Source of the DNA: Acidimicrobiaceae bacterium | GTDB lineage: Bacteria > Actinomycetota > Acidimicrobiia > Acidimicrobiales > Aldehydirespiratoraceae | DNA: 64,000 nt | Direction: 5' to 3' | Assembly (NCBI GenBank): GCA_009837445.1 | Contig: VXTM01000029.1 | Coordinates: 124,001 to 188,000 of the forward strand | In this document: positions 1 to 64,000 of the stretch, in pieces | How positions within the stretch are numbered: the stretch's first letter is position 1 | Layout: every line of letters starts with the position of its first letter | The notes under the pieces: generated by a model | The model's input: the letters and a program-made list of their open reading frames with translations, nothing else | What the model was told of the DNA's origin: nothing | The model's database searches: none | Made by a program: the position numbers and the translations under genes

Positions 1-2
1 TC

Positions 3-731
3 GGCGCCGCGACCGGGCACGGCGCGCGCGTGCTGACCCCGCTCGGAGTGCAGGAGATCCTCGTCACCGACGGAGCGGTGGCGGGAGTGGCCACCGACTC
101 GGGAGAGATCAAGGCTCCGGTGGTCGTGGTGGCCACCGGGGCATGGGCGCCCGACCTGCTCGATCCGATCGGAGTGCGGCTTCCTATCGAGCGACGGCGC
201 CTCGACATGGTCACGCTCGAGCAGGAGCCCGGGGCCCGCGCCCTGCATACCTGCATCACCGACGGCAACTCCAACCTGGTGATCCGCCCCGACATGGGTC
301 GCCGCATCATCGCGGTGGCCTACCCGCCGGAGATGCCCGAGGTTGACGATCCGCTGGCTGACGCCCCGCCGGAGGCTCACCGTGAGCACTGGGTGCGCCT
401 CGAGAAGGCGCTGTCGGAGCGGCTCCCGGCGCTGACCGTCGCCGGGATCGACTCGACCATCAGCGGGGCCTACGACATCACGCCGGACTACCACCCGATC
501 CTGGGGTGGGCCTCCGAGCTCGCCGACGTCGCCGGGCTGTACCTCGCTGTCGGGCTGTCCGGGCACGGGCTCAAGCTGTCCCCGTGCATCGGCGAGGTCG
601 TAGCCGCCCAGGTGCTCGGCGTCGAACAGGTCGGCAGCGCGCCCCGGATCGACGCCGGAGCGCTCAGACCGAGTCGGTTCGCCGACGGCGATCTGATGCA
701 CCTAACCTACGGTCCGAGTGCCCGGGCCTAA
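3..731 (+). CDS. FAD-dependent oxidoreductase, DAO / sarcosine-oxidase-beta type (5' truncated)
   Basis: This is the C-terminal part of a flavoprotein of the glycine/D-amino-acid oxidase (DAO) family. The frame is open to the left edge, so the start and the N-terminal dinucleotide-binding motif lie outside the window. About 243 residues are visible. Family features are the VVVATGAWAPDLL stretch, where the substrate domain returns to the FAD fold, and the C-terminal LYLAVGLSGHGLKLSP motif, which in sarcosine-oxidase-beta relatives packs near the flavin. Such enzymes oxidise secondary or primary amines such as sarcosine, N-methylated amino acids or D-amino acids. The substrate cannot be read from this piece. 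It ends about 200 bases before the signalling operon and is probably the last gene of an upstream transcript. Confidence 0.85.
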   Translation, partial: GAATGHGARVLTPLGVQEILVTDGAVAGVATDSGEIKAPVVVVATGAWAPDLLDPIGVRLPIERRRLDMVTLEQEPGARALHTCITDGNSNLVIRPDMGRRIIAVAYPPEMPEVDDPLADAPPEAHREHWVRLEKALSERLPALTVAGIDSTISGAYDITPDYHPILGWASELADVAGLYLAVGLSGHGLKLSPCIGEVVAAQVLGVEQVGSAPRIDAGALRPSRFADGDLMHLTYGPSARA

Positions 732-781
732 GAGGCCGAGCGAATAGGCAAGCCGATGCGGTCCATACGGCGTGAGGCCGT

Positions 782-819
782 GGCCCGAGCGGCCCGTGAG
801 CGAAGCGAACAAGAGCGGG
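782..819 (+). repeat. Dispersed 38-bp repeat, copy 1 (intergenic)
   Basis: First of five copies of a 38-bp element. It carries the blocks GGCCCGAGCGGCCCG and GAGCGAAGCGAAC and ends in AAGAGCGGG. It lies between the truncated flavoprotein gene and the STAS gene. The other copies are near 17369, 43886, 56404 and 62823. Confidence 0.8.
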
Positions 820-939
820 AGTGACGCCGTTGCGACGCGAGGGATTCCCGCCTATCCGCGCTTGCTCTGAGGTAGATTCCGATGGTCAGGTACAGTTGAG
901 TCGGCTACAGGCGATCTTGCTGTCAGGGAGAGTTCACGA

Positions 940-1278
940 ATGGGGATCAACGCGGAGCGAGCGGACGGAACCGTGATCGCGAAGGCCGACGGCCGCATCG
1001 ACAGTTCCAACTCGCGGGAGTTCCACTCCGAGTTGGAGGCCGTGGTGGCGGACTCCGACGCAGCGCTGGTTCTTGACTTCGAGGACGTCGCGTACATCAG
1101 CAGCGCCGGGATGCGAGTCATACTGCTGACAGCAAAGAGTCTCCAGAAGTCTGGAACGAAGTTCGCTCTCTGCTCGATGGACGACTCCATTCGTGAGGTC
1201 TTCAAAATCAGCGGCTTCGACAAGATCATTGAGATTCATCATTCCCAAGCCGAGGCACTCTCAGCGGTTAGTGCATAG
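940..1278 (+). CDS. STAS-domain anti-sigma factor antagonist (RsbV/SpoIIAA type)
   Basis: A 112-residue single-domain STAS protein, the usual size for RsbV/SpoIIAA antagonists. The LDFEDVAYISSAGMRVIL stretch (about residues 45-62) is the family signature. Ser55 aligns with the serine that the partner kinase phosphorylates in RsbV. Unphosphorylated STAS proteins bind the RsbW-like kinase and free its client, usually a sigma factor. It is preceded by a purine-rich ribosome site (cagggagag). It is followed 31 bases later by a receiver-PP2C phosphatase and then by the kinase, so the partner-switch trio is complete. No sigma factor lies in this operon, so the final output is unknown. Confidence 0.9.
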   Translation: MGINAERADGTVIAKADGRIDSSNSREFHSELEAVVADSDAALVLDFEDVAYISSAGMRVILLTAKSLQKSGTKFALCSMDDSIREVFKISGFDKIIEIHHSQAEALSAVSA

Positions 1279-1309
1279 GTAGAACTTCACTTCGCGAAAG
1301 AGGACCCGA

Positions 1310-2482
1310 ATGACGACGACCGAATCGCGGCAGAAGCACAAGATCCTCGTAGTCGATGACGAGCCGGATCTAGAGCCTCTGATGCTGCAGAGGATGCGGC
1401 GGTACATACGGACTGGCGTCTACGAATTCGTCTTTGCCAGGAACGGTGTCGAAGCACTAGAGGCTCTCGATATGGACGAGTCGATCGACATGGTGCTGTC
1501 GGATATCAACATGCCGAAGATGGACGGACTCACGCTCCTCGAGAGGATCCCGGACGTGGCTCCGGACATCCGCGCCGTAATCATCTCCGCGTACGGCGAC
1601 ATGAAGAACATCAGAATCGCCATGAATCGGGGCGCCTTCGATTTCGTCACCAAGCCGGTCGACTTCGACGACCTCAAGTTCACGATCGACCGGACACTGC
1701 AGCACATACGTGAGTGGCGAGAGGCTCTCAGCGCGAGAGACAAACTCGTCGTGCTTCAGAATGAACTGAACGTCGCAAGCATGATGCAGCAGTCCATTCT
1801 TCCCAACAAGTTCGCCCGGAATGACGACTACAAGCTGTTCGGCACCATGCAGCCCGCCCGCAACGTGGGCGGCGACTTCTTCGACGTGGTGGGCCTGTCC
1901 GACGGCAAGGTGGGACTGGCCATCGCCGACGTCTCCGGCAAGGGAGTCCCGGCGGCGCTGTTCATGATGTCGAGCCGCACGCTGCTGAAGGGCGCGGCCA
2001 TGCGAGCCGACGGCCCCGGGGAGGCACTCTCCGAAGTGAACGATGTGCTCAACGAGGACAACGACGCCTGCATGTTCGTCACGATGATCTACGCGGTGTA
2101 CGACCCCGAGACCGGAGAACTGACCTACGCCGACGGCGGCCATGATCCCCCGCTCGTCGTGCACGCTGACGGGTCCACCACCCAGCTTCCCGTGACCGAG
2201 GGCCTTGCCTTGGGGGTGCTGCCGGGATTCGACTACCACCAGCATTCACACCGGCTGGAGCCCGGCGACACCGTCGTCCTCTACACCGACGGCGTGACCG
2301 AGGCGATCAACAGCGAGGAGGAGCAGCTCGGGCTGCATCGCCTGCGCGAGGCCTTCGAACAGAACCCACCACAGGACGCGGAGGACGCCGGGCATCGGGT
2401 CATCGACCTTGTGAACGAGTTCGCCGGGGACGTGCCCCAGTTCGATGACACGACCTGCCTGGTCCTGCGTCGAGAAGCCTGA
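1310..2482 (+). CDS. Response regulator with PP2C-type (SpoIIE/RsbU) phosphatase domain
   Basis: A 390-residue cytoplasmic protein. Residues 10-130 form a receiver domain with acidic pocket D16/D17, phosphoacceptor D65 in the LSDINMPKMDG motif, and the conserved lysine K115 in VTKPVDF. After a helical linker comes a SpoIIE-type phosphatase domain with the metal-binding motifs GGDFFDV, ADVSGKG, YADGGH, YTDGVTEA and FDDTT, so it should be catalytically intact. By analogy with RsbU and RssB-like relatives, phosphorylation of the receiver would switch on removal of phosphate from the STAS partner at 940-1278. The histidine kinase at the end of the same operon is the obvious phosphodonor, by inference. 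Confidence 0.92.
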   Translation: MTTTESRQKHKILVVDDEPDLEPLMLQRMRRYIRTGVYEFVFARNGVEALEALDMDESIDMVLSDINMPKMDGLTLLERIPDVAPDIRAVIISAYGDMKNIRIAMNRGAFDFVTKPVDFDDLKFTIDRTLQHIREWREALSARDKLVVLQNELNVASMMQQSILPNKFARNDDYKLFGTMQPARNVGGDFFDVVGLSDGKVGLAIADVSGKGVPAALFMMSSRTLLKGAAMRADGPGEALSEVNDVLNEDNDACMFVTMIYAVYDPETGELTYADGGHDPPLVVHADGSTTQLPVTEGLALGVLPGFDYHQHSHRLEPGDTVVLYTDGVTEAINSEEEQLGLHRLREAFEQNPPQDAEDAGHRVIDLVNEFAGDVPQFDDTTCLVLRREA

Positions 2483-2490
2483 TCGCCGTC

Positions 2491-2922
2491 ATGCTGTTCC
2501 TGAGAGCCGACACCAACAGTGAGGTGCGCAAGACCAGCTACAACGAGCTGGCTGACCTGGTGGCCGCTATCGAGGAACTGGGCGAGGAGGACGGCTGGTC
2601 GGGCGAGCTGACCTTTCGTATCAGCCTGGTGGTGGACGAGTTGGCGCAGAACGTCGTGGACTATGCGTACATCGACACGCCCGGGGACGTGGAGGTGGCG
2701 GTCACGTCCACCGACGAGACGGTGGTCATCGAGATCACCGACGAGGGCAAGCCGTTCGACCCGCTGACCGAAGCACCCGCTCCGGACCTGACGTCGCCGA
2801 TCGAGAGCCGCCCGATCGGCGGCCTGGGAGTGCACTTCACGAAGACCCTGATGGACGACGTCGAGTACCGCAGGGAGTCCGGCCAGAACCGTCTGAGGAT
2901 CGTTGCCCGCAAGGTGAAATGA
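2491..2922 (+). CDS. Anti-sigma factor-type serine kinase (RsbW-like, HATPase_c_2)
   Basis: A 143-residue GHKL-fold ATP-binding protein. The N-box DELAQNVVDYAY (about residues 50-61), the G1 motif DEGKPFDP and the G2 motif GGLGVHF are all visible. Size and domain match RsbW/SpoIIAB kinases, which phosphorylate the STAS partner and hold a client protein. It starts 8 bases after the phosphatase gene. Its stop overlaps the next gene's start (ATGA), so it is firmly in the operon. The client could be a sigma factor elsewhere or another effector; nothing here decides it. Confidence 0.9.
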   Translation: MLFLRADTNSEVRKTSYNELADLVAAIEELGEEDGWSGELTFRISLVVDELAQNVVDYAYIDTPGDVEVAVTSTDETVVIEITDEGKPFDPLTEAPAPDLTSPIESRPIGGLGVHFTKTLMDDVEYRRESGQNRLRIVARKVK

Positions 2923-4187
2923 GCCGGCCGCTTCGCCTCCCGACGGCAGGCATCCGGCTCGCTCTCGCGGCCTCGCTGCTTCTGGCCGCGTGCGCATCCG
3001 AGGACGCGATCGAGGAGGGACCGGGTCCCAGCACTGCTGCGGCGCCCACCGCGCCCGGCGCCTCCCAGGAGTCGATGGTCGGCCTATCGGACGACCGCAT
3101 CCTGTTCGGGCAGTCGGCGGCATTCAGCGGCCCCGCCCAGGAGCTCGGCAAGAACATGCAGCTTGGAATCCTGGCCGCGTTCGACGAGGTGAACCGGCAG
3201 GGCGGCGTCCACGGACGCGTCCTGGAACTGCAGTCCCTGGACGACGCGTACGAACCCGAGGACGCGATCGTGATGACCCGCCACCTCATCGAGCAGGAGC
3301 AGGTGTTCGCCTTGATCGGCGCGGTCGGCACGCCGACGTCGCGCTCGGCCACGCCGATCGCGCGTGACTCCGGGGTCCCGTACATCGCGCCCTTCACCGG
3401 CGCAGCCTTCCTGCGCGACGACGAGTGGGACAACATCATCAACCTGAGAGCCTCGTACAACCAGGAGACCGAGGAGATGGTCGCCCGGCTCACCGACGAC
3501 CTGGGCATCACCCGGGTCGGTGTCATGTACCAGAACGACTCGTTCGGCCGGGCCGGCTTCCGGGGCGCGGTCGCGGCGCTGGCACGGCGCGACATGGAGC
3601 CGGTGTCGATCGGGATCTACCCGCGCAACACCACCGCAGTGAAGACGGCCTTGCTGGACCTGCGGCTCGGAGAGCCCGAGGCGGTGATCATGATCGGTGC
3701 CTACGAGCCAGTCGCGAGGCTGATCTCCTGGGCCCGCCGCACCGACATGGACCCGGTGTTCATGACGGTCTCCTTCGTCGGCAGCAACGCGCTGGCCCAG
3801 GAGCTCGGACCGGACGGAGCGGGAGTGCTGGTCACCCAGGTGGTGCCGTTCCCGGAGGACGACTCGCTGCCCGTCGTGCATGCCTATCTGGAGGCCCTGG
3901 CCGCCCATGACCCGGCGGCCGAGCCGGGGTTCGTGTCCCTGGAGGGCTATCTGGCCGGGCGCATGGTGATCAGCGCGCTGCAGGAGTGCGGTGCGGACGT
4001 CCAGCGATCCTGCCTGCTCGACCAGTTGATCGACCGCGGGAGCTACGACATCGACGGATTCGAGCTGCAGTTCGGAGAAGGCGACAACCAGGGCTCCGAC
4101 GAGGTGTTCCTGACGGTGATCGGCTCCGACGGTGAGTACCACCCGGTGCACACGTTGCACGAGACCGCCATATGGGTGATCGAATGA
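2919..4187 (+). CDS. Lipoprotein with LivK-type periplasmic binding fold, in a signalling operon
   Basis: A 422-residue protein with an N-terminal signal sequence ending in a lipobox (LLLAAC, Cys about residue 25), a short Ser/Pro/Ala linker and a type-I periplasmic binding fold (Peripla_BP_6). Family features include DDRILFGQSAAFSGPAQ at the start of the fold and GVMYQNDSFGRAGF in the middle. Proteins of this fold bind amino acids, amides or short acids. No permease or ATPase is nearby. Instead the gene overlaps the kinase gene on its left and the histidine kinase gene on its right by 4 bases each. That argues for a ligand sensor presenting its bound state to the histidine kinase, as in LuxP/LuxQ or TorT/TorS, rather than a transport component. 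The role is inferred. Confidence 0.88.
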   Translation: MSRPLRLPTAGIRLALAASLLLAACASEDAIEEGPGPSTAAAPTAPGASQESMVGLSDDRILFGQSAAFSGPAQELGKNMQLGILAAFDEVNRQGGVHGRVLELQSLDDAYEPEDAIVMTRHLIEQEQVFALIGAVGTPTSRSATPIARDSGVPYIAPFTGAAFLRDDEWDNIINLRASYNQETEEMVARLTDDLGITRVGVMYQNDSFGRAGFRGAVAALARRDMEPVSIGIYPRNTTAVKTALLDLRLGEPEAVIMIGAYEPVARLISWARRTDMDPVFMTVSFVGSNALAQELGPDGAGVLVTQVVPFPEDDSLPVVHAYLEALAAHDPAAEPGFVSLEGYLAGRMVISALQECGADVQRSCLLDQLIDRGSYDIDGFELQFGEGDNQGSDEVFLTVIGSDGEYHPVHTLHETAIWVIE

Positions 4188-6442
4188 TCGACGACCCCAT
4201 CGCAGGCCCAGCGCCCACAGACGACCCCATCGCAGGCCCAGCGCCCACAGACGACCCCATCGCAGGCCCACCCGCTGACGAGGCCGCCAGGTCGCTGGGG
4301 ATCTGGTCGCGCATCTCCACCAAGCTCTACCTGGGCATCGGTGGGGCGGTCGCCATGACCCTGGCCGCGAGCCTTGTCGGCTGGTTCTCGTTCAACCGGG
4401 TCGGCGATGCCCAGGCCCGAGTCAACGAGGGCAGCGTGCCCGAACTTGCCGCCGCTTTCGGCGTCGCGCAGTACGGCGGGATCCTGGCCAACGCAGCCCC
4501 CAGCCTGGCCGCGGCCTCGTCATCCCTCGAGCTCTTCCAGGAGGGGCAGCGGGTGGATCAGACCGTGCTCACCTTCGAGGATCAGATGGCGGTCCTGGAG
4601 CAGAGCGAGAGCGACCCTGCCAGCGTCGCACAGCTCCGACAGAGCGCCGACATGCTCATCTCCAACATCGAGGAGATCCGCAGCGAGGTCTCTACGCGAC
4701 TCCAGCTGATTGATCAACGGGTCGCCCAGCAGGGAGAGCTGGTGGGGTTGCGGAACCAGGTGAGCGCGGTGCTGGTCCCCGCCATCGACGATCAGCTCTT
4801 CTACACCTTCACGGGCTACATCGAGTTGGACGAGCCTCCGGTCGCCCGATCCGAGCACTTCTCAGAGGCGGAGGTGTTCCGGTACCGGCGCCTGGCCGAG
4901 TTGGAGGCTGACGCCAACATCGCCTCGGACCTGCTGGCGACCGCGTTCACCCTCTCCGACGAGAGTCTGCTGGAGCCGCTCAGGGAACGATTCGAAGTGG
5001 CCGCCAGCCGGATCCAGCGGAACTTGGCGACGCTGGCGGGCACGCGGTTCCACGCCGACGCGGCACCCATCTTCTCACGAATCGACGAGTTGGGGCTCGG
5101 CACCAACAACTCTTTCAACCTGGCTGCGAGTGAGTTCGCGATCCTGGAACGCAATGAGGAACTGCTCGTCCAGAACAACGAACTGGCGCGGACGCTGGTA
5201 GAGGAAGTCGACGACCTGGTGCGTGACTCCCAGGCACGAGCCGCGGAGGCCACCGACGCGTCCGAGCAGGCCATCACCACGGCCCGGTCGATCCTGCTGG
5301 CGATCAGCGCTGTGAGCGTCCTGGGGGCGCTCCTGATCGTCTGGCTGTTCGTCGGCAGAGTCCTGGTGCGACGCATCGGCCTGCTGTCGGACTGGATGCG
5401 CCGGATGGCCGGCGGCGACCTCGAGGTGATCGTCCCGATCAGCGGCCGGGACGAGGTCGCCGACATGGCCGCCACGCTGGAGGTGTTCCGGCGCCACGCC
5501 CTGGAGGTGCAGCGCCTCAACCTGGTGGAGCAGCTCGCCGACGAGTTGCAGGGCAAGAACGAAGAGCTCGAAGGGGTCCTGGCCGAGCTGCACAAGGCCC
5601 AGGACCAGATAGTGACACGAGAGAAGCTGGCCGCCCTCGGCGAGCTCACCGCCGGCGTCGCCCACGAGATCAAGAACCCGTTGAACTTCGTCAAGAACTT
5701 CGCAGAGGCCTCCGGGGAGCTCATCGACGAGCTCAAGGAATTGCTCGAGGACATCGGCGGCGATCTCAGCGACGACAACAAGGACTACATCAACGAGATC
5801 GCGGGCGATCTGACCGGCAACGTGGAGCGCATCCGCTCCCACGGCGAGCGGGCCGACCGGATCGTGCGCGACATGCTCATGATGGGCCGCGACTCCGGTG
5901 AGTGGCAGCTCACCGACATCAACGGCCTCATCGAGCAGCACGCCCAGCTGTCCTTCCACAGCGCCAGGGCACTGGATCCCGACTTCCAGCTGGACATCCA
6001 GCAGGACTTCGACCCGGACGTCGGCTCGCTGACGGTCATCGCCCAGGATCTGGGGCGGGTCTTCCTGAACATGGTGACCAACGCCGGCCATGCAACCAAG
6101 GAGCGCCACCTCTCCGAGATCGCGGCCGGCAATGAGGCATTCCAGCCGACCATCTGGCTCAAGACGGTGCGGTCCAACGAGCACATCGAGGTCCGCATCC
6201 GCGACAACGGCACCGGGATGCCACCCGACGTCATCGAGAAGATCTTCAACCCGTTCTTCACCACCAAGCCCACCGATCAGGGCACCGGGCTGGGCCTCTC
6301 AATCTCGAGCGACATCGTGCGCCGCCACGGCGGCAACATCGCCGTCGAGTCCGAGCCGGGCGAGTTCACCGAGATGATCATCACCCTGCCGATGGAGGCA
6401 CCCGCGGAGGCCAGCGCCACCGACGGCGACACCTGGGTCTAG
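4184..6442 (+). CDS. Membrane-bound sensor histidine kinase
   Basis: A 752-residue kinase. The start at 4184 overlaps the previous stop as ATGA and is preferred to the in-frame ATG at 4172. Order of parts: a proline/aspartate-rich cytoplasmic N-terminus built from a 10-residue repeat, a membrane segment at about 49-71, an extracytoplasmic helical domain of about 300 residues, a second membrane segment at about 369-391, HAMP, a coiled coil, a HisKA domain with GVAHEIKNPLNF (His494), and an ATPase domain with RDNGTGMPP and the G2 motif GTGLGLSIS. It is expected to autophosphorylate on His494 and, by context, donate to the receiver-PP2C protein at 1310-2482. The preceding binding-protein lipoprotein probably docks on the large outside domain. 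Its stop codon overlaps the stop of the convergent MMPL gene. Confidence 0.92.
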   Translation: MIDDPIAGPAPTDDPIAGPAPTDDPIAGPPADEAARSLGIWSRISTKLYLGIGGAVAMTLAASLVGWFSFNRVGDAQARVNEGSVPELAAAFGVAQYGGILANAAPSLAAASSSLELFQEGQRVDQTVLTFEDQMAVLEQSESDPASVAQLRQSADMLISNIEEIRSEVSTRLQLIDQRVAQQGELVGLRNQVSAVLVPAIDDQLFYTFTGYIELDEPPVARSEHFSEAEVFRYRRLAELEADANIASDLLATAFTLSDESLLEPLRERFEVAASRIQRNLATLAGTRFHADAAPIFSRIDELGLGTNNSFNLAASEFAILERNEELLVQNNELARTLVEEVDDLVRDSQARAAEATDASEQAITTARSILLAISAVSVLGALLIVWLFVGRVLVRRIGLLSDWMRRMAGGDLEVIVPISGRDEVADMAATLEVFRRHALEVQRLNLVEQLADELQGKNEELEGVLAELHKAQDQIVTREKLAALGELTAGVAHEIKNPLNFVKNFAEASGELIDELKELLEDIGGDLSDDNKDYINEIAGDLTGNVERIRSHGERADRIVRDMLMMGRDSGEWQLTDINGLIEQHAQLSFHSARALDPDFQLDIQQDFDPDVGSLTVIAQDLGRVFLNMVTNAGHATKERHLSEIAAGNEAFQPTIWLKTVRSNEHIEVRIRDNGTGMPPDVIEKIFNPFFTTKPTDQGTGLGLSISSDIVRRHGGNIAVESEPGEFTEMIITLPMEAPAEASATDGDTWV
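4191..4270 (+). repeat. In-frame 30-bp tandem repeat at the 5' end of the histidine kinase gene
   Basis: Identical 30-bp units at 4191-4220 and 4221-4250, then a 20-base partial third unit to 4270. Each unit encodes DDPIAGPAPT. The copies are base-perfect, which indicates recent slippage or ongoing length variation. Confidence 0.95.
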
Positions 6443-8754
6443 GAGGTCGAGCGCTCGGCACTCCCCTCGACGTCGAGGTTGGGCAGGATCCGGTCCAGCC
6501 AGGCCGGCAGCCACCAGTTGCGGGCCCCGAGCAACTCCATGGTCGAAGGCACGATGAGCATCCGGACGAGGCTGGCGTCGACGGCTACCGCCGCCGCCAG
6601 GCCGAGACCGAACATCTTGATGGCGCGCTGGTCCTCAAGCACGAAGCTCCCGAACACGAACACCATGATCAGCGCGGCGGCCGTGATGACCCGGGCCGTG
6701 GCGGCGAGGCCGTCGGCCACGGAGTTCACCGCGTCGCCGGTGCGCTCGAACTCCTCCTTCATCCGCGACAGCAGGAAGACCTCGTAGTCCATCGACAGGC
6801 CGAACAGCACCGCGAACAGCATCATCGGCATGAACGGCTCGATCGGTCCCGGCTCGACTCCCACGAGACCGCCCAGCCAGCCCCACTGGAACACGGCCAC
6901 CAGAACGCCGTAGGCCGCGCCGATCGAGAGCATGTTCATGATGACCGCCTTGAGCGGCACTACCAGCGAGCGGAACACGGCCATCAGCAACAGGAACGAG
7001 GCGCCCAGCACCGCGATGAAGAAGACCGCGGTGCGCGACTTCAGGAAGTCGCTGACATCAGCCTTCACCGCCACCAGCCCGGTGATCGCGGGCTCCAGGC
7101 CCGTGCCCGCGGTGGCTGCGGGGATCACCGCGGCGCGGAGATGCTTGACGAGCTCCTCGGTCTCGGCGGCCTGAGGCCCGGTCGCCGGCCGGACCTCGAT
7201 GGCGGCTGCGGTCGGCGCCAGCGGGCTGTTCGGGATGGCCGGGCTGACGAATACGACTCCGTCGGTAGCCGCTAGGGCCTGTCCCAGACGGTTCAGCTCG
7301 GCCATCTGGGAGCTTCCCGATACCTCGGTCACCACCAGCAAGGGACCGTTGGCGCCCACTCCGAAGCCGTCGACCAGCAGGTCATAGGCCTTCCGGGTCG
7401 TGGTTTCGGCGGCGTAGTTGCTCTCGTCCGCGAAGCCGAACCGCAGAGCCAGCACCGGCGCGGCCAGCAGCAGCAGGAGCAGGGTGCCGCCGACGGCGAA
7501 CACCCAGGGCCGGGCCTGCACGGTGCGGCTCAGGCGGTACCACCCGGTCTCACGCAGCGGCCGGACCTGACGTGGCTCCAAGCGCCTTCGCAGCGGGTTG
7601 CGGTCCCGCCCGAAGAGTCCGATCACCAGCACGATGATCGCCGCGGGCAAGGCTCCGGCCAGTGGCTCGATACCGGCCCCGAATCCGAACAGGGACACGC
7701 TCAGGAGGACGGCGGCCACCATTCCCCGGACGCGGGTGACGGTCATGCGGTCGCCCAGCAGGACGATGAGCGAGGGCAGCAGCGTCACCGATCCGACCAT
7801 CACCACCGCCACTGTGGCGGCTGCGGCCACTCCGAAACCGGTGACGAACGGGATGCCGATGAACAGCATCCCCAGCAGCGACACGACGACGGTCGCTCCC
7901 GCGAAGATGACGGACCTGCCGGCGGAGTCGAGCGCCACCACTAGCGCCTGCTCACGCCCGTGACCCTCGCCCAGAGCGTCCCGGTAGCGGGTGATGATGA
8001 ACAGGGCGTAGTCGATCCCCACCCCCAGCCCGATCATCAAGCCGATGGCCGGCGCGAAGTCGGGCACGGTCATGAAGTTGCTGAAGGCGATGATGGCCGC
8101 TGCGCCGATCCCGACGGTGACCAGCGCCGCGCCGACGGTCACTCCCATGGCCACCACCGAGCCCAGCACGGCGATCAGGATGAAGACGGCGAAGGCCAAC
8201 CCGATGGCCTCGGACTCGGGCGGCCGCAACTCTGCGAACCAGATGCCGCCGACCTGAACATCGAGCCCATCGATGGAATGCAGGTCGAGTTCTTCGATCA
8301 GGCCCTCGATGGTCCTCCCCATGTCCTGGGCCTCAGTGCCGCTCGTGCCGGGTTCCAGGCTCACGTCGGCGTATGCGATCCGGCCCGCCTCGGGGCCGTC
8401 ACGGGCGATGCGGAGCGGTCCTACCAGCGGGTCGTAGGGCGAGATCAAGCTGGTCTCCTCCAGCGCCCTCACCCGATCGAACAGGTCGTCCATCGCAGCT
8501 CTCACCGCAGGATCGTCGACCCCCTGCTCCGCCCGGAACACGATGGTCCCGCCGGGGCCAGCACCCGCGCCGGAGAAATGGCGCTTGAGGAGGTCGTTCC
8601 CGTCGTGGCTCTCGGTGCCGGCAATGGCCAGGTCGCCGCTGTAGGCCTCCCCGAGGTTCCTGGCGATACCCAGGATCGCGAACAGGATCAGGAGCCATGT
8701 GACCACGCCCCACCACGGGTGGGCGAAGCACCAGCGAGCCAGCCGGACGTACAT
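6439..8754 (-). CDS. MMPL/RND-family transporter
   Basis: A 771-residue integral membrane protein with the two-fold MMPL layout: one membrane helix, a large outside loop (about residues 40-185), a block of membrane helices, a second outside loop and a final block. The motifs GLGVGIDYALFIITRYR and GLSMDYEVFLLSRMKEEF, one in each half, carry the aspartate-tyrosine pair typical of MmpL proton-driven exporters. Actinobacterial relatives export lipids or hydrophobic compounds and may also take part in drug efflux. It lies 40 bases downstream of the MpaB/Lcp-type oxygenase on the same strand, so the two may be co-transcribed. The substrate is not deducible. Confidence 0.92.
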   Translation of the reverse strand: MYVRLARWCFAHPWWGVVTWLLILFAILGIARNLGEAYSGDLAIAGTESHDGNDLLKRHFSGAGAGPGGTIVFRAEQGVDDPAVRAAMDDLFDRVRALEETSLISPYDPLVGPLRIARDGPEAGRIAYADVSLEPGTSGTEAQDMGRTIEGLIEELDLHSIDGLDVQVGGIWFAELRPPESEAIGLAFAVFILIAVLGSVVAMGVTVGAALVTVGIGAAAIIAFSNFMTVPDFAPAIGLMIGLGVGIDYALFIITRYRDALGEGHGREQALVVALDSAGRSVIFAGATVVVSLLGMLFIGIPFVTGFGVAAAATVAVVMVGSVTLLPSLIVLLGDRMTVTRVRGMVAAVLLSVSLFGFGAGIEPLAGALPAAIIVLVIGLFGRDRNPLRRRLEPRQVRPLRETGWYRLSRTVQARPWVFAVGGTLLLLLLAAPVLALRFGFADESNYAAETTTRKAYDLLVDGFGVGANGPLLVVTEVSGSSQMAELNRLGQALAATDGVVFVSPAIPNSPLAPTAAAIEVRPATGPQAAETEELVKHLRAAVIPAATAGTGLEPAITGLVAVKADVSDFLKSRTAVFFIAVLGASFLLLMAVFRSLVVPLKAVIMNMLSIGAAYGVLVAVFQWGWLGGLVGVEPGPIEPFMPMMLFAVLFGLSMDYEVFLLSRMKEEFERTGDAVNSVADGLAATARVITAAALIMVFVFGSFVLEDQRAIKMFGLGLAAAVAVDASLVRMLIVPSTMELLGARNWWLPAWLDRILPNLDVEGSAERSTS

Positions 8755-8794
8755 CAGCCCCTACCGGTCGGCCAAGGGTCGCCCGCTCCCCGCC

Positions 8795-10024
8795 TCACCA
8801 CCAGCGGGACTCCTCGGAATGTATGTGGTCGGGGAGCTTGTAGTCGATGTCCAGCTCCTGCAGCGCCGACACCTCGAGCAGCGTGTTGAACGCGGTGAAG
8901 CTGGACTCCCTGGACAGCTTGGGGAACCGCTTCTTCAGGAACTGGTGGTAGCGCCGCTGGAAGCGGAACCACGGCAGCACGCCGAAGGTGTGGTTGGGCG
9001 GGTACTGGAGATTGTCGGCCATCGGGTTGCCGATCATGGCCCGCGACACCAAGAAGACGTACTTGGCGAGCTTCCGGCGGGCGGCCGGCTCGGTGATGCC
9101 CGCGACCACCGGGGCCGAGTTCACCAGCGAGTTGGCCAGGACGACCGACTCCATGCCCGGATCGGGCTCGCACAGCCCGCCCACCCTGAACAGCTCCAGG
9201 GCGTCGTCGTAGTCGTGGTAGAGGATCGTCTCGGGGATCCCCATCAGGTACCCCGAGTACCGCCAGACGGCCATGAAGCCGTCGCGCTCGGTGTCGTCGT
9301 AGGAGGCGCCCAGGCCCTTCATGTGCTGCAGCATCCTCGCGGAGAACGAGGTGAGCGCATACCCGACCTGGGCCGCGCTGAGGGGCACCCCCTGCGCCGC
9401 GGAGTCCCACTCATCGGAGTCGTTGAAGAGCTGCCGGACCTTGGCGTGGACCAGCCGGATCCGCACCGAGAGCCTCCAGCCGTCGCCCCGAGTCTCCAAG
9501 CCTCCGGGGAGGAGTATCTCGATCATGTGACGGTTGTTCTGCCGCAGGCGCCTGACCCCCTGGTCGCGCAGTCTCCCGGTGATGAAGAAGGACTTGGCGA
9601 TGGTGGTCGAGAACCCCTCGACCAGCACCCCTCCCAGCATGGCGGCCAGGCACGCCGACGAGTCGCGATGGAAGGCGCGGATCCCGTCGGCGAACTCGTC
9701 GTAGTCGACCCAGTCCGGGACGGTCTCCAACTCCTCGATGAACGCATGCACGCCAGCCGGTGCGTCGTCCAGCGAGGGATCGTCGGGGTTCTCGATGGCC
9801 GCCCGTATGAACCGGTCGGCGTCGCGCAGCGGCACCTCACCGAGCTGCACCATCATCTCGTCGCACACCGGATCGGCGATCATCGTGTGGACGATGTAGT
9901 TCCTGGCCCTTTCTGGATCCACGCGCCGGGCGCGTTCGTAGGACTCGACGTAGTCGGAAGGTACTACTAGTGATGTAACGCGGTCAGCGGCACCGGAATC
10001 CGCTGAGGGGTCATCCTGCACCAT
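8795..10024 (-). CDS. Oxygenase of the MpaB / latex-clearing-protein family (DUF2236)
   Basis: A 409-residue protein of the family that includes fungal MpaB and the bacterial rubber oxygenase Lcp (haem b enzymes). Diagnostic stretches are AAMLGGVLVEGFSTTIAKSF and VRIRLVHAKVRQL. In Lcp the corresponding region supplies the haem-ligand histidine and the lysine/arginine-rich active site, and the histidine in RLVHAKVR is a good candidate for the haem ligand here. There is no obvious signal peptide, unlike secreted Lcp, so it is probably cytoplasmic like many actinobacterial DUF2236 proteins, whose substrates are unknown. It sits between the sarcosine-oxidase-like gene and the MMPL exporter on the same strand. 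Confidence 0.85.
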   Translation of the reverse strand: MVQDDPSADSGAADRVTSLVVPSDYVESYERARRVDPERARNYIVHTMIADPVCDEMMVQLGEVPLRDADRFIRAAIENPDDPSLDDAPAGVHAFIEELETVPDWVDYDEFADGIRAFHRDSSACLAAMLGGVLVEGFSTTIAKSFFITGRLRDQGVRRLRQNNRHMIEILLPGGLETRGDGWRLSVRIRLVHAKVRQLFNDSDEWDSAAQGVPLSAAQVGYALTSFSARMLQHMKGLGASYDDTERDGFMAVWRYSGYLMGIPETILYHDYDDALELFRVGGLCEPDPGMESVVLANSLVNSAPVVAGITEPAARRKLAKYVFLVSRAMIGNPMADNLQYPPNHTFGVLPWFRFQRRYHQFLKKRFPKLSRESSFTAFNTLLEVSALQELDIDYKLPDHIHSEESRWW

Positions 10025-10112
10025 CGATGACGCGCCTTTCCGGGTACTGCACCTGACACAACCGGATCAAGCGTACCGCCGTGCATCGAACGGCGCGTAT
10101 GCGGAAGCGGGC

Positions 10113-11444
10113 TCAGCTCCAGGGATATGGGGAGTTGCTCACCGGGTGGAGCTTGCCCTCGGCGTAGCGAGACCACCGGAACGGCTCGAGAAGGGCCTGG
10201 GGCTCGCCCAGCAGTTCCCGGGCCACCAGGGTGCCCACCCCGATCATCTTGTAGCCGTGGTTGGAGTCGGCGACGAAGTAGACGTTGTCGCAGAACGTGT
10301 CGAACACCGGGAAGTTGTCGGGCGAGAAGCTGCCGATGCCGCCCGAGGGCTCGGTGTTCATGAGGTGCGACTTACCCTCAAAGCGCTTCTGGCAGTGGGC
10401 CAGCGCCGCGGTCCATGTGCGGTAGAAGTCGGCGCCCACGATGAAGTCGGGCGAGTCCGGACCGTAGGGGTCGACGGCCACTTCTTCGGCCGGCTTGTCC
10501 ACCACGTAGGGCACGTAGCCGCCCTGCACGCCGCCGAAGCTGAAGTCGGGCTTGTAGTAAATGCCCCACGGGCCCTCGGTGACCAGCCCGTCGGGGTCGT
10601 AGAGAGGCGCGTCCGTGTCGACGTGGACCACGGGCGGCATGTTGCCGTCATTGTCGGTCAGGAAGCCGGGATCGACACCGAGGGTGCCCTCCTGCAGGCA
10701 CATGTAGGTCCAGGTGGGCCGGCGGTGCAACTGGCCGTCGCCGCCGAGCACGTCGACGGTGAAGGGAAGGTCGAGCATGGCCCAGATCTGCTGGACCCAT
10801 GGCCCCACCGCCACCACCACATGGTCGCAGGCCACCGGGCCCTGGTCGGTCAGCACCGCGGTGACCGCTCCGGACGCATCCCGGTCGAACCCGGTGACGG
10901 TCACGCCGCCCACCACCGCGACCCCTTCGGCCTCGGCCTTCTGGAGCAGCCCCTTGAGCGACGCCATGTTGTTGGCGTAGCCGCCCCGGTGCTCGTGTAG
11001 CACGCTGGTGATGCCCTGAGCCTGCCAGTCGTCGAAGATGCGCCGCATGTAGGACGTCGAGGCTTCCGCGCCCTCAACGAAGGTGGACGAGTAGCCGATA
11101 GCCCTCTGCTGCTCGTGGATCGAGGCCACGTCGGCCCGCATGGCCTCGTGACTGATCTGGAGGTAGCCCACCGGATGGTAGGAGAAGGCCTCCGGGTCGC
11201 TCTCCCAGACGTCCACGCAGTGAGCCATCAGCTCGCGCATGGCCGGCTGGAAGTAGTTGTTGCGGACGACGCCGCAGGCGATGCCCGAAGCGCCCGCGCC
11301 CACACCGGTCTTGTCGATCACGACCACGTCGTCGCCCGACCCTTGCCCCGACGACCTGAGGTCGCGGGCCAGGTTCCACGCGGTCGACAGGCCGTGGATG
11401 CCGGCGCCGATGATCACATAGCGCGCCGCGGCAGGGAGTCCCAT
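10113..11444 (-). CDS. Sarcosine-oxidase-beta-like FAD-dependent oxidoreductase
   Basis: A 443-residue DAO-family flavoprotein. The FAD-binding GxGxxG motif is at residues 13-18 (VIIGAGIHGLSTAW), and the C-terminal flavin loop reads DSNHGYKMIGVGTL. It most resembles the beta subunits of sarcosine oxidase and N-methylglutamate dehydrogenase, but no alpha, gamma or delta subunit genes accompany it, so it probably acts alone or with the unknown 151-residue protein immediately upstream. The operon begins with a glutamine-synthetase-like gene and three glutamate-synthase-like genes. The likely substrate is therefore a glutamylated or N-methylated amine produced by those enzymes; this is inference. 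It differs in sequence from the truncated DAO protein at the left edge. Confidence 0.88.
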   Translation of the reverse strand: MGLPAAARYVIIGAGIHGLSTAWNLARDLRSSGQGSGDDVVVIDKTGVGAGASGIACGVVRNNYFQPAMRELMAHCVDVWESDPEAFSYHPVGYLQISHEAMRADVASIHEQQRAIGYSSTFVEGAEASTSYMRRIFDDWQAQGITSVLHEHRGGYANNMASLKGLLQKAEAEGVAVVGGVTVTGFDRDASGAVTAVLTDQGPVACDHVVVAVGPWVQQIWAMLDLPFTVDVLGGDGQLHRRPTWTYMCLQEGTLGVDPGFLTDNDGNMPPVVHVDTDAPLYDPDGLVTEGPWGIYYKPDFSFGGVQGGYVPYVVDKPAEEVAVDPYGPDSPDFIVGADFYRTWTAALAHCQKRFEGKSHLMNTEPSGGIGSFSPDNFPVFDTFCDNVYFVADSNHGYKMIGVGTLVARELLGEPQALLEPFRWSRYAEGKLHPVSNSPYPWS

Positions 11445-11483
11445 TGCTCTTTCCCTCCTTGAATTCTCGACCCCGCTGTAGGC

Positions 11484-11939
11484 TCAGTGGCCGGCGGGGG
11501 CGGTCCAACCCTCCAGCACCGGCTGCTTCCAGTCGGTGCCCACGATCGGGGAGTCTTCCACCCACGGGCCCAGCTCCACCTGCGGGAACTTGCAGTGGAT
11601 GTCCTTGAGGGTGATCCCGTAGGAGTTGCCCTCGGTGAGGTGCTTGATGAGAACCTTGCGGGCGATCTCGTCCTCGCGGCCCTCCGGGATGTCGAAGTAG
11701 ATCTTGAGGAACGAGTTCGAGTAGCGGTCGAACACCGCGGGCACGCCGTCCTCCTCCAGCAGGGTGATGTCCTCCAGCCAGTTGATGTCCTGCCCCGGCG
11801 TGGCCGCCAGCAGGTCGATGTCCTCCACCAGGGACATGTCCTCCTGGTATGCGAAGCGCTTCCCGGCCAGCACCTCGGCGTCGATGGCGACCGTGCGGGT
11901 CTCCCGGGGGCTCTCACCGGTGCTTGCCGATCCTGCCAT
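11484..11939 (-). CDS. Uncharacterised protein of the glutamate-synthase-like operon
   Basis: A 151-residue acidic soluble protein that I do not recognise. No signal peptide, membrane segment, cysteine pair or cofactor motif is obvious. The N-terminal half is rich in Asp/Glu/Leu (SLVEDIDLLAATPG, NWLEDITLLEE). The middle (FLKIYFDIPEGREDEIARKVL) looks like a small alpha/beta domain. It begins a single base after the stop of the FMN glutamate-synthase-like gene and is followed 39 bases later by the flavoprotein gene. Translational coupling therefore points to a partner or specificity subunit of one of them. It is clearly coding: an overlapping antisense frame exists, but spacing and composition favour this one. 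Confidence 0.8.
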   Translation of the reverse strand: MAGSASTGESPRETRTVAIDAEVLAGKRFAYQEDMSLVEDIDLLAATPGQDINWLEDITLLEEDGVPAVFDRYSNSFLKIYFDIPEGREDEIARKVLIKHLTEGNSYGITLKDIHCKFPQVELGPWVEDSPIVGTDWKQPVLEGWTAPAGH

Positions 11940-11940
11940 G

Positions 11941-13335
11941 TCACAGCCCTCCGTCGATGACGTGCTTGTCGAACAGGTCCCGGATCTCCTGGAGCGTCCG
12001 CTCCTCGGTTACGCCGGGGATGTAGTTGGTCCCCGCCAGGGGCACCTTGGCCATGGCCGCGGCCTCGTGGGTGAGCGCGGCCAGGTCCTCGGGCTCCAGC
12101 GAGTGGATGTCGGTCTTGCCGCAGGCCCGGGCCAGCATCTGCACTTCCATGGTCAGCGTGATCAGGAAGTTGTAGACCCGCAGGGCGGCCTCGTCGACGT
12201 CGAGGCGCTTGCGCAGCTCCACGTCCTGGGTGGCCACCCCCACCGGGCACCGGCCGGTGTGGCAGTGGTAGCACTCGCCCGCGGGCACGCCGATGGTGCC
12301 CTCGTAGTCGGTGACCCCGGGGATCTCCTTGTTGCAGTTGAGCGCCATCAGAGCGGCGGTGCCCAGTGCGACCGCGTTGGCCCCGAGGGCCAGGCACTTG
12401 GCCACGTCGCCGCCGTTGCGGATGCCGCCGGCCACCACCAGGTCGATGTCGTCGGCCAGACCCACGTCCTCAAGAGCCCGGCGAGCCTCGGGGATGGCCG
12501 CCATCAGCGGGATGCCGGTCTCCTCGGTGGCCAGGTGGGGTCCGGCGCCGGTGCCGCCCTCGGCACCGTCGAGGTAGATCACGTCGGGGCCGCACTTAGC
12601 CGCCATGCGCACATCGTCGTAGACCCGGGCCGAGCCCAGCTTGAGCTGGATGGGGATCTGGTAGTCGGTGGCCTCCCGCACCTCCTGGATCTTCAGCGAC
12701 AGGTCGTCGGGGCCGAGCCAGTCGGGGTGCCGGGCCGGGGAGCGCTGGTCGATGCCCGCGGGCAGCGATCGCATCTCGGCCACCTGCTCGGTGACCTTCT
12801 GGCCCATCAGGTGACCACCGAGGCCGACCTTGCAGCCCTGGCCGATGAAGAACTCCACCGCGTCGGCCAGCATCAGGTGGTGGGGGTTGAAGCCGTAGCG
12901 GCTCTGGATGATCTGGTAGTACCACTTGGTGGACAGGTCGCGCTCCGGCGGGATCATGCCGCCCTCGCCCGAGCAGGTGGCGGTGCCGGCCATGGAGGCG
13001 CCCTTGGCCAGGGCCATCTTGGCCTCCAGCGACAGCGCGCCGAAGCTCATCCCGGTGATGTAGACGGGGACCTCGAGCTCCAGCGGCTTGGCCGCGAAGC
13101 GCGAGCCGATCACCGTCTTGGTCTCGCACTTCTCGCGGTATCCCTCGATCACGAACCGGGTGAGCGTTCCGGGAAGGAACACCAGCTCGTCCCAGTGGGG
13201 GATCTTCTTGAAGATGGAGAAGCCCCTCATCCGGTAGCGACCGAGCTCGGACTTCACATGGATGTCGTTGATGACCTCCGGCGTGAAGATCCGGCTCTTG
13301 CCGAGGACGTCGGTGCTCTTGTTGACTTCGGTCAT
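11941..13335 (-). CDS. FMN-binding glutamate-synthase-like protein (GlxD/MgsC type)
   Basis: A 464-residue protein corresponding to the central FMN and synthase domain of glutamate synthase. The ATG at 13335 has an AGGGGA ribosome site and follows the upstream gene's stop by 17 bases; the longer open frame upstream is out-of-frame read-through of that gene. It contains VYITGMSFGALSLEAKMAL, the FMN barrel segment YLDGAEGGTGAGP and the iron-sulphur motif CYHCHTGRCPVGVATQD, typical of the 3Fe-4S cluster. In glxBCD and mgsABC systems this subunit combines with the separate amidotransferase and GXGXG subunits. Known products of the homologous systems are glutamate or N-methylglutamate. Confidence 0.92.
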   Translation of the reverse strand: MTEVNKSTDVLGKSRIFTPEVINDIHVKSELGRYRMRGFSIFKKIPHWDELVFLPGTLTRFVIEGYREKCETKTVIGSRFAAKPLELEVPVYITGMSFGALSLEAKMALAKGASMAGTATCSGEGGMIPPERDLSTKWYYQIIQSRYGFNPHHLMLADAVEFFIGQGCKVGLGGHLMGQKVTEQVAEMRSLPAGIDQRSPARHPDWLGPDDLSLKIQEVREATDYQIPIQLKLGSARVYDDVRMAAKCGPDVIYLDGAEGGTGAGPHLATEETGIPLMAAIPEARRALEDVGLADDIDLVVAGGIRNGGDVAKCLALGANAVALGTAALMALNCNKEIPGVTDYEGTIGVPAGECYHCHTGRCPVGVATQDVELRKRLDVDEAALRVYNFLITLTMEVQMLARACGKTDIHSLEPEDLAALTHEAAAMAKVPLAGTNYIPGVTEERTLQEIRDLFDKHVIDGGL

Positions 13336-13352
13336 GGCGATTCCCCTGGCCT

Positions 13353-14147
13353 CTAGTGGATGACGAGCTTGCGCTCGGAGGGCTCCAGCGCGTCGTAGTT
13401 GTGGAGCTGCTTGCCGCACACGAACTTCTGGAACTCGGGCGGGTCGCCGAGCCCGTGGATGCGGAACTTGCGCTCGATGAGCTCGGTGTCGGCGTCGGTC
13501 CATTCGCCCGGCACGCAGTCCACGCCCAGGGAGCGCACCGTGCCGGCCACGTAGATGGCACCGTCGTACATGGAGTCGCCGAGGTTCATTCCGGCGTTGC
13601 CGCAGATGATCTGGCGGCCCCGCTGCATCATGAACCCGGTGTTGATGCCTACGTTACCGGTGACGATGATGGTGCCGCCCTTCTGGTCGATGCCGGTGCG
13701 GGCCCCGACATCGCCCTTGACGATCAGGTCGCCGCCGCGGATGGCCGCGCCGGTGAGCGAGCCCGCGCTGCGCTCGATGGTCACCACTCCCGACATCATG
13801 TTCTCGGCCACCGACCAGCCCACCCGGCCGTTGATGGTCACCTCGGGGCCGTCGATGAGCCCGCAGGCGAACCAGCCGGGGCTGCCCTCGAAGTGGATCC
13901 GGCAGCGCTTGAGGATGCCCACTGCCAGCGAGTGCTTGGACGACGGGTTGAGCACGGTCACGTCGGTGACGCCGTCGTTGTAGATGAGCTTGCGCAGCGC
14001 CATGTTGATCTGCCGGATGGTCAGGTCGGCCGCGTCGAAGCGGGCCCGGCCTCCGTCCACCTCGATGTTGTCGGGCATGTCGGCATGGGGCTCGACCAGC
14101 CCCCGGGCGTCGTAGCTGACGCCGCTGCGTGAACCTGAACCGGGCAT
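13353..14147 (-). CDS. GXGXG-domain glutamate-synthase-like subunit (GlxC/MgsB type)
   Basis: A 264-residue protein equivalent to the C-terminal beta-helix of glutamate synthase. The repeating glycine pattern is plain: GAAIRGGDLIVKGDVGARTG followed by further VTGNVG and ICGNAGMN turns. In the full-length enzyme this domain is structural and links the amidotransferase and FMN domains through which ammonia is channelled. Here it is encoded separately between the genes for those two domains, as in rhizobial glxBCD and methylotroph mgsABC operons. The end of the frame is read through by an upstream extension of the next gene; I used the internal start for that gene. Confidence 0.92.
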   Translation of the reverse strand: MPGSGSRSGVSYDARGLVEPHADMPDNIEVDGGRARFDAADLTIRQINMALRKLIYNDGVTDVTVLNPSSKHSLAVGILKRCRIHFEGSPGWFACGLIDGPEVTINGRVGWSVAENMMSGVVTIERSAGSLTGAAIRGGDLIVKGDVGARTGIDQKGGTIIVTGNVGINTGFMMQRGRQIICGNAGMNLGDSMYDGAIYVAGTVRSLGVDCVPGEWTDADTELIERKFRIHGLGDPPEFQKFVCGKQLHNYDALEPSERKLVIH

Positions 14148-14178
14148 CAGCGCTCCCTTCCGTTGCCGCGGCGCGAAC

Positions 14179-15108
14179 TCAGACCTGCCATACCAGCACC
14201 TCGCGCTCGTAGGGATCTCGGGTCTCGACCTCGCGCTTCACAACAGCCCGGATGGCGACCTCCTCGGTAGCCACGGCCACCAACGGGTCGGACTCGAACA
14301 GCACTAGCGGCTTGGCCGCCATCTCGTCCTTGGCGATGCCCAGTTCGTTGCCGGTTACGCACACGTAGGTGAACACACCGTCGAGGTCGTCGAGGCTGTG
14401 CTTCATGGCCGTCTCCAGCGACAGCCCCCGCGCCATGTACTCGGCCAGGTACACCGCGATGATCTCGGAGTCGCACTCGCTCTGGAAGCGGTGTCCGTGC
14501 TGCTCCAGGCGCCGGCGCCACTGGTGGTAGTTGGTTAGCTGTCCGTTGTGGACCACGGCCACGTCGGCGAACGGGTAGGCCCAGTAGGGATGGGCGCTGG
14601 CCAGGTCGACTTCCGACTCGGTGGCCATGCGCACATGGCCGATGCCGTGGGTGCCCTGGAACGAGCCCAAGTTGTACTGGCCGCTGACCGTCTCCGCGTC
14701 GCCGAGGTCCTTGATGATCTCCAGCGAGCTTCCCAGCGACAGCACCTCGCAGCCGGGCACGTCCTCGAGGTAGTCGGCCAGAGCCTTGAGGTCGCCGCCG
14801 TAGCGGATGGTGGCCCGGAAGGCGTAGCCGGTGTCGCTGGTGACGGTGGCCACCTCGGCGCCGATCTTGGCCAAGCGGCTTTCCACCTCGGCCCGGTTGC
14901 GCTCCAGTCGTTCCTCCATCCCGAAGCCGGTGCTCTTGTTGGGCTCAGCTAGCACGAACCGGATCACGACCAGGTCGTCGGCCGGCCCGTACACCGCGTA
15001 GCCGGTGGAGTCCGGCCCGCGGTGCTTCATCGACTGGAGCATGGCCGTGAGTTCGGCCCCGACATCGGCGGTTCCGTCCCGGTGGATCACGCCGGCTATG
15101 CCACACAT
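14179..15108 (-). CDS. Class II glutamine amidotransferase (GlxB/MgsA type)
   Basis: A 309-residue Ntn-type amidotransferase. The protein begins MCGIAGVIH, so removal of Met1 exposes the catalytic Cys2 used to hydrolyse glutamine. Other expected motifs are present: IGHVRMATES (arginine that holds the glutamine carboxylate), VVHNGQLTNY and SECDSEIIAVYL. It corresponds to the N-terminal amidotransferase domain of glutamate synthase and is the first of the three split subunits. In N-methylglutamate synthase the equivalent subunit, MgsA, occupies the same position after the glutamine-synthetase-like gene. Confidence 0.93.
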   Translation of the reverse strand: MCGIAGVIHRDGTADVGAELTAMLQSMKHRGPDSTGYAVYGPADDLVVIRFVLAEPNKSTGFGMEERLERNRAEVESRLAKIGAEVATVTSDTGYAFRATIRYGGDLKALADYLEDVPGCEVLSLGSSLEIIKDLGDAETVSGQYNLGSFQGTHGIGHVRMATESEVDLASAHPYWAYPFADVAVVHNGQLTNYHQWRRRLEQHGHRFQSECDSEIIAVYLAEYMARGLSLETAMKHSLDDLDGVFTYVCVTGNELGIAKDEMAAKPLVLFESDPLVAVATEEVAIRAVVKREVETRDPYEREVLVWQV

Positions 15109-15180
15109 GGTTCTACCCCCTTTTGGAAGTTGTCTTGAGTCCTGTCTGCTTGGGTTCCGTTCACTCAGGCTTCAGGGCCG

Positions 15181-16581
15181 CTAGGGAAGGACGTCCAGGT
15201 ACTCCTCCACGTCCCAATCCGTCACGGTGGCCAGGAACCGCTCCCACTCGTCGCCCTTGTAGTGGAAGAACACGTTGCTCATCTCGCCCGGCAGGGCCCG
15301 CATGACGACCTCGTCGTTGCGCAGGGCCTCCAGGGCCTCGCCCAGGGTGAGCGGAATCTTCTCGACGGCCTTGCCCGCCTCCATGGCCTCGTAGATGTTG
15401 CGCTCCTCGGGCTCGCCCGGGTCCAGGCTGCGGTCCAGACCGTCGTCCATGGCCTGCAGCAGGCCCGCGAACGACAGGTGCGGGTTGACCGCGCTGTCCA
15501 CCGAGCGGTACTCGAAGCGGCCCGGGGCGCTGACCCGCAGCGCGGTGGTGCGGTTCTGGAATCCCCAGTCCGCGAACACCGGCGCCCAGAAGCCCGTGTC
15601 CCACAGACGGCGGTAGGAGTTGACCGTCGGGGAGGTGAGGCAGGTCAGGGCCCGCACGTGCTCCAGGATCCCGCCGATGGCCTTCATGCCGATCGGGCCG
15701 GGCATCTGCGGATTGTCGCCCTCGGGCATGAACTTGTTGTTGCCATCGGCGTCCCACAGCGAGATGTTGTGATGGCAGCCGTTGGCCGACACCCCCATGA
15801 ACGGCTTGGGCATGAAGCAGGGGAAGGCCCCGAGCTCGCGGCCCACCTGCTTGCAGACCTGGCGGTAGGTGGTGAGCCGGTCGGCGGTGAGCTCGGCCCG
15901 GTCGAAGTTGAAGTTCAGCTCGAGCTGGCCGGGGGCGTCCTCGTGGTCGCCCTGGATCATGTCCAGGCCCATGGCCTCGCAGTACTCGATCACCCTGTGG
16001 ATGAGGGGCTGGAGTTCGGCGAACTGGTCGATGTGGTAGCAGTTGGGCTTGGTCATGCCCTCCACGGTCGGCTTACCGTCGGCGTCGGCCTTGAGCCACA
16101 TCATCTCGGGCTCGCAGCCGGCCCGCAGGTGCAGCCCGTGCTTGGCCTCGAAGTCGGCGTGGAGGCGCCGGAGGTTGCCGCGGCAGTCCGAGGTCAGGTA
16201 GGCGCCGCCGTCGACCTCCTCCTCACGGCCTCGGAACAGCGTGCACCACACCCGGGCCGTCTTGGTGTCCCAGGGCAGGGGCATGAACGTTTCGGGCTCG
16301 CCGATGCCGACGAGCTCGCGGGCCTCGGGGCCGTACCCGATGTAGTTGCCGTGGCGGTCTATGAAGAGGTTGGCGGTGGAGCCGTAGACGAGCTGGAAGC
16401 CCTTGCGGGCGATCATGCCGAAGTGCTTGGCCGGGATTCCCTTGCCCATGATCCGTCCCGTCACCGAGACGAACTGGCAGTACAGGTACCGGATGTCGTC
16501 CCGCTCGATGCGGGCCTCCACGTCACGGATCTGCTCCTCGCGTCCGTCGGCGTTGACGAACCTCTCAAGGTCAGTGGCCAT
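15181..16581 (-). CDS. Glutamine-synthetase-family enzyme (GlnT / gamma-glutamylmethylamide synthetase type)
   Basis: A 466-residue member of the glutamine synthetase superfamily. Active-site stretches are present: GCEPEMMWL and QGDHEDAPGQLELNF (metal-binding glutamates), ANGCHHNISLW (histidine contacting glutamate and metal), and APGRFEYRSVDSAVNPHL (ATP-site arginine). It is shorter than type III GlnN enzymes and similar in size to GlnT and GmaS. The first catalyses ATP-dependent ligation of glutamate to ammonia, the second to methylamine or other amines. The three downstream glutamate-synthase-like genes and the amine-oxidising flavoprotein make the amine-ligase role plausible, but sequence alone does not separate the two. 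It is the first gene of the minus-strand operon. Confidence 0.88.
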   Translation of the reverse strand: MATDLERFVNADGREEQIRDVEARIERDDIRYLYCQFVSVTGRIMGKGIPAKHFGMIARKGFQLVYGSTANLFIDRHGNYIGYGPEARELVGIGEPETFMPLPWDTKTARVWCTLFRGREEEVDGGAYLTSDCRGNLRRLHADFEAKHGLHLRAGCEPEMMWLKADADGKPTVEGMTKPNCYHIDQFAELQPLIHRVIEYCEAMGLDMIQGDHEDAPGQLELNFNFDRAELTADRLTTYRQVCKQVGRELGAFPCFMPKPFMGVSANGCHHNISLWDADGNNKFMPEGDNPQMPGPIGMKAIGGILEHVRALTCLTSPTVNSYRRLWDTGFWAPVFADWGFQNRTTALRVSAPGRFEYRSVDSAVNPHLSFAGLLQAMDDGLDRSLDPGEPEERNIYEAMEAGKAVEKIPLTLGEALEALRNDEVVMRALPGEMSNVFFHYKGDEWERFLATVTDWDVEEYLDVLP

Positions 16582-16792
16582 TTTTCCCCCTATCGGGCTG
16601 GTTGCTTGTGCGGCGAAACCGTAGCGCCACGGGCGCAGATCCTGCCAATGTGCATCGAGTCGGACCCAACCATAGCGCGGTACCCCTGCGGATGTCTAAT
16701 CAGAGTAGTGACTCTTTCCTTACAGTAGAGCCTAGCGCCTCCTCTTCGCAAGGTCTCTAGAGCCGGGGCGGGTCGCCGTAGAGTTGCCGGCG
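16582..16792. other. Divergent intergenic region
   Basis: About 210 bases separate the outward-facing glutamine-synthetase-like gene (minus) and MFS gene (plus), so both promoters must lie here. I see no recognisable riboswitch and no clear operator palindrome. A comparatively AT-rich stretch near 16690-16735 (tctttccttacagtag) is the most promoter-like part. Confidence 0.4.
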
Positions 16793-18232
16793 ATGGAACC
16801 GGTCTCCCGATCGGCGTGGATGACGCTCGCGGTCGTGTCGGTGGCCGTGTTCATGGTCGCGATGGAACTCACGATCATCGCGCTGGCGCTGCCCGACATC
16901 CGCGCCGCGCTGACGGGCACCACCCCGGCGGCACTGTCCTGGGTGGTGAACGCATACTCGATCGTGGTAGCGGCGCTGCTGCTGCTGTCGGGTTGGCTGG
17001 CCGACCGCTACGGCCGCCGGCGGGTCTTCCGCTCCGGATTGGCGCTGTTCGCGCTGGGCTCGGTGGCTGCGGGCGCCTCCACCAGCATCGAGATGCTGAT
17101 AGCGGCCCGGGCTCTGCAGGCCATCGGCGGCTCCATGCAGTACCCCGCAGGAATGGCATTGCTGCTCGACGCCTTTCCCCGGAGCCGGCACCAAACCGCC
17201 ATTGGTGTCTGGGGCGCAACGGGAGGGCTGGCCGCCGCGTTGGGGCCGGCCTTGGGAGCGGTACTCATCGAGGCCTTCGGCTGGCGAGCCGTGTTCTATG
17301 TCAATGTGCCAGTAGCTCTGACCGCTCTGGTGGTCGGGGCCCGTGTGCTTCCCGAGAGCCTGGGCTCTCCCGCTCCCGTTCGCTCCGCTCGCGGGCCGCT
17401 CGGGCCCGGGGAGGCACCCGAGACCAGGGTGGACATGATCGGCGTGCCTCTGGCCTCGGTGGGCGTCGGCGCGGTCATCCTCGGAATCGTCCAGGGTGAG
17501 GCGTGGGGATGGGGATCGGCGCCGACCGTCGGCTCATTCGTGATCGGGGCCCTGCTGGTGGCAGCCTTCGCCTGGCGGAGCCGGCGCCACCCCGCACCGC
17601 TGTTCGACCTCGACCTGCTACGCATCCGTTCGTTCGTGCTCGGCAATGTCGGCTCGCTGTTCTTCGCCCTCGGCTTCTTCGCCCTGCTGGTGCCGCTCCC
17701 ATCCTTCATCCAGGAAGTCTGGGGGTGGTCGGCACTGGAGACCGGCCTCGCGTATTCGATAGGTCCTCTGGTGTCGTTCCTGGTCGCTCCGCAAGCTGGG
17801 CGGCTGGCGGACCGGATCGGCAACTCGCCCCTGCTCACCGTGGGATCGGCCTGCGGCGTGGCGGGGCTGTTGTGGCTCCTGTTCACAATCTCCACCGAGC
17901 CCTCGCTCGGTCGGCTCCTCGTCGCCACCGTGCTGGTGGGAGTGTCGGCCGGCACCGGCTTCTCGCAACTGGTGGGGGCGGCACTGCGCGACATCCCTCC
18001 GCAGCGCTACGCCATGGCCACGGCCGGTCGCACCACCTTCTTCCAGCTGTCGGTCGCGTTCGCCATCGCGGTTGCTTTCGCCCTGATCGGTCGGCCGCCC
18101 AGCCCCGCCGCTGAGCTGGCCGCCTTCAAGCGGGTGTGGGTGCTGTGCACCGGCGGGTACCTCTGCAATCTCGTGCTGTTCACCATCATCTACCCCCGCC
18201 GCCAGGTGTTGCCGGGGAAATGGTCTAGATGA
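16793..18232 (+). CDS. MFS transporter, DHA2 (EmrB/QacA-like) family
   Basis: A 479-residue, 14-helix type exporter from the ATG at 16793; an in-frame TTG nine bases upstream is an alternative start. It shows the DHA2 features: ALPDIRAAL after helix 1, WVVNAYSIV in helix 2, the loop motif GWLADRYGRRRVF between helices 2 and 3, and GSALGPALGA-like glycines in helix 5. Such proteins expel drugs or metabolites using the proton gradient. An unusual loop after helix 6 (residues 193-205, PAPVRSARGPLGP) is encoded by a copy of the window's dispersed 38-bp repeat. The next gene, an LLM oxidoreductase, starts 36 bases downstream. Confidence 0.9.
   Translation: MEPVSRSAWMTLAVVSVAVFMVAMELTIIALALPDIRAALTGTTPAALSWVVNAYSIVVAALLLLSGWLADRYGRRRVFRSGLALFALGSVAAGASTSIEMLIAARALQAIGGSMQYPAGMALLLDAFPRSRHQTAIGVWGATGGLAAALGPALGAVLIEAFGWRAVFYVNVPVALTALVVGARVLPESLGSPAPVRSARGPLGPGEAPETRVDMIGVPLASVGVGAVILGIVQGEAWGWGSAPTVGSFVIGALLVAAFAWRSRRHPAPLFDLDLLRIRSFVLGNVGSLFFALGFFALLVPLPSFIQEVWGWSALETGLAYSIGPLVSFLVAPQAGRLADRIGNSPLLTVGSACGVAGLLWLLFTISTEPSLGRLLVATVLVGVSAGTGFSQLVGAALRDIPPQRYAMATAGRTTFFQLSVAFAIAVAFALIGRPPSPAAELAAFKRVWVLCTGGYLCNLVLFTIIYPRRQVLPGKWSR
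17369..17406 (-). repeat. Dispersed 38-bp repeat, copy 2 (inside MFS coding sequence)
   Basis: Inverted copy of the 38-bp element with a few substitutions, inserted in frame in the MFS gene, where it encodes residues 193-205 of a loop between membrane helices. The reading frame stays open through it. Confidence 0.8.
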
Positions 18233-18268
18233 GCGGCATCCGTTGAGACATCTCGTAGGGTCACGGCC

Positions 18269-19564
18269 GTGAAGTTCGGGATCTTCTACGAACACCAGCT
18301 TCCCCGGCCGTGGCACGAAGGCGACGAGCAGCGGCTGTTCAACGAGGCGCTCGAGCAGGTGGAGCTGGCCGACAGGCTCGGCTTCGATCACGCCTGGGAG
18401 GTGGAGCACCACTTCCTGGAGGAGTACTCCCACTCGTCTGCGCCCGAGGTGTTCCTGGCCGCCTGCAGCCAGCGCACCACCAGGATCCGTCTCGGTCACG
18501 GGATCGTGCTGATGCCTCCCGGCTACAACCACCCGGCCCGCGTCGCCGAGCGAGTCTCCACCCTCGACCTGGTATCGGGCGGCCGGGTGGATTTCGGAAC
18601 CGGCGAGTCGTCATCGATCCTGGAGCTCGGGGGCTTCGGCGTCGACGTAGACAGCAAGCGCCCGGCCTGGCAGGAGGCCGTCGAGCAGTGCTGCAACATG
18701 ATGGCCATGGACCCCTACCCCGGCTATGACGGCGACTTCTTCTCGATGCCGTGCCGCAACGTGGTGCCCAAGCCGGTGCAGAAGCCCCATCCCCCGCTGT
18801 GGGTGGCCTGCTCCAACCGGGAGACCATCAAGCTGGCCGCCCGGCTGGGCATGGGGGCGCTCACCTTCTCGTTCGTCGACCCGCAGGACGCGGCCGCGTG
18901 GGTGCAGGACTACTACCGGATCCTGGCGACCGAATGCGTGCCCATCGGTCACGCGATCAACCCCAACATCGCCATGGTCACCGGACTGTCGGTGCATCCG
19001 GACGCCACCGAGGCCCGCCGCCGGGGCCTCGACGGCTTCCAGTTCTTCGGCTACGGGCTCGGTCACCACTACATCTTCGGCCGGCACAAGCCGGGCCGCA
19101 CCGACATCTGGGCCGACTACCTGAAGGCCAGGCCCACTATGGAGGACCGGGGGGAACAGAGCGGCATCGGCACTCCCGAACAGGTCCGGGCCCACCTTCG
19201 CGGCTTCGCCGAGGCCGGCGTCGACCAGGTGGTGTTCATCCAGCAGGGAGGCAACAACCGCCACGACCACATCTGCGAGACTCTCGAACTGTTCGCGGCC
19301 GACATCATGGACGAGTTCGCCGAGGGCGAGCCGGAGCGGGACCGAGCCAAGCTGGAACGCCTGGCCCCGGCCCTGGACACGGCCATGGCCCGCAAGGTGC
19401 CGATGCCGGCTCTAGCCGACGATGAGATCCCGGTGTTCGAGGCGCTGGGCCGATCCATCGTGGCCGCACTGCCGGCCAAGGAGGCCTCTCAGGTGGCCGA
19501 CACCGTGAAGCAGTGGGCCAAGACCGACATGCCCATCCACGTGCCCGACGACTTCGGTACCTAG
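18269..19564 (+). CDS. LLM-class flavin-dependent oxidoreductase (long form)
   Basis: A 431-residue luciferase-like monooxygenase-family protein from a GTG start. The N-terminal barrel is typical: MKFGIFYEHQLPRPW, WEVEHHFLEEYSHSS, RIRLGHGIVLMPP and the flavin-contact region SGGRVDFGTG. It is longer than the usual 330-350 residues because of a charged C-terminal extension (from about residue 345) ending in a helical region. Members use F420 or reduced FMN on varied small organic substrates, and the cofactor cannot be decided here. Direction and proximity place it with the MFS exporter. Confidence 0.88.
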   Translation: MKFGIFYEHQLPRPWHEGDEQRLFNEALEQVELADRLGFDHAWEVEHHFLEEYSHSSAPEVFLAACSQRTTRIRLGHGIVLMPPGYNHPARVAERVSTLDLVSGGRVDFGTGESSSILELGGFGVDVDSKRPAWQEAVEQCCNMMAMDPYPGYDGDFFSMPCRNVVPKPVQKPHPPLWVACSNRETIKLAARLGMGALTFSFVDPQDAAAWVQDYYRILATECVPIGHAINPNIAMVTGLSVHPDATEARRRGLDGFQFFGYGLGHHYIFGRHKPGRTDIWADYLKARPTMEDRGEQSGIGTPEQVRAHLRGFAEAGVDQVVFIQQGGNNRHDHICETLELFAADIMDEFAEGEPERDRAKLERLAPALDTAMARKVPMPALADDEIPVFEALGRSIVAALPAKEASQVADTVKQWAKTDMPIHVPDDFGT

Positions 19565-19678
19565 CGGCCGAGCGACCTCCATCGACCACCTTCCGGGGCT
19601 CGTACTTTCCTCGCTGACCTTGGAAGGCCGCAATGCTGGCTGCGTATCATGCGTGGGGCTCGACGAGAGGGAGACCGG

Positions 19679-20728
19679 ATGATTCCCATCGGGATGGTCG
19701 GATCCGGAGGAGTAGCCCGTCACGCGGCCCGGCTGCTGCTGAACCATCGCTCCGGCTACGAGCTCGTCGGAGTCTGCAGTGCGGACCCCGACGCCATCGG
19801 CGGTGACATGGCCGAGATAGCCGGCGTGGCGTCGGACAAGCCGATTCCGGTGGTCGGCGCGCTGCCCGAACTGCTGGCCATGGCCCCGATGGCCGTCATC
19901 GACGGGTCCCGTTCGTTCCTGCATCTCATCGTCGATGACGTCGTCGCCTGTGTCGAGGCCGGTGTCAACTTCGTCTCGGCGTGCGAGGAACTCGCCCATC
20001 GCGAGCCAGGTCGGGAGGCCGACTGGGACCGTATCGACGAAGCAGCCCGGCGGGGCGGGGCGTCAGTATTGGGGACGGGGGTCAACCCCGGGTTCATCTT
20101 CGACTTCCTGGTGCTAGCCGCCAGCGGCCTGTGCTGGGACATCGGCAAGATCAACGGACGGCGAGTCGTCGACGTGTCCGGCTTCGGCCGGAACATTCAC
20201 CGTCGTCTGGGAATCGGCTACACCCTCGACGAATTCAACGCGGGCCACGCCGAGGGCTCCATCGCTGGCCATGTCGGATTCCCGGAGTCCATCCGCATGG
20301 TCGTCGAGGGGCTCGGCCTGGAACTCGACGGCCCGGTCACCCAGGAGTTCATCCCCTACGTCGCCACCGACGATGCCCCCACACTGTATGGAGCAGTGCC
20401 GACCGGCTCAACGGAGGGCTTCCTGCACACCGCGAGAGGCCGCGTCAACGGAGCCGAGTTCATGACCCTTGACCTCCTCCTGCACCTGCGCCCCACCGAA
20501 GCAGGGCACGAGGTCGGCGACTCCGTCGACATCGAGGGCGAGCATCCCATCCACATGCGTTTCCGCCCCGGCAACGATGCCCTCTATGCGACATCCGCGC
20601 ACCTGGTCAACAGCATCCCGACCGTGATCGATGCCCCACCGGGAATCAGGCCCGTCAGCCAGCTGCCGGCCGCCCGGGCCTGGTTGGGCGGCTTGAGCGC
20701 GGCCATCGGCACGGGCGCCTATTCGTGA
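19679..20728 (+). CDS. DapB-like NAD(P)-dependent dehydrogenase (2,4-diaminopentanoate-dehydrogenase type)
   Basis: A 349-residue protein. I use the ATG at 19679, which follows a GAGAGGGAGA ribosome site, rather than the ATG at 19649. The N-terminus MIPIGMVGSGGVARHAARLLL is a Rossmann dinucleotide-binding fold. The rest matches the dihydrodipicolinate-reductase/diaminopentanoate-dehydrogenase superfamily, with the conserved GTGVNPGFIFDFLVL segment. These enzymes oxidise an amine carbon or reduce an imine. It opens a cluster with hydantoinase-type genes, overlapping hyuA by 4 bases (GTGA), so the substrate is probably a product of that pathway. Confidence 0.82.
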   Translation: MIPIGMVGSGGVARHAARLLLNHRSGYELVGVCSADPDAIGGDMAEIAGVASDKPIPVVGALPELLAMAPMAVIDGSRSFLHLIVDDVVACVEAGVNFVSACEELAHREPGREADWDRIDEAARRGGASVLGTGVNPGFIFDFLVLAASGLCWDIGKINGRRVVDVSGFGRNIHRRLGIGYTLDEFNAGHAEGSIAGHVGFPESIRMVVEGLGLELDGPVTQEFIPYVATDDAPTLYGAVPTGSTEGFLHTARGRVNGAEFMTLDLLLHLRPTEAGHEVGDSVDIEGEHPIHMRFRPGNDALYATSAHLVNSIPTVIDAPPGIRPVSQLPAARAWLGGLSAAIGTGAYS

Positions 20729-22779
20729 CGCTAGCCAAGCCGCTCCGGATCGGCGTCGACATCGGCGGGACATTCACCGATCTGGTCACCGTCGACAGCG
20801 CGACCGGGGAACTGTCCATGTCGAAGTCGTTCACCACGCCGGCCGATCGCACCGACGGCGTCCTCGAAGTGCTGGCCGAGGGCGGGGTTTCCCTCGGTGA
20901 CGTCAGCCAGTTCGTGCACGGCACGACAACCGCAACCAACGCGGTGGTCGAGCGCAAGGGAGGACGGGTTGGCCTGATCTCGACGGCCGGGTTCCGGGAC
21001 ACGCTGGAGATCATGCGCATCAACCGCGAACGGCACTACGACCTGCAATGGGCGAGCCCGGTGCCGCTAGTGCCCAGGCGCCTGCGCTTCGAGGCGACCG
21101 AGCGGGTGGACTACCGGGGCCGGGTGGTAACCCCACTCGACACCGAGGCCCTGGCCGCGACGGTCGCAGAGATGAAGGCCGCCGCGGTGGAGTCCATCGC
21201 GGTGTGCTTCCTGTTCTCCTTCATGAACCCTGTCCATGAGCGTCAGGCCCGCGACGTCATCAGCCGGGTGTGGCCGGAAGTCCCGGTCTCTATCTCCAGC
21301 GAGATCCTCCCCGAGATCAGAGAGTATGAGCGCTCCAGCACCGTTGTGATCGACGCCTATGTCAAGCCGGTGATGGGCGCCTACTTCGAGAACCTCGAAA
21401 CCCGCCTGGCATCGGGGGGCATGGAGTGCGGCGTGACCGTCATCAGTTCCGGCGGCGGGATCGTGCCTGTGGCCGAGGCCAAGGCCACGCCGGTGCGCAC
21501 CCTGCAGTCGGGCCCCGCGGGCGGCGTCATCGGAGCCGCCCACCTGGGGGCTCAGAGTGGTTACCGGAACCTGCTGGCCATCGACGTGGGCGGCACGAGC
21601 TTCGAGGTGAGCCTGATCGAGGACGGGGTGCCATCGCGCACCACCGAGGGATTTATCGAATGGGGCATCCCCTTCAAGATCCCGCTGGTCGACGTCAAGT
21701 CGATCGGGGCCGGAGGCGGGAGCATTGCCCGGGTCGATCCGGGCGGCCTGATACAGGTCGGACCCGACTCGGCCGGATCAGAGCCGGGCCCGGTCTGCTA
21801 CCGCAAGGGGGGGACGCTGCCCACCCTCACCGACGCCTACGTGACGATCGGGCTCATCGACCCGGCCTACTTCCTCGGCGGCCGGGTCGAACTCGACGCC
21901 GAGGCGGCCCGGGAGGCGATCAGCGGCCAGATCGCCGGTCCCGTCGGCATGACTACGACTGAGGCCGCGCTCGGGATCGTGCGGGTCGCGGAGGCGACCA
22001 TGGTCGGCGCGATGCGCATCGTCTCCACCCAGCGGGGCTACGACCCCCGCGACTACGCCATGATCGCCTACGGGGGAGCCGGACCGGTCTCCGCGGTCGA
22101 GCTGGCGCGAGAACTCGGTGTGGGCACCGTGCTGGTGCCGCGGTTCCCGGGCGCCTTCTGCGCGTTCGGCGGACTGTGCGCCGACATCCGCTTCGACTTC
22201 GTGCGCAGCTATCTGCGCCGCATGGAGGAGCTTGACCTGGCTACGCTCACGACGCTGTCGGAGGAACTCGTCGCCGAGGGCGAGGCCGCGATGAGCCGGA
22301 TCGGGGTCACCGCTCCGCCGATGATGCAGTTCACCGCCGATGTCCGCTACAGCGGCCAAAACTTCGAAGTGAACGTGCCTTTCCCGCCGGGGGAGGTCAC
22401 CGAAGCCACCATCGAGCGGGTCGTCGACAACTTCCACGGGGAGCATCTCCGGCTGTTCGGGCACCACAAGGAGGACGAGGCGCTGGAGTTCGTCAGCCTG
22501 CGGCTCGCGGTGATCGCAGCCACCGGGAAGCCGGAGTTCACCCCGCCCGGGCCCCAAGGAAGCGCCGAGGCCAAGGGCAGCCGGCAGTTGTTCTCGTCGT
22601 CCGGCCAGATCATCGAGGCACCCGTCTTCGACCGGAGCACCCTGCCCGTGGGTTGGGCCCATCCCGGTGCCCTGATCATCGAGGAGCCCGACTCCACCGT
22701 GGTGGTCCGGGGCACCAATGACAGCACCGCCATCGACGACCTCGGCAACATCGTGGTCAGCGTGGCTGAGAGCGGGTGA
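20725..22779 (+). CDS. hyuA: Hydantoinase/oxoprolinase family protein, subunit A
   Basis: A 684-residue ATP-dependent cyclic-amide hydrolase subunit. The start MTLAKPLRIGVDIGGTFTD has the ASKHA nucleotide-binding motif. FVHGTTTATNAVVERKG, LLAIDVGGTSFEVSLI and SIGAGGGSIARVD are the other standard family blocks, and the length fits HyuA/N-methylhydantoinase A. It would use ATP to open a lactam, hydantoin or related ring together with HyuB, or, as in acetone and acetophenone carboxylases, to activate a substrate for carboxylation. The GTG start overlaps the upstream stop, and its own stop overlaps the hyuB start. Confidence 0.92.
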   Translation: MTLAKPLRIGVDIGGTFTDLVTVDSATGELSMSKSFTTPADRTDGVLEVLAEGGVSLGDVSQFVHGTTTATNAVVERKGGRVGLISTAGFRDTLEIMRINRERHYDLQWASPVPLVPRRLRFEATERVDYRGRVVTPLDTEALAATVAEMKAAAVESIAVCFLFSFMNPVHERQARDVISRVWPEVPVSISSEILPEIREYERSSTVVIDAYVKPVMGAYFENLETRLASGGMECGVTVISSGGGIVPVAEAKATPVRTLQSGPAGGVIGAAHLGAQSGYRNLLAIDVGGTSFEVSLIEDGVPSRTTEGFIEWGIPFKIPLVDVKSIGAGGGSIARVDPGGLIQVGPDSAGSEPGPVCYRKGGTLPTLTDAYVTIGLIDPAYFLGGRVELDAEAAREAISGQIAGPVGMTTTEAALGIVRVAEATMVGAMRIVSTQRGYDPRDYAMIAYGGAGPVSAVELARELGVGTVLVPRFPGAFCAFGGLCADIRFDFVRSYLRRMEELDLATLTTLSEELVAEGEAAMSRIGVTAPPMMQFTADVRYSGQNFEVNVPFPPGEVTEATIERVVDNFHGEHLRLFGHHKEDEALEFVSLRLAVIAATGKPEFTPPGPQGSAEAKGSRQLFSSSGQIIEAPVFDRSTLPVGWAHPGALIIEEPDSTVVVRGTNDSTAIDDLGNIVVSVAESG

Positions 22780-24563
22780 GCATGATCGACCAAGTCACAC
22801 TCCAGGTGATCCGCGAGGGGCTGGTGGCCCTGTGCCGCAGCATGGGCCACGCGCTATCGCGCACCGCCTACTCGCCCATCTTCAGCGAAGGGTTCGACTT
22901 CTCGTGCGCACTGTTCGACGGGACCGGCGAGATGGTGGCCCAGGCGGAGTTCAACCCCGTCCATCTCGGTTCGATGCCATACACCGTCGAGTGGACGGTC
23001 AAGGAGATCGGCCTCGACAACCTCGACGAGGGCGACGTCATCCTGCACAATGACCCCTTCCGGGGCGGCACCCACCTGACCGACTTCACAATGATGGCGC
23101 CCGTCTTCTACGAGAACCGGTTGGTGGCCATCCCCGCAGTGCGGGGCCACCAGATCGATGTCGGCGGTTCCGCCCCCGGCGGCTTTCCCGGCGATGCCAC
23201 CGAGATCTTCCAAGAGGGGCTCATCGTGCCCCCGGTCAAGGTCTACCGCCGGGGCGAGCCGGTCTCCGACGTCTGGGACCTGATATTGGCCAATATCCGG
23301 GTTCCCAAGATCGTCCACGGAGACTTCAGAGCCATGTTCGGATCGCTCAAGGTGGCCGAGCGCCGGGTGCAGGAGTACTGCCGCAAGTACGGCCCCGACA
23401 CCTTCGTGGAAGCCAACGAGGAGATCAAGAACTACAGCGAGCGCCGCATGCGGGCCATGATCTCGGCCCTTCCCGACGGCACCTTCGAGGCTGACGACGT
23501 TCTGGACGACGCCGGCACGACGCTGGACCCGGTCAGGGTGCAGTGCCGCCTCACCATAGACGGCGACACCATCACCACCGACTTCAGTGGCTGCGACCCG
23601 CAGGTGCAAGGGCCCATCAACGCCACCTACGGTGTGACCGCCTCGCAGGTGTACACCGTGCTGTTCCAGGTGTCGGACCCGGATATGCCGTCCAACCACG
23701 GTGCATTCCGCCCGATCAGGATCGTGGCCCCGCCCGGGAGCGTGGTCAACGCCGAGTCACCCGCGGCTGTGTTCGGTGGCAACGTCGAGACCTCGTCGCG
23801 GATTATGGACGTGCTGCTCGCCTGCTTCGCTCAGGCGGTGCCCGACCGGGTGATGGGAGCCTGCTTCGGCACCTGCCAGAACTTCACCGGGGGCAGCCAG
23901 CACCCCGAGCTGGACGAGTACTCGATCATCTACGTCTACCACGAAGGCGGCTGGGGGGGCAGGGCCTCGGGCGACGGGCTGACCGCGCAGATCAACCCGG
24001 TCGGCAACGACATGAACCAGCCGGTCGAGATCTTCGAGAGCCGCTTCCCGTGGCGCTACGAGGAGTACTGCATCAACGAGAACAGCGGCGGGCCGGGCTA
24101 CAACCGAGGCGGGCTCGGGATCCGCCAACGCATGCGAGCTCTGTCCGTCTCCAGCTCGATCAACCTGATCGCGGATCGTTTCCGGCACCCCCCGCCGGGC
24201 ACAGGGGGAGGAAAGCCCCCACTGCCATCGGCCGGCGGCCACTACAACGACTTCAGGGTCAAGCTTCCCGGGGCGACGGAGTTCGTGCATGCGACCCAAG
24301 CCTTCGGGACGGTCTCACCATCCAAGTTCGCCGGGCAGGTCGTACCCCGGGACACGGTCGTGGAGAACACCACCACCGGCGGTGGCGGCTACGGAGACCC
24401 GCTCGACCGCGAGCCCGAGCGGGTGGCGTCCGATGTTGTGGAGGGCTATGTGACCGCGGCGGCGGCCGAATCCGAGTACGGCGTCGTGCTGCACAGCGAC
24501 CACAGTGTCGACATCGAAGCGACGCTGGAGACCCGCCGCAGGCTCAGACAGAAGCCTGAATGA
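22776..24563 (+). CDS. hyuB: Hydantoinase/oxoprolinase family protein, subunit B
   Basis: A 595-residue partner of the preceding subunit. Blocks seen: AEFNPVHLGSMPYTVEW, DVILHNDPFRGGTHLTDFT, GFPGDATEIFQEGLI, and the glycine-rich C-terminal GTGGGKPPLPSAGG and TTGGGGYGDPLDREPERV that mark the family. Start is GTG at 22776 (GTGA overlap) or the ATG two codons later. The A/B pair forms a large complex that hydrolyses cyclic amides with ATP. The stop overlaps the E1 alpha start as ATGA, so ring opening and the thiamine-dependent step are co-translated. Confidence 0.92.
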   Translation: MSMIDQVTLQVIREGLVALCRSMGHALSRTAYSPIFSEGFDFSCALFDGTGEMVAQAEFNPVHLGSMPYTVEWTVKEIGLDNLDEGDVILHNDPFRGGTHLTDFTMMAPVFYENRLVAIPAVRGHQIDVGGSAPGGFPGDATEIFQEGLIVPPVKVYRRGEPVSDVWDLILANIRVPKIVHGDFRAMFGSLKVAERRVQEYCRKYGPDTFVEANEEIKNYSERRMRAMISALPDGTFEADDVLDDAGTTLDPVRVQCRLTIDGDTITTDFSGCDPQVQGPINATYGVTASQVYTVLFQVSDPDMPSNHGAFRPIRIVAPPGSVVNAESPAAVFGGNVETSSRIMDVLLACFAQAVPDRVMGACFGTCQNFTGGSQHPELDEYSIIYVYHEGGWGGRASGDGLTAQINPVGNDMNQPVEIFESRFPWRYEEYCINENSGGPGYNRGGLGIRQRMRALSVSSSINLIADRFRHPPPGTGGGKPPLPSAGGHYNDFRVKLPGATEFVHATQAFGTVSPSKFAGQVVPRDTVVENTTTGGGGYGDPLDREPERVASDVVEGYVTAAAAESEYGVVLHSDHSVDIEATLETRRRLRQKPE

Positions 24564-25576
24564 CGAACCCCTCCGAGATGCCAGTGGGGGATACCCCCTC
24601 AGACCGTCTCAAGCTCTACGAGACGATGGTGCGGATCCGCGAGCTGGAGACGGGTATCGAGTCGCTGCACTACGGCGGGCGGATGCACGGATCGTTCCAT
24701 TCCTCGATGGGACAGGAGGCAGCTGCGGCCGGAGTGATCGGCTGCCTCCGGCCGACTGACCTGGTCACCTCCACCCACCGGGGCCACGGTCATGCGATCG
24801 CGAAGGGCATGCGCCCTACCACAATCATCGCCGAGTTGCTTGGCCTGCAGCAGGGATCCTCCGGCGGCAAAGGCGGCTCGATGCACCTGCACGATGTTGC
24901 CTGCGGCTTCCTGGGGGAGAACGCGATCGTTGCCGGCGGCGTGCCCTGGGCCGCCGGCGCGGCCTGGGCCTCAAGGCGACTGGGCAAGGACCTCGTGGCG
25001 GTCAGCTTCGTCGGCGACGGCGGGGTAGCCCAGGGAGTGTTGGCTGAGACTCTACGCATGGCACGGACCTGGGGCACGCCGCTGCTGGTCGCGTGCGAGA
25101 ACAACCATCTAGCCCACTCGATGCCGGTGGAGCGCACCTTCGGTGAACCGGGCTCGATCGCGGGCTGGGCAGCGGGATTCGGGATGCGGGCCGAGTACGT
25201 GGCCGGCGACGACGTGTTCGCGGTGCACCGGATGGCCGCCGAGATGATCGACGAAGTACGGGCCACCGGCCGGGCGGCCTTCGTCGAGATCGAGGCTTGG
25301 CGGGTACGAGCCCACAGCCTCAACGATCCGGACTACCGGTACCTGGCCAAGGACTTGGGCAAGTCGTACCTCCAGACCCACGATCCGATCGCCAACGCTG
25401 AGCGGGACCTGCCACTGACCGAGGCGGACGCGACCGCGATCCGTGAACGGATCGCTCGCGAGATCGCCGAAGCGATCGACGCTGCTTTCGAGGGCCAGGC
25501 GGCGCCGGTCAGATCCGCGACGACCGGGGTCTATTCGGAAGCGTTCGAGCAGGAGGGCCGGCTGCGTGGCTGGTGA
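24560..25576 (+). CDS. Thiamine-diphosphate-dependent dehydrogenase E1, alpha subunit
   Basis: A 338-residue E1 alpha subunit of the pyruvate/branched-chain 2-oxoacid/acetoin dehydrogenase type. The thiamine motif begins GDGGVAQG (about residue 153) and ends in ENN about 28 residues later. The phosphorylation-loop-like HSLNDPDYRY region and HRGHGHAIAKG are typical. No E2 or E3 gene follows, so it must either borrow these components or act as a non-oxidative thiamine enzyme. The 3' end overlaps the beta subunit gene by 11 bases. The substrate, a 2-oxoacid or acetoin-like compound, is not evident. Confidence 0.9.
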   Translation: MTNPSEMPVGDTPSDRLKLYETMVRIRELETGIESLHYGGRMHGSFHSSMGQEAAAAGVIGCLRPTDLVTSTHRGHGHAIAKGMRPTTIIAELLGLQQGSSGGKGGSMHLHDVACGFLGENAIVAGGVPWAAGAAWASRRLGKDLVAVSFVGDGGVAQGVLAETLRMARTWGTPLLVACENNHLAHSMPVERTFGEPGSIAGWAAGFGMRAEYVAGDDVFAVHRMAAEMIDEVRATGRAAFVEIEAWRVRAHSLNDPDYRYLAKDLGKSYLQTHDPIANAERDLPLTEADATAIRERIAREIAEAIDAAFEGQAAPVRSATTGVYSEAFEQEGRLRGW

Positions 25577-26546
25577 GCTCAAGTACGCCGAAGCAATCCG
25601 TCGAGCCCTCGCCGACGAGCTGGCGACCGATCCCGCCGTCGTGGTCATGGGACAGGAGATCGAGGCCCTCGGCGGGGTGTTCACCGCCACTCAGGGACTG
25701 GCCGAGAGGTTCGAGGGCAGGGTGCTGGACACCCCGCTGGCGGAGTCGGCGACGGTGGGCTGGGCCATCGGTGCGGCCATGGCCGGGCTGCGCCCGGTGG
25801 TCGAGATCATGTTCATGGACTTCATCACCACCGCCATGGACCAGATCGTCAACGGCGCGGCCAAACTCCGCTACATGTCGGGCGGCCAGGTCGCGGTCCC
25901 GATCGTGATCCGGACGCCGTCGGATGCCGGGACCGGTCACGGCCCCCAGCACTCCCAGCATCTCGAGACATGGTTCGCCCATGTGCCCGGACTGGTGGTG
26001 GCCATGCCCTCGACAGTGGCCGACGCGTACTGGATGCTGCGGCACTCGATCCAGGACGACAATCCAGTGGTGTTCGTCGAGAGCAAGTACCTCTACTTCC
26101 GCGAGAGCGGTGAAATCGGGGCAACCGGGGCCGCCGACCACCCCTACGCCGCGCGCATCGCTAGAAGCGGCCGTTCCGTAACGATCGTCACGGCGGGGCG
26201 CATGGTGGCCGAGTCTCTGGCCGCGGCCGAGTCTCTGGCCACGGAGGGCATCGACTGCGAGGTCGTGGACCTGAGGTTCATCTGGCCCTACGACCGGGAA
26301 GCGTTGACGGAGTCGGTGGAGCGGACCAACCGCCTGATCGTCGTGCACGAGGCTGTCGGCGACTTCGGCTGGGGTGGCGAGGTCTGCTCCTGGGCCGCGT
26401 CGGAACTCTTCTACTCTCTCGATGCTCCGATCCGTCGCTTGGCCGCGCCGAGAGCGCCCATCCCATTCGCGTCCCACCTGGAATCGGTCATCGTGCCCGA
26501 CCGGTCGGCGATCGAATCGGCCGTCCGGGACCTCGCCCGGCATTGA
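25566..26546 (+). CDS. Thiamine-diphosphate-dependent dehydrogenase E1, beta subunit
   Basis: A 326-residue transketolase-like beta subunit. The GTG start at 25566 has a GGAGGG site 8 bases upstream and lies inside the end of the alpha gene; the earlier ATG at 25443 is in alpha-coding sequence. Residues include LKYAEAIRRALADEL, MGQEIEALGGVF, LAESATVGWAIGAAMAG and GTGHGPQHSQHLETWF, all standard for E1 beta. Near residue 215 an 18-bp tandem duplication gives AESLAAAESLA. It is the last gene before a 190-base gap, so the enzyme operon probably ends here and the transporter genes form a second unit. Confidence 0.9.
   Translation: MAGELKYAEAIRRALADELATDPAVVVMGQEIEALGGVFTATQGLAERFEGRVLDTPLAESATVGWAIGAAMAGLRPVVEIMFMDFITTAMDQIVNGAAKLRYMSGGQVAVPIVIRTPSDAGTGHGPQHSQHLETWFAHVPGLVVAMPSTVADAYWMLRHSIQDDNPVVFVESKYLYFRESGEIGATGAADHPYAARIARSGRSVTIVTAGRMVAESLAAAESLATEGIDCEVVDLRFIWPYDREALTESVERTNRLIVVHEAVGDFGWGGEVCSWAASELFYSLDAPIRRLAAPRAPIPFASHLESVIVPDRSAIESAVRDLARH
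26208..26243 (+). repeat. In-frame 18-bp tandem duplication in the E1 beta gene
   Basis: Two adjacent 18-bp units (26208-26225 and 26226-26243), each beginning gccgagtctctggcc and differing at one base, encode a doubled AESLA segment on a surface helix. Confidence 0.85.
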
Positions 26547-26616
26547 CGCAGGCAGTCCAGGCGCCCAGGACGCGGTTTGCATGCCCTGATCTGTAAGAAC
26601 TAATTTCGCATGGTGA

Positions 26617-26637
26617 GTCGGCCGACCGCCGGCCGAC
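26617..26637 (+). terminator. Perfect 8-bp hairpin downstream of the E1 beta gene
   Basis: GTCGGCCG and CGGCCGAC face each other across a 5-base loop, about 70 bases after the E1 beta stop. No clean T-run follows (a short cattttcc lies 12 bases on), so it could be a terminator of the GC-rich type or an operator for the transporter gene downstream. Confidence 0.45.
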
Positions 26638-26735
26638 GTTCGCTCGTCATTTTCCTGCCCCCGCTCACGAGAGCGATGATGTAGCGACGCAGTTTCCATG
26701 CAGCGAGTGCAGAATGCGGCAGGGGTAACGACAAC

Positions 26736-27962
26736 GTGGGGGAATCCGAGACTCCTGCCGCCGTGGTCGAATTCGACGAAGTATCCCGCCGCTTCAGCGA
26801 CACTCTGGCGCTGGACTCGGTCTCCTTCACTGTGCGCCAGGGGGAGTTCTTCTCCATAATCGGGCCCAGCGGATCGGGCAAGACGACCACCGTCCGCATG
26901 ATCGCCGGACTCGAGGCACCCACTGTCGGGACGGTCAAGCTCTTTGGCAAGGATGTCTCCGCGGTTCCCCCCCACCGGCGGGGCACGCCCATGGTGTTTC
27001 AGAGCTACGCGCTGTTCCCGCACTTGAACATTCGGGACAATGTCGCCTACGGCCTCCGCATGCGAGGGGTGGCCAAGCCCGAACGCCGCAACCGAGCCGA
27101 CGACTTGCTGGGGCTGGTCGGCCTGGAGGGGCTCGGTGATCGCCGGTCCGAACAGCTCAGCGGCGGGCAGCAGCAGCGTGTCGCGCTGGCCAGGGCCATC
27201 GCCACCGAACCCAGGGTCGTCCTGTTGGACGAGGCCCTCGGAGCGCTCGACGCCGCGCTCCGCATCGAGATGCAGGTGGAACTCAAGCGACTGCAGAAGG
27301 AGCTGGCATGCACCTTCATCCACGTGACTCACGACCAGAGTGAGGCCATCGCGATGGCCGACCGGATTCTGGTCCTGCAGGGAGGCCGGCTGGAGCAGGT
27401 CGGGACACCGGCTGAGGTGTTCGCGCGGCCCAAGACCCGTTTCGTGGCCGCCTTCGTGGGCCAGAACAACCTGATGGACGCAACGTCGATGGGAATCACC
27501 GGTGACGGGCTGCACAAGATCCATACCCCGCTGGGTGAGTTCCTCGCCAAGGAATCGGACGGACACCCGATCGTTCGAGAGGTGGCGGCCCGGGGCAAGC
27601 CAGCGGTGTACGGCACGATCAAGGAGGGCTACAACATGTGGTTCCACGGAATCGTGCTGTCAGCCGAGTCTCCCAACTACGACGCGGCCGTCGCCTATGC
27701 CAACTTCTGGCATGAGGGCTTCGCACCGGCCGAGGTCGCCAACCAGGGCTATATGACGCCCACACCGTCGGTGGCCCAACCCGCGCTGGAGGGCGCCGAC
27801 TCGCCCGACGCCGGCGTCAACGCCTGGGACTATTGGTACAACGGCGGCGGCCGCGACCGGGGCTCGGTCGACGACATCGCGTCGAAGGCGGCCTGGTGGT
27901 GGCAATTCCCCGACGAGTCCGAATACCTCGAGTCGAGGTGGCAGGACTTCGTCGCGGCCTAG
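26736..27962 (+). CDS. Polyamine-type ABC ATPase fused to the C-terminal part of a substrate-binding protein
   Basis: A 408-residue chimera. Residues 1 to about 285 are a PotA-type ATPase: Walker A GPSGSGKTTT, signature LSGGQQQRVALARA, Walker B VVLLDEALGALD, and the start of the C-terminal TOBE region (NNLMDATSMGITGDGL). From about residue 290 to the end the sequence is no longer TOBE. It matches the last third of a PotD-type periplasmic binding protein (TIKEGYNMWFHGIVL, YANFWHEGFAPAEVANQGY, WWWQFPDESEYLESRWQDF). The binding-protein part lacks a signal peptide and would be stranded in the cytoplasm. The downstream genes are the two permeases, and no separate binding-protein gene is present. 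The simplest reading is an in-frame deletion of about 1 kb, real or from assembly. Confidence 0.85.
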   Translation: MGESETPAAVVEFDEVSRRFSDTLALDSVSFTVRQGEFFSIIGPSGSGKTTTVRMIAGLEAPTVGTVKLFGKDVSAVPPHRRGTPMVFQSYALFPHLNIRDNVAYGLRMRGVAKPERRNRADDLLGLVGLEGLGDRRSEQLSGGQQQRVALARAIATEPRVVLLDEALGALDAALRIEMQVELKRLQKELACTFIHVTHDQSEAIAMADRILVLQGGRLEQVGTPAEVFARPKTRFVAAFVGQNNLMDATSMGITGDGLHKIHTPLGEFLAKESDGHPIVREVAARGKPAVYGTIKEGYNMWFHGIVLSAESPNYDAAVAYANFWHEGFAPAEVANQGYMTPTPSVAQPALEGADSPDAGVNAWDYWYNGGGRDRGSVDDIASKAAWWWQFPDESEYLESRWQDFVAA

Positions 27963-28079
27963 GCCCGGTCGCCTGCGCAAACGCGTAGGCGAGTCGAAGG
28001 AGAGCGCGAGCAGCTGCAACCACCCGGAGACAGCTCTGCACACGATGACCGGCCAGGCCTGACCCGGGAGCAGGCCTGG

Positions 28080-28901
28080 TTGGTCGCGCCCGCCCTGCTA
28101 TCGATCGCCATCGGTCTCGCGGTCCCTCTGGGGGCGATCGTGCTGTTCAGCTTCTGGACAGGCACATCGGTCGGGATGCACTCCGACCTCACGGCCTCCA
28201 ACTACACCAACATCCTGACCGGTGGAACGTTCTGGGACACCGTCGGATGGACCCTGCAGGTGCTGGTGATCGTGCTCACCTGCTCCACCATCATCGGGGT
28301 GCTGGTCGCGTACTTCGCCGCCCGGGTGGTGACCATCGAGTGGGTCCGCACCGCTCTGGTCTTCCTCCTCTTCGTCCCGTTCGTCGTCAGCTACGTGATC
28401 CGCATGATCACTTGGATCCCCCTGTTCGGCCGGGCCGGGCTCCTCAACACAGCCCTGACAGAGGCGGGCGTCCTGGATGAGCCGTCCGACCTGTTCCTGT
28501 ACACCTCGCCGTCGATGATGACGGCTCTCGTCTTCCTCTACGTCGCCTTCATCATCGGGCCTACCTTCTTCAAACTCCGCCAGCTGGACGAGGACCTGCT
28601 GCGAGCAGCCCAGAACCTGGGCGCATCGCCGTTCCGAACCTTCTGGAGCGTCGAACTGCCGCTGGCCCGGCCGGGCATCGTCGTCGGCTGGATCTTCGTG
28701 TCGGTCATGATCCTGTCGGACTTCGCTACCGAGCGGATCATCGGCGGCGGCCTGTCACCGCTGCTGGCCGGAACGGTCTGGCGACGAGCCGAACTGCTGC
28801 TCTGGCCCCAGGCGAGCGCCCAGGCGGTCGCCCTCGTCCTGATCACCCTGACCATCGCGGCTGGACTGCTGCGCTTCGCTCAGCTCGAGAGGGACCTCTG
28901 A
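28080..28901 (+). CDS. ABC transporter permease, PotB-like
   Basis: A 273-residue permease with about six membrane segments and the EAA-type cytoplasmic loop (DEDLLRAAQNLGASPFRTFWSVELPLA) that docks on the ATPase. It belongs to the spermidine/putrescine (PotB) class. The start is uncertain: TTG at 28080 falls at the edge of the first membrane segment, while the same frame stays open back to the stop of the fused ATPase at 27962 without ATG or GTG. A GAAGGAG site near 27996 suggests that translation may begin upstream at a CTG or another rare codon. It ends directly at the GTG of the second permease. Confidence 0.82.
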   Translation: MVAPALLSIAIGLAVPLGAIVLFSFWTGTSVGMHSDLTASNYTNILTGGTFWDTVGWTLQVLVIVLTCSTIIGVLVAYFAARVVTIEWVRTALVFLLFVPFVVSYVIRMITWIPLFGRAGLLNTALTEAGVLDEPSDLFLYTSPSMMTALVFLYVAFIIGPTFFKLRQLDEDLLRAAQNLGASPFRTFWSVELPLARPGIVVGWIFVSVMILSDFATERIIGGGLSPLLAGTVWRRAELLLWPQASAQAVALVLITLTIAAGLLRFAQLERDL

Positions 28902-29786
28902 GTGCGCTCGGGAACGGTTCGACCCACACCGCCGGTCCACTTCAGTGTCTGGGCCCGGATCTCGCTGGCCATCCCGGTGGTCGTCGTGCTGGGTTTCATC
29001 TACGTGCCCATCCTGCTCATCACGCTGCTGTCATTCCAAGGTCCCCAGGGTGGAGCCACCTTCCCGATCAGGGATCCTGGGACCCTCTGGTACCGGTCCT
29101 TGTCCGACCTCTCGGTAATCACCGAGCACCCCGACTATCTGGGGCAGGCCGTCTTCGACTTCCGGGCGAGCATCGTCAACTCCCTGAAGCTGGCGGTCAC
29201 GACCGCGGTCGTCTCGACAACCATCGCCATGGCCGCGGCCCAGGCCATGCGATCCAGGTTCCGGGGCGCTCGCTTGGCGACTTACGCCATCCTGCTCGGG
29301 ATCGTCACCCCCGGGCTGGCGGTGAGCCTGGGCATCGTGACCGTCTCCTCCGAGCTCGGCATCACCGCCGGTCTGTTCACCACCGGCATCGTCGCCCACA
29401 TCGTCTGGACGATGCCCTTCTCGTTCCTGCTGTTCATGGTGTTGTTCAACCGCTTCGATCGGCGGGTCGAGGAAGCGGCCTACACCCTGGGCGCCTCCAG
29501 ACTCGAGACCTTCTTCACGGTGACGGTTCCGATCATGAAGCCGGCCGTCATCGGGTCGTTCCTCTTTGCCTTCATGCTCAGCTTCGACGAGTACGCCCAC
29601 TCAATCTTCATAATGGGGGCCGACCGGACACTGCCCCTCATGCTGGTGTCGGCTGCTCAACTGAGGATCACCCCGTCCATCTTCGCGCTCGGGGTCCTGA
29701 TCATCACCGTCTCCCTGATCCTGCTCCTGGCGTACGTTGTGAACGTACGGAGGACCTTCAGGCGCCAGGAACTCCGAGGAGCTTGA
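28902..29786 (+). CDS. ABC transporter permease, PotC-like
   Basis: A 294-residue permease of the PotC class, with GTG start immediately after the previous stop. There are about six membrane segments. The ATPase-docking loop reads EEAAYTLGASRLETFFTVTVP. Together with the PotB-like protein it would form the membrane channel for an organic cation, polyamine or related nitrogen compound. The transporter follows the hydantoinase and E1 genes, so the imported compound is probably the substrate of that pathway. Whether the system works is doubtful given the fused ATPase. Confidence 0.88.
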   Translation: MRSGTVRPTPPVHFSVWARISLAIPVVVVLGFIYVPILLITLLSFQGPQGGATFPIRDPGTLWYRSLSDLSVITEHPDYLGQAVFDFRASIVNSLKLAVTTAVVSTTIAMAAAQAMRSRFRGARLATYAILLGIVTPGLAVSLGIVTVSSELGITAGLFTTGIVAHIVWTMPFSFLLFMVLFNRFDRRVEEAAYTLGASRLETFFTVTVPIMKPAVIGSFLFAFMLSFDEYAHSIFIMGADRTLPLMLVSAAQLRITPSIFALGVLIITVSLILLLAYVVNVRRTFRRQELRGA

Positions 29787-29790
29787 GGCA

Positions 29791-30672
29791 ATGAGCAACA
29801 CTCAAGACGTCAGCAGGGCTGACGCTCCAGGATTGTCGGTCCTGTTGACCTTCGACTTCGATGCCTTGTGCATCTGGCTCACCATGATGGGAACTACCGC
29901 ACCCGGGACCCTGTCCCGGGGCGAGTTCGGCGCCCGCGTCGGAGCTGACCGGGTGCTGCGGCTGCTGCGGGACTTCGACATCAGGAGCACTTGGTTCGTG
30001 CCGGGCCACACCATCGACACGTTCAGTGACGTGTGCTCGAGGGTCGTCGAAGCCGGTCACGAGATCCAGCACCACGGCTACGCCCATGAGCCTCTCGAGG
30101 GCCTTGACCGGGCCACCGAAGCCCGGTACCTGGAGCAGGGCATGGAGGCCATCGAGAGACTGACGGGTCGCGCCCCCGTCGGGTACCGCTCCCCCTCGTG
30201 GAACCTCAACCCCCACTCGCCGCAACTGCTGACCGACTACGGGTTCCAGTACGACAGCAGCCTCATGGCCCATGACCTGCGGATGTACTGGCTGCGCGAC
30301 GGGGACGGTTTGGAGGCCGACGGCAGCTACTCGTTCGGCGAGCCCACCTCCATCGTGGAGGTGCCGGTCAGCTGGAACCTGGACGACTTCCCTCCCTTCA
30401 CGTTCGTGTGGGAACCGCTGCGACCCGGTTACGGCTCCACAGAGGTCATCGGAGGCGACTGGCTCGACCACATCGATTACGCCTTGGAACACGAGCCCAA
30501 CGGTGTCGTGAACATCACGATGCACCCCCAGGTGACGGGCCGAGTCCACGTGCTGCGGATGGTTGAACGGGTGCTGCAGCAGATTGCCGGTCGACCGGGC
30601 CTCCACTTCAGGACCATGACCGAAGCCGTCGATCTCGCAAGAAAGCACCAACTTGTCGAGACGTTCGCCTAA
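29791..30672 (+). CDS. NodB-family polysaccharide-deacetylase-like hydrolase
   Basis: A 293-residue NodB-fold metal-dependent hydrolase without signal peptide. The motifs are LLTFDFDA (metal-binding aspartates), STWFVPGHTID, the H-x3-H pair in IQHHGYAHEPL, and GYRSPSWNLNP. Cytoplasmic NodB-like proteins of this type include PuuE allantoinase-like and other amide hydrolases, so in this setting an amide or cyclic-amide substrate is more likely than a cell-wall polysaccharide. This is inference from the hydantoinase and ABC genes upstream. It starts 4 bases after the permease stop, hence is in the same operon. Confidence 0.85.
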   Translation: MSNTQDVSRADAPGLSVLLTFDFDALCIWLTMMGTTAPGTLSRGEFGARVGADRVLRLLRDFDIRSTWFVPGHTIDTFSDVCSRVVEAGHEIQHHGYAHEPLEGLDRATEARYLEQGMEAIERLTGRAPVGYRSPSWNLNPHSPQLLTDYGFQYDSSLMAHDLRMYWLRDGDGLEADGSYSFGEPTSIVEVPVSWNLDDFPPFTFVWEPLRPGYGSTEVIGGDWLDHIDYALEHEPNGVVNITMHPQVTGRVHVLRMVERVLQQIAGRPGLHFRTMTEAVDLARKHQLVETFA

Positions 30673-30730
30673 CGAGGCCGAGCGGGTGGAGCGCTAGCCT
30701 CGGAGGCCGGCGGGAGACGGAGTCGCAGCG

Positions 30731-31630
30731 GTGGAGCATATTTCTTTCTCTAGTGAGGGATTGACCATCTCGGCGGATCTCTACCTGCCTGAGAGTCCGG
30801 ATGGCACCGCGGTACCGATTGTCGTGCAGGGAGGCGGCTGGTGCTACGTGAAGGAGATCGTTCAACCGTCTTTCGCTAGAGAGTTCAACAACCGCGGCAT
30901 CGCGGCGCTGGTGTTCGACTACCGGTACCTGGGCGAATCCGAGGGCGAGCCTAGGCAACGGATCAACCCGTGGGATCAGATCGAGGACTACAAGAACGCC
31001 ATCTCATTCGCTCAGCAGATCGAGGGGGTTGATCCAGAACGCATCGGTGTCTGGGGAATCTCCTACAGCGGCGGCCACGTCCTCCAATTGGCTGCCACCG
31101 ATCGGCGGATCAAGGCAGCAAGCTCCGTCGTGCCGGTGATCAACGGCTACGAGAATCTGCGATTGGCTCACGGCACGATCTCCTTTCGGGAGCTGATGAG
31201 AGCCGTCGAGGCTGACCGATCCGCCCGGTTCGGCGGCGGCGATCCCGGCTACCTCAACCACAACCCCCAAGAACCGCAGGGCCTCTCGACCTGGCCGTTC
31301 CCGACCAGCGCCGACATGTTCCGCGAACTCGTCATCGAGGGGCCGAACTATGTCGGCAAGGCAACGACACGCTCAACCGAATGGCTGCTCGAGTACAACG
31401 TCCGCCCCTGCGCCGACCGGATCGACAGATGCGCCACCCTCATGGTGCTGGCCGAGGGCGACGACCACACCCATTGGGATCTTGCTCTCGACGCCTACCA
31501 CGCAATCCCCTGCCGCGACAAGCGACTGGAGATCATTCGCAAGTCGACACACCAGACGATCTACAAGGACCAGCGGCGGCGAGGCGATGCGGCCGTCCTG
31601 TGTGCGGACTGGTTCGAAGCCCACCTCTGA
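30731..31630 (+). CDS. Alpha/beta hydrolase (dienelactone-hydrolase/acyl-esterase type)
   Basis: A 299-residue alpha/beta hydrolase from a GTG start. The nucleophile elbow is GISYSGGH (Ser about 117), an acid residue is likely in VLAEGDDHTHWD, and the histidine in KSTHQTIY completes the triad. There is no signal peptide. The ASADLYLP-like opening (LTISADLYLPESPDG) is shared with bacterial hydrolases annotated as S9/DLH-type or YcjY-like. It lies 58 bases after the NodB-like gene and closes the plus-strand cluster, meeting the minus-strand LLM gene 10 bases later. Substrate unknown. Confidence 0.85.
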   Translation: MEHISFSSEGLTISADLYLPESPDGTAVPIVVQGGGWCYVKEIVQPSFAREFNNRGIAALVFDYRYLGESEGEPRQRINPWDQIEDYKNAISFAQQIEGVDPERIGVWGISYSGGHVLQLAATDRRIKAASSVVPVINGYENLRLAHGTISFRELMRAVEADRSARFGGGDPGYLNHNPQEPQGLSTWPFPTSADMFRELVIEGPNYVGKATTRSTEWLLEYNVRPCADRIDRCATLMVLAEGDDHTHWDLALDAYHAIPCRDKRLEIIRKSTHQTIYKDQRRRGDAAVLCADWFEAHL

Positions 31631-31640
31631 GTGCTTGATG

Positions 31641-32636
31641 TCAGCCGATAGCCGGGATCACCTCGTCGGCGAACAGTTGAAGCGACCGGCTCGCGTCTTC
31701 GATCGGCATGCCCGGCAGCCGGCCCCAGAAGATGAGCCGGTCGGGCGAGAATTCGTCACGGATGGCTGTCACCCGGCGAGTCACCTCTTCCGGCGTCCCG
31801 ACTATGCACAGCTCATCCAGCCGCTTGGCGCCTATGGGTTCGAACGAGGAAGGCGCTGAGCCCTCGTCTTCCCTCCCCCAGGCGTCGTAACGCTGGTACA
31901 TGTAGGTGAGCGACCGATGCACTTGAGCACGCCCTCTATCGGGGTCTTCGCAGACGAAGACACAGCCGTTCATCGTTATGACACAGGCACCGGCATCGAA
32001 GCCGTTCTCGGCCAGCGCAGTTCGATACTGCCGGTGGAGGTCGGTGCCGGTGCCGACGTCGGGCATGAAGTTGCAGCCGTAGCGGCCGGCCCGGCGGGCG
32101 GCAGCCGTACTGGACCCCCCGATGTGGATCGGTAGCTCGGGGCCGCGCTCGGGAACGGGCTGGACGACGACATCGCGCAAGTCGAAGACGGTGCCCGAGT
32201 ACGAGAAGCTCGCGCCGGCCCAGGCCAGGCGCAGGATCTCGACCGTCTCATCGGTCCGGACACCGCGCTCGCTCCGGGGCACGCCCAGCACCTCAAACTC
32301 GAACGGCCGGTATCCGGGTGCGAGGCCGAGTTCGACGCGACCACCCGAGAGAACGTCCACTACGGCCACGTCCTCGGCTAGGCGGATCGGGTGGTGGAGA
32401 GGAGCCAGGCACACTGCGGTGCCCAGCCGGAGGCTCCGGGTCCGGCCCGCGATGGCGGCCAGCATCACGAACAGCGACGGCATGTAGCCGTCGTCAGTCA
32501 CATGGTGCTCGGACAACCAGACCGACTCGAAGCCGGCCGAGTCCGCCCACTCGATCTGATCCAGCACCTCTCCGTAGAGATCCGACCACGGCTGCCGGAG
32601 AGGGTTCCGGAAGTCGTACCAGAGCCCGAACTTCAT
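31641..32636 (-). CDS. LLM-class flavin-dependent oxidoreductase
   Basis: A 331-residue luciferase-like protein of normal family length. It opens MKFGLWYDFRNPLRQPW, followed by VWLSEHHVTDDGYMPS, LRLGTAVCLAPLHHP, LSGGRVELGLAPGYRP and the substrate/flavin phosphate region LPIHIGGSSTAAARRAGR. The C-terminus VGTPEEVTRRV is also standard. Cofactor (FMN or F420) and substrate are not deducible. It is about 35 bases downstream of the asparaginase gene on the same strand and could be the last gene of the TRAP-phosphotransferase-asparaginase operon. Confidence 0.9.
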   Translation of the reverse strand: MKFGLWYDFRNPLRQPWSDLYGEVLDQIEWADSAGFESVWLSEHHVTDDGYMPSLFVMLAAIAGRTRSLRLGTAVCLAPLHHPIRLAEDVAVVDVLSGGRVELGLAPGYRPFEFEVLGVPRSERGVRTDETVEILRLAWAGASFSYSGTVFDLRDVVVQPVPERGPELPIHIGGSSTAAARRAGRYGCNFMPDVGTGTDLHRQYRTALAENGFDAGACVITMNGCVFVCEDPDRGRAQVHRSLTYMYQRYDAWGREDEGSAPSSFEPIGAKRLDELCIVGTPEEVTRRVTAIRDEFSPDRLIFWGRLPGMPIEDASRSLQLFADEVIPAIG

Positions 32637-32670
32637 TGCTCCTCCTCTGTATCCCCGACGACCACCATGA

Positions 32671-33675
32671 TCAGCCGATGTCGCTGAGCCAGGCCCCCAA
32701 CTGGGCGAAGGTGGAGGTCTCGTGCAGGCCGACCATCAGCGCTAGGCGGGCCTTGGGGCCGTTGAGGTGGCCGGCCCTCAGCACGCCGAGGTCGTCGAGG
32801 CTGGCGCCCCCGCCCGCGCCGCCGTAAGGCGACTCCGGCAGCCCGTACGGACACCTCGACGTCACTATCACCGGAAGGCCGGCATCCACGAGGCGGGCGA
32901 TGCCCGGAGCCGCCGGGCTGGGCACGTTTCCCGCGCCCGTCCCCTCCACCACCAGGCCGTCGACGCCCCGATCAAGGTGCCAGTCGAACACGTCGGTCTG
33001 CATGCCCGTGTAGGCCTTCACCAGCGGCACGTCGCCGCGGATGCCGCGGCCCCGGGGCGAACTGGGCGAGTCGAGCACGAAGACGGGCTCGCCCCCCTGC
33101 ATCGAGCCGACCGGGCCTCCCCTGACCGACTGGAATGTCTCCACATGGAGAGTGTTGAGCTTGGAGACCCAGCTAGCACAGTGGATCCGGTCGTTCACGG
33201 TGAGCAGCACCCCCCGACCGCGGGCTGCCAAGCTCGAAGCGATGCGAACCGCGTTCAGCAGGTTCCGGGGACCGTCCGCACCCGACTCGGTGCTGGCCCG
33301 CATGGCGCACGCGAACACGATCGGGCCCCGAGCGGTCACCTCGCCAGCCAGCATCTCGCACATGTACATGGTCTCCTCGGTGGTGTCGGTGCCGTGGGTC
33401 ACCACCACCCCGTCAACGGCGCTGGCCAGGAGAAGCTCACGGGCACGTCGGGCAACCTCGACCATCCGCTCCGGCCCCATGTCGAAGCCGGACACGTTGC
33501 GCAGAGTCTCGGTCCGGATCGACGCCACCGCTTTCAGCGCGGGCACGGAGGCAACCAGCTCCTCCGGTGTCAGGCCGGGCACCATCCGCCCGTCGGGACC
33601 GGCGATGCAGGCGATGGTCCCGCCCGTCGCCAGCAGAGCCACCCTGAGGCGATCAGCGGTAGGCGGCCCGGTCAT
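32671..33675 (-). CDS. Asparaginase (type I/II family)
   Basis: A 334-residue L-asparaginase-family enzyme. The start at 33675 overlaps the stop of the upstream phosphotransferase gene as ATGA; the longer frame upstream lies inside that gene. Both catalytic threonine motifs are present: LLATGGTIACIAG near residue 18 and VVTHGTDTTEETM near residue 95. There is no signal peptide, so it is cytoplasmic. It would hydrolyse asparagine, or a related omega-amide, to aspartate and ammonia. Its company with a TRAP importer and a phosphotransferase suggests use of an imported amide, but this is a weak inference. Confidence 0.92.
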   Translation of the reverse strand: MTGPPTADRLRVALLATGGTIACIAGPDGRMVPGLTPEELVASVPALKAVASIRTETLRNVSGFDMGPERMVEVARRARELLLASAVDGVVVTHGTDTTEETMYMCEMLAGEVTARGPIVFACAMRASTESGADGPRNLLNAVRIASSLAARGRGVLLTVNDRIHCASWVSKLNTLHVETFQSVRGGPVGSMQGGEPVFVLDSPSSPRGRGIRGDVPLVKAYTGMQTDVFDWHLDRGVDGLVVEGTGAGNVPSPAAPGIARLVDAGLPVIVTSRCPYGLPESPYGGAGGGASLDDLGVLRAGHLNGPKARLALMVGLHETSTFAQLGAWLSDIG

Positions 33676-34832
33676 CGAGCCAGCAGATCGGGGGTGGGGT
33701 TGTCTACGCCAAGCAGCGCGGCCAGTGCAGCCGTCACCTGATTGCCCACGGCGGGGTTGCGCTCCGGCGGCACGAAGCCGGCCGCGGTCAGGCGGTCGCC
33801 CAGGCGGATGAAGATGGTGCAGAAGCGCATAGCGCCGAACACCTCCCAGTAGTGCGGGTCCCTCACCGTTAGGCCCGAGACCTGCTCGTAATGGGAGATC
33901 ATCTCGTCCCGGGTCGGGTAGCCGTCGAGCCGGTCGATGCCCATGTCGTCGAACGACATCCGGTCGAACATCAGCCACCAGCCCATGTCAGCCTCGGTGG
34001 GGCTCAGCGCGCACACCTCCCAGTCGAGAACGGCCGCGGGCCGGTAGTCCTGCAGGATGATGTTGCCGAGCCGGGCGTCACCCCATGTCAGCCCGACCCG
34101 CTCGTCTCCGGGGTCGTTGGCTTCAAGCCAGTCGAGGGCGGCATGCAGCACGGGATGCTCCCTGCCCGCGAGTTCGGAGTGCACGTGGTCCCGGTAGAGC
34201 CCGATCTGAAGAGCGGTCGTCGGTTCGCCGGACCCGCTCGGATCGAGCCACGCCAGGCCGGCGGTGCGCCAGTCCAGGCTGTGGATGCCGGCGATGACGT
34301 CGATGGCCGACAGCACCATGCGCCGCCGCTGTGCCGGCGTTGCCTCGTCCACGACGAACCCCGCCTCGGTGTAGCGGGGCACGTCCGCGGGAACACGCCC
34401 GCCGACGAACCCCATGACGAAGAAGGGCGCGCCCAGCACGTCCGGGTCGGGCTCGTAGCCCAGCAACGGTGGCACCGGTGCGGCTCCCGCGTCGGCGACT
34501 ACCTTCATGGCCCGGTACTGGAGCTCTACCGAGACCGCGCACTGCGGCGTCTGGGGAGGGAACATGCCGCCGTCGGCGGGCTCGATGCGCACCGCGTAGC
34601 GCTCGGTGCGGTCCGAGCCGCCCTCGGTCCAGGCCACCTCGAGGATCACCGTCTCGTTCGAGAACCCGGTGCTTACCGGTATCTCGATGTCGGTGACGGT
34701 GAGGCCGTGCCTGGAGGGATGGGCCCGCCGCATCCACTGCTCGAGCGCGGCCCGGTAATGGCTCCGATCCGTGCGGAACTTGGGGGCGTTGGGCAGCTCG
34801 CTCGCGGAGGAGCCGCTGCCGACCTCGCCCAT
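33672..34832 (-). CDS. Phosphotransferase family protein (APH / ACAD10-kinase type)
   Basis: A 386-residue protein of the aminoglycoside-phosphotransferase-like kinase fold. The catalytic loop reads LTWGDARLGNIIL (Asp as catalytic base, Asn for metal), followed by AAVLDWEVCALSP with the metal-binding DxE. The N-terminal lobe has the GFSNETVILEVAW nucleotide-loop region. Actinobacteria carry many such kinases, often near acyl-CoA dehydrogenases, where they phosphorylate hydroxy-acids or hydroxyacyl-CoAs; some inactivate drugs. It lies 14 bases after the TRAP binding-protein gene and overlaps the asparaginase gene. Confidence 0.87.
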   Translation of the reverse strand: MGEVGSGSSASELPNAPKFRTDRSHYRAALEQWMRRAHPSRHGLTVTDIEIPVSTGFSNETVILEVAWTEGGSDRTERYAVRIEPADGGMFPPQTPQCAVSVELQYRAMKVVADAGAAPVPPLLGYEPDPDVLGAPFFVMGFVGGRVPADVPRYTEAGFVVDEATPAQRRRMVLSAIDVIAGIHSLDWRTAGLAWLDPSGSGEPTTALQIGLYRDHVHSELAGREHPVLHAALDWLEANDPGDERVGLTWGDARLGNIILQDYRPAAVLDWEVCALSPTEADMGWWLMFDRMSFDDMGIDRLDGYPTRDEMISHYEQVSGLTVRDPHYWEVFGAMRFCTIFIRLGDRLTAAGFVPPERNPAVGNQVTAALAALLGVDNPTPDLLAR

Positions 34833-34846
34833 AGGCTGAGCTTAGG

Positions 34847-36121
34847 TCAGATCTGGGTCTGCTGGGTGAGGAACGACCGCTCGGCGAGGCCGTGCCACTC
34901 AGAGATGCCGTCGCGGAACTCGCGCCACGGTCCGAGGATCCGGGCGAAGTTCTCGTCGCCGGCGGCCTCGCTGTCGAGCACGTTCTCGGTCTCGGCCTTG
35001 AACGCGGCCATCATGTCGGCCGGGAACTCACGGATCTGGGCGAACCCCTTGATGGTCTGTAGGTCCCTCTGGTTGAGCACGTCGTAGGTCGCCATGGTGT
35101 TCATGTTGGCGTACGCCGCAGCGGCCTGGATGACGGCCTGGTACTCGGGGGGCAGGTCGTTCCAGAGGTCGAGGTTGAACTGCACCTCGACCGCGGTGCC
35201 CGGCTCCCACCATCCTGGGTGGTAGTAGTACAGGTCGCCCTGGAACTGGTCGAGACCGAGGATCAGGTCGTCGGTGGGGCCGACGAACTCGGCTCCGTCG
35301 ATGGCGCCGGTCTGGATGGCCTGGAGGATCTCGCCGCCGGCCAGCGTGACCTGCTCGCCGCCGAGGTTCTCCAGAACTTTCCCGGCCAGGCCGGGGATAC
35401 GCATCTTCAGGCCGTTGAGGTCGTCAACCGACTGGAGCTCCTTGGTGAACCAGCCGCCCATCTGGCAGCCGGTCGCGCCCGCGGGGAAGGAGATGGTCCC
35501 GTGCTCCTCCGCGTAGAACTCGTTGAGGATCTCGATGCCGCCGCCCTGGTACAGCCAGGCGTTCTGCTGGCGCTGGTTGAGCCCGAAGGGCACTGCGGTG
35601 CCGAACTGCTGGACCGGGCTGAGACCTACGTAGTAGTAGGACGCGGTGTGGCCCACCTGGGCGCCGCCGTCGCGCACGACGGGAAGCACCTCGAGGCCGC
35701 CAGCGATCTCGCCCGCGGGGCGAGGGTTGATCCTGAAGCGGCCGCCGGTTAGCTCGCTCACCTTCTCGGCGAAGAACTGGGCCGACCCGAACAGCGTCAC
35801 CAGCGCAGTGGGCCAGCTGGTGGCCATCTCCCACTCGATCTCGGGACCCTGAGCAGTCACGGCCACGGTGTCGCTCGCTGTAGTGGTCGTCGCCGCGGCG
35901 GTAGTGGTGGTGGCCGCGCCGTCGTCGGTGGCGGCGGCCGGAGCGGGCGCCTCCTCGTCGTCCCCGCACGCGGCCAGGATCGCAGATGCGGCCGCGAACC
36001 CGGCGACGCCGAGGCCGCCCTTTATGAAGCCCCGTCGAGCCAGGCTCGAAGAACCGGCCTCGTCGAGAATCATGTCCACAGCCGGACCGTCGGTCGCGGT
36101 CGAGCTTGCTTCTTGAGTCAC
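34847..36121 (-). CDS. TRAP transporter solute-binding protein (DctP family), twin-arginine lipoprotein
   Basis: A 424-residue DctP-type binding protein. I choose GTG at 36121 because a GGAGG site sits 8 bases upstream; the ATG at 36136 overlaps that site. The N-terminus has a twin-arginine signal, SSLARRGFIKGG, then a hydrophobic segment ending in a lipobox (ILAAC), so it is probably exported folded through Tat and lipid-anchored. A Thr/Ala-rich linker precedes the binding domain. IEWEMATSWPTALVTLFG and PAGATGCQMGGWFTKEL are typical of TRAP receptors, and the second contains the region that usually holds the arginine gripping the ligand carboxylate. It lies about 200 bases after the DctM gene. 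Confidence 0.92.
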   Translation of the reverse strand: MTQEASSTATDGPAVDMILDEAGSSSLARRGFIKGGLGVAGFAAASAILAACGDDEEAPAPAAATDDGAATTTTAAATTTTASDTVAVTAQGPEIEWEMATSWPTALVTLFGSAQFFAEKVSELTGGRFRINPRPAGEIAGGLEVLPVVRDGGAQVGHTASYYYVGLSPVQQFGTAVPFGLNQRQQNAWLYQGGGIEILNEFYAEEHGTISFPAGATGCQMGGWFTKELQSVDDLNGLKMRIPGLAGKVLENLGGEQVTLAGGEILQAIQTGAIDGAEFVGPTDDLILGLDQFQGDLYYYHPGWWEPGTAVEVQFNLDLWNDLPPEYQAVIQAAAAYANMNTMATYDVLNQRDLQTIKGFAQIREFPADMMAAFKAETENVLDSEAAGDENFARILGPWREFRDGISEWHGLAERSFLTQQTQI

Positions 36122-36320
36122 TTCGTTTCCCTCCATAGGTTGACTATTGCGCCGCCGCCAGCCGCCTCCCAGGCGCCGTCGGCCCGGACAGGTGCCACCG
36201 GCGTGGGCCGGACAATACACCAACGTCTGGACAGGTGTCGAGAAGAATCTGTCCCAGTGGCTGCGATCGGACCCGCCGTCTACCGGCGGGCGCGCGCCAG
36301 CGCCTCGGGCGGGCCCGGCG

Positions 36321-37934
36321 TCAACCGAATCGGAATGTATCGATCGAGGTGTAGGTGATGGCGGGGAAGGCGGCCAGGATGACCAGAGCCAGTGCCTGCA
36401 GACCCATGAAGGGGAAGGCGCCCTTGTGGATGTCGGCCGTCCTCACCTCCGGCGGCGCCACGCTCTGCAGGTAGAACAGCGAGAACCCCACCGGCGGCGA
36501 GATGAAGGCCATATTCAGGTTCACCGCCATGAGCACCGCGAACCAGATCTTCTCATCGGGGGTGAACCCGAGGAAGTCCATAGCCGGCACGAAGATGGGC
36601 ACCACGATGAAGGTGATCTCGATGAACTCCAGGTTGATTCCCAGCAGGAACACCGCGATCATCGCGATGACCACGAAGCCCCACTTCCCGCCGCCGATCG
36701 AGGTCAGCCACTCGGAAGTCTGATCGGCGCCCCCGAGCCGCTGGAACACCAGGCTGAAGAAGGTCGAGCAGAACAGCAGCGTCATGACCAGCACGACGAC
36801 GTTGGCGGTGGAATGGGCTGCGTCCTTGATCGCCTGCCAGTTGAGCCGCCAGCCGGATCTGGTGATGTGGGTGGCGCCCTCCTTCACCAGCAGACGGTCG
36901 AACAGCCAGTTCAACCCGGTCAGCAGCAGCGCTCCGAACACCCCGACTGCGCCCGACTCCGAAGGCGTGGCGATCCCCGCGAAGATGGACAGCAGCACGC
37001 CGAAGATCAGCGCCAGTATGGGCACGATGGCCACCATGACCTCGGCGACCAGCATCCGGGTGTTCAGCAGGACCACATAGAAGACGACGAAGTGGGCGAC
37101 GGCCACGACGAGTGGCGACCACGCGCTGGCCAGGAAAGCTATGCCGCTCGCTCTGGCCAGCAGCGTGACCGCACCTACCATCAAGGCCAGGATCGCCGCG
37201 ATCAGCAGCTTCGTTCGCGCCGACGGGTTGCCGGAGAGCGTGCGCTGCTCGGCGGGCATCGCCGGGCCTGTCCGGGGCCTTAGCCACGCCAGCACCAGCA
37301 CATAGGCGACGTAAAGCCCGCTCAGCAGCAGGCCGGGCAGCAGCGCCCCCGCGAACAGCCCCAGGATGCCGACGCCGAGCTGTTGGGCCAGCAGGATCAG
37401 CACGATGCTGGGCGGCAGCAACTGAGCAAGGGTGCCCGAGGCGATGATGGCGCCGGTGGAGAGCTTGTTGTCGTAGCCGAGTCGCACCATGGCCGGCAGC
37501 GAGAGCAGCCCCATCACGATCACCGTGGCCGCCACCACTCCGGTAGCGGCGGCCAGCAGGGTGCCCACCACCACCACCGCGGCGGCCACGCCGCCCCGGA
37601 GCCGGCCCATGAGCATGCCGAAGGCGTTTAGGAGCCGCTCGGCCATGCCCGACCGTTCGAGGATGCCCCCCATCAGGACGAACAGCGGCACTGCCAGCAG
37701 CGTCGGGTCGCTGATGGCCACGAACCAGCGGCTGGGCAGCGCACTGAGAGCGTTCGAGTCGAAAGCCCCGATCAAATCGCCGAAGAACGCGAAGGCGATG
37801 GCGGTGCACGCGAAGGAGAAGGCCACGTTGTATCCCGACAGGATCACAAGCATGAACACGCCGAACATGGTGAGGGCCAAGAAGACGCCCGCGTCCACGC
37901 CGAGGATGGTCTCCAGAGCGAGCACCGCGACCAC
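36321..37934 (-). CDS. dctM: TRAP transporter large permease (DctM)
   Basis: A 537-residue membrane protein, the ion-coupled channel of a TRAP importer, from a GTG four bases after the DctQ stop. At 537 residues it is longer than the usual 425-450; the extra length is mostly in the middle, around residues 230-360. It has about 12 or more hydrophobic segments, with DctM blocks such as [37 protein letters not shown] and [16 protein letters not shown]. The system moves a carboxylate, keto-acid or similar organic acid with sodium. Neighbours do not identify the ligand. Confidence 0.92.
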
Positions 37935-37937
37935 CGG

Positions 37938-38750
37938 CTACTCGATCCGCTGGGGGGTGTCGCGTTTCACGACGGCGCCGTAGTCCTCCCGGCCGATAAG
38001 GACGAACCCGGTCTTGATGACCTCGGCCATCAACTGCAAGCCGAACAGGCCGAATCCGATCAGCAGGAACGCCTTGATCGGGCCCACCGGCAGCCCGCCG
38101 GCGTCCACGGCCTCCTCCCAGCTCTGCCAGACCCTCCAGCCCGCGGGCCACTCGCCGCTGCCCGCCTTCCGCCCCAGCGACGAGGCCACGTAGCTCTGCA
38201 GGATGCGGATGCTCATGAACACGAACGGCAGCAGCAGCACAGTGTGCATGGCGAAGTCGAGGGCCGCCTTGGTCTTGTTGGAGAAGTTGATCCACCAGAA
38301 GTCGATGCGCGGGTTGACGCCGTCGCGGATCCCCACGTTCATGGCCACCAGGAACATGAGCCCGAAGGACTGCCAGGCCAGGCTGACGACCTCGCCGATG
38401 AGGATGTCCTGCTCCACGTACTCGTTGCTGTAGCGGGTGATCACGTTGAAGAACTGGAGCACGAACACGGCCCACGCCAGGACCATCGTGATCCGCAACG
38501 TGAACGACGGGATGGCCTCGATCCAGATCCGCAGGCGGTTGAGGCCTGAGTGCCAGGCCGACATGGCGATCGCGGCCACCAGCAGCGGCCACCACCACCA
38601 CACGAAGTGGGCGATGAGGTACTGGGTGTCGATGAAGAGGTGGGCGAAGAGCGCGGCCAGAAGTGTGGCCAGCGCCACCCACCCCGACGGGTGCAGCCTC
38701 CGAAGCAACGATGCGCCGGACTTCGTCTCCGACGCGGCCCCGACCGACAT
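37938..38750 (-). CDS. dctQ: TRAP transporter small permease (DctQ)
   Basis: A 270-residue protein from the ATG at 38750; the reading frame continues upstream but that part is antisense to the PaaD-like gene and has a different composition. It is longer than a usual DctQ (about 160-200), owing to an extra pair of N-terminal hydrophobic segments (VALATLLAALFAHLFI and a tryptophan-rich HFVWWWWPLL). The core has four membrane segments with FFNVITRYSNEYVEQDI, matching the DctQ loop. Long DctQ proteins paired with long DctM proteins form a known subgroup that often takes mannitol/chloroaromatic or keto-acid type ligands; the ligand here is unknown. Confidence 0.88.
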   Translation of the reverse strand: MSVGAASETKSGASLLRRLHPSGWVALATLLAALFAHLFIDTQYLIAHFVWWWWPLLVAAIAMSAWHSGLNRLRIWIEAIPSFTLRITMVLAWAVFVLQFFNVITRYSNEYVEQDILIGEVVSLAWQSFGLMFLVAMNVGIRDGVNPRIDFWWINFSNKTKAALDFAMHTVLLLPFVFMSIRILQSYVASSLGRKAGSGEWPAGWRVWQSWEEAVDAGGLPVGPIKAFLLIGFGLFGLQLMAEVIKTGFVLIGREDYGAVVKRDTPQRIE

Positions 38751-38835
38751 GGTTCGCGACACTAGTGGTTGGATTCTGGCGGCGCGCTCGGCGGAGTGCA
38801 AGCGCGCCGAGGCCGGTAACCGTAGGGTTGGGACC

Positions 38836-39306
38836 GTGACCGGTGAGGCCCGGACAGCGCTGGTGATCGACGTGATCGACGCGCTGCAAGGCGTGGACGA
38901 TCCCGAATACCCGGGTGTCAGCGTGGTCGACATGGGCATGATCGCGTCAACCGAGGTCGCGGACGGGCAGGCCACAGTCGAGTTGATCACCACGTTCAGC
39001 GGCTGTCCCGCCCACGATGTCATCACCGCCGACATCGCCACCGCGGTCGGAGCGCTCGACGGCATCACCGGTGTCGAGGTACGGCGCAGCACCGAGCACT
39101 GGGACACCTCAAGGCTCAGCGATCACGCCCGGGCGGTCATGGCCCAAGACTTCACCGTGTCGGTCGCCCTGCCCGGCAAGCCCACCGAGTGCCCCCGCTG
39201 CGGCGCCGCGGCCCTGGTCGAGCAGTCGCCCTTCGGCCCGGCCCGGTGCCGGGCCGTGCACCGCTGCAGAGCCTGCGGTGAGGTGGTGGAGGTCCTACGA
39301 GCCTGA
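38836..39306 (+). CDS. PaaD / MIP18-family (DUF59) protein with C-terminal zinc ribbon
   Basis: A 156-residue protein from GTG at 38836. Residues 1-100 are a MIP18/DUF59 domain (VIDVIDALQGVDDPEYPG, VVDMGMI, TTFSGCPAHDVI, the cysteine being the conserved metal-handling residue). The C-terminus has two CxxC pairs, ECPRCGAA and HRCRACGEVVE, forming a zinc ribbon. This combination and length match PaaD, the iron-sulphur/assembly-related protein of the phenylacetyl-CoA epoxidase cluster. No paaABCE genes are in the window, so the protein may serve another oxygenase. It faces dctQ divergently across 85 bases, and its last 12 bases overlap the end of the convergent bsaP gene. Confidence 0.85.
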   Translation: MTGEARTALVIDVIDALQGVDDPEYPGVSVVDMGMIASTEVADGQATVELITTFSGCPAHDVITADIATAVGALDGITGVEVRRSTEHWDTSRLSDHARAVMAQDFTVSVALPGKPTECPRCGAAALVEQSPFGPARCRAVHRCRACGEVVEVLRA

Positions 39307-39474
39307 GCGCGTCGGGCCGCAGTTGCGGCACTTGGCCGTCCAGCCCGCGGGTGTGACGGCGGTGGCCAGCCAGATCCCGCACCGGGTGCAGTAGCGGGGC
39401 GGGTCCAGTTCGGGCAGGCAGCCGGAGCAGTCGCGATGACCGCAGCCCGGGCAGTACTGCTCCGGGTGACTCAA
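39295..39474 (-). CDS. bsaP: Biotin synthase auxiliary protein BsaP
   Basis: A 59-residue protein starting at TTG 39474, which overlaps the bioB stop as TTGA. It is cysteine-rich, with CPGC, a CSGC, CTRC and a final CRNC, and contains PPRYCTRCG followed by VTPAGWTAKC, the hallmark of actinobacterial BsaP. BsaP is needed for activity of the actinobacterial type of biotin synthase, probably by supplying or protecting the auxiliary iron-sulphur cluster. Automated callers could easily miss it because of its small size and TTG start. It terminates inside the end of the convergent PaaD-like gene. Confidence 0.85.
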   Translation of the reverse strand: MSHPEQYCPGCGHRDCSGCLPELDPPRYCTRCGIWLATAVTPAGWTAKCRNCGPTRSGS

Positions 39475-40457
39475 ACCGCGGCGGACAGGCTGCCTATGGG
39501 CATGCGCAGGTCGGCGAGCATGTCGAGGTCCTGCTGGGGCGACCGCCCCAGAGTGGTCAGGTAGTTGCCCACGATCAGCGCGTTGATGCCCGAGGTCATG
39601 CCCATGGCCTGCAGGTCCCGGAGGGTGATCTCGCGGCCGCCGGCGTAGCGCAGGATCACCGACGGCAGGGCCAGCCGGAACAGCGCGATCCAGCGGATGG
39701 CCTCCAGGGCTCCGACCGGCTTGCGTATCTGTAGTGGCGTGCCGGGACGGGGATTCAGGAAGTTGATGGGCACCTCGCAGGGCTCCACGGCCCGGATCTG
39801 CTCGATCAGCTCCAGGCGCTGCTCGGTGGTCTCCCCCATCCCGAGGAGCACGCCGCAGCACAGCTCCATGCCGGCCTCACGCACGTAACCGCAGGTGTCG
39901 ACCCGCTCGTCGAAGCTGTGGGTGGTGACGACCTCGCCGAAGAACGACCGGCTCGTCTCCAGGTTGTGGTTGTAGCGGTGCACCCCCGCCTCGGCCAGCT
40001 CGAAGGCCTGCTCCCGGGTGAGGATCCCGGCGCTGACGGCAACGTTCAGGCCGGTGGAGGCCGACACCAGCGCCGTCAGCTCGATGAGCCGGTCCATGGT
40101 GCGACGGTCCGGGCCCCGCACGGCCAGCACCATGCAGAACTCGGTGGCCCCGAGTTCCGCGGTCTGTTGGGCGGCAGCCAACACCTCTTCGGTGTCCAGG
40201 AACGGGGTGGCTTTGACCTGGGTGTCGAAAGCGGCCGACTGGCTGCAGAAGTGGCAGTCTTCGGGGCAGCCGCCGGTCTTGGCCGACAGGATGCCCTCGA
40301 CTTCCACAGTCGGGCCGGCCCAGGCCAGCCGCACCTCGTGGGCCAACGAGGCGAGCGAGGGCACGGCCGAGTCGTCGACCGCCGCCAGTTCGGCCAGCTC
40401 ATCGACAGTGAGTTGGCGGCGCCGATCGAGCAGCGCGGCCGAAGCGCGAGCGATCAC
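39471..40457 (-). CDS. bioB: Biotin synthase
   Basis: A 328-residue radical-SAM enzyme that inserts sulphur into dethiobiotin. The radical-SAM cysteine motif is GGCPEDCHFCSQS (about residues 63-75), and the rest follows the family (YNHNLETSRSFF, DTCGYVREAGMELCCG, INFLNPRPGTPL). The GTG start shares one base with the stop of the upstream binding-protein gene, so biotin synthesis is tied to the importer operon. It is followed in overlap by bsaP. No bioA, bioD or bioF is nearby. Confidence 0.95.
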   Translation of the reverse strand: MIARASAALLDRRRQLTVDELAELAAVDDSAVPSLASLAHEVRLAWAGPTVEVEGILSAKTGGCPEDCHFCSQSAAFDTQVKATPFLDTEEVLAAAQQTAELGATEFCMVLAVRGPDRRTMDRLIELTALVSASTGLNVAVSAGILTREQAFELAEAGVHRYNHNLETSRSFFGEVVTTHSFDERVDTCGYVREAGMELCCGVLLGMGETTEQRLELIEQIRAVEPCEVPINFLNPRPGTPLQIRKPVGALEAIRWIALFRLALPSVILRYAGGREITLRDLQAMGMTSGINALIVGNYLTTLGRSPQQDLDMLADLRMPIGSLSAAV

Positions 40458-42121
40458 TACGGCTTGAAGCAGGGCTCGTACTCCCAGTTCAAAGCGGTCT
40501 CGGAGGCGTAGGGCCCCTTGATGAGGGTGAAGCCGTTGTTGCTTCCCTCCTCCGACACCGTCACACCCGGCGTGTACCGCGAGAGGTCGACGTCGTACAG
40601 GTAGGTCTCACGCACGACGTTGTTGTTGGGGTTGCCCCGCCAACTCTGGTCCGGCGAGAGGTCCTTGAGGTCGGCGGTGATCTGGTTGGCCGCCGCCAGC
40701 ACACCGGCCCTGGTGAGGTTGCCGTTGCTGATGGCCTGGTCCAAGATCTGGTGGGCGATGTAGCCCAGGATCCAGCTGACGATGTAGACGTCATCGAACG
40801 GCGCGTCCGGGCGGTACTCGCGCATCCCGCTGATCATGTCCTGCATGCCCTCCGAGTCTTCGGCGTCCCACAGCACCACATAGGTGGAATGGGTGTAGAC
40901 GGCGTCGGCCAGCTCCGCGAGGCCTTCGACGCCGAGCAGGGCCGGGTTCCAGCTGGGCACGTTGCCCGCCCACTGGCCGGTGAAGCCCGCCTGTGCGGCG
41001 CCGCCCATCAGGTTCGCGGTCGTGCTGGGGCTCGTGGCCAGCCACACCCAGTCGGCGCCGGACTCGACGATGCGGGTGATGACCGGCGTCAGGTCGGCGC
41101 CGGGGATCACTTGGGCTTGGCCGTCGTAGACGATGTTGAGGCCCAGTGCGTCGGCCGCGATCTTCGCACCCTCGGCGGCGTCCTCGCCGTAGTCGCCGGG
41201 GAAGCTGGCTAGAGCGAAGTCGGGGCCGTAGGTCTCCGACATGTAGGTCACGCCGTTCATGGCCTCGAGGCAATAGTTGGTCCCCACCTCGAACACGTTC
41301 TTGCCGATCGAAGGGTCGGCCCACCCCGAGTACCACGAGATCGGGATGGCGACCAGGTTGTCCTCGATGAGCGATTCGGCGGTGGCCGCGGTATGGGGCG
41401 AGCCGACGGACATGCTGAACATCACCACGCTCTGGTCGCCGTCGCCCGCCATGGCCTCATAGTTCTCCAGATGCGTGGGAACGTCGTAGGCGTTGTCCAG
41501 CACAACCGGCTCGACCGACCAGCCCTGGATCCCGCCGGTGTCGTTGACCCGCTCCCAGTAGGCCAGATGCCCGTCGGTGATCTTGGTGATCAGCGGGGCG
41601 AAGATGCCGGTCAGGTCGGTGTTCAGACCCACGCGGATCGTCTTCGACTCTATGTCCACACCGATGTCGTGAGCTATCACGCCCTCCGCCGCGGCCAGCG
41701 CCTCCTGGGCCTCGGCAACTTCCCCCGCAGCCGCCTCGGCCTCCGCTTGGGCTGCCTCTAGCGCGGCCTGCGCCACCTCGGCCTCGGCCCGGGCGGCTTC
41801 CAGCGCGGCCTGCGCTTCTGCCTGCTGCTCAGCGCTTGCCTCCGCAGCAGACGCCTCGGCCTCGGCCAGCCTTGCAGCGGCTTCCTCAGCCGCCGCCTGG
41901 GCCGCTTCGGCCGCCGCCTGGGCCGCTTCGGCTTCCGCCTGCGCCGCAGCCCGCTCCGCGTCAGCCGCCGCAGCCCGCTCCGCGTCAGCCGCCGCAGTCC
42001 GCTCCGCGTCAGCCGCCGCGGCGGCGTCGGTTGCCGACGTGTCCGGCTCGTCGTCGCCGCAGGCCGAGGCAACCAGGGCCAGGGCACAGAGGACCACCAG
42101 CATCCATTTCATGCGTTTCAC
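40457..42121 (-). CDS. LivK-type ABC substrate-binding lipoprotein with long Ala/Glu coiled-coil linker (paralog 1)
   Basis: A 554-residue lipoprotein. I use GTG 42121 because it aligns with the start of paralog 2; ATG 42112 is the alternative. It has a signal sequence with lipobox (ALVASAC), then about 120 residues almost entirely Ala, Glu, Gln, Asp and Arg, predicted as a long coiled coil or helix, then a type-I binding fold beginning at TIRVGLNTDLTGIFAP. The fold carries family features such as GIQGWSVEPVVLDNAYD. The helix would hold the ligand domain away from the membrane. The DNA for it contains perfect 21- and 24-bp tandem repeats. It ends with CFKP and shares one base with bioB. Confidence 0.9.
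   Translation of the reverse strand: MKRMKWMLVVLCALALVASACGDDEPDTSATDAAAAADAERTAAADAERAAAADAERAAAQAEAEAAQAAAEAAQAAAEEAAARLAEAEASAAEASAEQQAEAQAALEAARAEAEVAQAALEAAQAEAEAAAGEVAEAQEALAAAEGVIAHDIGVDIESKTIRVGLNTDLTGIFAPLITKITDGHLAYWERVNDTGGIQGWSVEPVVLDNAYDVPTHLENYEAMAGDGDQSVVMFSMSVGSPHTAATAESLIEDNLVAIPISWYSGWADPSIGKNVFEVGTNYCLEAMNGVTYMSETYGPDFALASFPGDYGEDAAEGAKIAADALGLNIVYDGQAQVIPGADLTPVITRIVESGADWVWLATSPSTTANLMGGAAQAGFTGQWAGNVPSWNPALLGVEGLAELADAVYTHSTYVVLWDAEDSEGMQDMISGMREYRPDAPFDDVYIVSWILGYIAHQILDQAISNGNLTRAGVLAAANQITADLKDLSPDQSWRGNPNNNVVRETYLYDVDLSRYTPGVTVSEEGSNNGFTLIKGPYASETALNWEYEPCFKP
41889..41930 (-). repeat. 21-bp tandem repeat in the linker of binding protein 1
   Basis: Two identical 21-bp units, 41889-41909 and 41910-41930 (each contains gcctgggccgcttcg), encode repeated AEAAQAA-type heptads. 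Confidence 0.85.
41946..42017 (-). repeat. 24-bp tandem repeat in the linker of binding protein 1
   Basis: Three adjacent 24-bp units (41946, 41970 and 41994), the third differing at one base, encode ADAERAAA, ADAERAAA and ADAERTAA. This suggests growth of the coiled coil by slippage. Confidence 0.9.
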
Positions 42122-42225
42122 AGGCTCTTCCTCCCTTGGGCGAAGGCTACCCGTCGCGCCCGAGCATGAACCGGATTCTTGCGCCTGCGGGCCCGGCCTC
42201 CGGAGCCGGTTCTCGGGCGTCCGGC

Positions 42226-43032
42226 TCACTCGGTGACGGACGCGTCCAGTTCCGTGCTGCCGAGATAGGCCGCGATCACGTTGGGATCGCGCTGCACCTC
42301 GGCCGGGGAACCCTCGGAAATCCTGCGGCCGAAGTCCAAGACCATCACCCGGTCCGCGATGTCCATCACCAGGCCCATGTCGTGCTCCACCATCAGCAGT
42401 GTCACCCCGAGCTCGCGACGGATGTCGAGAATGAACCGGGCCATGTCCTCGGTCTCCTCGAGGTTCATGCCGGCGACCGGCTCGTCGAGCATCAGCAGCT
42501 CGGGATCCATGGCCAGCGCCCGCCCCAGCTCGACCCGCTTCTGGATGCCGTAGGGCAGCAGAGCCACCGGGTGCTTGCGCCAGCCCTCGATCTCCAAGAA
42601 GTCGATGATGTCCTCCACTTTGCGGCGGTGCTCGATCTCCTCGCGCTTGGCCTTGCCGACCCACACCGCGCCGGCCAGGAATGACCCGGTCATCCGGATG
42701 TGCCGGCCGGTGAGGAGGTTGTCGAGCACGGTCATGTGCGAGAACAGCTCGATGTTCTGGAACGTGCGGGCCACTCCGAGCTGGGCCACCCGGTCGGGGC
42801 GGGTGCCCATTATGGAGGTCCCCTTCCAGCGGATGTCGCCCGACTGGGGCCGGTAGACCTGCGAGATCGAGTTGAAGATCGAGGTCTTGCCCGCGCCGTT
42901 GGGACCGATGATGGCGAACAACTCTCCCTCCCGGACCTCGAACGACACCGAGTCGATGGCCGTGACCCCGCCGAAGCGCAGGGAGATGTCGTCCACCTCG
43001 AGAAGAGCGCGGGCCGGCTCTACGGGACTCAT
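42226..43032 (-). CDS. livG: Branched-chain-type ABC transporter ATPase (LivG-like)
   Basis: A 268-residue ATPase. Walker A is IIGPNGAGKTS, the signature is the LivG form LPYGIQKRVELGRAL rather than LSGGQ, Walker B is LLMLDEPVAGM, and the switch histidine is in VEHDMGLV. The tail GSPAEVQRDPNVIAAYLG is the usual LivG ending. With LivF it powers the importer encoded by the surrounding minus-strand genes. It lies 34 bases after livF and about 100 before binding protein 1. Confidence 0.92.
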   Translation of the reverse strand: MSPVEPARALLEVDDISLRFGGVTAIDSVSFEVREGELFAIIGPNGAGKTSIFNSISQVYRPQSGDIRWKGTSIMGTRPDRVAQLGVARTFQNIELFSHMTVLDNLLTGRHIRMTGSFLAGAVWVGKAKREEIEHRRKVEDIIDFLEIEGWRKHPVALLPYGIQKRVELGRALAMDPELLMLDEPVAGMNLEETEDMARFILDIRRELGVTLLMVEHDMGLVMDIADRVMVLDFGRRISEGSPAEVQRDPNVIAAYLGSTELDASVTE

Positions 43033-43066
43033 GACAGCCAGGCCTCCCCAGCTGAACGCGGCCCGT

Positions 43067-43858
<792 letters not shown>

Positions 43859-43885
43859 TAGTCAGCGCCTCTTGCGGGCGGGGAG

Positions 43886-43923
43886 GGCCCGAGCGGCCCG
43901 TGAGCGAAGCTAACAGGAGCGGG
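43886..43923 (+). repeat. Dispersed 38-bp repeat, copy 3 (intergenic)
   Basis: The copy closest to copy 1, with only two differing positions (GAGCGAAGCTAAC and AGGAGCGGG). It sits in the 127-base gap between binding protein 2 and livF, next to a hairpin. Confidence 0.85.
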
Positions 43924-43935
43924 CATCAGGCCCCA

Positions 43936-43968
43936 GCGGGGCGACCTGCCCATGCAGTGCCGCCCCGC
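43936..43968 (-). terminator. Hairpin after binding-protein gene 2
   Basis: GCGGGGCG and CGCCCCGC form a perfect 8-bp stem across a 17-base loop, 18 bases after the stop of binding protein 2 and upstream of livF. It may be a partial terminator or an mRNA-stabilising end that keeps the binding protein more abundant than the ATPases. No T-run follows. Confidence 0.5.
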
Positions 43969-43985
43969 CTGAAGGCCCTAGTGGG

Positions 43986-45671
43986 TCAGGAAGCCACGAA
44001 GCAGGGCTCGTACTCCCAGTTCAGGGCAGTCTCGGAGGCGTACGGCCCCTTGATCAGCTTGTAACCGCTGTTGCCGTCCTCGTCCGAGATGGTGGCGCCC
44101 GGTGTGTACAGCGACAGGTCGACGTCGTACAGGTAGGTCTCGCGCACCACGTTGTCGTTGGGGTTGCCCACCCACGACTGGTCGGGTGCCAGACCGTTCA
44201 GGTCGGCCGTCACCTGATTAGCCGCCGCCAGCACGCCGGCCCGGGTGAGGTTGCCGTTGCTGATGGCCTTGTCGAGGATCTGGTGCACGACGTAGCCCTG
44301 AATCCAGCTGATGATGTAGAAGTCGTCCCAGGGGGCCTCCGGGCGGTACTCGCGCATGACGTCGAGCAGCTCCTGCATGCCTGCGGCCTGCCCTACCGCG
44401 CCAGCGCCCGCTCCCTCGCCCAGCAGCACCGTGTAGGTGGAGTGGGTGTAGAACGCGTCGGCCAGTTCCTTGAAGCCGTCGACGAGCAGCAGGGCCGGGT
44501 TCCAGCTCGGCGCGCTGCCGATCCACTGCCCAGTGAAACCAGCCGCCGCCGAACCGCCCAGAAGCTGTGCCGTGTGACCGGGGTTGAGGGTGACCCACAC
44601 CCAGTCCGCGCCGGACTCCACGATGCCGGTGATGACGGGTGTCTGGTCGGCGCCCGGGATCACCGCGCCCTCACCGTCGTAGACGACGTTCAGGCCCAAG
44701 GCCTCAGCCGCGATCTTCACGCCCCTGGCCGCGTCCTGGCCGTAGTCACCCGGGAAAGTCGCGATGGCCACGTTCGGGCCGTAGGTCTCGGCCATGTAGG
44801 TGGTGCCGTTCATGGCCTCGATGCAGTAGTTGGTCTGCACCTCGAACAGGTTCTTGCCGATCGAGGGGTCGGCCCAGCCCGAGTACCACGACAGCGGGAT
44901 GGCAGCCATGTTGTCCTCGATGAGCAGCTCCGAGGTGGACGCGGAGTGGGGTGAGCCGGTGGAGGTGGCGAACATCACCACGCTCTCGGGTCCGTCGCCC
45001 GACATGACCTCGTAGTTCTCGAGGTGGGTGGGCACGTCGTAGGCGTTGTCGAGCACGACCGGTTCGATCGTCCAGCCCTGGATCCCGCCGTTGTCGTTGA
45101 CCCACTCCCAGTAGGCCAGGTGGGCGTCGGTGATCTTGGTGGTGAGCGGGGCGAAGATTCCGGTCAGGTCGGTGTTGAGACCTACTCGGATCGTCTGCGT
45201 CTCTGTGTCCACGCCGATGTCGTGGGCTATGGCTCCCTCGGCCGCAGCCAGCGCCTCCTGGGCCTCGGCAGCCTCACTGGCGGCCATCTCGGCCTCAGCC
45301 TGGGCCGCTTCCGCGGCAGCCTGAGCCGCGTCGGCCTCAGCCTGGGCCGCTTCTAGTGCGGCCTGCGCCTCAGCCTGCTGCTCAGCGCTTGCCTCGGCGG
45401 CGGCCGCCTCAGCCTCCGCCAACCTTGCGGCGGCATCCTCGGCCGCAGCCTGGGCTTCCTCTGCGGCCGCTTGAGCCGCGTCGGCTTCCGCCTGCGCGGC
45501 GGCCCGCTCCGCCTCGGCCGCTTCGGCCTCGGCTTCCGCTGCGGCGGCTTCCGCCTGTGCCGTGGCGGCCGCGGCGTCGGCCGTCGACGTGTCCGGCTCG
45601 TCGTCGCCGCAGGCTGAAGCGACCAGGGCCAGGGCGCAGAGCACTGCGAGCATCCATCTCGTTGATTTCAC
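43986..45671 (-). CDS. LivK-type ABC substrate-binding lipoprotein with long Ala/Glu coiled-coil linker (paralog 2)
   Basis: A 561-residue close paralog of the protein at 40457-42121, sharing signal peptide (MKSTRWMLAVLCALAL, lipobox ASAC), an Ala/Glu-rich linker of about 120 residues, the binding fold from TIRVGLNTDLTGIFAP, and the end WEYEPCF. Differences cluster in the ligand lobe, for instance FATSTGSPHSASTSELLIEDN against FSMSVGSPHTAATAESLIEDN-type sequence in paralog 1 (segments quoted separately in each gene), and an extra GEGAGAGAVGQAAG loop here. They may take different ligands into one channel. It sits directly after livM, the usual place for the main binding protein. Confidence 0.9.
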   Translation of the reverse strand: MKSTRWMLAVLCALALVASACGDDEPDTSTADAAAATAQAEAAAAEAEAEAAEAERAAAQAEADAAQAAAEEAQAAAEDAAARLAEAEAAAAEASAEQQAEAQAALEAAQAEADAAQAAAEAAQAEAEMAASEAAEAQEALAAAEGAIAHDIGVDTETQTIRVGLNTDLTGIFAPLTTKITDAHLAYWEWVNDNGGIQGWTIEPVVLDNAYDVPTHLENYEVMSGDGPESVVMFATSTGSPHSASTSELLIEDNMAAIPLSWYSGWADPSIGKNLFEVQTNYCIEAMNGTTYMAETYGPNVAIATFPGDYGQDAARGVKIAAEALGLNVVYDGEGAVIPGADQTPVITGIVESGADWVWVTLNPGHTAQLLGGSAAAGFTGQWIGSAPSWNPALLLVDGFKELADAFYTHSTYTVLLGEGAGAGAVGQAAGMQELLDVMREYRPEAPWDDFYIISWIQGYVVHQILDKAISNGNLTRAGVLAAANQVTADLNGLAPDQSWVGNPNDNVVRETYLYDVDLSLYTPGATISDEDGNSGYKLIKGPYASETALNWEYEPCFVAS

Positions 45672-45752
45672 GGTCTCTCCTCCAAGGGTTTGTCTATTGG
45701 GCTGGGAGCACCCTGATGGCTCCCACTATCTTGACTTGAAGACGGTGGTTTA

Positions 45753-47003
45753 TCAATAGCTGAACGGCCACCTCTTCCAGTAATTGCGCACTCGGACCCA
45801 GATGCCGAAGATTCCGAGCGGCTCGACGATCAGGAACACAACGATGAGCGCGCCGAACAGGACGATGTTCCAGTCGAACACGCTCAGCGTCCACCCCGGC
45901 GTCTGGATGGCGGTGTTGATGAAGCCGAAGTCGTCCCCCTCTGTGAGCAGGAACCGGGCCAACTGCTCGGTGAGCCCGCCCTCGGCGCGGTCGAGCCACT
46001 TGGTGAACTCCTCCACGAACTGCGGCACCATCACCACGAAGAATGTGCCGATGAGGGTGCCCGAGGTCGTCCCCGCCCCGCCGATGAGCAGGATGGCGAT
46101 GAACTCCACCGACAGGAACAGGCCGAAATCGGTGGCCAGGATCCGCTGCGACAGGGCCGAGAACAGGGCTCCGGCCACGCCCGCGAAGAACGACGACACC
46201 GCGAAGGCGATCACCTTGTAGCGGAACTCGGGCACGCCCATGACCTCGGCTGCGATGTCGCGGTCCCGGATCGCCTGCAGGGCCCGACCGGTGCGGGTGC
46301 GGGTCAGGTTCTTGGCTACCAGAGTGAACGCGATTGTGAGCACCAGCAGGAACAGGTACCGCTTCTGAAGGTCGGTGACGTCGAACCAGAGCCAGTGGCC
46401 GTCATCCTCCACATTGATGAGCGGCGTCTCCTCCTTCCAGAGCCGCACGTCCAGGCCGGGGAACTCACGGCCCAGTGCAGGTGGTCCGGCGATCTTGCGG
46501 CCCCAGCTGGTGTTGCCGAAATGGATGCCCAGGAAGACCAAGCCCAACGTGACAATGGCCAGGTAGAGACCTCGGAGCCTCACCGCCACCGGGGACACAG
46601 CCACGCCCACCAGGGCGGCCACGACGCCGGCGGCGGGCAGCCAGATCCAGATCGGCAGTGAATGGCCCCAGGTCTCCTCGCCGCTGCGTCCTCCGAGATA
46701 CACCGCGGTGCAGGCACCCACCCCCATGAAGAAGGCGTGGCCCAGCGACACCTGACCGGCCACGCCGGCCAGCAGGTTGAGGCCCAGTGCCGCGATGGCC
46801 AGCACCATCATGAGGGCCATGGGCCGCATCCAGTCGTTGTCGCCCAGGAAGCGCACGAGGGGGATTTGGCTGATGACCGGCAGTTCGAAGGGCAGCAGGA
46901 ACAGCACGGCCACGAACAGCGTGCAGATCACCTTTTGGGTCCACGTAGGGAGCAGTTGAGCTTCCTGGCGGTATGCGGTGTACAGGCGGGGGCGACCGAG
47001 CAC
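45753..47003 (-). CDS. livM: Branched-chain-type ABC transporter permease (LivM-like)
   Basis: A 416-residue inner-membrane permease with about ten hydrophobic segments and the LivM motif LNLLAGVAGQVSLGHAFFMGVGA. The ATPase-contact region reads ALQAIRDRDIAAEVMGVPEFRYK. It has an outside loop of about 70 residues between segments (from about residue 165) that is larger than in most relatives. It forms the channel with LivH and starts 38 bases after the livH stop. Confidence 0.93.
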   Translation of the reverse strand: MLGRPRLYTAYRQEAQLLPTWTQKVICTLFVAVLFLLPFELPVISQIPLVRFLGDNDWMRPMALMMVLAIAALGLNLLAGVAGQVSLGHAFFMGVGACTAVYLGGRSGEETWGHSLPIWIWLPAAGVVAALVGVAVSPVAVRLRGLYLAIVTLGLVFLGIHFGNTSWGRKIAGPPALGREFPGLDVRLWKEETPLINVEDDGHWLWFDVTDLQKRYLFLLVLTIAFTLVAKNLTRTRTGRALQAIRDRDIAAEVMGVPEFRYKVIAFAVSSFFAGVAGALFSALSQRILATDFGLFLSVEFIAILLIGGAGTTSGTLIGTFFVVMVPQFVEEFTKWLDRAEGGLTEQLARFLLTEGDDFGFINTAIQTPGWTLSVFDWNIVLFGALIVVFLIVEPLGIFGIWVRVRNYWKRWPFSY

Positions 47004-47040
47004 TACACGAGCCCTCCCTGCCGGCGGCCGTCCAACATCG

Positions 47041-48165
47041 TCACACCCGCTCGATCTCGGGCGTGCCGAACAGGCCGTAGGGCCGCACGAGCAGCCCGAT
47101 GATCATCACCACGTAGGGCACGATCAGCGGGTACCCGGCGCCGAGCCACGAGGTGTTGGCCGCCGCGTACTGCCCGGCGTATATTTCGGCCACGCCGACT
47201 ATCAGGCCGCCCAGCAGAGCCCCGGTCACCGAATCCAACCCACCCAGGATCACCGCGGGAAGGGCACGAAAAGCGATGTTGGCCGTGCTCTGGTCGACGG
47301 AGATCTGCTGCTCGACCGGGGGTTGGGTGGCGAAGATGCCGCCGATCGCGGCCAGCACCGCGCCCGCGGCCCAGGCGATGGCGAACACCCTGCCGACGTT
47401 GATTCCCTGGGCCATGGCCGCTTCCTGGTCGAAGGCGACGGCCCGCATGGCTATGCCGAGCCGCGACCGGTAGAAGAAGTACACGGCCACGAAGGCGGCG
47501 GCGGCCGTGACCATGGCCGCCACGAAGCTCCAGTTGATGAACGCGTCGCCCACCTTGAAGCCGTCCAGCTTCCAGGGCACGCCGATCGGGCGAAGCTCGA
47601 TCTCGACCGCGTCGTTGTTGAAGACCCGGAACATGATCTCGAGGCCGAGGGTGATGACCGCCACCGAGAAGAGCGGCTCGCCGATCATGGGCCGTATCGC
47701 CAACCGCTCGACCACGAGCCCGACCACCGCCGCGAACGCGAGGGCGACGACGACGCTCAACGACCAGTGCACCCACTGCGGACCGCCCAGGTTGTCGAGG
47801 GGGTTGGAGATGTTGGTGAAGGGGATGTGGCCGGCTCGCTCGACCACGCTCTCCCCCTCAGTGAAGACGCTGCGCTTCTGCACCAGGAATGCCAAGAACA
47901 GCGCGCCGGTAGCCGCGAGGGCGCCCTGGGCGAAGTTGACGGTCTGGGTGGCCTTGAAGATGAGCACGAAGCCGAGCGCGATCAGGGCGTACACCGAGCC
48001 GAGGCCCAGCGACTTCATCAACGTCTGGAAGAACAGGGCGGGATCGTTGGCCAGTTGCACCACCCCGAAGATCAACGACGCACCCAGCGCGCCGATCAGG
48101 AAGCCCATCGGCGCGCCCTTGCGCAAGTCGACGGCCGAGAGCCTCCCGCCGGCGGTCCCGACCAT
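47041..48165 (-). CDS. livH: Branched-chain-type ABC transporter permease (LivH-like)
   Basis: A 374-residue permease with the LivH motif GLGSVYALIALGFVLIFKATQTVNFAQGA (quoted in part: SVYALIALGFVLIFKAT) and the ATPase-docking stretch GIAMRAVAFDQEAAMAQGIN. About eight to ten membrane segments. The N-terminus is longer than usual; an internal ATG at residue 20 (MGFLIGALG) could be the true start. First transporter gene after the acyl-CoA ligase on the same strand, with a 37-base gap. Confidence 0.92.
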   Translation of the reverse strand: MVGTAGGRLSAVDLRKGAPMGFLIGALGASLIFGVVQLANDPALFFQTLMKSLGLGSVYALIALGFVLIFKATQTVNFAQGALAATGALFLAFLVQKRSVFTEGESVVERAGHIPFTNISNPLDNLGGPQWVHWSLSVVVALAFAAVVGLVVERLAIRPMIGEPLFSVAVITLGLEIMFRVFNNDAVEIELRPIGVPWKLDGFKVGDAFINWSFVAAMVTAAAAFVAVYFFYRSRLGIAMRAVAFDQEAAMAQGINVGRVFAIAWAAGAVLAAIGGIFATQPPVEQQISVDQSTANIAFRALPAVILGGLDSVTGALLGGLIVGVAEIYAGQYAAANTSWLGAGYPLIVPYVVMIIGLLVRPYGLFGTPEIERV

Positions 48166-48202
48166 CAGCGGCGCCCCCGGGCTCGGACTGGTGCGCTGAC
48201 CA

Positions 48203-50089
48203 TCAGTACATCGACTCCACCAGGTCGCGGAACATGTCCTCCATGGCGTTGCGCTTGAGCTTCTGGGTGGCGGTCAGCTCCCCGTCCTCGTGGTCGAGCT
48301 CCTTCGGCAGCATCTTGAACTTCTTGATCTGCTCCACCCGGGCGAACTTCTCGTTGGTCTCGTTCACCACCTTGGAGATGAGCTCGATCACTTCTTCCTT
48401 CTCCGACAGGTCCCGGTAGGTGGTGTAGGGGATGTTGTTGCGCTGAGCCCAGTCGCCCACCGTCTCCAGCTCGATGCCGATGAGTGCGCTCACGAACTTG
48501 CGGCCGTCGCCGATGACCATGGCCTCCTTGACGTAGGGCGATGTCTTGAGGCTGTTCTCGATCTCCGACGGCGAGATGTTCTTGCCGCCCGAGGTGATGA
48601 TGATGTGCTTGATACGGTCGACGATCTTGACGTGGGTGCCGTCCACCCACTCCCCCACGTCGCCGGTCATGAGCCATCCGTCGTCGGTGAACGTCTCCGC
48701 GGTCTGGTCGGGCTTGTTCCAGTAGCCCGCGAACACGCCCGGATGCTTGGTCTGGATCTCGCCGGTCGTCTCGTCGATGCGAAGGCCGATGTCGGCGTAG
48801 GGCTCGCCCACGGTGCCCAGCTTCATCCGGTCCGCGAAATTGCAGGTGGCCACAGCCGAGTTCTCGGTCATGCCGTACAACTCGAACACCGGCACGCCGA
48901 TGCCGATGAAGAACTCGATCACCTCCGGCGCGATGGCGGCCGCGCCCGATCCGGCGTGCCGGCAGCGTCGCAGGCCGATCCGTTCTTTCATCGCCCGGAA
49001 TACCAGCGGCTGGCCCACCGCGTACAGCAGGCGGGTCAACATCGTGTGGCTGCCGCCGTTGGCCACCTTCCGGCGGCCGATCACCCGCGCCAGCGCCATG
49101 GTGAAACGCAGGAAGACCCGCTTGAACGGCGTCGCGTCATTGCCCTTGATGGTCACCAGGGCGTGCAGGCGCTCCCAGATCCTGGGCACCGCGAAGAACA
49201 GCGTCGGCTGCACCTCCCTGAGATTCTCGGTGACCGTCTCGATCGACTCGGCGAAATTGAGCGACGGACCGGCCCCGACCAGCGTCCATGTGGAGAAGAT
49301 CCGCTCCGCCACATGGCACAACGGCAGGTAGGTGACGATCAGATCCCTGGGACTGGGCCCGGTGCCGTCGGGGAACCGATCGACCTCGTTGACGATCTTG
49401 TCGATGCAGTAGGCCGCGTTGGCGTTAGTCAGCATGGCGCCCTTTGGCGGCCCGGTGGTGCCGGAGGTGTAGACGAGCGTCATCACGTCGGTGTCGGTGG
49501 CCTCCGCCATGCGGGCCGCCACCGCACCGGGGTGAGACTCGCGGTGACGGCGTCCCATCTCGAGGAAGTTGTCCCAGAACAGCAGGCGGGGATCGTCGTA
49601 GTCGCTGAAGCCGCGGGGTTCGGTGTAGATGATCCGGCGGACGGATGAGGCTGTTTCTGCCGGGACCTCCAGCACCTTGTCGGCCTGCTCCTGGTCCTCG
49701 GCGAAGAAGATCACGGGAGTGCAGTCCCCGATCAGGTACTCGACCTCAGCGGTGGGGTTGGTCGGGTAGAGGCCGACGGTAATGCCCCGCACGGCCACCG
49801 TGGCCAGGTCGAGGATTACCCACTCGGGCCTGTCCTCGGAGTGGATGGCCACCCGGTCGCCGGCCTCAACGCCCAGTTCCAGAAGGCCGTGGGCTGCGGT
49901 CTCGATCAAGTCCCAGGTATCGGCCCAGGTGTACTCCTGCCAGATTCCGAAGTCCTTCTCGCGCAGGGCGACCTGCCGGGGGTTGCGCCGGGCCCAGTCC
50001 TGGGCCAACGACGCGACTGTGGTCGTCCCGGCTGCGGTACTGGCAGGCGAGGGAACCTCCGGGCTGGGCCGTTCCGAGGTGATGGTCAC
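48203..50089 (-). CDS. AMP-dependent long-chain acyl-CoA synthetase (FadD15-like)
   Basis: A 628-residue adenylate-forming ligase. The AMP motif is LVYTSGTTGPPKGAM, the adenine site is ELYGMTEN, the hinge is DRIKHIIITSGGKNISP and the C-terminal catalytic lysine lies in ATQKLKRN. It activates a carboxylic acid to its CoA thioester, and by family this is a long- or medium-chain fatty acid. Standing in one operon with a Liv-type importer and beside an acyl-CoA dehydrogenase, it probably activates the imported acid. That combination is frequent in actinobacteria and proteobacteria and argues against a simple leucine importer. Confidence 0.92.
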   Translation of the reverse strand: MTITSERPSPEVPSPASTAAGTTTVASLAQDWARRNPRQVALREKDFGIWQEYTWADTWDLIETAAHGLLELGVEAGDRVAIHSEDRPEWVILDLATVAVRGITVGLYPTNPTAEVEYLIGDCTPVIFFAEDQEQADKVLEVPAETASSVRRIIYTEPRGFSDYDDPRLLFWDNFLEMGRRHRESHPGAVAARMAEATDTDVMTLVYTSGTTGPPKGAMLTNANAAYCIDKIVNEVDRFPDGTGPSPRDLIVTYLPLCHVAERIFSTWTLVGAGPSLNFAESIETVTENLREVQPTLFFAVPRIWERLHALVTIKGNDATPFKRVFLRFTMALARVIGRRKVANGGSHTMLTRLLYAVGQPLVFRAMKERIGLRRCRHAGSGAAAIAPEVIEFFIGIGVPVFELYGMTENSAVATCNFADRMKLGTVGEPYADIGLRIDETTGEIQTKHPGVFAGYWNKPDQTAETFTDDGWLMTGDVGEWVDGTHVKIVDRIKHIIITSGGKNISPSEIENSLKTSPYVKEAMVIGDGRKFVSALIGIELETVGDWAQRNNIPYTTYRDLSEKEEVIELISKVVNETNEKFARVEQIKKFKMLPKELDHEDGELTATQKLKRNAMEDMFRDLVESMY

Positions 50090-50143
50090 GCGTCGACCTC
50101 CTTCGCGCTTGCACTCGTAGTGCGCTGAACGGCGAACGCTACT

Positions 50144-51454
<1,311 letters not shown>

Positions 51455-51472
51455 GGGTGGCCTCGCGGTGGT

Positions 51473-51682
51473 CTATGACGACAGCAGTGATGCTAGGGCC
51501 CAAACCGCAGCCACCAAGCCGACGATCATGTAGAGGAGGCAGCGGCCCACCGGGGCCCGTTCCAGGTCGTCGGGGTCACGCCGGTGGGGTCGGGGCCGTA
51601 GCAGCGCGGCCGCGTTGCCGGCAGCCATGGCTCCACCGAGGGCCAGCATCAGCCAGGCCAGGATGTTCTGCCCGAAGAACAC
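51473..51682 (-). CDS. Small two-helix membrane protein
   Basis: A 69-residue protein from GTG, with two hydrophobic segments (ILAWLMLALGGAMAAGNAAAL and LLYMIVGLVAAVWALASLL) joined by a basic/acidic loop RPRPHRRDPDDLERAPVG. It begins 12 bases after the dnaB stop and ends 18 bases before the acyl-CoA dehydrogenase start. I do not recognise a family. Position, hydrophobic pattern and spacing make it a probable real gene. Confidence 0.65.
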   Translation of the reverse strand: MFFGQNILAWLMLALGGAMAAGNAAALLRPRPHRRDPDDLERAPVGRCLLYMIVGLVAAVWALASLLSS

Positions 51683-51694
51683 TCTCAGATGCCT

Positions 51695-53089
51695 CTAGAT
51701 GGCCGAGCGCGCCGCGAAGTTGGCGAAGGTCGTGAACCGGGACAGGAAGGCCAGCGTTGTGGTGGCGGTCGGCCCGTTGCGGTTCTTGGCCACGATGATC
51801 TCGGCAGTGCCCGCGGTGTCGGCGTTGTCGGGGTTGTACACCTCGTCACGATAGATGAACATCACCACGTCGGCGTCCTGCTCGATGGCCCCGGACTCGC
51901 GCAGGTCCGCCAGCATGGGGCGCTTCTGCTGGCGCATCTCGAGGTTCCGGGACAGCTGCGACAACGCCACCACCGGACATTGCAGCTCGCGGGCCAGGAT
52001 CTTCAGGCCTCTTGAGATCTCCGCCACCTCGACCTGGCGGTTGTCCGCGCTCTGCCGGCCGGTCATCAACTGGAGATAGTCCACCACGACCATGGCCAGG
52101 TCGCCGACCTGGCTCTTGAGCCGCCGCGCTCTTGCTCTGATCTCCATCACCGTCACGTTGGGGTTGTCGTCGATCCACATCGGCGCGTCCGAGAGCCGGC
52201 GCATCGCGCCGGTGATCGCGTTCCAGTCGTCATCGTTCAGCCGCCCGTCGCGCATCTTGGTGGAGTCGATCCGGGCTTCGCTGCACAGCAGGCGCTGAGT
52301 CAGTTCCATGTGGCCCATCTCCAGCGAGAACACCAGCACTGGCCGCCGCACCTTTATGGCCGCGTGGGAGGCCATGCCCAGCGCGAAGGAGGTCTTGCCC
52401 ATCGACGGCCGGCCACCCACCACGTACAGGGAACTGGGCTGCAGCCCCGAGAGCAGCTTGTCGAGATCCTTGTAGCCGGTCTCGGTGCCGGTGATCGACC
52501 CGCCGCGCTCGTAGAGCTCCTCGAGACGATCCAGCGTCCCGTCCAGCAGTGACGACAGCTGGACGGTGTTGTCACCAACCTGACCCTGGGCGACCTGGTA
52601 CATCAGGTTCTCGGCCCAGTCCACGGCCTTGGTCACGTCGTCGGGACGGCCGTAGCCCAGCTCGGCGATCTCTGAGGCCACCTCAATCAGGCGGCGCAGG
52701 GTGTGGTTCTCGTGGACGATGCGGGCGTAGGAGGCCGCGTTCGACGTCGCAGGCGTGTTCATCTGGAGCGACAGCAGACCGTCCAGTCCCCCGATGGCCT
52801 CCAGGGAGCCGTTGCGCTCGAGGACCTCGGCCACCGTCACCGCGTCGGCTGGATCCCCCGCGCCGTAGAGATCCCGCACAGCCTCGAACACGCGGGCATG
52901 CGCCGGCCGGTAGAAGTGCTCCGCCGACACCGTCTCGAGCGCGTCGGCTATGGCATCGCGTGACAGCAGCATCGCGCCCAGCAGGGACTCCTCGGCCACC
53001 AGGTTGTGAGGAGGCACGCGCACGTCGCGCCTCTCGCCGCCTGTGTGGGCGGCCGCGTCCCGCCATTGCGACGTGTCGGTAACGGTCAA
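51695..53089 (-). CDS. dnaB: Replicative DNA helicase DnaB
   Basis: A 464-residue hexameric helicase. The N-terminal primase-binding domain starts at RVPPHNLVAEESLLGAMLLS. The RecA-type core has Walker A GGRPSMGKTSFALGMA, the SLEMGHMELTQRLL helix and VVDYLQLM. No intein is present, unlike in several actinobacteria. The start is TTG at 53089; a GTG about 20 codons in is possible. The GGGGGTAG just upstream, which would serve as ribosome site, is one arm of an inverted repeat. Confidence 0.93.
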   Translation of the reverse strand: MTVTDTSQWRDAAAHTGGERRDVRVPPHNLVAEESLLGAMLLSRDAIADALETVSAEHFYRPAHARVFEAVRDLYGAGDPADAVTVAEVLERNGSLEAIGGLDGLLSLQMNTPATSNAASYARIVHENHTLRRLIEVASEIAELGYGRPDDVTKAVDWAENLMYQVAQGQVGDNTVQLSSLLDGTLDRLEELYERGGSITGTETGYKDLDKLLSGLQPSSLYVVGGRPSMGKTSFALGMASHAAIKVRRPVLVFSLEMGHMELTQRLLCSEARIDSTKMRDGRLNDDDWNAITGAMRRLSDAPMWIDDNPNVTVMEIRARARRLKSQVGDLAMVVVDYLQLMTGRQSADNRQVEVAEISRGLKILARELQCPVVALSQLSRNLEMRQQKRPMLADLRESGAIEQDADVVMFIYRDEVYNPDNADTAGTAEIIVAKNRNGPTATTTLAFLSRFTTFANFAARSAI

Positions 53090-53094
53090 GTGTT

Positions 53095-53146
53095 CTACCC
53101 CCGGGAGCGTGCCCGCTGTACCTGAACGAAAGTACCGAGGGGGTAG
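53095..53146 (-). promoter_or_regulatory. Inverted repeat covering the dnaB ribosome-binding region
   Basis: CTACCCCC and GGGGGTAG, 8 bp each and exact, are separated by 36 bases in the leader directly upstream of the dnaB TTG start. The arm nearest the start is the only purine-rich ribosome-site candidate, so pairing could hide it. The spacer holds a further GTAC/GTAC pair. Confidence 0.5.
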
Positions 53147-53241
53147 GACATCGGCCCGCCGCCACTGGGCATGGTGTTGGGGAATTCGCGCGTGCCGCGG
53201 TGGACTGGCGGTGGATTCTGGTGGAAGGGCTGTGGGCAGCC

Positions 53242-53694
53242 TCAGTCGGCCTGCGCTGTCACCTCTACGGTGACGGGCACCTCCACATCGGCGTGCAGGT
53301 GGAACACCACCGTGTGCGAGCCGACTTCGCGGATCGGCGTCTCAAGCATCACCGCCGCCGGGTCGATCACCGCGCCAACCTGCGACTCGACGGCGGCCAC
53401 GATGTCGGCCGGCCCGACCGATCCGTAGAGATGGCCCGTCTCTGCGGCCCGCGCCGCTACCGACAGCACCGCCGGGGCGAGACGCACGGCAATCTCCTCC
53501 GCGTCGGCCCGGTCGGCCGCTCTGCGCAGGGCGGCGCTGCGTCGCATGGCCTCGGCCTGCCGTTCCGCGCCGGGGGACGACTTCAGGGCCAGACCCTTGG
53601 GGACGAGATAGTTGCGAGCAAAGCCTGCAGCCACCTCGCAGACATCCCCCTTGCGACCAAGCCCCTCCACGTCCGCACGCAGGACGACTTTCAC
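53242..53694 (-). CDS. rplI: 50S ribosomal protein L9
   Basis: A 150-residue L9. The signature region [20 protein letters not shown] (residues 9-28) followed by YLVPKGLA is exact for the family; the long central helix and C-terminal RNA-binding domain follow, at normal length. The ATG overlaps the rpsR stop as ATGA. L9 binds 23S rRNA and projects from the L1 side of the ribosome. Confidence 0.96.
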
Positions 53695-54131
53695 GCCCGC
53701 TCCTCCTCGCTGACGAGCAGATCACCGGCCTCAGCGCCATCGCCGTCCATGTCGGAGCCGTCCATGTCGGGCTCGCCGTCATCTGCGGAACCCACCGGAG
53801 GCGGACTGGAGGGACGTGGTACCGGACCGGCGGCACGGCCCCGGCCGTCGCGCTCCTTGTTCTGGCGCTGGGTCGTGACCCGGTTCGCATACGGCACAAG
53901 AGCCATCTCCCGAGCCAGCTTGATCGCATCGGCGACCAGCTTCTGCTGTTGAGCGCTGTTGCCCGTAACCCGCCGGGCCCTGATCTTGGCCCGCTCGGAC
54001 ATGAACTTCTTCAGCAGCTTCTCGTTCTTCCAGTCGACATAGGTGATCCCCTCGGTTGTGAGGAAGCTCACCTTCTTCTTCGCCCGCCGGGTGTTGTCGC
54101 GGGTCTTGCCCCGCATCTTGGTCTTGGCCAC
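53691..54131 (-). CDS. rpsR: 30S ribosomal protein S18 with acidic C-terminal extension
   Basis: A 146-residue protein. Residues 1 to about 90 are S18 ([42 protein letters not shown]), the 16S rRNA-binding partner of S6. S18 is normally 75-90 residues. Here an extra 50-55 residues follow, rich in Pro, Gly, Asp, Glu and Ser ([18 protein letters not shown]), which are very unlike the basic core. The zinc-binding cysteines of some S18 forms are absent. The frame is closed by the rplI overlap, so the tail is not an obvious frameshift. Confidence 0.93.
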
Positions 54132-54170
54132 CTGCAGTTCTCCTCGCCTATCGGCTGCCCACTAAGGCCC

Positions 54171-54653
54171 TTAGAACGGCTCGTCGTCGGAAGTCGACGA
54201 ACCCTGCGGGTGACTGTCGCCCCGGCTCGGCGCCGGCCGCGGACCGCTGTCACCGCGATAGGAGCCGCCGCGGCCGCCGTCGCCGCGATAGTCGCCGCCG
54301 CCAGAACGCTCGTTCTTGGTCACCGCGGCCGTGGCCCACCTCAGACTGGGGGCCACATCGTCGGCAAGGATCTCCACCTTCGAGCGCCGGTCACCTTGAT
54401 CGTTCTCCCAACTTCTTTGCTGGAGAGTGCCGTAGACGACTACGCGAGCGCCCTTCTTCAGCGACTCGGCGACATTCTCGGCAAGCTGGCGGAAGCACGT
54501 GACGTCGAAGAACGACACCTCGTCCTCCTGGTCCTGGCGCCTGCGATTCCAAGCCAGCCCGAACTGGGCTATGGCCATTCCGGACTGCGCGAAGCGCAGT
54601 TCGGGGTCGCGGGTCACGTTGCCCACGACAGTCACGGTGTTGTCGAATCCCAT
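54171..54653 (-). CDS. ssb: Single-stranded DNA-binding protein
   Basis: A 160-residue SSB with an N-terminal OB fold (NTVTVVGNVTRDPELRF, FDVTCFRQLAENVAESL, VVVYGTLQQRSWE), a Gly/Arg/Ser-rich disordered linker, and an acidic tip ending DDEPF. That end is a close variant of the canonical DDIPF with which SSB recruits replication and repair proteins. It sits in the classical rpsF-ssb-rpsR-rplI order. Confidence 0.96.
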   Translation of the reverse strand: MGFDNTVTVVGNVTRDPELRFAQSGMAIAQFGLAWNRRRQDQEDEVSFFDVTCFRQLAENVAESLKKGARVVVYGTLQQRSWENDQGDRRSKVEILADDVAPSLRWATAAVTKNERSGGGDYRGDGGRGGSYRGDSGPRPAPSRGDSHPQGSSTSDDEPF

Positions 54654-54669
54654 GAGGAACCTCCGGATC

Positions 54670-55014
54670 TCAGCCGGCTGCAGCCGGCTCGGCCTCCGCG
54701 AGCAGACCGCGGCGTTCGGCCTCGGTGTCGGGAAGGCGGACTAGTTTGTGGCGGACGATGTCGTCCGCGAGCCGCAGCCGCCGTTCGGTGTCAAAAAGAC
54801 CGGCCGTTTCCGTCACGATCTCCCACACCACATAGGTGCCTTCGGTCTTGTGATTGATCTTGTAGGCGAACTTCCTGCGACCCCAGTTGTCGGTGGACTT
54901 GATGGTCCCGCCCTCACCGACCACCAGGTCGGCAACATTGGAGACCACCGCGTCCGCGTCAGCCGGTGAGACGTCGGAGTCGATGATGATCATCAGCTCG
55001 TAGGCCCGCAGCAC
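54670..55014 (-). CDS. rpsF: 30S ribosomal protein S6
   Basis: A 114-residue S6 from a GTG with a strong GGGAGGTGATC ribosome site. Core motifs YELMIIIDSDV, GRRKFAYKINHKTEGTYV and LVRLPDTEAE are present. S6 pairs with S18 on the small subunit. First gene of the rpsF-ssb-rpsR-rplI-dnaB operon. The leader contains two adjacent hairpins that may be the S6:S18 autoregulatory site. Confidence 0.95.
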   Translation of the reverse strand: MLRAYELMIIIDSDVSPADADAVVSNVADLVVGEGGTIKSTDNWGRRKFAYKINHKTEGTYVVWEIVTETAGLFDTERRLRLADDIVRHKLVRLPDTEAERRGLLAEAEPAAAG

Positions 55015-55035
55015 GGGCGATCACCTCCCTACGGA

Positions 55036-55065
55036 TCCGGCGCTGCCGGAGCCCCTCAACGGGGC
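55036..55065 (-). promoter_or_regulatory. Paired hairpins in the rpsF leader (candidate S6:S18 control element)
   Basis: Two back-to-back perfect hairpins lie 22-51 bases upstream of the rpsF start: GCCCC/GGGGC (stem 5, loop 5; 55051-55065) and TCCGGC/GCCGGA (stem 6, loop 3; 55036-55050). Many bacteria have an rpsF leader with a CCG-containing bulge bound by the S6:S18 dimer. Position fits and CCG occurs here, but I cannot confirm the exact motif. Confidence 0.5.
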
Positions 55066-55224
55066 AGGGTTCGTTGCGAGGCCGAACCCGTCCGGAATCC
55101 GACAAGCGAGCCCGAACTGGATCAGCGAGTGGCCCGCAGGGTATCGGCGGGGCGGTCCATACCAACCAGCGGCGGCATCCCCAGCGATCCACAGGCCCAT
55201 CCCCAGCGAACCGCAGTCACCGCG

Positions 55225-56070
55225 TCAGAACTCAGGAATCCCCAGGGCCGCCAGTTCGGCTTCCGACAGGTGGTAGGACTCCTGCGAGGACGGGAACGCG
55301 CCGGACCGCACGTCGGAGGCGAAGCGCCGCAGTGCGTCGGTCGCCAGGGTGTCGAGATCGGCGTAGCGGCGCACGAACTTCGGCACGAGCCGGGTCTCCA
55401 ATCCGAGCAGGTCATGGAAGACGAGAACCTGGCCGTCGCAGTGGGGACCAGCGCCGATGCCGATCGTCGGTATGTCGACCGCATCGGTGACCATCTCGGC
55501 GACCTGGACCGGCACTCCCTCCAGAACCAGCGAATAGCAGCCGGCGTGGGCCAGCGACTTGGCCGCCTGGACCAGTCGCCGGGCCGCCTCCGCCTGCCGT
55601 CCCTGGACCTTGAAGCCGCCCATGGCGTGCACAGACTGGGGCGTCAGGCCGATGTGGCCCATCACCGGAATCTCGGCGTCGCAGATGCGCTCGATCATCG
55701 GCAGGCGCTTGCGGCCCCCCTCCAGCTTCACCGACTGGGCCCCCGCCCTGATGAGCAGGGCCGCATTCTGCACGGTCTCCTCCGCGGAGACGTGGTAGCT
55801 CATCCATGGCAGGTCGGCCACGATGTGGGCCGCGGGCTTGGCCCGGGCCACGGCTGCGGTGTGGTGGGCCATGTCGCCGACGGTCACCTGCAGAGTGTCG
55901 TCGTAGCCCAGCACGACCATGGCGACAGAGTCGCCCACCAGGATGAGGTCGGCGCCGGCCTGACTCGCCACCCGGGCACCCGGGGCGTCGTAGGCCGTCA
56001 CCATCACAAGCGGGTCGGCGCCGTCACGCACCTTGCGGGCCCGTATGGCGGGCGCGGTGAGCTTGCCCAT
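55225..56070 (-). CDS. panB: 3-methyl-2-oxobutanoate hydroxymethyltransferase
   Basis: A 281-residue PanB, first committed enzyme of pantothenate synthesis, transferring a hydroxymethyl group from methylenetetrahydrofolate to 2-oxoisovalerate. Family blocks: MVTAYDAPGARVASQAG, LILVGDSVAMVVLGYD (metal-binding aspartate), KLEGG, and LVLEGVP (catalytic glutamate region), with IGIGAGPHCDGQVLVFHDLLG near the end (given in part). Length is standard. It follows the DUF5318 gene by about 140 bases. Confidence 0.95.
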   Translation of the reverse strand: MGKLTAPAIRARKVRDGADPLVMVTAYDAPGARVASQAGADLILVGDSVAMVVLGYDDTLQVTVGDMAHHTAAVARAKPAAHIVADLPWMSYHVSAEETVQNAALLIRAGAQSVKLEGGRKRLPMIERICDAEIPVMGHIGLTPQSVHAMGGFKVQGRQAEAARRLVQAAKSLAHAGCYSLVLEGVPVQVAEMVTDAVDIPTIGIGAGPHCDGQVLVFHDLLGLETRLVPKFVRRYADLDTLATDALRRFASDVRSGAFPSSQESYHLSEAELAALGIPEF

Positions 56071-56208
56071 CGGATGCTCCTTTCCGTCCAGCGCGCTGCG
56101 GCTGCCAGCGGGTGCCCGGAACCATACCCGCGGCCGTCTGCGCCGTCAATCAGAGGCCACAGGGCTGGTGCGGGCCGGCCAGGTCTCGGTGACCTGCCCG
56201 GGGGACCC

Positions 56209-56688
56209 TCAGGCCGAGCGCCTGCCCCCGAGCGTGAAGCGGCGCACGAGATGGTTCCATCCGCAGACGGTGCAGACCTCGACCACATACCCGGTCGAGA
56301 CGCTGACGCGATGCTGCAGCCGTTGCATCTCCGCCCGGGTCGTGACACAACGACCGTGCTTGGGCAAGCGCGACCCGAACACGTAGGTCACCTCCACCAG
56401 GTCCCCGCTCTTGTTCGCTGCGCTCACGGGCCGCTCGGCCTCCAGGCCCCCCACCGCGCCCTCCGAATCGCAGACCGGGCATGAGCGGCCGGTCGGTTGC
56501 CCGCAGAACTCGGCGTTCCGTTGGAGCTCGCGCTGAGCGTCGCAGACCTCGTGGCGACCGAGTTGACCCGACCGCCAGGCCCTCAGCGTGGCCGCCCGGG
56601 CGAGCCGGTAGTCCACTGCCGCGGCCACCGGTTGGCCCGGTGCGGCGGCCCGACCGGCGGTGGCCAGCTTCGACGGACTCGGCTTCAC
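56209..56688 (-). CDS. DUF5318-family zinc-ribbon protein carrying an internal repeat insertion
   Basis: A 159-residue protein. Family motifs recognised: VDYRLARAATL, the EVCDAQRELQRNAEFCG segment, SCPVCDSEG, VEVTYVFGSRL and the ending VVEVCTVCGWNHLVRRF. The two CxxC pairs suggest a zinc site. DUF5318 proteins are actinobacterial, of unknown function, and in mycobacteria lie near rpsF as here. Between CPVC and TYVFG this protein has roughly 18 residues more than the family form I remember. Residues 83-95 of that stretch (EAERPVSAANKSG) are encoded by a copy of the dispersed 38-bp repeat. The GTG start overlaps the CCA-enzyme stop. Confidence 0.82.
   Translation of the reverse strand: MKPSPSKLATAGRAAAPGQPVAAAVDYRLARAATLRAWRSGQLGRHEVCDAQRELQRNAEFCGQPTGRSCPVCDSEGAVGGLEAERPVSAANKSGDLVEVTYVFGSRLPKHGRCVTTRAEMQRLQHRVSVSTGYVVEVCTVCGWNHLVRRFTLGGRRSA
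56404..56440 (-). repeat. Dispersed 38-bp repeat, copy 4 (inside DUF5318 coding sequence)
   Basis: A 37-base copy, one base shorter than the others, in the same orientation as the gene. It encodes residues 83-95 without breaking the frame. Confidence 0.8.
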
Positions 56689-57959
56689 GGTTCCGAACAG
56701 TAGTCCGACGCCCGCCGGCGTCGCAGAGCATCGGTCGCCTCGACCTTGTCGAGCGGACCATTCTCGAAGGTCAACTCCCGCAGGAATGCGAGAGCGTCAC
56801 CCACCGCCGGGCCGGGTGGGAGGTCCAGCGCAGTCATCACTTCGTCGCCGTTGAGAGGAAGCCCAGGACGGTCGACGTTCTCAGTGCGCCGGAGTTCAGC
56901 CAGCGTCGCCGCGAAGCTGTCCAGCCCGGCCACCGGCTCGTCCAGGGCGGTGGCCGCCGCCCTGCTGAAGGCGAGGGCCTCATCCACCGGCACCGGGCAC
57001 CGGTACACGAGCCGACGGACTTCCCGCGGGCTGCAATCCGCGCCGGCCAGTTCGAGGCGGGCCTCCACCAGACCGGCTGCGGCCGAGACCAGGGCCGCGG
57101 AACAGCGCAGGCCTCGCAGGCAGGCCGCCACGGTCGCAGTGGCGTGGCGAACGAACAGCGAGGCCCAGCGAGGAGCCGGCTCCGCAGCCACCGCGGCTGC
57201 AACCCGTCCCGTCTCGGCAGGGTCATGGTGAGCAATGTCGGGGAGGACCCGCTTGATGAGGCCGGTGCGGTACAGGAACCCGAATCCGTCCGACGGGTCG
57301 TCGAGCAGCAGCAGCTTCTCGAGCTCGTCGCGGACTCTCTCGACCGCCACGATCTCCAACCGCTCTCCCATCTTCCTTACTGCGTCCACCACGGCGGCGT
57401 CGGGCACAAGCCCGTGGCTGGCGATGAACCGCGCCGCCCGCAGCATGCGCAGCGGATCGTCCCCGAAGGAGATCGCAGGGTCGAGCGGTGTGCGCAGGCG
57501 GCGGGCCGCCAGATCCTGGCGGCCACCGTGAGGATCGAGAAGCCTGCCGCCGGCAGTGTCTACGGCCATCGCGTTGACCGTGAAGTCGCGGCGGGCCAGA
57601 TCCTGTTCAACATCCTCACCGAAGGTCACGACAGGCTTCCGGGAGTGCGGGTCGTAGCGCTCGGCGCGGTGGGTGGTGATCTCGAAGGCCTGCCCGTCCA
57701 CCACACAGCCGATCGTGCCGAAGCGCTCCCCCTGGGTCCACACCGACGTCGCCAGGCCGTCCACGATCCGCCGCACCTCCGGGGGGCGAGCATCGGTGGT
57801 GCAGTCAAGGTCCGCCCCGTCAAGGAACCGTCCGGTCACGGCCTCACGCACGACGCCGCCCACCAGGTACAGCCGGTGACCGGCCGCGGCGAACAGCCGA
57901 GCCAGGCCCGAGGAGGCCGCCAGGGCAGCCGACAGCGCGTCGGAGGCGGCTGTGCTCAT
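56685..57959 (-). CDS. CCA tRNA nucleotidyltransferase (poly(A) polymerase head-domain family)
   Basis: A 424-residue class II nucleotidyltransferase that adds or repairs the CCA end of tRNAs. The head domain has YLVGGVVREAVTGR and GADLDCTTDA (catalytic aspartates), RDFTVNAMAVD and DDPLRMLRAARF. The loop normally reading GGxVRD is GGVVRE here. The C-terminal HD domain found in most actinobacterial relatives (about 480 residues) is shortened and I do not see an HD pair; only IAHHDPAE remains at that point. The enzyme is otherwise complete. It overlaps the HDAC-like gene upstream and the DUF5318 gene downstream. Confidence 0.92.
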   Translation of the reverse strand: MSTAASDALSAALAASSGLARLFAAAGHRLYLVGGVVREAVTGRFLDGADLDCTTDARPPEVRRIVDGLATSVWTQGERFGTIGCVVDGQAFEITTHRAERYDPHSRKPVVTFGEDVEQDLARRDFTVNAMAVDTAGGRLLDPHGGRQDLAARRLRTPLDPAISFGDDPLRMLRAARFIASHGLVPDAAVVDAVRKMGERLEIVAVERVRDELEKLLLLDDPSDGFGFLYRTGLIKRVLPDIAHHDPAETGRVAAAVAAEPAPRWASLFVRHATATVAACLRGLRCSAALVSAAAGLVEARLELAGADCSPREVRRLVYRCPVPVDEALAFSRAAATALDEPVAGLDSFAATLAELRRTENVDRPGLPLNGDEVMTALDLPPGPAVGDALAFLRELTFENGPLDKVEATDALRRRRASDYCSEP

Positions 57960-58990
57960 TGACTCCCGCCGGACGTCTCGGCCTCCAGGCGGGCCGCAGC
58001 CTCGACGACCTCCATCCCGGGACCGGCCCCGCTGGCAGGCTCGGGGTGCAGGTCGAGGCCCAGCAGTGCCCCGGTCACCGCGTAGGACGAGGCGCGGGTG
58101 GCGTCAAGGTCGTAGCCACCCTCGAGGACCGCCACCGTTCGGGGTGCCAGCGCCATGAGCAGGCGCACGAAGTCGCCGTAGTCCGATGCGGAGTAGCCGA
58201 GGCCGGTGAGGGGATCGGCCCGATGCCCGTCGTAGCCGGCGGAAATCAGCATCCAGTCGGGGGCGAACCGCTCGACTGCGGGCACGATCACCTCGTCGAC
58301 GGCGGCCCGCGCGGTGTTGCCGGTCGCGCCGGGGGGCAGGGGAACGTTGACGGTGAAGCCCTCACCGGCTCCGATACCCCGCTCGCCGAGCGCGCCGGTG
58401 CCGGGGTACAGCGGGTACTGGTGAATGGAGGCGTACAGCACATCGTCACGATCCAGGAACACGTCCTGGGTTCCGTTGCCGTGATGAGCGTCGATGTCCA
58501 CGATGGCCACCCGCTGCCCGCCGGCCGCGAGCGCGGCCGCGGCCACCGCCACCGAGTTGAACAGGCAAAAGCCCATCGATACCGACGGTGTGGCGTGGTG
58601 CCCAGGGGGCCGCACTATGCAGTAGGCCGCCGACTCACCGGCGGCTGCGGGGTCGCTCGACCCGGTGCCGGCCGCCAGCCGGTCCACAGCCGAGAGCACC
58701 GCTCCCGCCGCGAGAAGGGCCGCGTCGAAGCTGGCCGGCCCCATGGCCGTGTCGGCGTCCAGGTGTCCCCCGCCTGCCGCCGCGATGGCCGACACCCGGT
58801 CGATCATGGCCGCCGAGTGCACCAGCTCCAGCTCGTCGCGTTCGGCTCGTCTGGGTGAACTACCCCCAGCCAGCAGCTCGGTGTCGACGTCGGCGACACC
58901 GGCCAGCGCGGCCCGCAGGCGGTCGGGCCGCTCCGGATGGCGGTAGCCGGTGTCGTGGTCGAGGAAGCGTTCGTCGGTGATCACGAGCAT
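57956..58990 (-). CDS. Histone-deacetylase-superfamily amidohydrolase
   Basis: A 344-residue zinc hydrolase of the HDAC/acetoin-utilisation (AcuC)/acetylpolyamine amidohydrolase superfamily, from the ATG at 58990. It has GYRHPERPDRLRA, the double histidine RPPGHHATP, the zinc ligands in IVDIDAHHGNGTQDV, and SAGYDGHRADPL. Bacterial members deacetylate acetylpolyamines or acetyl-lysine proteins. The ATG of the CCA enzyme overlaps its stop, so the two are co-translated. Divergent from the GNAT gene, with about 110 bases between. Confidence 0.92.
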   Translation of the reverse strand: MLVITDERFLDHDTGYRHPERPDRLRAALAGVADVDTELLAGGSSPRRAERDELELVHSAAMIDRVSAIAAAGGGHLDADTAMGPASFDAALLAAGAVLSAVDRLAAGTGSSDPAAAGESAAYCIVRPPGHHATPSVSMGFCLFNSVAVAAAALAAGGQRVAIVDIDAHHGNGTQDVFLDRDDVLYASIHQYPLYPGTGALGERGIGAGEGFTVNVPLPPGATGNTARAAVDEVIVPAVERFAPDWMLISAGYDGHRADPLTGLGYSASDYGDFVRLLMALAPRTVAVLEGGYDLDATRASSYAVTGALLGLDLHPEPASGAGPGMEVVEAAARLEAETSGGSQ

Positions 58991-59101
58991 GGCCGGATCG
59001 TACTGCCCGTCCCCGAGCCGATCTGGCGCCTGCCCCCGCCTATTGTGGATATACATGCCAGGACGACCTGTCGGCGGCACTCGGAGCAGGCGTGTATTCC
59101 C

Positions 59102-59809
59102 ATGGCCCTGACCCCGCTGAGTATCGGCTCCGCCCGATTCCGTGTCGGTGCCTGGCAGGGTGCCGCCGACGTGGCCTATCTAGCGGTCGCGTCGGCGGCC
59201 GCGACCATGGCGCCGTGGGTGCTGGCCGCGCTGCGGGACCGGCTTCGTGATCAGGGGTACCGCGCCGTCGTCACGGCCGCGGTGGGCTCCCGTGAGCGCG
59301 ACGCTCTGATCGGCGACGGGTTCAATGTCCGCTCCGAACTCGTGACCCTCAGCCGCGATCTCGAAACCGAGGTTCCCAGGCTCGTGAACGCCAGGGGTCG
59401 CACCCGCCGCGGCCGGTGGCGCGACCTGGATGTCGTGCTACAGGTCGACGCGGCCGCTTTCGATCCCTTCTGGCGCCTCGACGCTGACGGAATCCACGAA
59501 GCCCGCACGGCCACGCCGTCCAGCCGCTGGCGGGTCAACCGCGGCACTGAAGTCCAGGCCTACAGCATCACCGGGCGAGCGAGATCCCAGGGCTACGTAC
59601 AGCGACTGGCGGTGGCGGCCCGCAGCCAGGGCCGCGGGCTGGGCACCCTGCTCGTGCTGGACGCTCTGACGTGGCTAAGGCGTGGAGGGGCCCGCACCGC
59701 CCTCGTGAACACGCAGCCCGACAACCAGCGGGCCCTCGACCTCTACCAGCGCTGCGGGTTCTGCATGGCACCCGACCGGCTCGCAGTCCTGTACCGCAGC
59801 CTCCGATGA
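59102..59809 (+). CDS. GNAT-family N-acetyltransferase
   Basis: A 235-residue acetyltransferase from the ATG at 59102; the frame upstream lies over the divergent promoter region and the HDAC-like gene start. The C-terminal half has the acetyl-CoA motif VQRLAVAARSQGRGLGTLLV and the ending QPDNQRALDLYQRCGF, both diagnostic of GNAT proteins. The N-terminal 100 residues are less conserved and may form a degenerate second GNAT domain. Its stop overlaps the next start (ATGA). In mycobacteria the corresponding position is held by a Nudix gene. Confidence 0.87.
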   Translation: MALTPLSIGSARFRVGAWQGAADVAYLAVASAAATMAPWVLAALRDRLRDQGYRAVVTAAVGSRERDALIGDGFNVRSELVTLSRDLETEVPRLVNARGRTRRGRWRDLDVVLQVDAAAFDPFWRLDADGIHEARTATPSSRWRVNRGTEVQAYSITGRARSQGYVQRLAVAARSQGRGLGTLLVLDALTWLRRGGARTALVNTQPDNQRALDLYQRCGFCMAPDRLAVLYRSLR

Positions 59810-61947
59810 CAAACAGCCGAGCGAATCTCCGCCGGCGGCTCGATCTCGCGGCCCTGGCCCTCCTCGTCGCGGCGTCCTTGCTGGCTGCCTACGCCCCCGG
59901 GGCCAGTGCCCTGCAGGTCGAAGAGGATCGGACCTCTCCGTCCGTCGTGGATGCCTTCGGCGTGGATCTGATCAGCCACACAGCAGCAACAACCTCATCG
60001 CCGGCTGTCATCCGTTTTCGAATCGCGGCCGAACTATCAACCGGGAGCCTGAGGGCCCGCCTTCACGCCCCGGTGACGACCAGAGACGAGATGCTGGCTA
60101 TTCCCTCGACGCCGCTGATCACCGAATGGGACATCGAGGATGCCCGCACCGTCTCCACCGACGATCAGGGAGTCGTCGTGTCGGTGCCCGTCCAACCACC
60201 CGGAGAGGATCTGGCCGGGCTGCTCTCCCGCGATGCACGACCGCTGCCGCTGCACTTGGAGATGACCGACGCCGCCGGGTCCGTCGTGGCCCGGCTGACG
60301 ACCTTCTTGACTCGGGGCGCGGATGTGGCGGTCAGTGAGCCGGCGCGGCCGTTGACGGTCGCGGTGATTCTGGATCTGCGCCTGCCGCCGTCGCATCTCG
60401 CCGATGGTGGCGCGGCGGTGGACCCAGCCTCGCTCCATCGGGCGCTCCGTATCGCCGAGGTCCTCACCGAACGGAGTGACGTGCCCCTCTCCGTGGTGAT
60501 CAGCCCCGAGACCCTGGATGCCCTCGCGCTCATCGGCGACGACACCAGCGTGGAGATGCTGCGCAGCGGGCTGCAGGGCCGGCAACTGCTTGCCACTACG
60601 TGGACGAGCCTCGACATCGCCGACTGGATGAGGGAGGGCCGCGCCGACGTGGTGGGCGACGGGCTCGAGAGAAGCACCGAAGCGCTGCGCTGGGCCGGCC
60701 TCGAGGCCAGCACGGTCATGTACTCCGAGTTGCCGCTCGCGGCGGAGGCCGTGACGGCTATCACCGGGCCAGAGTCGCACATCGCCGCCTTCGCCAGCGG
60801 CGCCGCGCCATTCGACGGTCCGGCGCCATTCGACAGCGGCCCCCGGCCGCCAGTGACATCGGTGACGGACGCCGCCGGCCGCGGCCATCCGCTGGTCCAA
60901 TCGGACTCACTCCTCTCCGCAGTATTGCGCTTTCCCGACGCCGAGCGGGGTCTTCAGTCGGCACGCGCCGAACTCCTTCGCATGGCTGTTGCCGACCGGA
61001 CCACCGCGGTCGTCGTCTCGGTGTCTGCGTATGCCGAGCCGTCACTCGACTGGCTGTGGTTCGACACCAGCCGCGGGCCGACGGCCCTGCCGGTCGCGGG
61101 TATCGAACCAGCAGCACTGGCATCGTTGCTCGACATGATCGCTGGCGATCCGGCCCTGCGGCCCGCCACCGTGAACGACGTGCTGGCCCAGGAGCTGCCG
61201 GTGGGCGCGGTCACAGTCGCGCTCGGCGATCGATCCGGCGACCCGCGGGACTTCGACCTGTACCTCGCCCGGCGAATCCAAGTGGAGCGCCGGCTCGAGG
61301 CCTACGAGTCGTTCCGGGGGGACGATCCGTTCCTGGTCGCCCCCCTGCGAACGCTGCTCGCAGTCAGCGCCAGCAGGCTCTTGACGACCGGCGAGCGAAC
61401 CGGGTTTCTCGAGGCTGTCGACCAGCAGGTCGCCCAGGGCACGACCGGAGTGGAGTTCCTTCCACGGGGTCCGATCACCGTCACCGGTCGTCGCGCCGAA
61501 CTGCCGGTGACGCTGGTGAACAGCCGGCCATCGGAGACGATGGTGGCCGTGGAACTGACCGCGCACAGGCTCAGAGCCACCGGAGGTGAACGGTTCGTCT
61601 TCACGCTTCACCCCGGCCGCAATGACCTGGCTGTGCCGGTGGTCTCGACCTCGCCCGGTTCAACCCTCGTCACGGTGCTGGTCACCACACCTGACGAGGC
61701 AGGGGCCATCGCCCTCACCACCGGAACCTTTAGTGTGCGGTTCGCCGACGCTGAAGGGGTCGGTCTCCTGATCCTCGTCCTGGCCGCGATCGTGCTGGCG
61801 GCATGGTGGCTGCAGACACTCCGCAAGCGTGCTCGCGACGCGGGCAGCGGCGGTGCTACGGTCGCATCACCCGGCCCGGTCAGCGACAACGCCGAGGCGA
61901 GCAGCAGCCCGGGCACACCTTCAACCGGCGATCACACGAGGACATGA
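59806..61947 (+). CDS. Large cell-surface protein, DUF6049-like
   Basis: A 713-residue protein: N-terminal membrane or signal segment (LALLVAASLLAAYAPGASA), about 600 residues outside, and a C-terminal membrane anchor (VGLLILVLAAIVLAAWWL) followed by a short basic tail and a Ser/Gly/Pro end. The central region has VAVILDLRLPPS and PLSVVISPETLDAL, resembling a carbohydrate-deacetylase-like barrel, and near the C-terminus an Ig-like domain. This layout and the location between the CCA enzyme and an ECF sigma gene match the mycobacterial Rv3909 group. Function unknown; cell-envelope assembly is presumed because the group usually precedes MurJ. Confidence 0.75.
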   Translation: MTNSRANLRRRLDLAALALLVAASLLAAYAPGASALQVEEDRTSPSVVDAFGVDLISHTAATTSSPAVIRFRIAAELSTGSLRARLHAPVTTRDEMLAIPSTPLITEWDIEDARTVSTDDQGVVVSVPVQPPGEDLAGLLSRDARPLPLHLEMTDAAGSVVARLTTFLTRGADVAVSEPARPLTVAVILDLRLPPSHLADGGAAVDPASLHRALRIAEVLTERSDVPLSVVISPETLDALALIGDDTSVEMLRSGLQGRQLLATTWTSLDIADWMREGRADVVGDGLERSTEALRWAGLEASTVMYSELPLAAEAVTAITGPESHIAAFASGAAPFDGPAPFDSGPRPPVTSVTDAAGRGHPLVQSDSLLSAVLRFPDAERGLQSARAELLRMAVADRTTAVVVSVSAYAEPSLDWLWFDTSRGPTALPVAGIEPAALASLLDMIAGDPALRPATVNDVLAQELPVGAVTVALGDRSGDPRDFDLYLARRIQVERRLEAYESFRGDDPFLVAPLRTLLAVSASRLLTTGERTGFLEAVDQQVAQGTTGVEFLPRGPITVTGRRAELPVTLVNSRPSETMVAVELTAHRLRATGGERFVFTLHPGRNDLAVPVVSTSPGSTLVTVLVTTPDEAGAIALTTGTFSVRFADAEGVGLLILVLAAIVLAAWWLQTLRKRARDAGSGGATVASPGPVSDNAEASSSPGTPSTGDHTRT

Positions 61948-61948
61948 C

Positions 61949-62797
61949 ATGACCGTTGGCATTGTCACCGACAGCTCATGCGATCTGGGCGACGACGAGC
62001 TCGAAGGGCTCAACGTCGAGATCGTCCCGCTGTTCATCCGCTTCGGGACCGACGAGTTCGTGGATCGGGAGCAGATCACCGTCGAGGACTTCTACCGGCG
62101 GATGGCGACCGTCGACGAGCTGCCCCAGACGGCGGCCCCGCCGCCCGGGCGCTTCGAGCAGGCCTTCACCCGCTTCCTCGACGCCGGTTGCGAGGCGGTG
62201 CTGTGCATCAACCTGTCGTCGGCGATATCGGCCACCATGCAGTCAGCATCTCAGGCCGCCGACTCGATCCGGGCCGAGCGCGCCGACGCCGACATCAGGA
62301 TCCTGGACAGCAAGTCGGTGACTGCCGGCCTGGGCACACTGGTGCTGCAGGCCGCTCGCATGGCGGCCGCCGGTGACAACGCCGACACCATCGAGGCGTT
62401 CGTGGCCGACGCCTCGGCCCGCACCCATGTGTTCGGCACACTCGACACGCTCGAGAACCTCCGCAAGGGCGGACGCATAGGCGGCGCGCAGGCCATGCTC
62501 GGCTCGATGCTGTCGATCAAGCCCATCGTCGACATTTCCAGCGGCGAGGTTGAGGAGGCAGCCAAGCAGCGCACCCGCCGCAAGGCTCTGGGCTGGCTGC
62601 GCGACACGGTAAGGGCCGCCGAGCCGGTGGAGTGCCTCGCGGTCATGCACGGAGAGGCCGCCGACGTAGGTGACTTCTGCGACATGCTGGCCGCGGTCCA
62701 TAACGGTGACATCCGGGTGTGCAAGGTCGGGCCGGTGGTAGGCACCCACGCCGGCCAAGGCGTGCTGGGCATGGCCTACCAGGTCCCGGCCACCTGA
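61949..62797 (+). CDS. DegV-family fatty-acid-binding protein
   Basis: A 282-residue DegV protein from the ATG at 61949, one base after the previous stop. It begins MTVGIVTDSSCDLGDDEL with the fatty-acid carboxylate-contacting serines, followed by TAAPPPGRFEQAF, LDSKSVTAGLGTLVLQAA and the phosphate-site-like LENLRKGGRIGGAQAML. DegV/FakB proteins hold a fatty acid in the cytoplasm, which FakA-type kinases phosphorylate. No fakA gene is nearby. It occupies the place where MurJ is found in related neighbourhoods. Confidence 0.92.
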   Translation: MTVGIVTDSSCDLGDDELEGLNVEIVPLFIRFGTDEFVDREQITVEDFYRRMATVDELPQTAAPPPGRFEQAFTRFLDAGCEAVLCINLSSAISATMQSASQAADSIRAERADADIRILDSKSVTAGLGTLVLQAARMAAAGDNADTIEAFVADASARTHVFGTLDTLENLRKGGRIGGAQAMLGSMLSIKPIVDISSGEVEEAAKQRTRRKALGWLRDTVRAAEPVECLAVMHGEAADVGDFCDMLAAVHNGDIRVCKVGPVVGTHAGQGVLGMAYQVPAT

Positions 62798-62822
62798 CTT
62801 CCGGGAACCGGGGCGGAGCCGT

Positions 62823-62861
62823 GGCCCGAGTGGGCCTCAGGTCGCAGCGAACAGGAGCGGG
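62823..62861 (+). repeat. Dispersed 38-bp repeat, copy 5 (divergent copy)
   Basis: A 39-base, more diverged copy starting GGCCCGAGTGGGCC, which itself forms a short hairpin, and ending AACAGGAGCGGG. It lies in the leader of the ECF sigma gene. Confidence 0.65.
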
Positions 62862-62890
62862 AAACCGGGCGGACCGTAGGTACAGGGATT

Positions 62891-63493
62891 CTGAAGACTC
62901 GCAGCGACCTCGATGACGCCAGGCTGACGAAGGCGGCACAGGCCGGAGACAGGGATGCCCTCGAAACGCTGCTGCGGCGCCACCAACCCAAGATCCACGC
63001 CATCTGCAGGCGCCTCGCGGGCAACGATGCCGACGGGCAGGACGCCACCCAGGAAGCGCTCATCGCTATTGTCAGGGGACTCCCCCGGTTCCATGGCACG
63101 GCCAAGTTCTCGACTTGGGCCTACCGGGTAGCCACCAACGCGGCCCTGGACGAGCTGCGCCGGCGGAGCCGGCGCCCGGTACCGGCGCCAGCCGAGACCG
63201 ACGACCGTCTAGCCGCGGCGGCCGCCGGCGACGACCCGGCCTCGGTGGCCGTGCGTCTCGACCTCGACGCAGCCCTGGCGCAGTTGCCCGAGGAGTTCCG
63301 GGCGCCGGTCGTCCTCCGGGATGTGGCCGGCTGCGACTACGCCGAGATCGGGCAGATCCTGCGGATACCGCCCGGCACGGTGAGATCCCGGATCGCGCGG
63401 GGCCGGGCCCGGCTAGCCGAGGCGATGAGCGCCAACGGCGGGAACCACCACGACACTCCGCAACGTCGTAACGACGAGGCAAGCAGACCATGA
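62891..63493 (+). CDS. ECF-type RNA polymerase sigma factor (SigM-like position)
   Basis: A sigma-70 family protein of about 200 residues. Region 2 is plain (LETLLRRHQPKIHAICRRL, DATQEALIAIVRGL, KFSTWAYRVATNAALDELRR) and region 4 follows (LPEEFRAPVVLRDVAGCDY, IPPGTVRSRIARGRARL). No ATG, GTG or TTG lies in frame before region 2; the first in-frame one is GTG 63245, inside the protein. I place the start at CTG 62891 (or ATT 62888), giving an N-terminus KTRSDLDDARLTKAAQAGD. The gene overlaps the anti-sigma gene as ATGA. Mycobacterial SigM holds this same place. Confidence 0.85.
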   Translation: MKTRSDLDDARLTKAAQAGDRDALETLLRRHQPKIHAICRRLAGNDADGQDATQEALIAIVRGLPRFHGTAKFSTWAYRVATNAALDELRRRSRRPVPAPAETDDRLAAAAAGDDPASVAVRLDLDAALAQLPEEFRAPVVLRDVAGCDYAEIGQILRIPPGTVRSRIARGRARLAEAMSANGGNHHDTPQRRNDEASRP

Positions 63494-64000
63494 GTGACGA
63501 ACGGCTCCACCAAGACGAACTCGTCTCGGCCTACCTAGACGGCGAGGCGACCCCCGCCGAGATCGCCGAGGTCGAGGCGAGCGACGCCCTGCTGGCCCGG
63601 GTCGAGGAGCTCCGGGCGGTGCGCGACGCGGTAGCCGAGGTGGTCGCGCCGCTGCCGGCGGACCGGCAAGACGACCTGATCAGCGCGGCCCTCGGTGTGG
63701 CCGACGCGGCGGCCGCCGACCGGGTCGAGGCCAAGGTCGTGCCCCTGCAGCGGCCCCAGCGCCTGCTGCTCGCGATGGCGGCTGCAGTCATCGTGCTGGC
63801 GGCCGTCGTCGGGACCGGCCTGATAGCCAGCAGGAGCGGCGACGACTCAGAGGAATTCGCCTCAGTGGCATCCACGGCGAACGACGCAGCTCCCGCCGAA
63901 ATGGCGGCCTCCGAGCCCATGGCCGAAGAGGCACCCGCAGCCGAAGAGGAGCCCATGGCCGGAATGGACATGGAGGCCCCTGACGAGGCGATGGTCGAGA
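63490..64000 (+). CDS. Anti-sigma factor, membrane-spanning (3' truncated)
   Basis: A frame open to the right edge, at least 170 residues, starting at ATG 63490 in overlap with the sigma gene stop. Residues 1-90 form a cytoplasmic helical domain (LVSAYLDGEATPAEIAEVEA is the usual anti-sigma opening). A membrane segment of about 20 residues (LLLAMAAAVIVLAAVVGTGLI) follows near 95-115. The outside part is acidic and Ala/Pro/Met-rich (PMAEEAPAAEEEPM). The HxxxCxxC zinc motif of many anti-sigma factors is absent. It should hold the neighbouring sigma factor at the membrane until a signal arrives. Confidence 0.82.
   Translation, partial: MSDERLHQDELVSAYLDGEATPAEIAEVEASDALLARVEELRAVRDAVAEVVAPLPADRQDDLISAALGVADAAAADRVEAKVVPLQRPQRLLLAMAAAVIVLAAVVGTGLIASRSGDDSEEFASVASTANDAAPAEMAASEPMAEEAPAAEEEPMAGMDMEAPDEAMVE

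What the first reader, a model, noticed from the sequence alone, without database searches (positions are those of the whole stretch)
17369..56440. A 38-bp element dispersed five times, two copies inside protein-coding genes
Copies at 782-819, 17369-17406, 43886-43923, 56404-56440 and 62823-62861 share blocks GGCCCGAGCGG, GAGCGAAGCGAAC and a GAGCGGG end, in both orientations. Three are intergenic. One lies in frame in an MFS loop (residues 193-205) and one in the DUF5318 protein (residues 83-95), in opposite orientation relative to the gene. Both frames stay open. In the DUF5318 protein the element falls exactly where the protein is longer than the family form I recall. This resembles Rickettsia palindromic elements, which add peptides to proteins, but would be a different family in an actinobacterium.
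Basis: partly seen in the sequence, partly recalled or inferred. Interest (0 to 1): 0.8.

Follow-up and report, generated by a model that had tools for sequence, protein, structure and literature searches.

The report
Mini-transposon landing in genes and stops
A short jumping piece of DNA, probably moved by a common type of transposase, has spread to dozens or hundreds of places in the genomes of a group of uncultured actinobacteria, usually between genes and often exactly at stop codons, but now and then inside proteins, where it adds a new stretch of amino acids.

Summary
The 38 bp are the conserved core of a MITE of about 136 bp. The window's genome holds 59 cores with at most 3 mismatches (reversed-pattern control 0); 15 of 16 genomes of the genus carry it, up to 246 copies, and 13 of 395 class genomes, in four families. 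The element's ends (YNA|GAGGCCGAGCGGATAGGTGA...CACCTATCCGCGCACGCTC|YNA) nearly match those of IS5-family insertion sequences in relatives. There is a 3-bp target duplication, and clean empty sites exist. In-frame insertion into proteins is shown by presence/absence: DUF5318 (+19 aa here, +50 in G004, 4 in G008, none in 13 of 16), an MFS transporter (7 of 15 genus orthologs), and PolA of another MAG (absent from 28 of 28 distant PolA). Genic copies are the minority. The element often sits at a stop codon (33 of 112). At shared sites the core diverges 1.0% against 10% for the adjacent 3' arm: it is constrained or homogenised after insertion, which is unexplained. In-frame MITE insertion is known from Rickettsia and other bacteria; this is a new family with a probable parent.

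The parts
729..731 (+). TAA: stop codon of the FAD-dependent oxidoreductase gene (30-731) and left 3-bp target duplication
   Evidence: (ORF 30-731); empty ortholog in G008 reads ..GGGC CTGAGG..
732..867 (+). full-length element GAGGCCGAGCG...CGCGCTTGCTC (136 bp), IS5-type ends, core at 782-819
   Evidence: empty site in G008
782..819 (+). 38-bp conserved core (hairpins GGCC-CGAGC-GGCC and GTGAGC-GAA-GCGAAC, read by eye)
   Evidence: loop and stem variants
868..870 (+). TGA, right target duplication (left copy now TAA)
16820..18232 (+). MFS transporter gene carrying an in-frame copy
17369..17406 (-). core copy inside the MFS gene, opposite to the gene; about 15 extra residues (PAPVRSARGPLGP region)
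   Evidence: present in 7 of 15 genus orthologs (this one counted), absent in 8 and in 4 from other genera of the family
43886..43923 (+). intergenic core copy, filled also in G008 and G004 (2 of 38 core differences in each)
56209..56688 (-). DUF5318 gene carrying an in-frame copy
56402..56458 (-). 57-bp in-frame insertion (19 aa, AVGGLEAERPVSAANKSGD) holding the core at 56404-56441
   Evidence: absent in 13 of 16 genus genomes; 50 aa in G004; 4 aa in G008
62823..62861 (+). probable decayed core copy, intergenic, after the DegV gene
   Evidence: orthologs not examined

Best explanation
It is a family of non-autonomous miniature elements (MITEs), about 136 bp when complete, mobilised in trans by an IS5-family transposase. 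SHOWN: the ends nearly match those of IS5-family insertion sequences in related genomes; two-ended copies have an excess of 3-bp duplications; most anchored copies of the window's genome lack their core at the same site in relatives about 5% diverged, several with clean empty sites; copies sit inside proteins in frame, with empty orthologs. INFERRED: the transposase acts on these ends in trans; insertion at a stop codon is tolerated because the duplication rebuilds the stop, which would explain the excess there; copies within genes survive only where length and reading frame allow (5 of the 6 frames of the core are open) and in tolerant protein loops, then shrink by deletion. The core probably has a role of its own, in the element or in the host, because it stays conserved at fixed sites while the neighbouring arms decay.
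For: Copy number and spread. Ends: left GAGGCC..., right ...GCTC. 3-bp duplication: 13 of 73 two-ended copies have identical flanking triplets against 3.4 in shuffles (none of 20000 reached 13), no excess at 4 bp. Parent: 5 PF13340 matches in 3 of 16 genus genomes. ISs in L209/L211 begin TAA|GAGGCCGCGCGGGTAGGTGA or TTA|GAGGCCGCGCGGGTAGGTGA (one base different from the element in the first 12) and end GCACGCTC|TAT or GCACGCTC|TTA; L210 has exact CAA duplications. L362 has exact TAA; L368 (G090) begins GAGGCCGAGCGGGTAGGTGA, the element's own first 12 bases; 7 of 8 copies in G125 have identical flanking triplets (CAG, CGG, CTG). The L209 protein passes NCBIfam IS5_3 (142 bits, cut-off 110). Empty sites: of 45 anchored cores 34 are missing in G008; of 39 anchored, 24 in G004, e.g. 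L009 with TCA duplicated only in the filled site. Proteins.
Against: Only 18% of two-ended copies keep identical triplets. Between a third and nearly half of copies lack a recognisable right arm (57 of 173 by a permissive test; 81 of 184 by another), so many are deleted or moved some other way. Genomes with the most copies (G006, G007, G010) show no relative of this transposase at E<=1e-40 nor a PF13340 match; the window's genome has only a partial relative. Draft genomes often lose ISs (recalled), so this is inconclusive. Of the five PF13340 loci, L207 was not shown to have these ends and L208 is cut at its left. The core is not in the ISs read. Several filled/empty pairs have ragged junctions, and at least four core-less sites in G008 (L001, L022, L227, L230) keep a piece of the 5' arm: losses, not unfilled sites.
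Confidence: 0.86

Rival explanations
1. Host function: the 38-bp core is a regulatory or structural RNA/ssDNA hairpin (or protein-binding site) kept by selection; the transposon only delivers it.
For: In 13 filled pairs (12 sites) left after dropping genic copies, one array and one misalignment, the core differs at 5 of 494 positions, the 3' arm at 62 of 622 and flanks at 639 of 13329 (Fisher p 2e-11 and 6e-6). The most variable base of the core is the loop base of GTGAGC-GNA-GCGAAC; GCAA loops occur twice; GC/GC becomes AC/GT in 4 copies. H1 has linked two-sided alternatives.
Against: Most anchored copies come and go between relatives; genic copies decay; G001 has none at the search threshold and G013 five. 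Constraint at transposition plus gene conversion among identical copies would look similar. 'Filled' needed at least 30 aligned core columns, so strongly decayed cores fell among the partial or empty rows.
Confidence: 0.3
2. REP/RAYT system: short palindromes moved by a Y1 (HUH) transposase.
For: Short, intergenic, many copies, a stem with tandem G.A mismatches on one strand, tandem copies.
Against: PF01797 matches 0 of 16 genus genomes while ringing in 5 of 14 controls; 3-bp duplications and IS5 ends.
Confidence: 0.03
3. Gene conversion or recombination spreads the core among existing sites, with little true transposition.
For: Identical cores inside very different arms; tandem arrays of 43-46 bp units; the L001/L049 site holds different numbers of cores in two genomes.
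Against: Clean whole-element empty sites with target duplications.
Confidence: 0.1
4. Chance or composition: GC-rich motif similarity.
For: One sub-block alone is at chance level.
Against: 59 long matches against 0 for the reversed control; empty sites.
Confidence: 0

Closest known systems
Rickettsia palindromic elements (RPE)
   Same: Short dispersed element (about 150 bp), found between genes and in frame inside conserved proteins (review passages PMC10969869; PMC2229807).
   Different: Other phylum; here mostly intergenic; three different reading frames and both orientations seen in genes; a probable IS5 parent and 3-bp duplication found, whereas PMC2229807 lists the RPE target duplication as '?'. 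No sequence comparison with RPEs was made.
ERIC, YPAL/RU-2 and Correia MITEs
   Same: Small, stem-loop forming, occasionally fused in frame to genes (PMC2229807 passages).
   Different: No sequence comparison made here; that review's table lists TA at the ends for ERIC and Correia, while this one uses YNR triplets; a separately conserved core.
IS5-family insertion sequences (NCBIfam IS5_3, PF13340)
   Same: Nearly the same ends, and a 3-bp target duplication, in ISs of the same genus and order.
   Different: The element has no transposase gene and carries a structured core not seen in the ISs read.
REP elements with RAYT transposases
   Same: Short, many copies, intergenic, hairpins.
   Different: No Y1 transposase in 16 genomes; different ends.

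Membership tests
MITE | short, many dispersed copies, no transposase gene | tested here: met
MITE | terminal inverted repeats shared with an autonomous element | tested here: met
   near-identical ends, one base different in the first 12 for two ISs, none for a third
MITE | target-site duplication of the parent's length | tested here: met
   3 bp in both; only 13 of 73 copies keep it identical
MITE | mobilised in trans by the parent's transposase | not testable with these tools
   needs an assay
IS5-family derivative | transposase of the parent passes the IS5 model | tested here: met
   NF033580 142 bits, cut-off 110; Pfam PF13340 and PF01609
Rickettsia palindromic element | occurs in Rickettsia | tested here: not met
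Rickettsia palindromic element | matches an RPE family by sequence | not tested
   no RPE sequence was compared
Rickettsia palindromic element | in-frame insertion into conserved proteins | tested here: met
REP/RAYT | Y1_Tnp transposase in the genome | tested here: not met
   0 of 16, 5 of 14 controls ring
known Rfam RNA | match at gathering score | tested here: not met
   Searches (0 in window; 700-900 only) best is 13.9 bits, cut-off 33.6

The most novel reading that the evidence does not exclude
The transposon is a delivery vehicle for a small folded nucleic-acid device: after landing, often on a stop codon, the 38-bp hairpin core is held by selection at that site as a 3'-end RNA (or ssDNA) element of the host gene, while the transposon arms rot away. 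In a few proteins the same device has instead become new peptide sequence.
Probability: 0.3. Interest if true: 0.8.

Novelty: new member of a known kind. Interest (0 to 1): 0.55.

Why it matters
Mobile DNA that writes itself into proteins is best known from Rickettsia, where as far as I recall the mover is not identified. Here the probable mover, the landing rule (YNR, very often a stop codon), the empty sites, and different stages inside one protein (50, 19, 4 and 0 extra residues in sister genomes) can all be read from sequence. The conserved core raises a testable question: whether a MITE can seed host-selected 3'-end elements.

Tried and rejected
Folding the 38-mer alone: weaker than shuffles, so no simple palindrome; the structure appeared only with the 5' arm and its variants. 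RAYT transposase: none. Viral carriage: 0 exact matches in IMG/VR. Rfam: nothing. A first estimate of core conservation from pairs both fetched by their cores was biased; I replaced it with the flank-anchored test. Automatic search for IS ends by inverted-repeat seeds failed; the ends were found by pattern, then checked by duplications. My reading that the loops are hypervariable guides was dropped: the long loops keep a weak family consensus by eye. An automated 8-pair stem score is only slightly above its shuffles (0.573 against mean 0.517, maximum of 2000 shuffles 0.561); it includes wrongly placed 5' strands and counts G.A as unpaired. The stem rests on four linked haplotypes (120, 19, 11 and 2 of 244 copies) and on L338 and L341, read by eye. 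In notes I wrote 153 bp for the G004 DUF5318 insertion; counting the residues gives 50 aa, 150 bp. PolA: 30 loci given, 28 aligned, 2 dropped by my frame picker. Copies in L113 (AMP-binding), L232 and L235 lie in called genes but have no empty-site proof in protein alignments. My gene caller was not checked against a standard one.
Full report
Observation. The five stretches are in the window. Four are close copies; the fifth (62823-62861) is a probable decayed copy. The genome (3.9 Mb, 52 contigs, window = C31:124001-188000) has 54 matches with at most 3 mismatches to one form of the core and 59 to the commoner form, with 0 for the reversed pattern. Of 16 genomes of the genus searched, 15 carry it (5 to 246 copies) and one, G001, has none. 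In a class-wide draw, 13 of 395 genomes have it: 9 in the window's family and 4 in three other families, with one to three copies each. IMG/VR gave 0 exact matches. Several isolate names look like sponge metagenomes; that is recalled, not tested.

Anatomy. Aligned flanks show that the 38 bp are the middle of a longer unit: YNA|GAGGCCGAGCGGATAGGTGAG..., a loop of variable length, GCGAGGCCGT, then the core, then AATGACACCG..., CACCTATCCGCGC.CGCTC|YNA. In the window the complete copy is 732-867 (136 bp), with TAA at 729-731 and TGA at 868-870. By a permissive test 116 of 173 copies have a right arm and 57 do not; by another, 103 of 184 do. Tandem arrays of the core with 43-46 bp period occur.

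Structure. On one strand GGCCGAGC pairs with GCGAGGCC around a tandem G.A step. Linked alternatives are GGCTGAGC/GCGAAGCC, GGCCCCGC/GCGGGGCC and GGGCGCCC/GGGCGCCC; the four occur in 120, 19, 11 and 2 of 244 copies, the rest being rarer or broken forms, and an automated score over all haplotypes is only slightly above its shuffles. Within the core, GTGAGC-GNA-GCGAAC has C, A, G or T at N (173, 49, 23, 3 copies), GCAA in 2, and AC/GT instead of GC/GC in 4 copies, three in a distant family (L338-L340) and one in L199. The 38-mer alone folds no better than shuffles, and Rfam has nothing. Whether the folded strand is RNA or single-stranded DNA is not known.

Mobility. Among 73 two-ended copies, 13 have identical flanking triplets against 3.4 by shuffling, with no excess at 4 bp. 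Y1 (RAYT) transposases are absent from 16 genomes while 5 of 14 controls ring. PF13340 transposases occur 5 times in 3 of 16. Two of these ISs (L209, L211) have nearly the element's ends, and L211 and L210 have exact 3-bp duplications (TTA, CAA); L209 has TAA and TAT. With the L209 transposase as query, 11 of 61 genomes have matches at E<=1e-40, including a partial one in the window's own. One in G090 starts with the element's first 12 bases, GAGGCCGAGCGG, and 7 of 8 copies in G125 have identical flanking triplets. The protein is an IS5-family transposase by NCBIfam and Pfam.

Turnover. Flank pieces of 55 copies were searched in G008 and G004, both about 5% diverged. Of 60 cores (array members counted apart), 45 could be anchored in G008 (34 without the core, 7 filled, 4 partial) and 39 in G004 (24, 12 and 3); the other 15 and 21 had no anchored pair. 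Four of the core-less rows in G008 are members of one array (L001). At least four core-less sites there keep part of the 5' arm (L001, L022, L227, L230), so they are losses. Junctions such as L009 (TCA duplicated in the filled site, single in both relatives), L225 and L226 are clean; others are ragged.

Where it lands. With my own codon-usage gene caller, 154 of 170 placeable copies are intergenic, 6 inside genes and 10 over a gene end; another 19 lay at contig edges and were not placed. Called coding fraction is 0.88. In the window's genome 53 of 60 cores are intergenic. Where a co-oriented gene ends within 300 bp of the left end, its stop codon is the duplicated triplet (13) or is offset by one base (20) in 33 of 112, while distances of 11-100 bp together hold 28; on the right 13 of 33. 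The copy at 732 sits on the stop of the oxidoreductase gene; the empty site of G008 reads CTGAGG there. Sense copies between tandem genes outnumber antisense 56 to 32 (p 0.014).

Proteins. DUF5318: 13 of 16 genus genomes, and the relatives aligned from outside it, lack any insertion; the window has 57 bp (19 aa), G004 150 bp (50 aa, 5' arm plus two cores) and G008 12 bp (4 aa), all in frame at one point. MFS: 7 of 15 genus orthologs, the window's own counted, carry an in-frame copy in one loop; 8 do not, nor do 4 from other genera of the family. PolA of MAG JAJDZE (L063) has about 29 extra residues, REAEPAGEAVARAARERSEQGREAQGDLQ, absent from 28 of 28 aligned PolA; those are distant (30-odd to 47% identical in the searched piece), and the nearest relatives of that MAG were not seen. 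Three different reading frames are used.

Core constraint. Over all filled pairs the core differs at 14 of 722 positions, the 3' arm at 93 of 896, the 5' arm at 50 of 871 and flanks at 954 of 19223 (summed; tests). Dropping genic copies, one array and one misalignment (13 pairs at 12 sites left): 5 of 494, 62 of 622, 33 of 646 and 639 of 13329. The copies were chosen for intact cores in G000 only; the relatives were not so chosen, but 'filled' required at least 30 aligned core columns. In an arm-based search of the same genome 8 of 9 copies had a recognisable core, one of them damaged at its left end. Selection on the core or gene conversion could both explain this.

Known or new. Reviews describe in-frame MITE insertions in Rickettsia, Neisseria and enterobacteria (PMC10969869 and PMC2229807, passages read). 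In the open-licence library, two searches pairing Acidimicrobiia with repeats or MITEs found no paper, and a third gave one genome survey, seen in the listing only. I file it as a new MITE family of the IS5 type, with an unexplained conserved core.

Noticed in passing
L001 1501 to 1691 (G000 C4:18209-18399): Array of four identical cores with 44-bp period and AAACAC spacers, interrupted by a run of ten N; G004 has one core there and G008 none.
   Followed up: partly
L215 and L231 (G000 C39:143378 and C21:196276): Twin cores in tandem; at L231 the filled site duplicates ACCAGAGGC, a target resembling the element's own end.
   Followed up: partly
L255 and L257: Core with GCAA instead of GNA loop (one base longer) in two copies, missed by the substitution-only search.
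   Followed up: partly
L063 4843-7647: DNA polymerase I with an in-frame copy of the element in its middle part.
   Followed up: yes
L113 4197-6368: AMP-binding enzyme gene with an in-frame copy (EAEPSGEAVARAARERSEQERD); orthologs not checked.
   Followed up: no
L235 1307-4171: 955-aa called gene with an in-frame copy near its 3' end, also filled in G008 and G004.
   Followed up: partly
L363, L371, L373, L375-L379 (G125): Eight IS5-family copies in a single-contig genome of the same order, 7 with identical CNG flanking triplets, all in GC..GCA surroundings as if a longer target were preferred.
   Followed up: partly
L349: About 103-bp tandem repeat carrying a core in each of three units in G320.
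   Followed up: no
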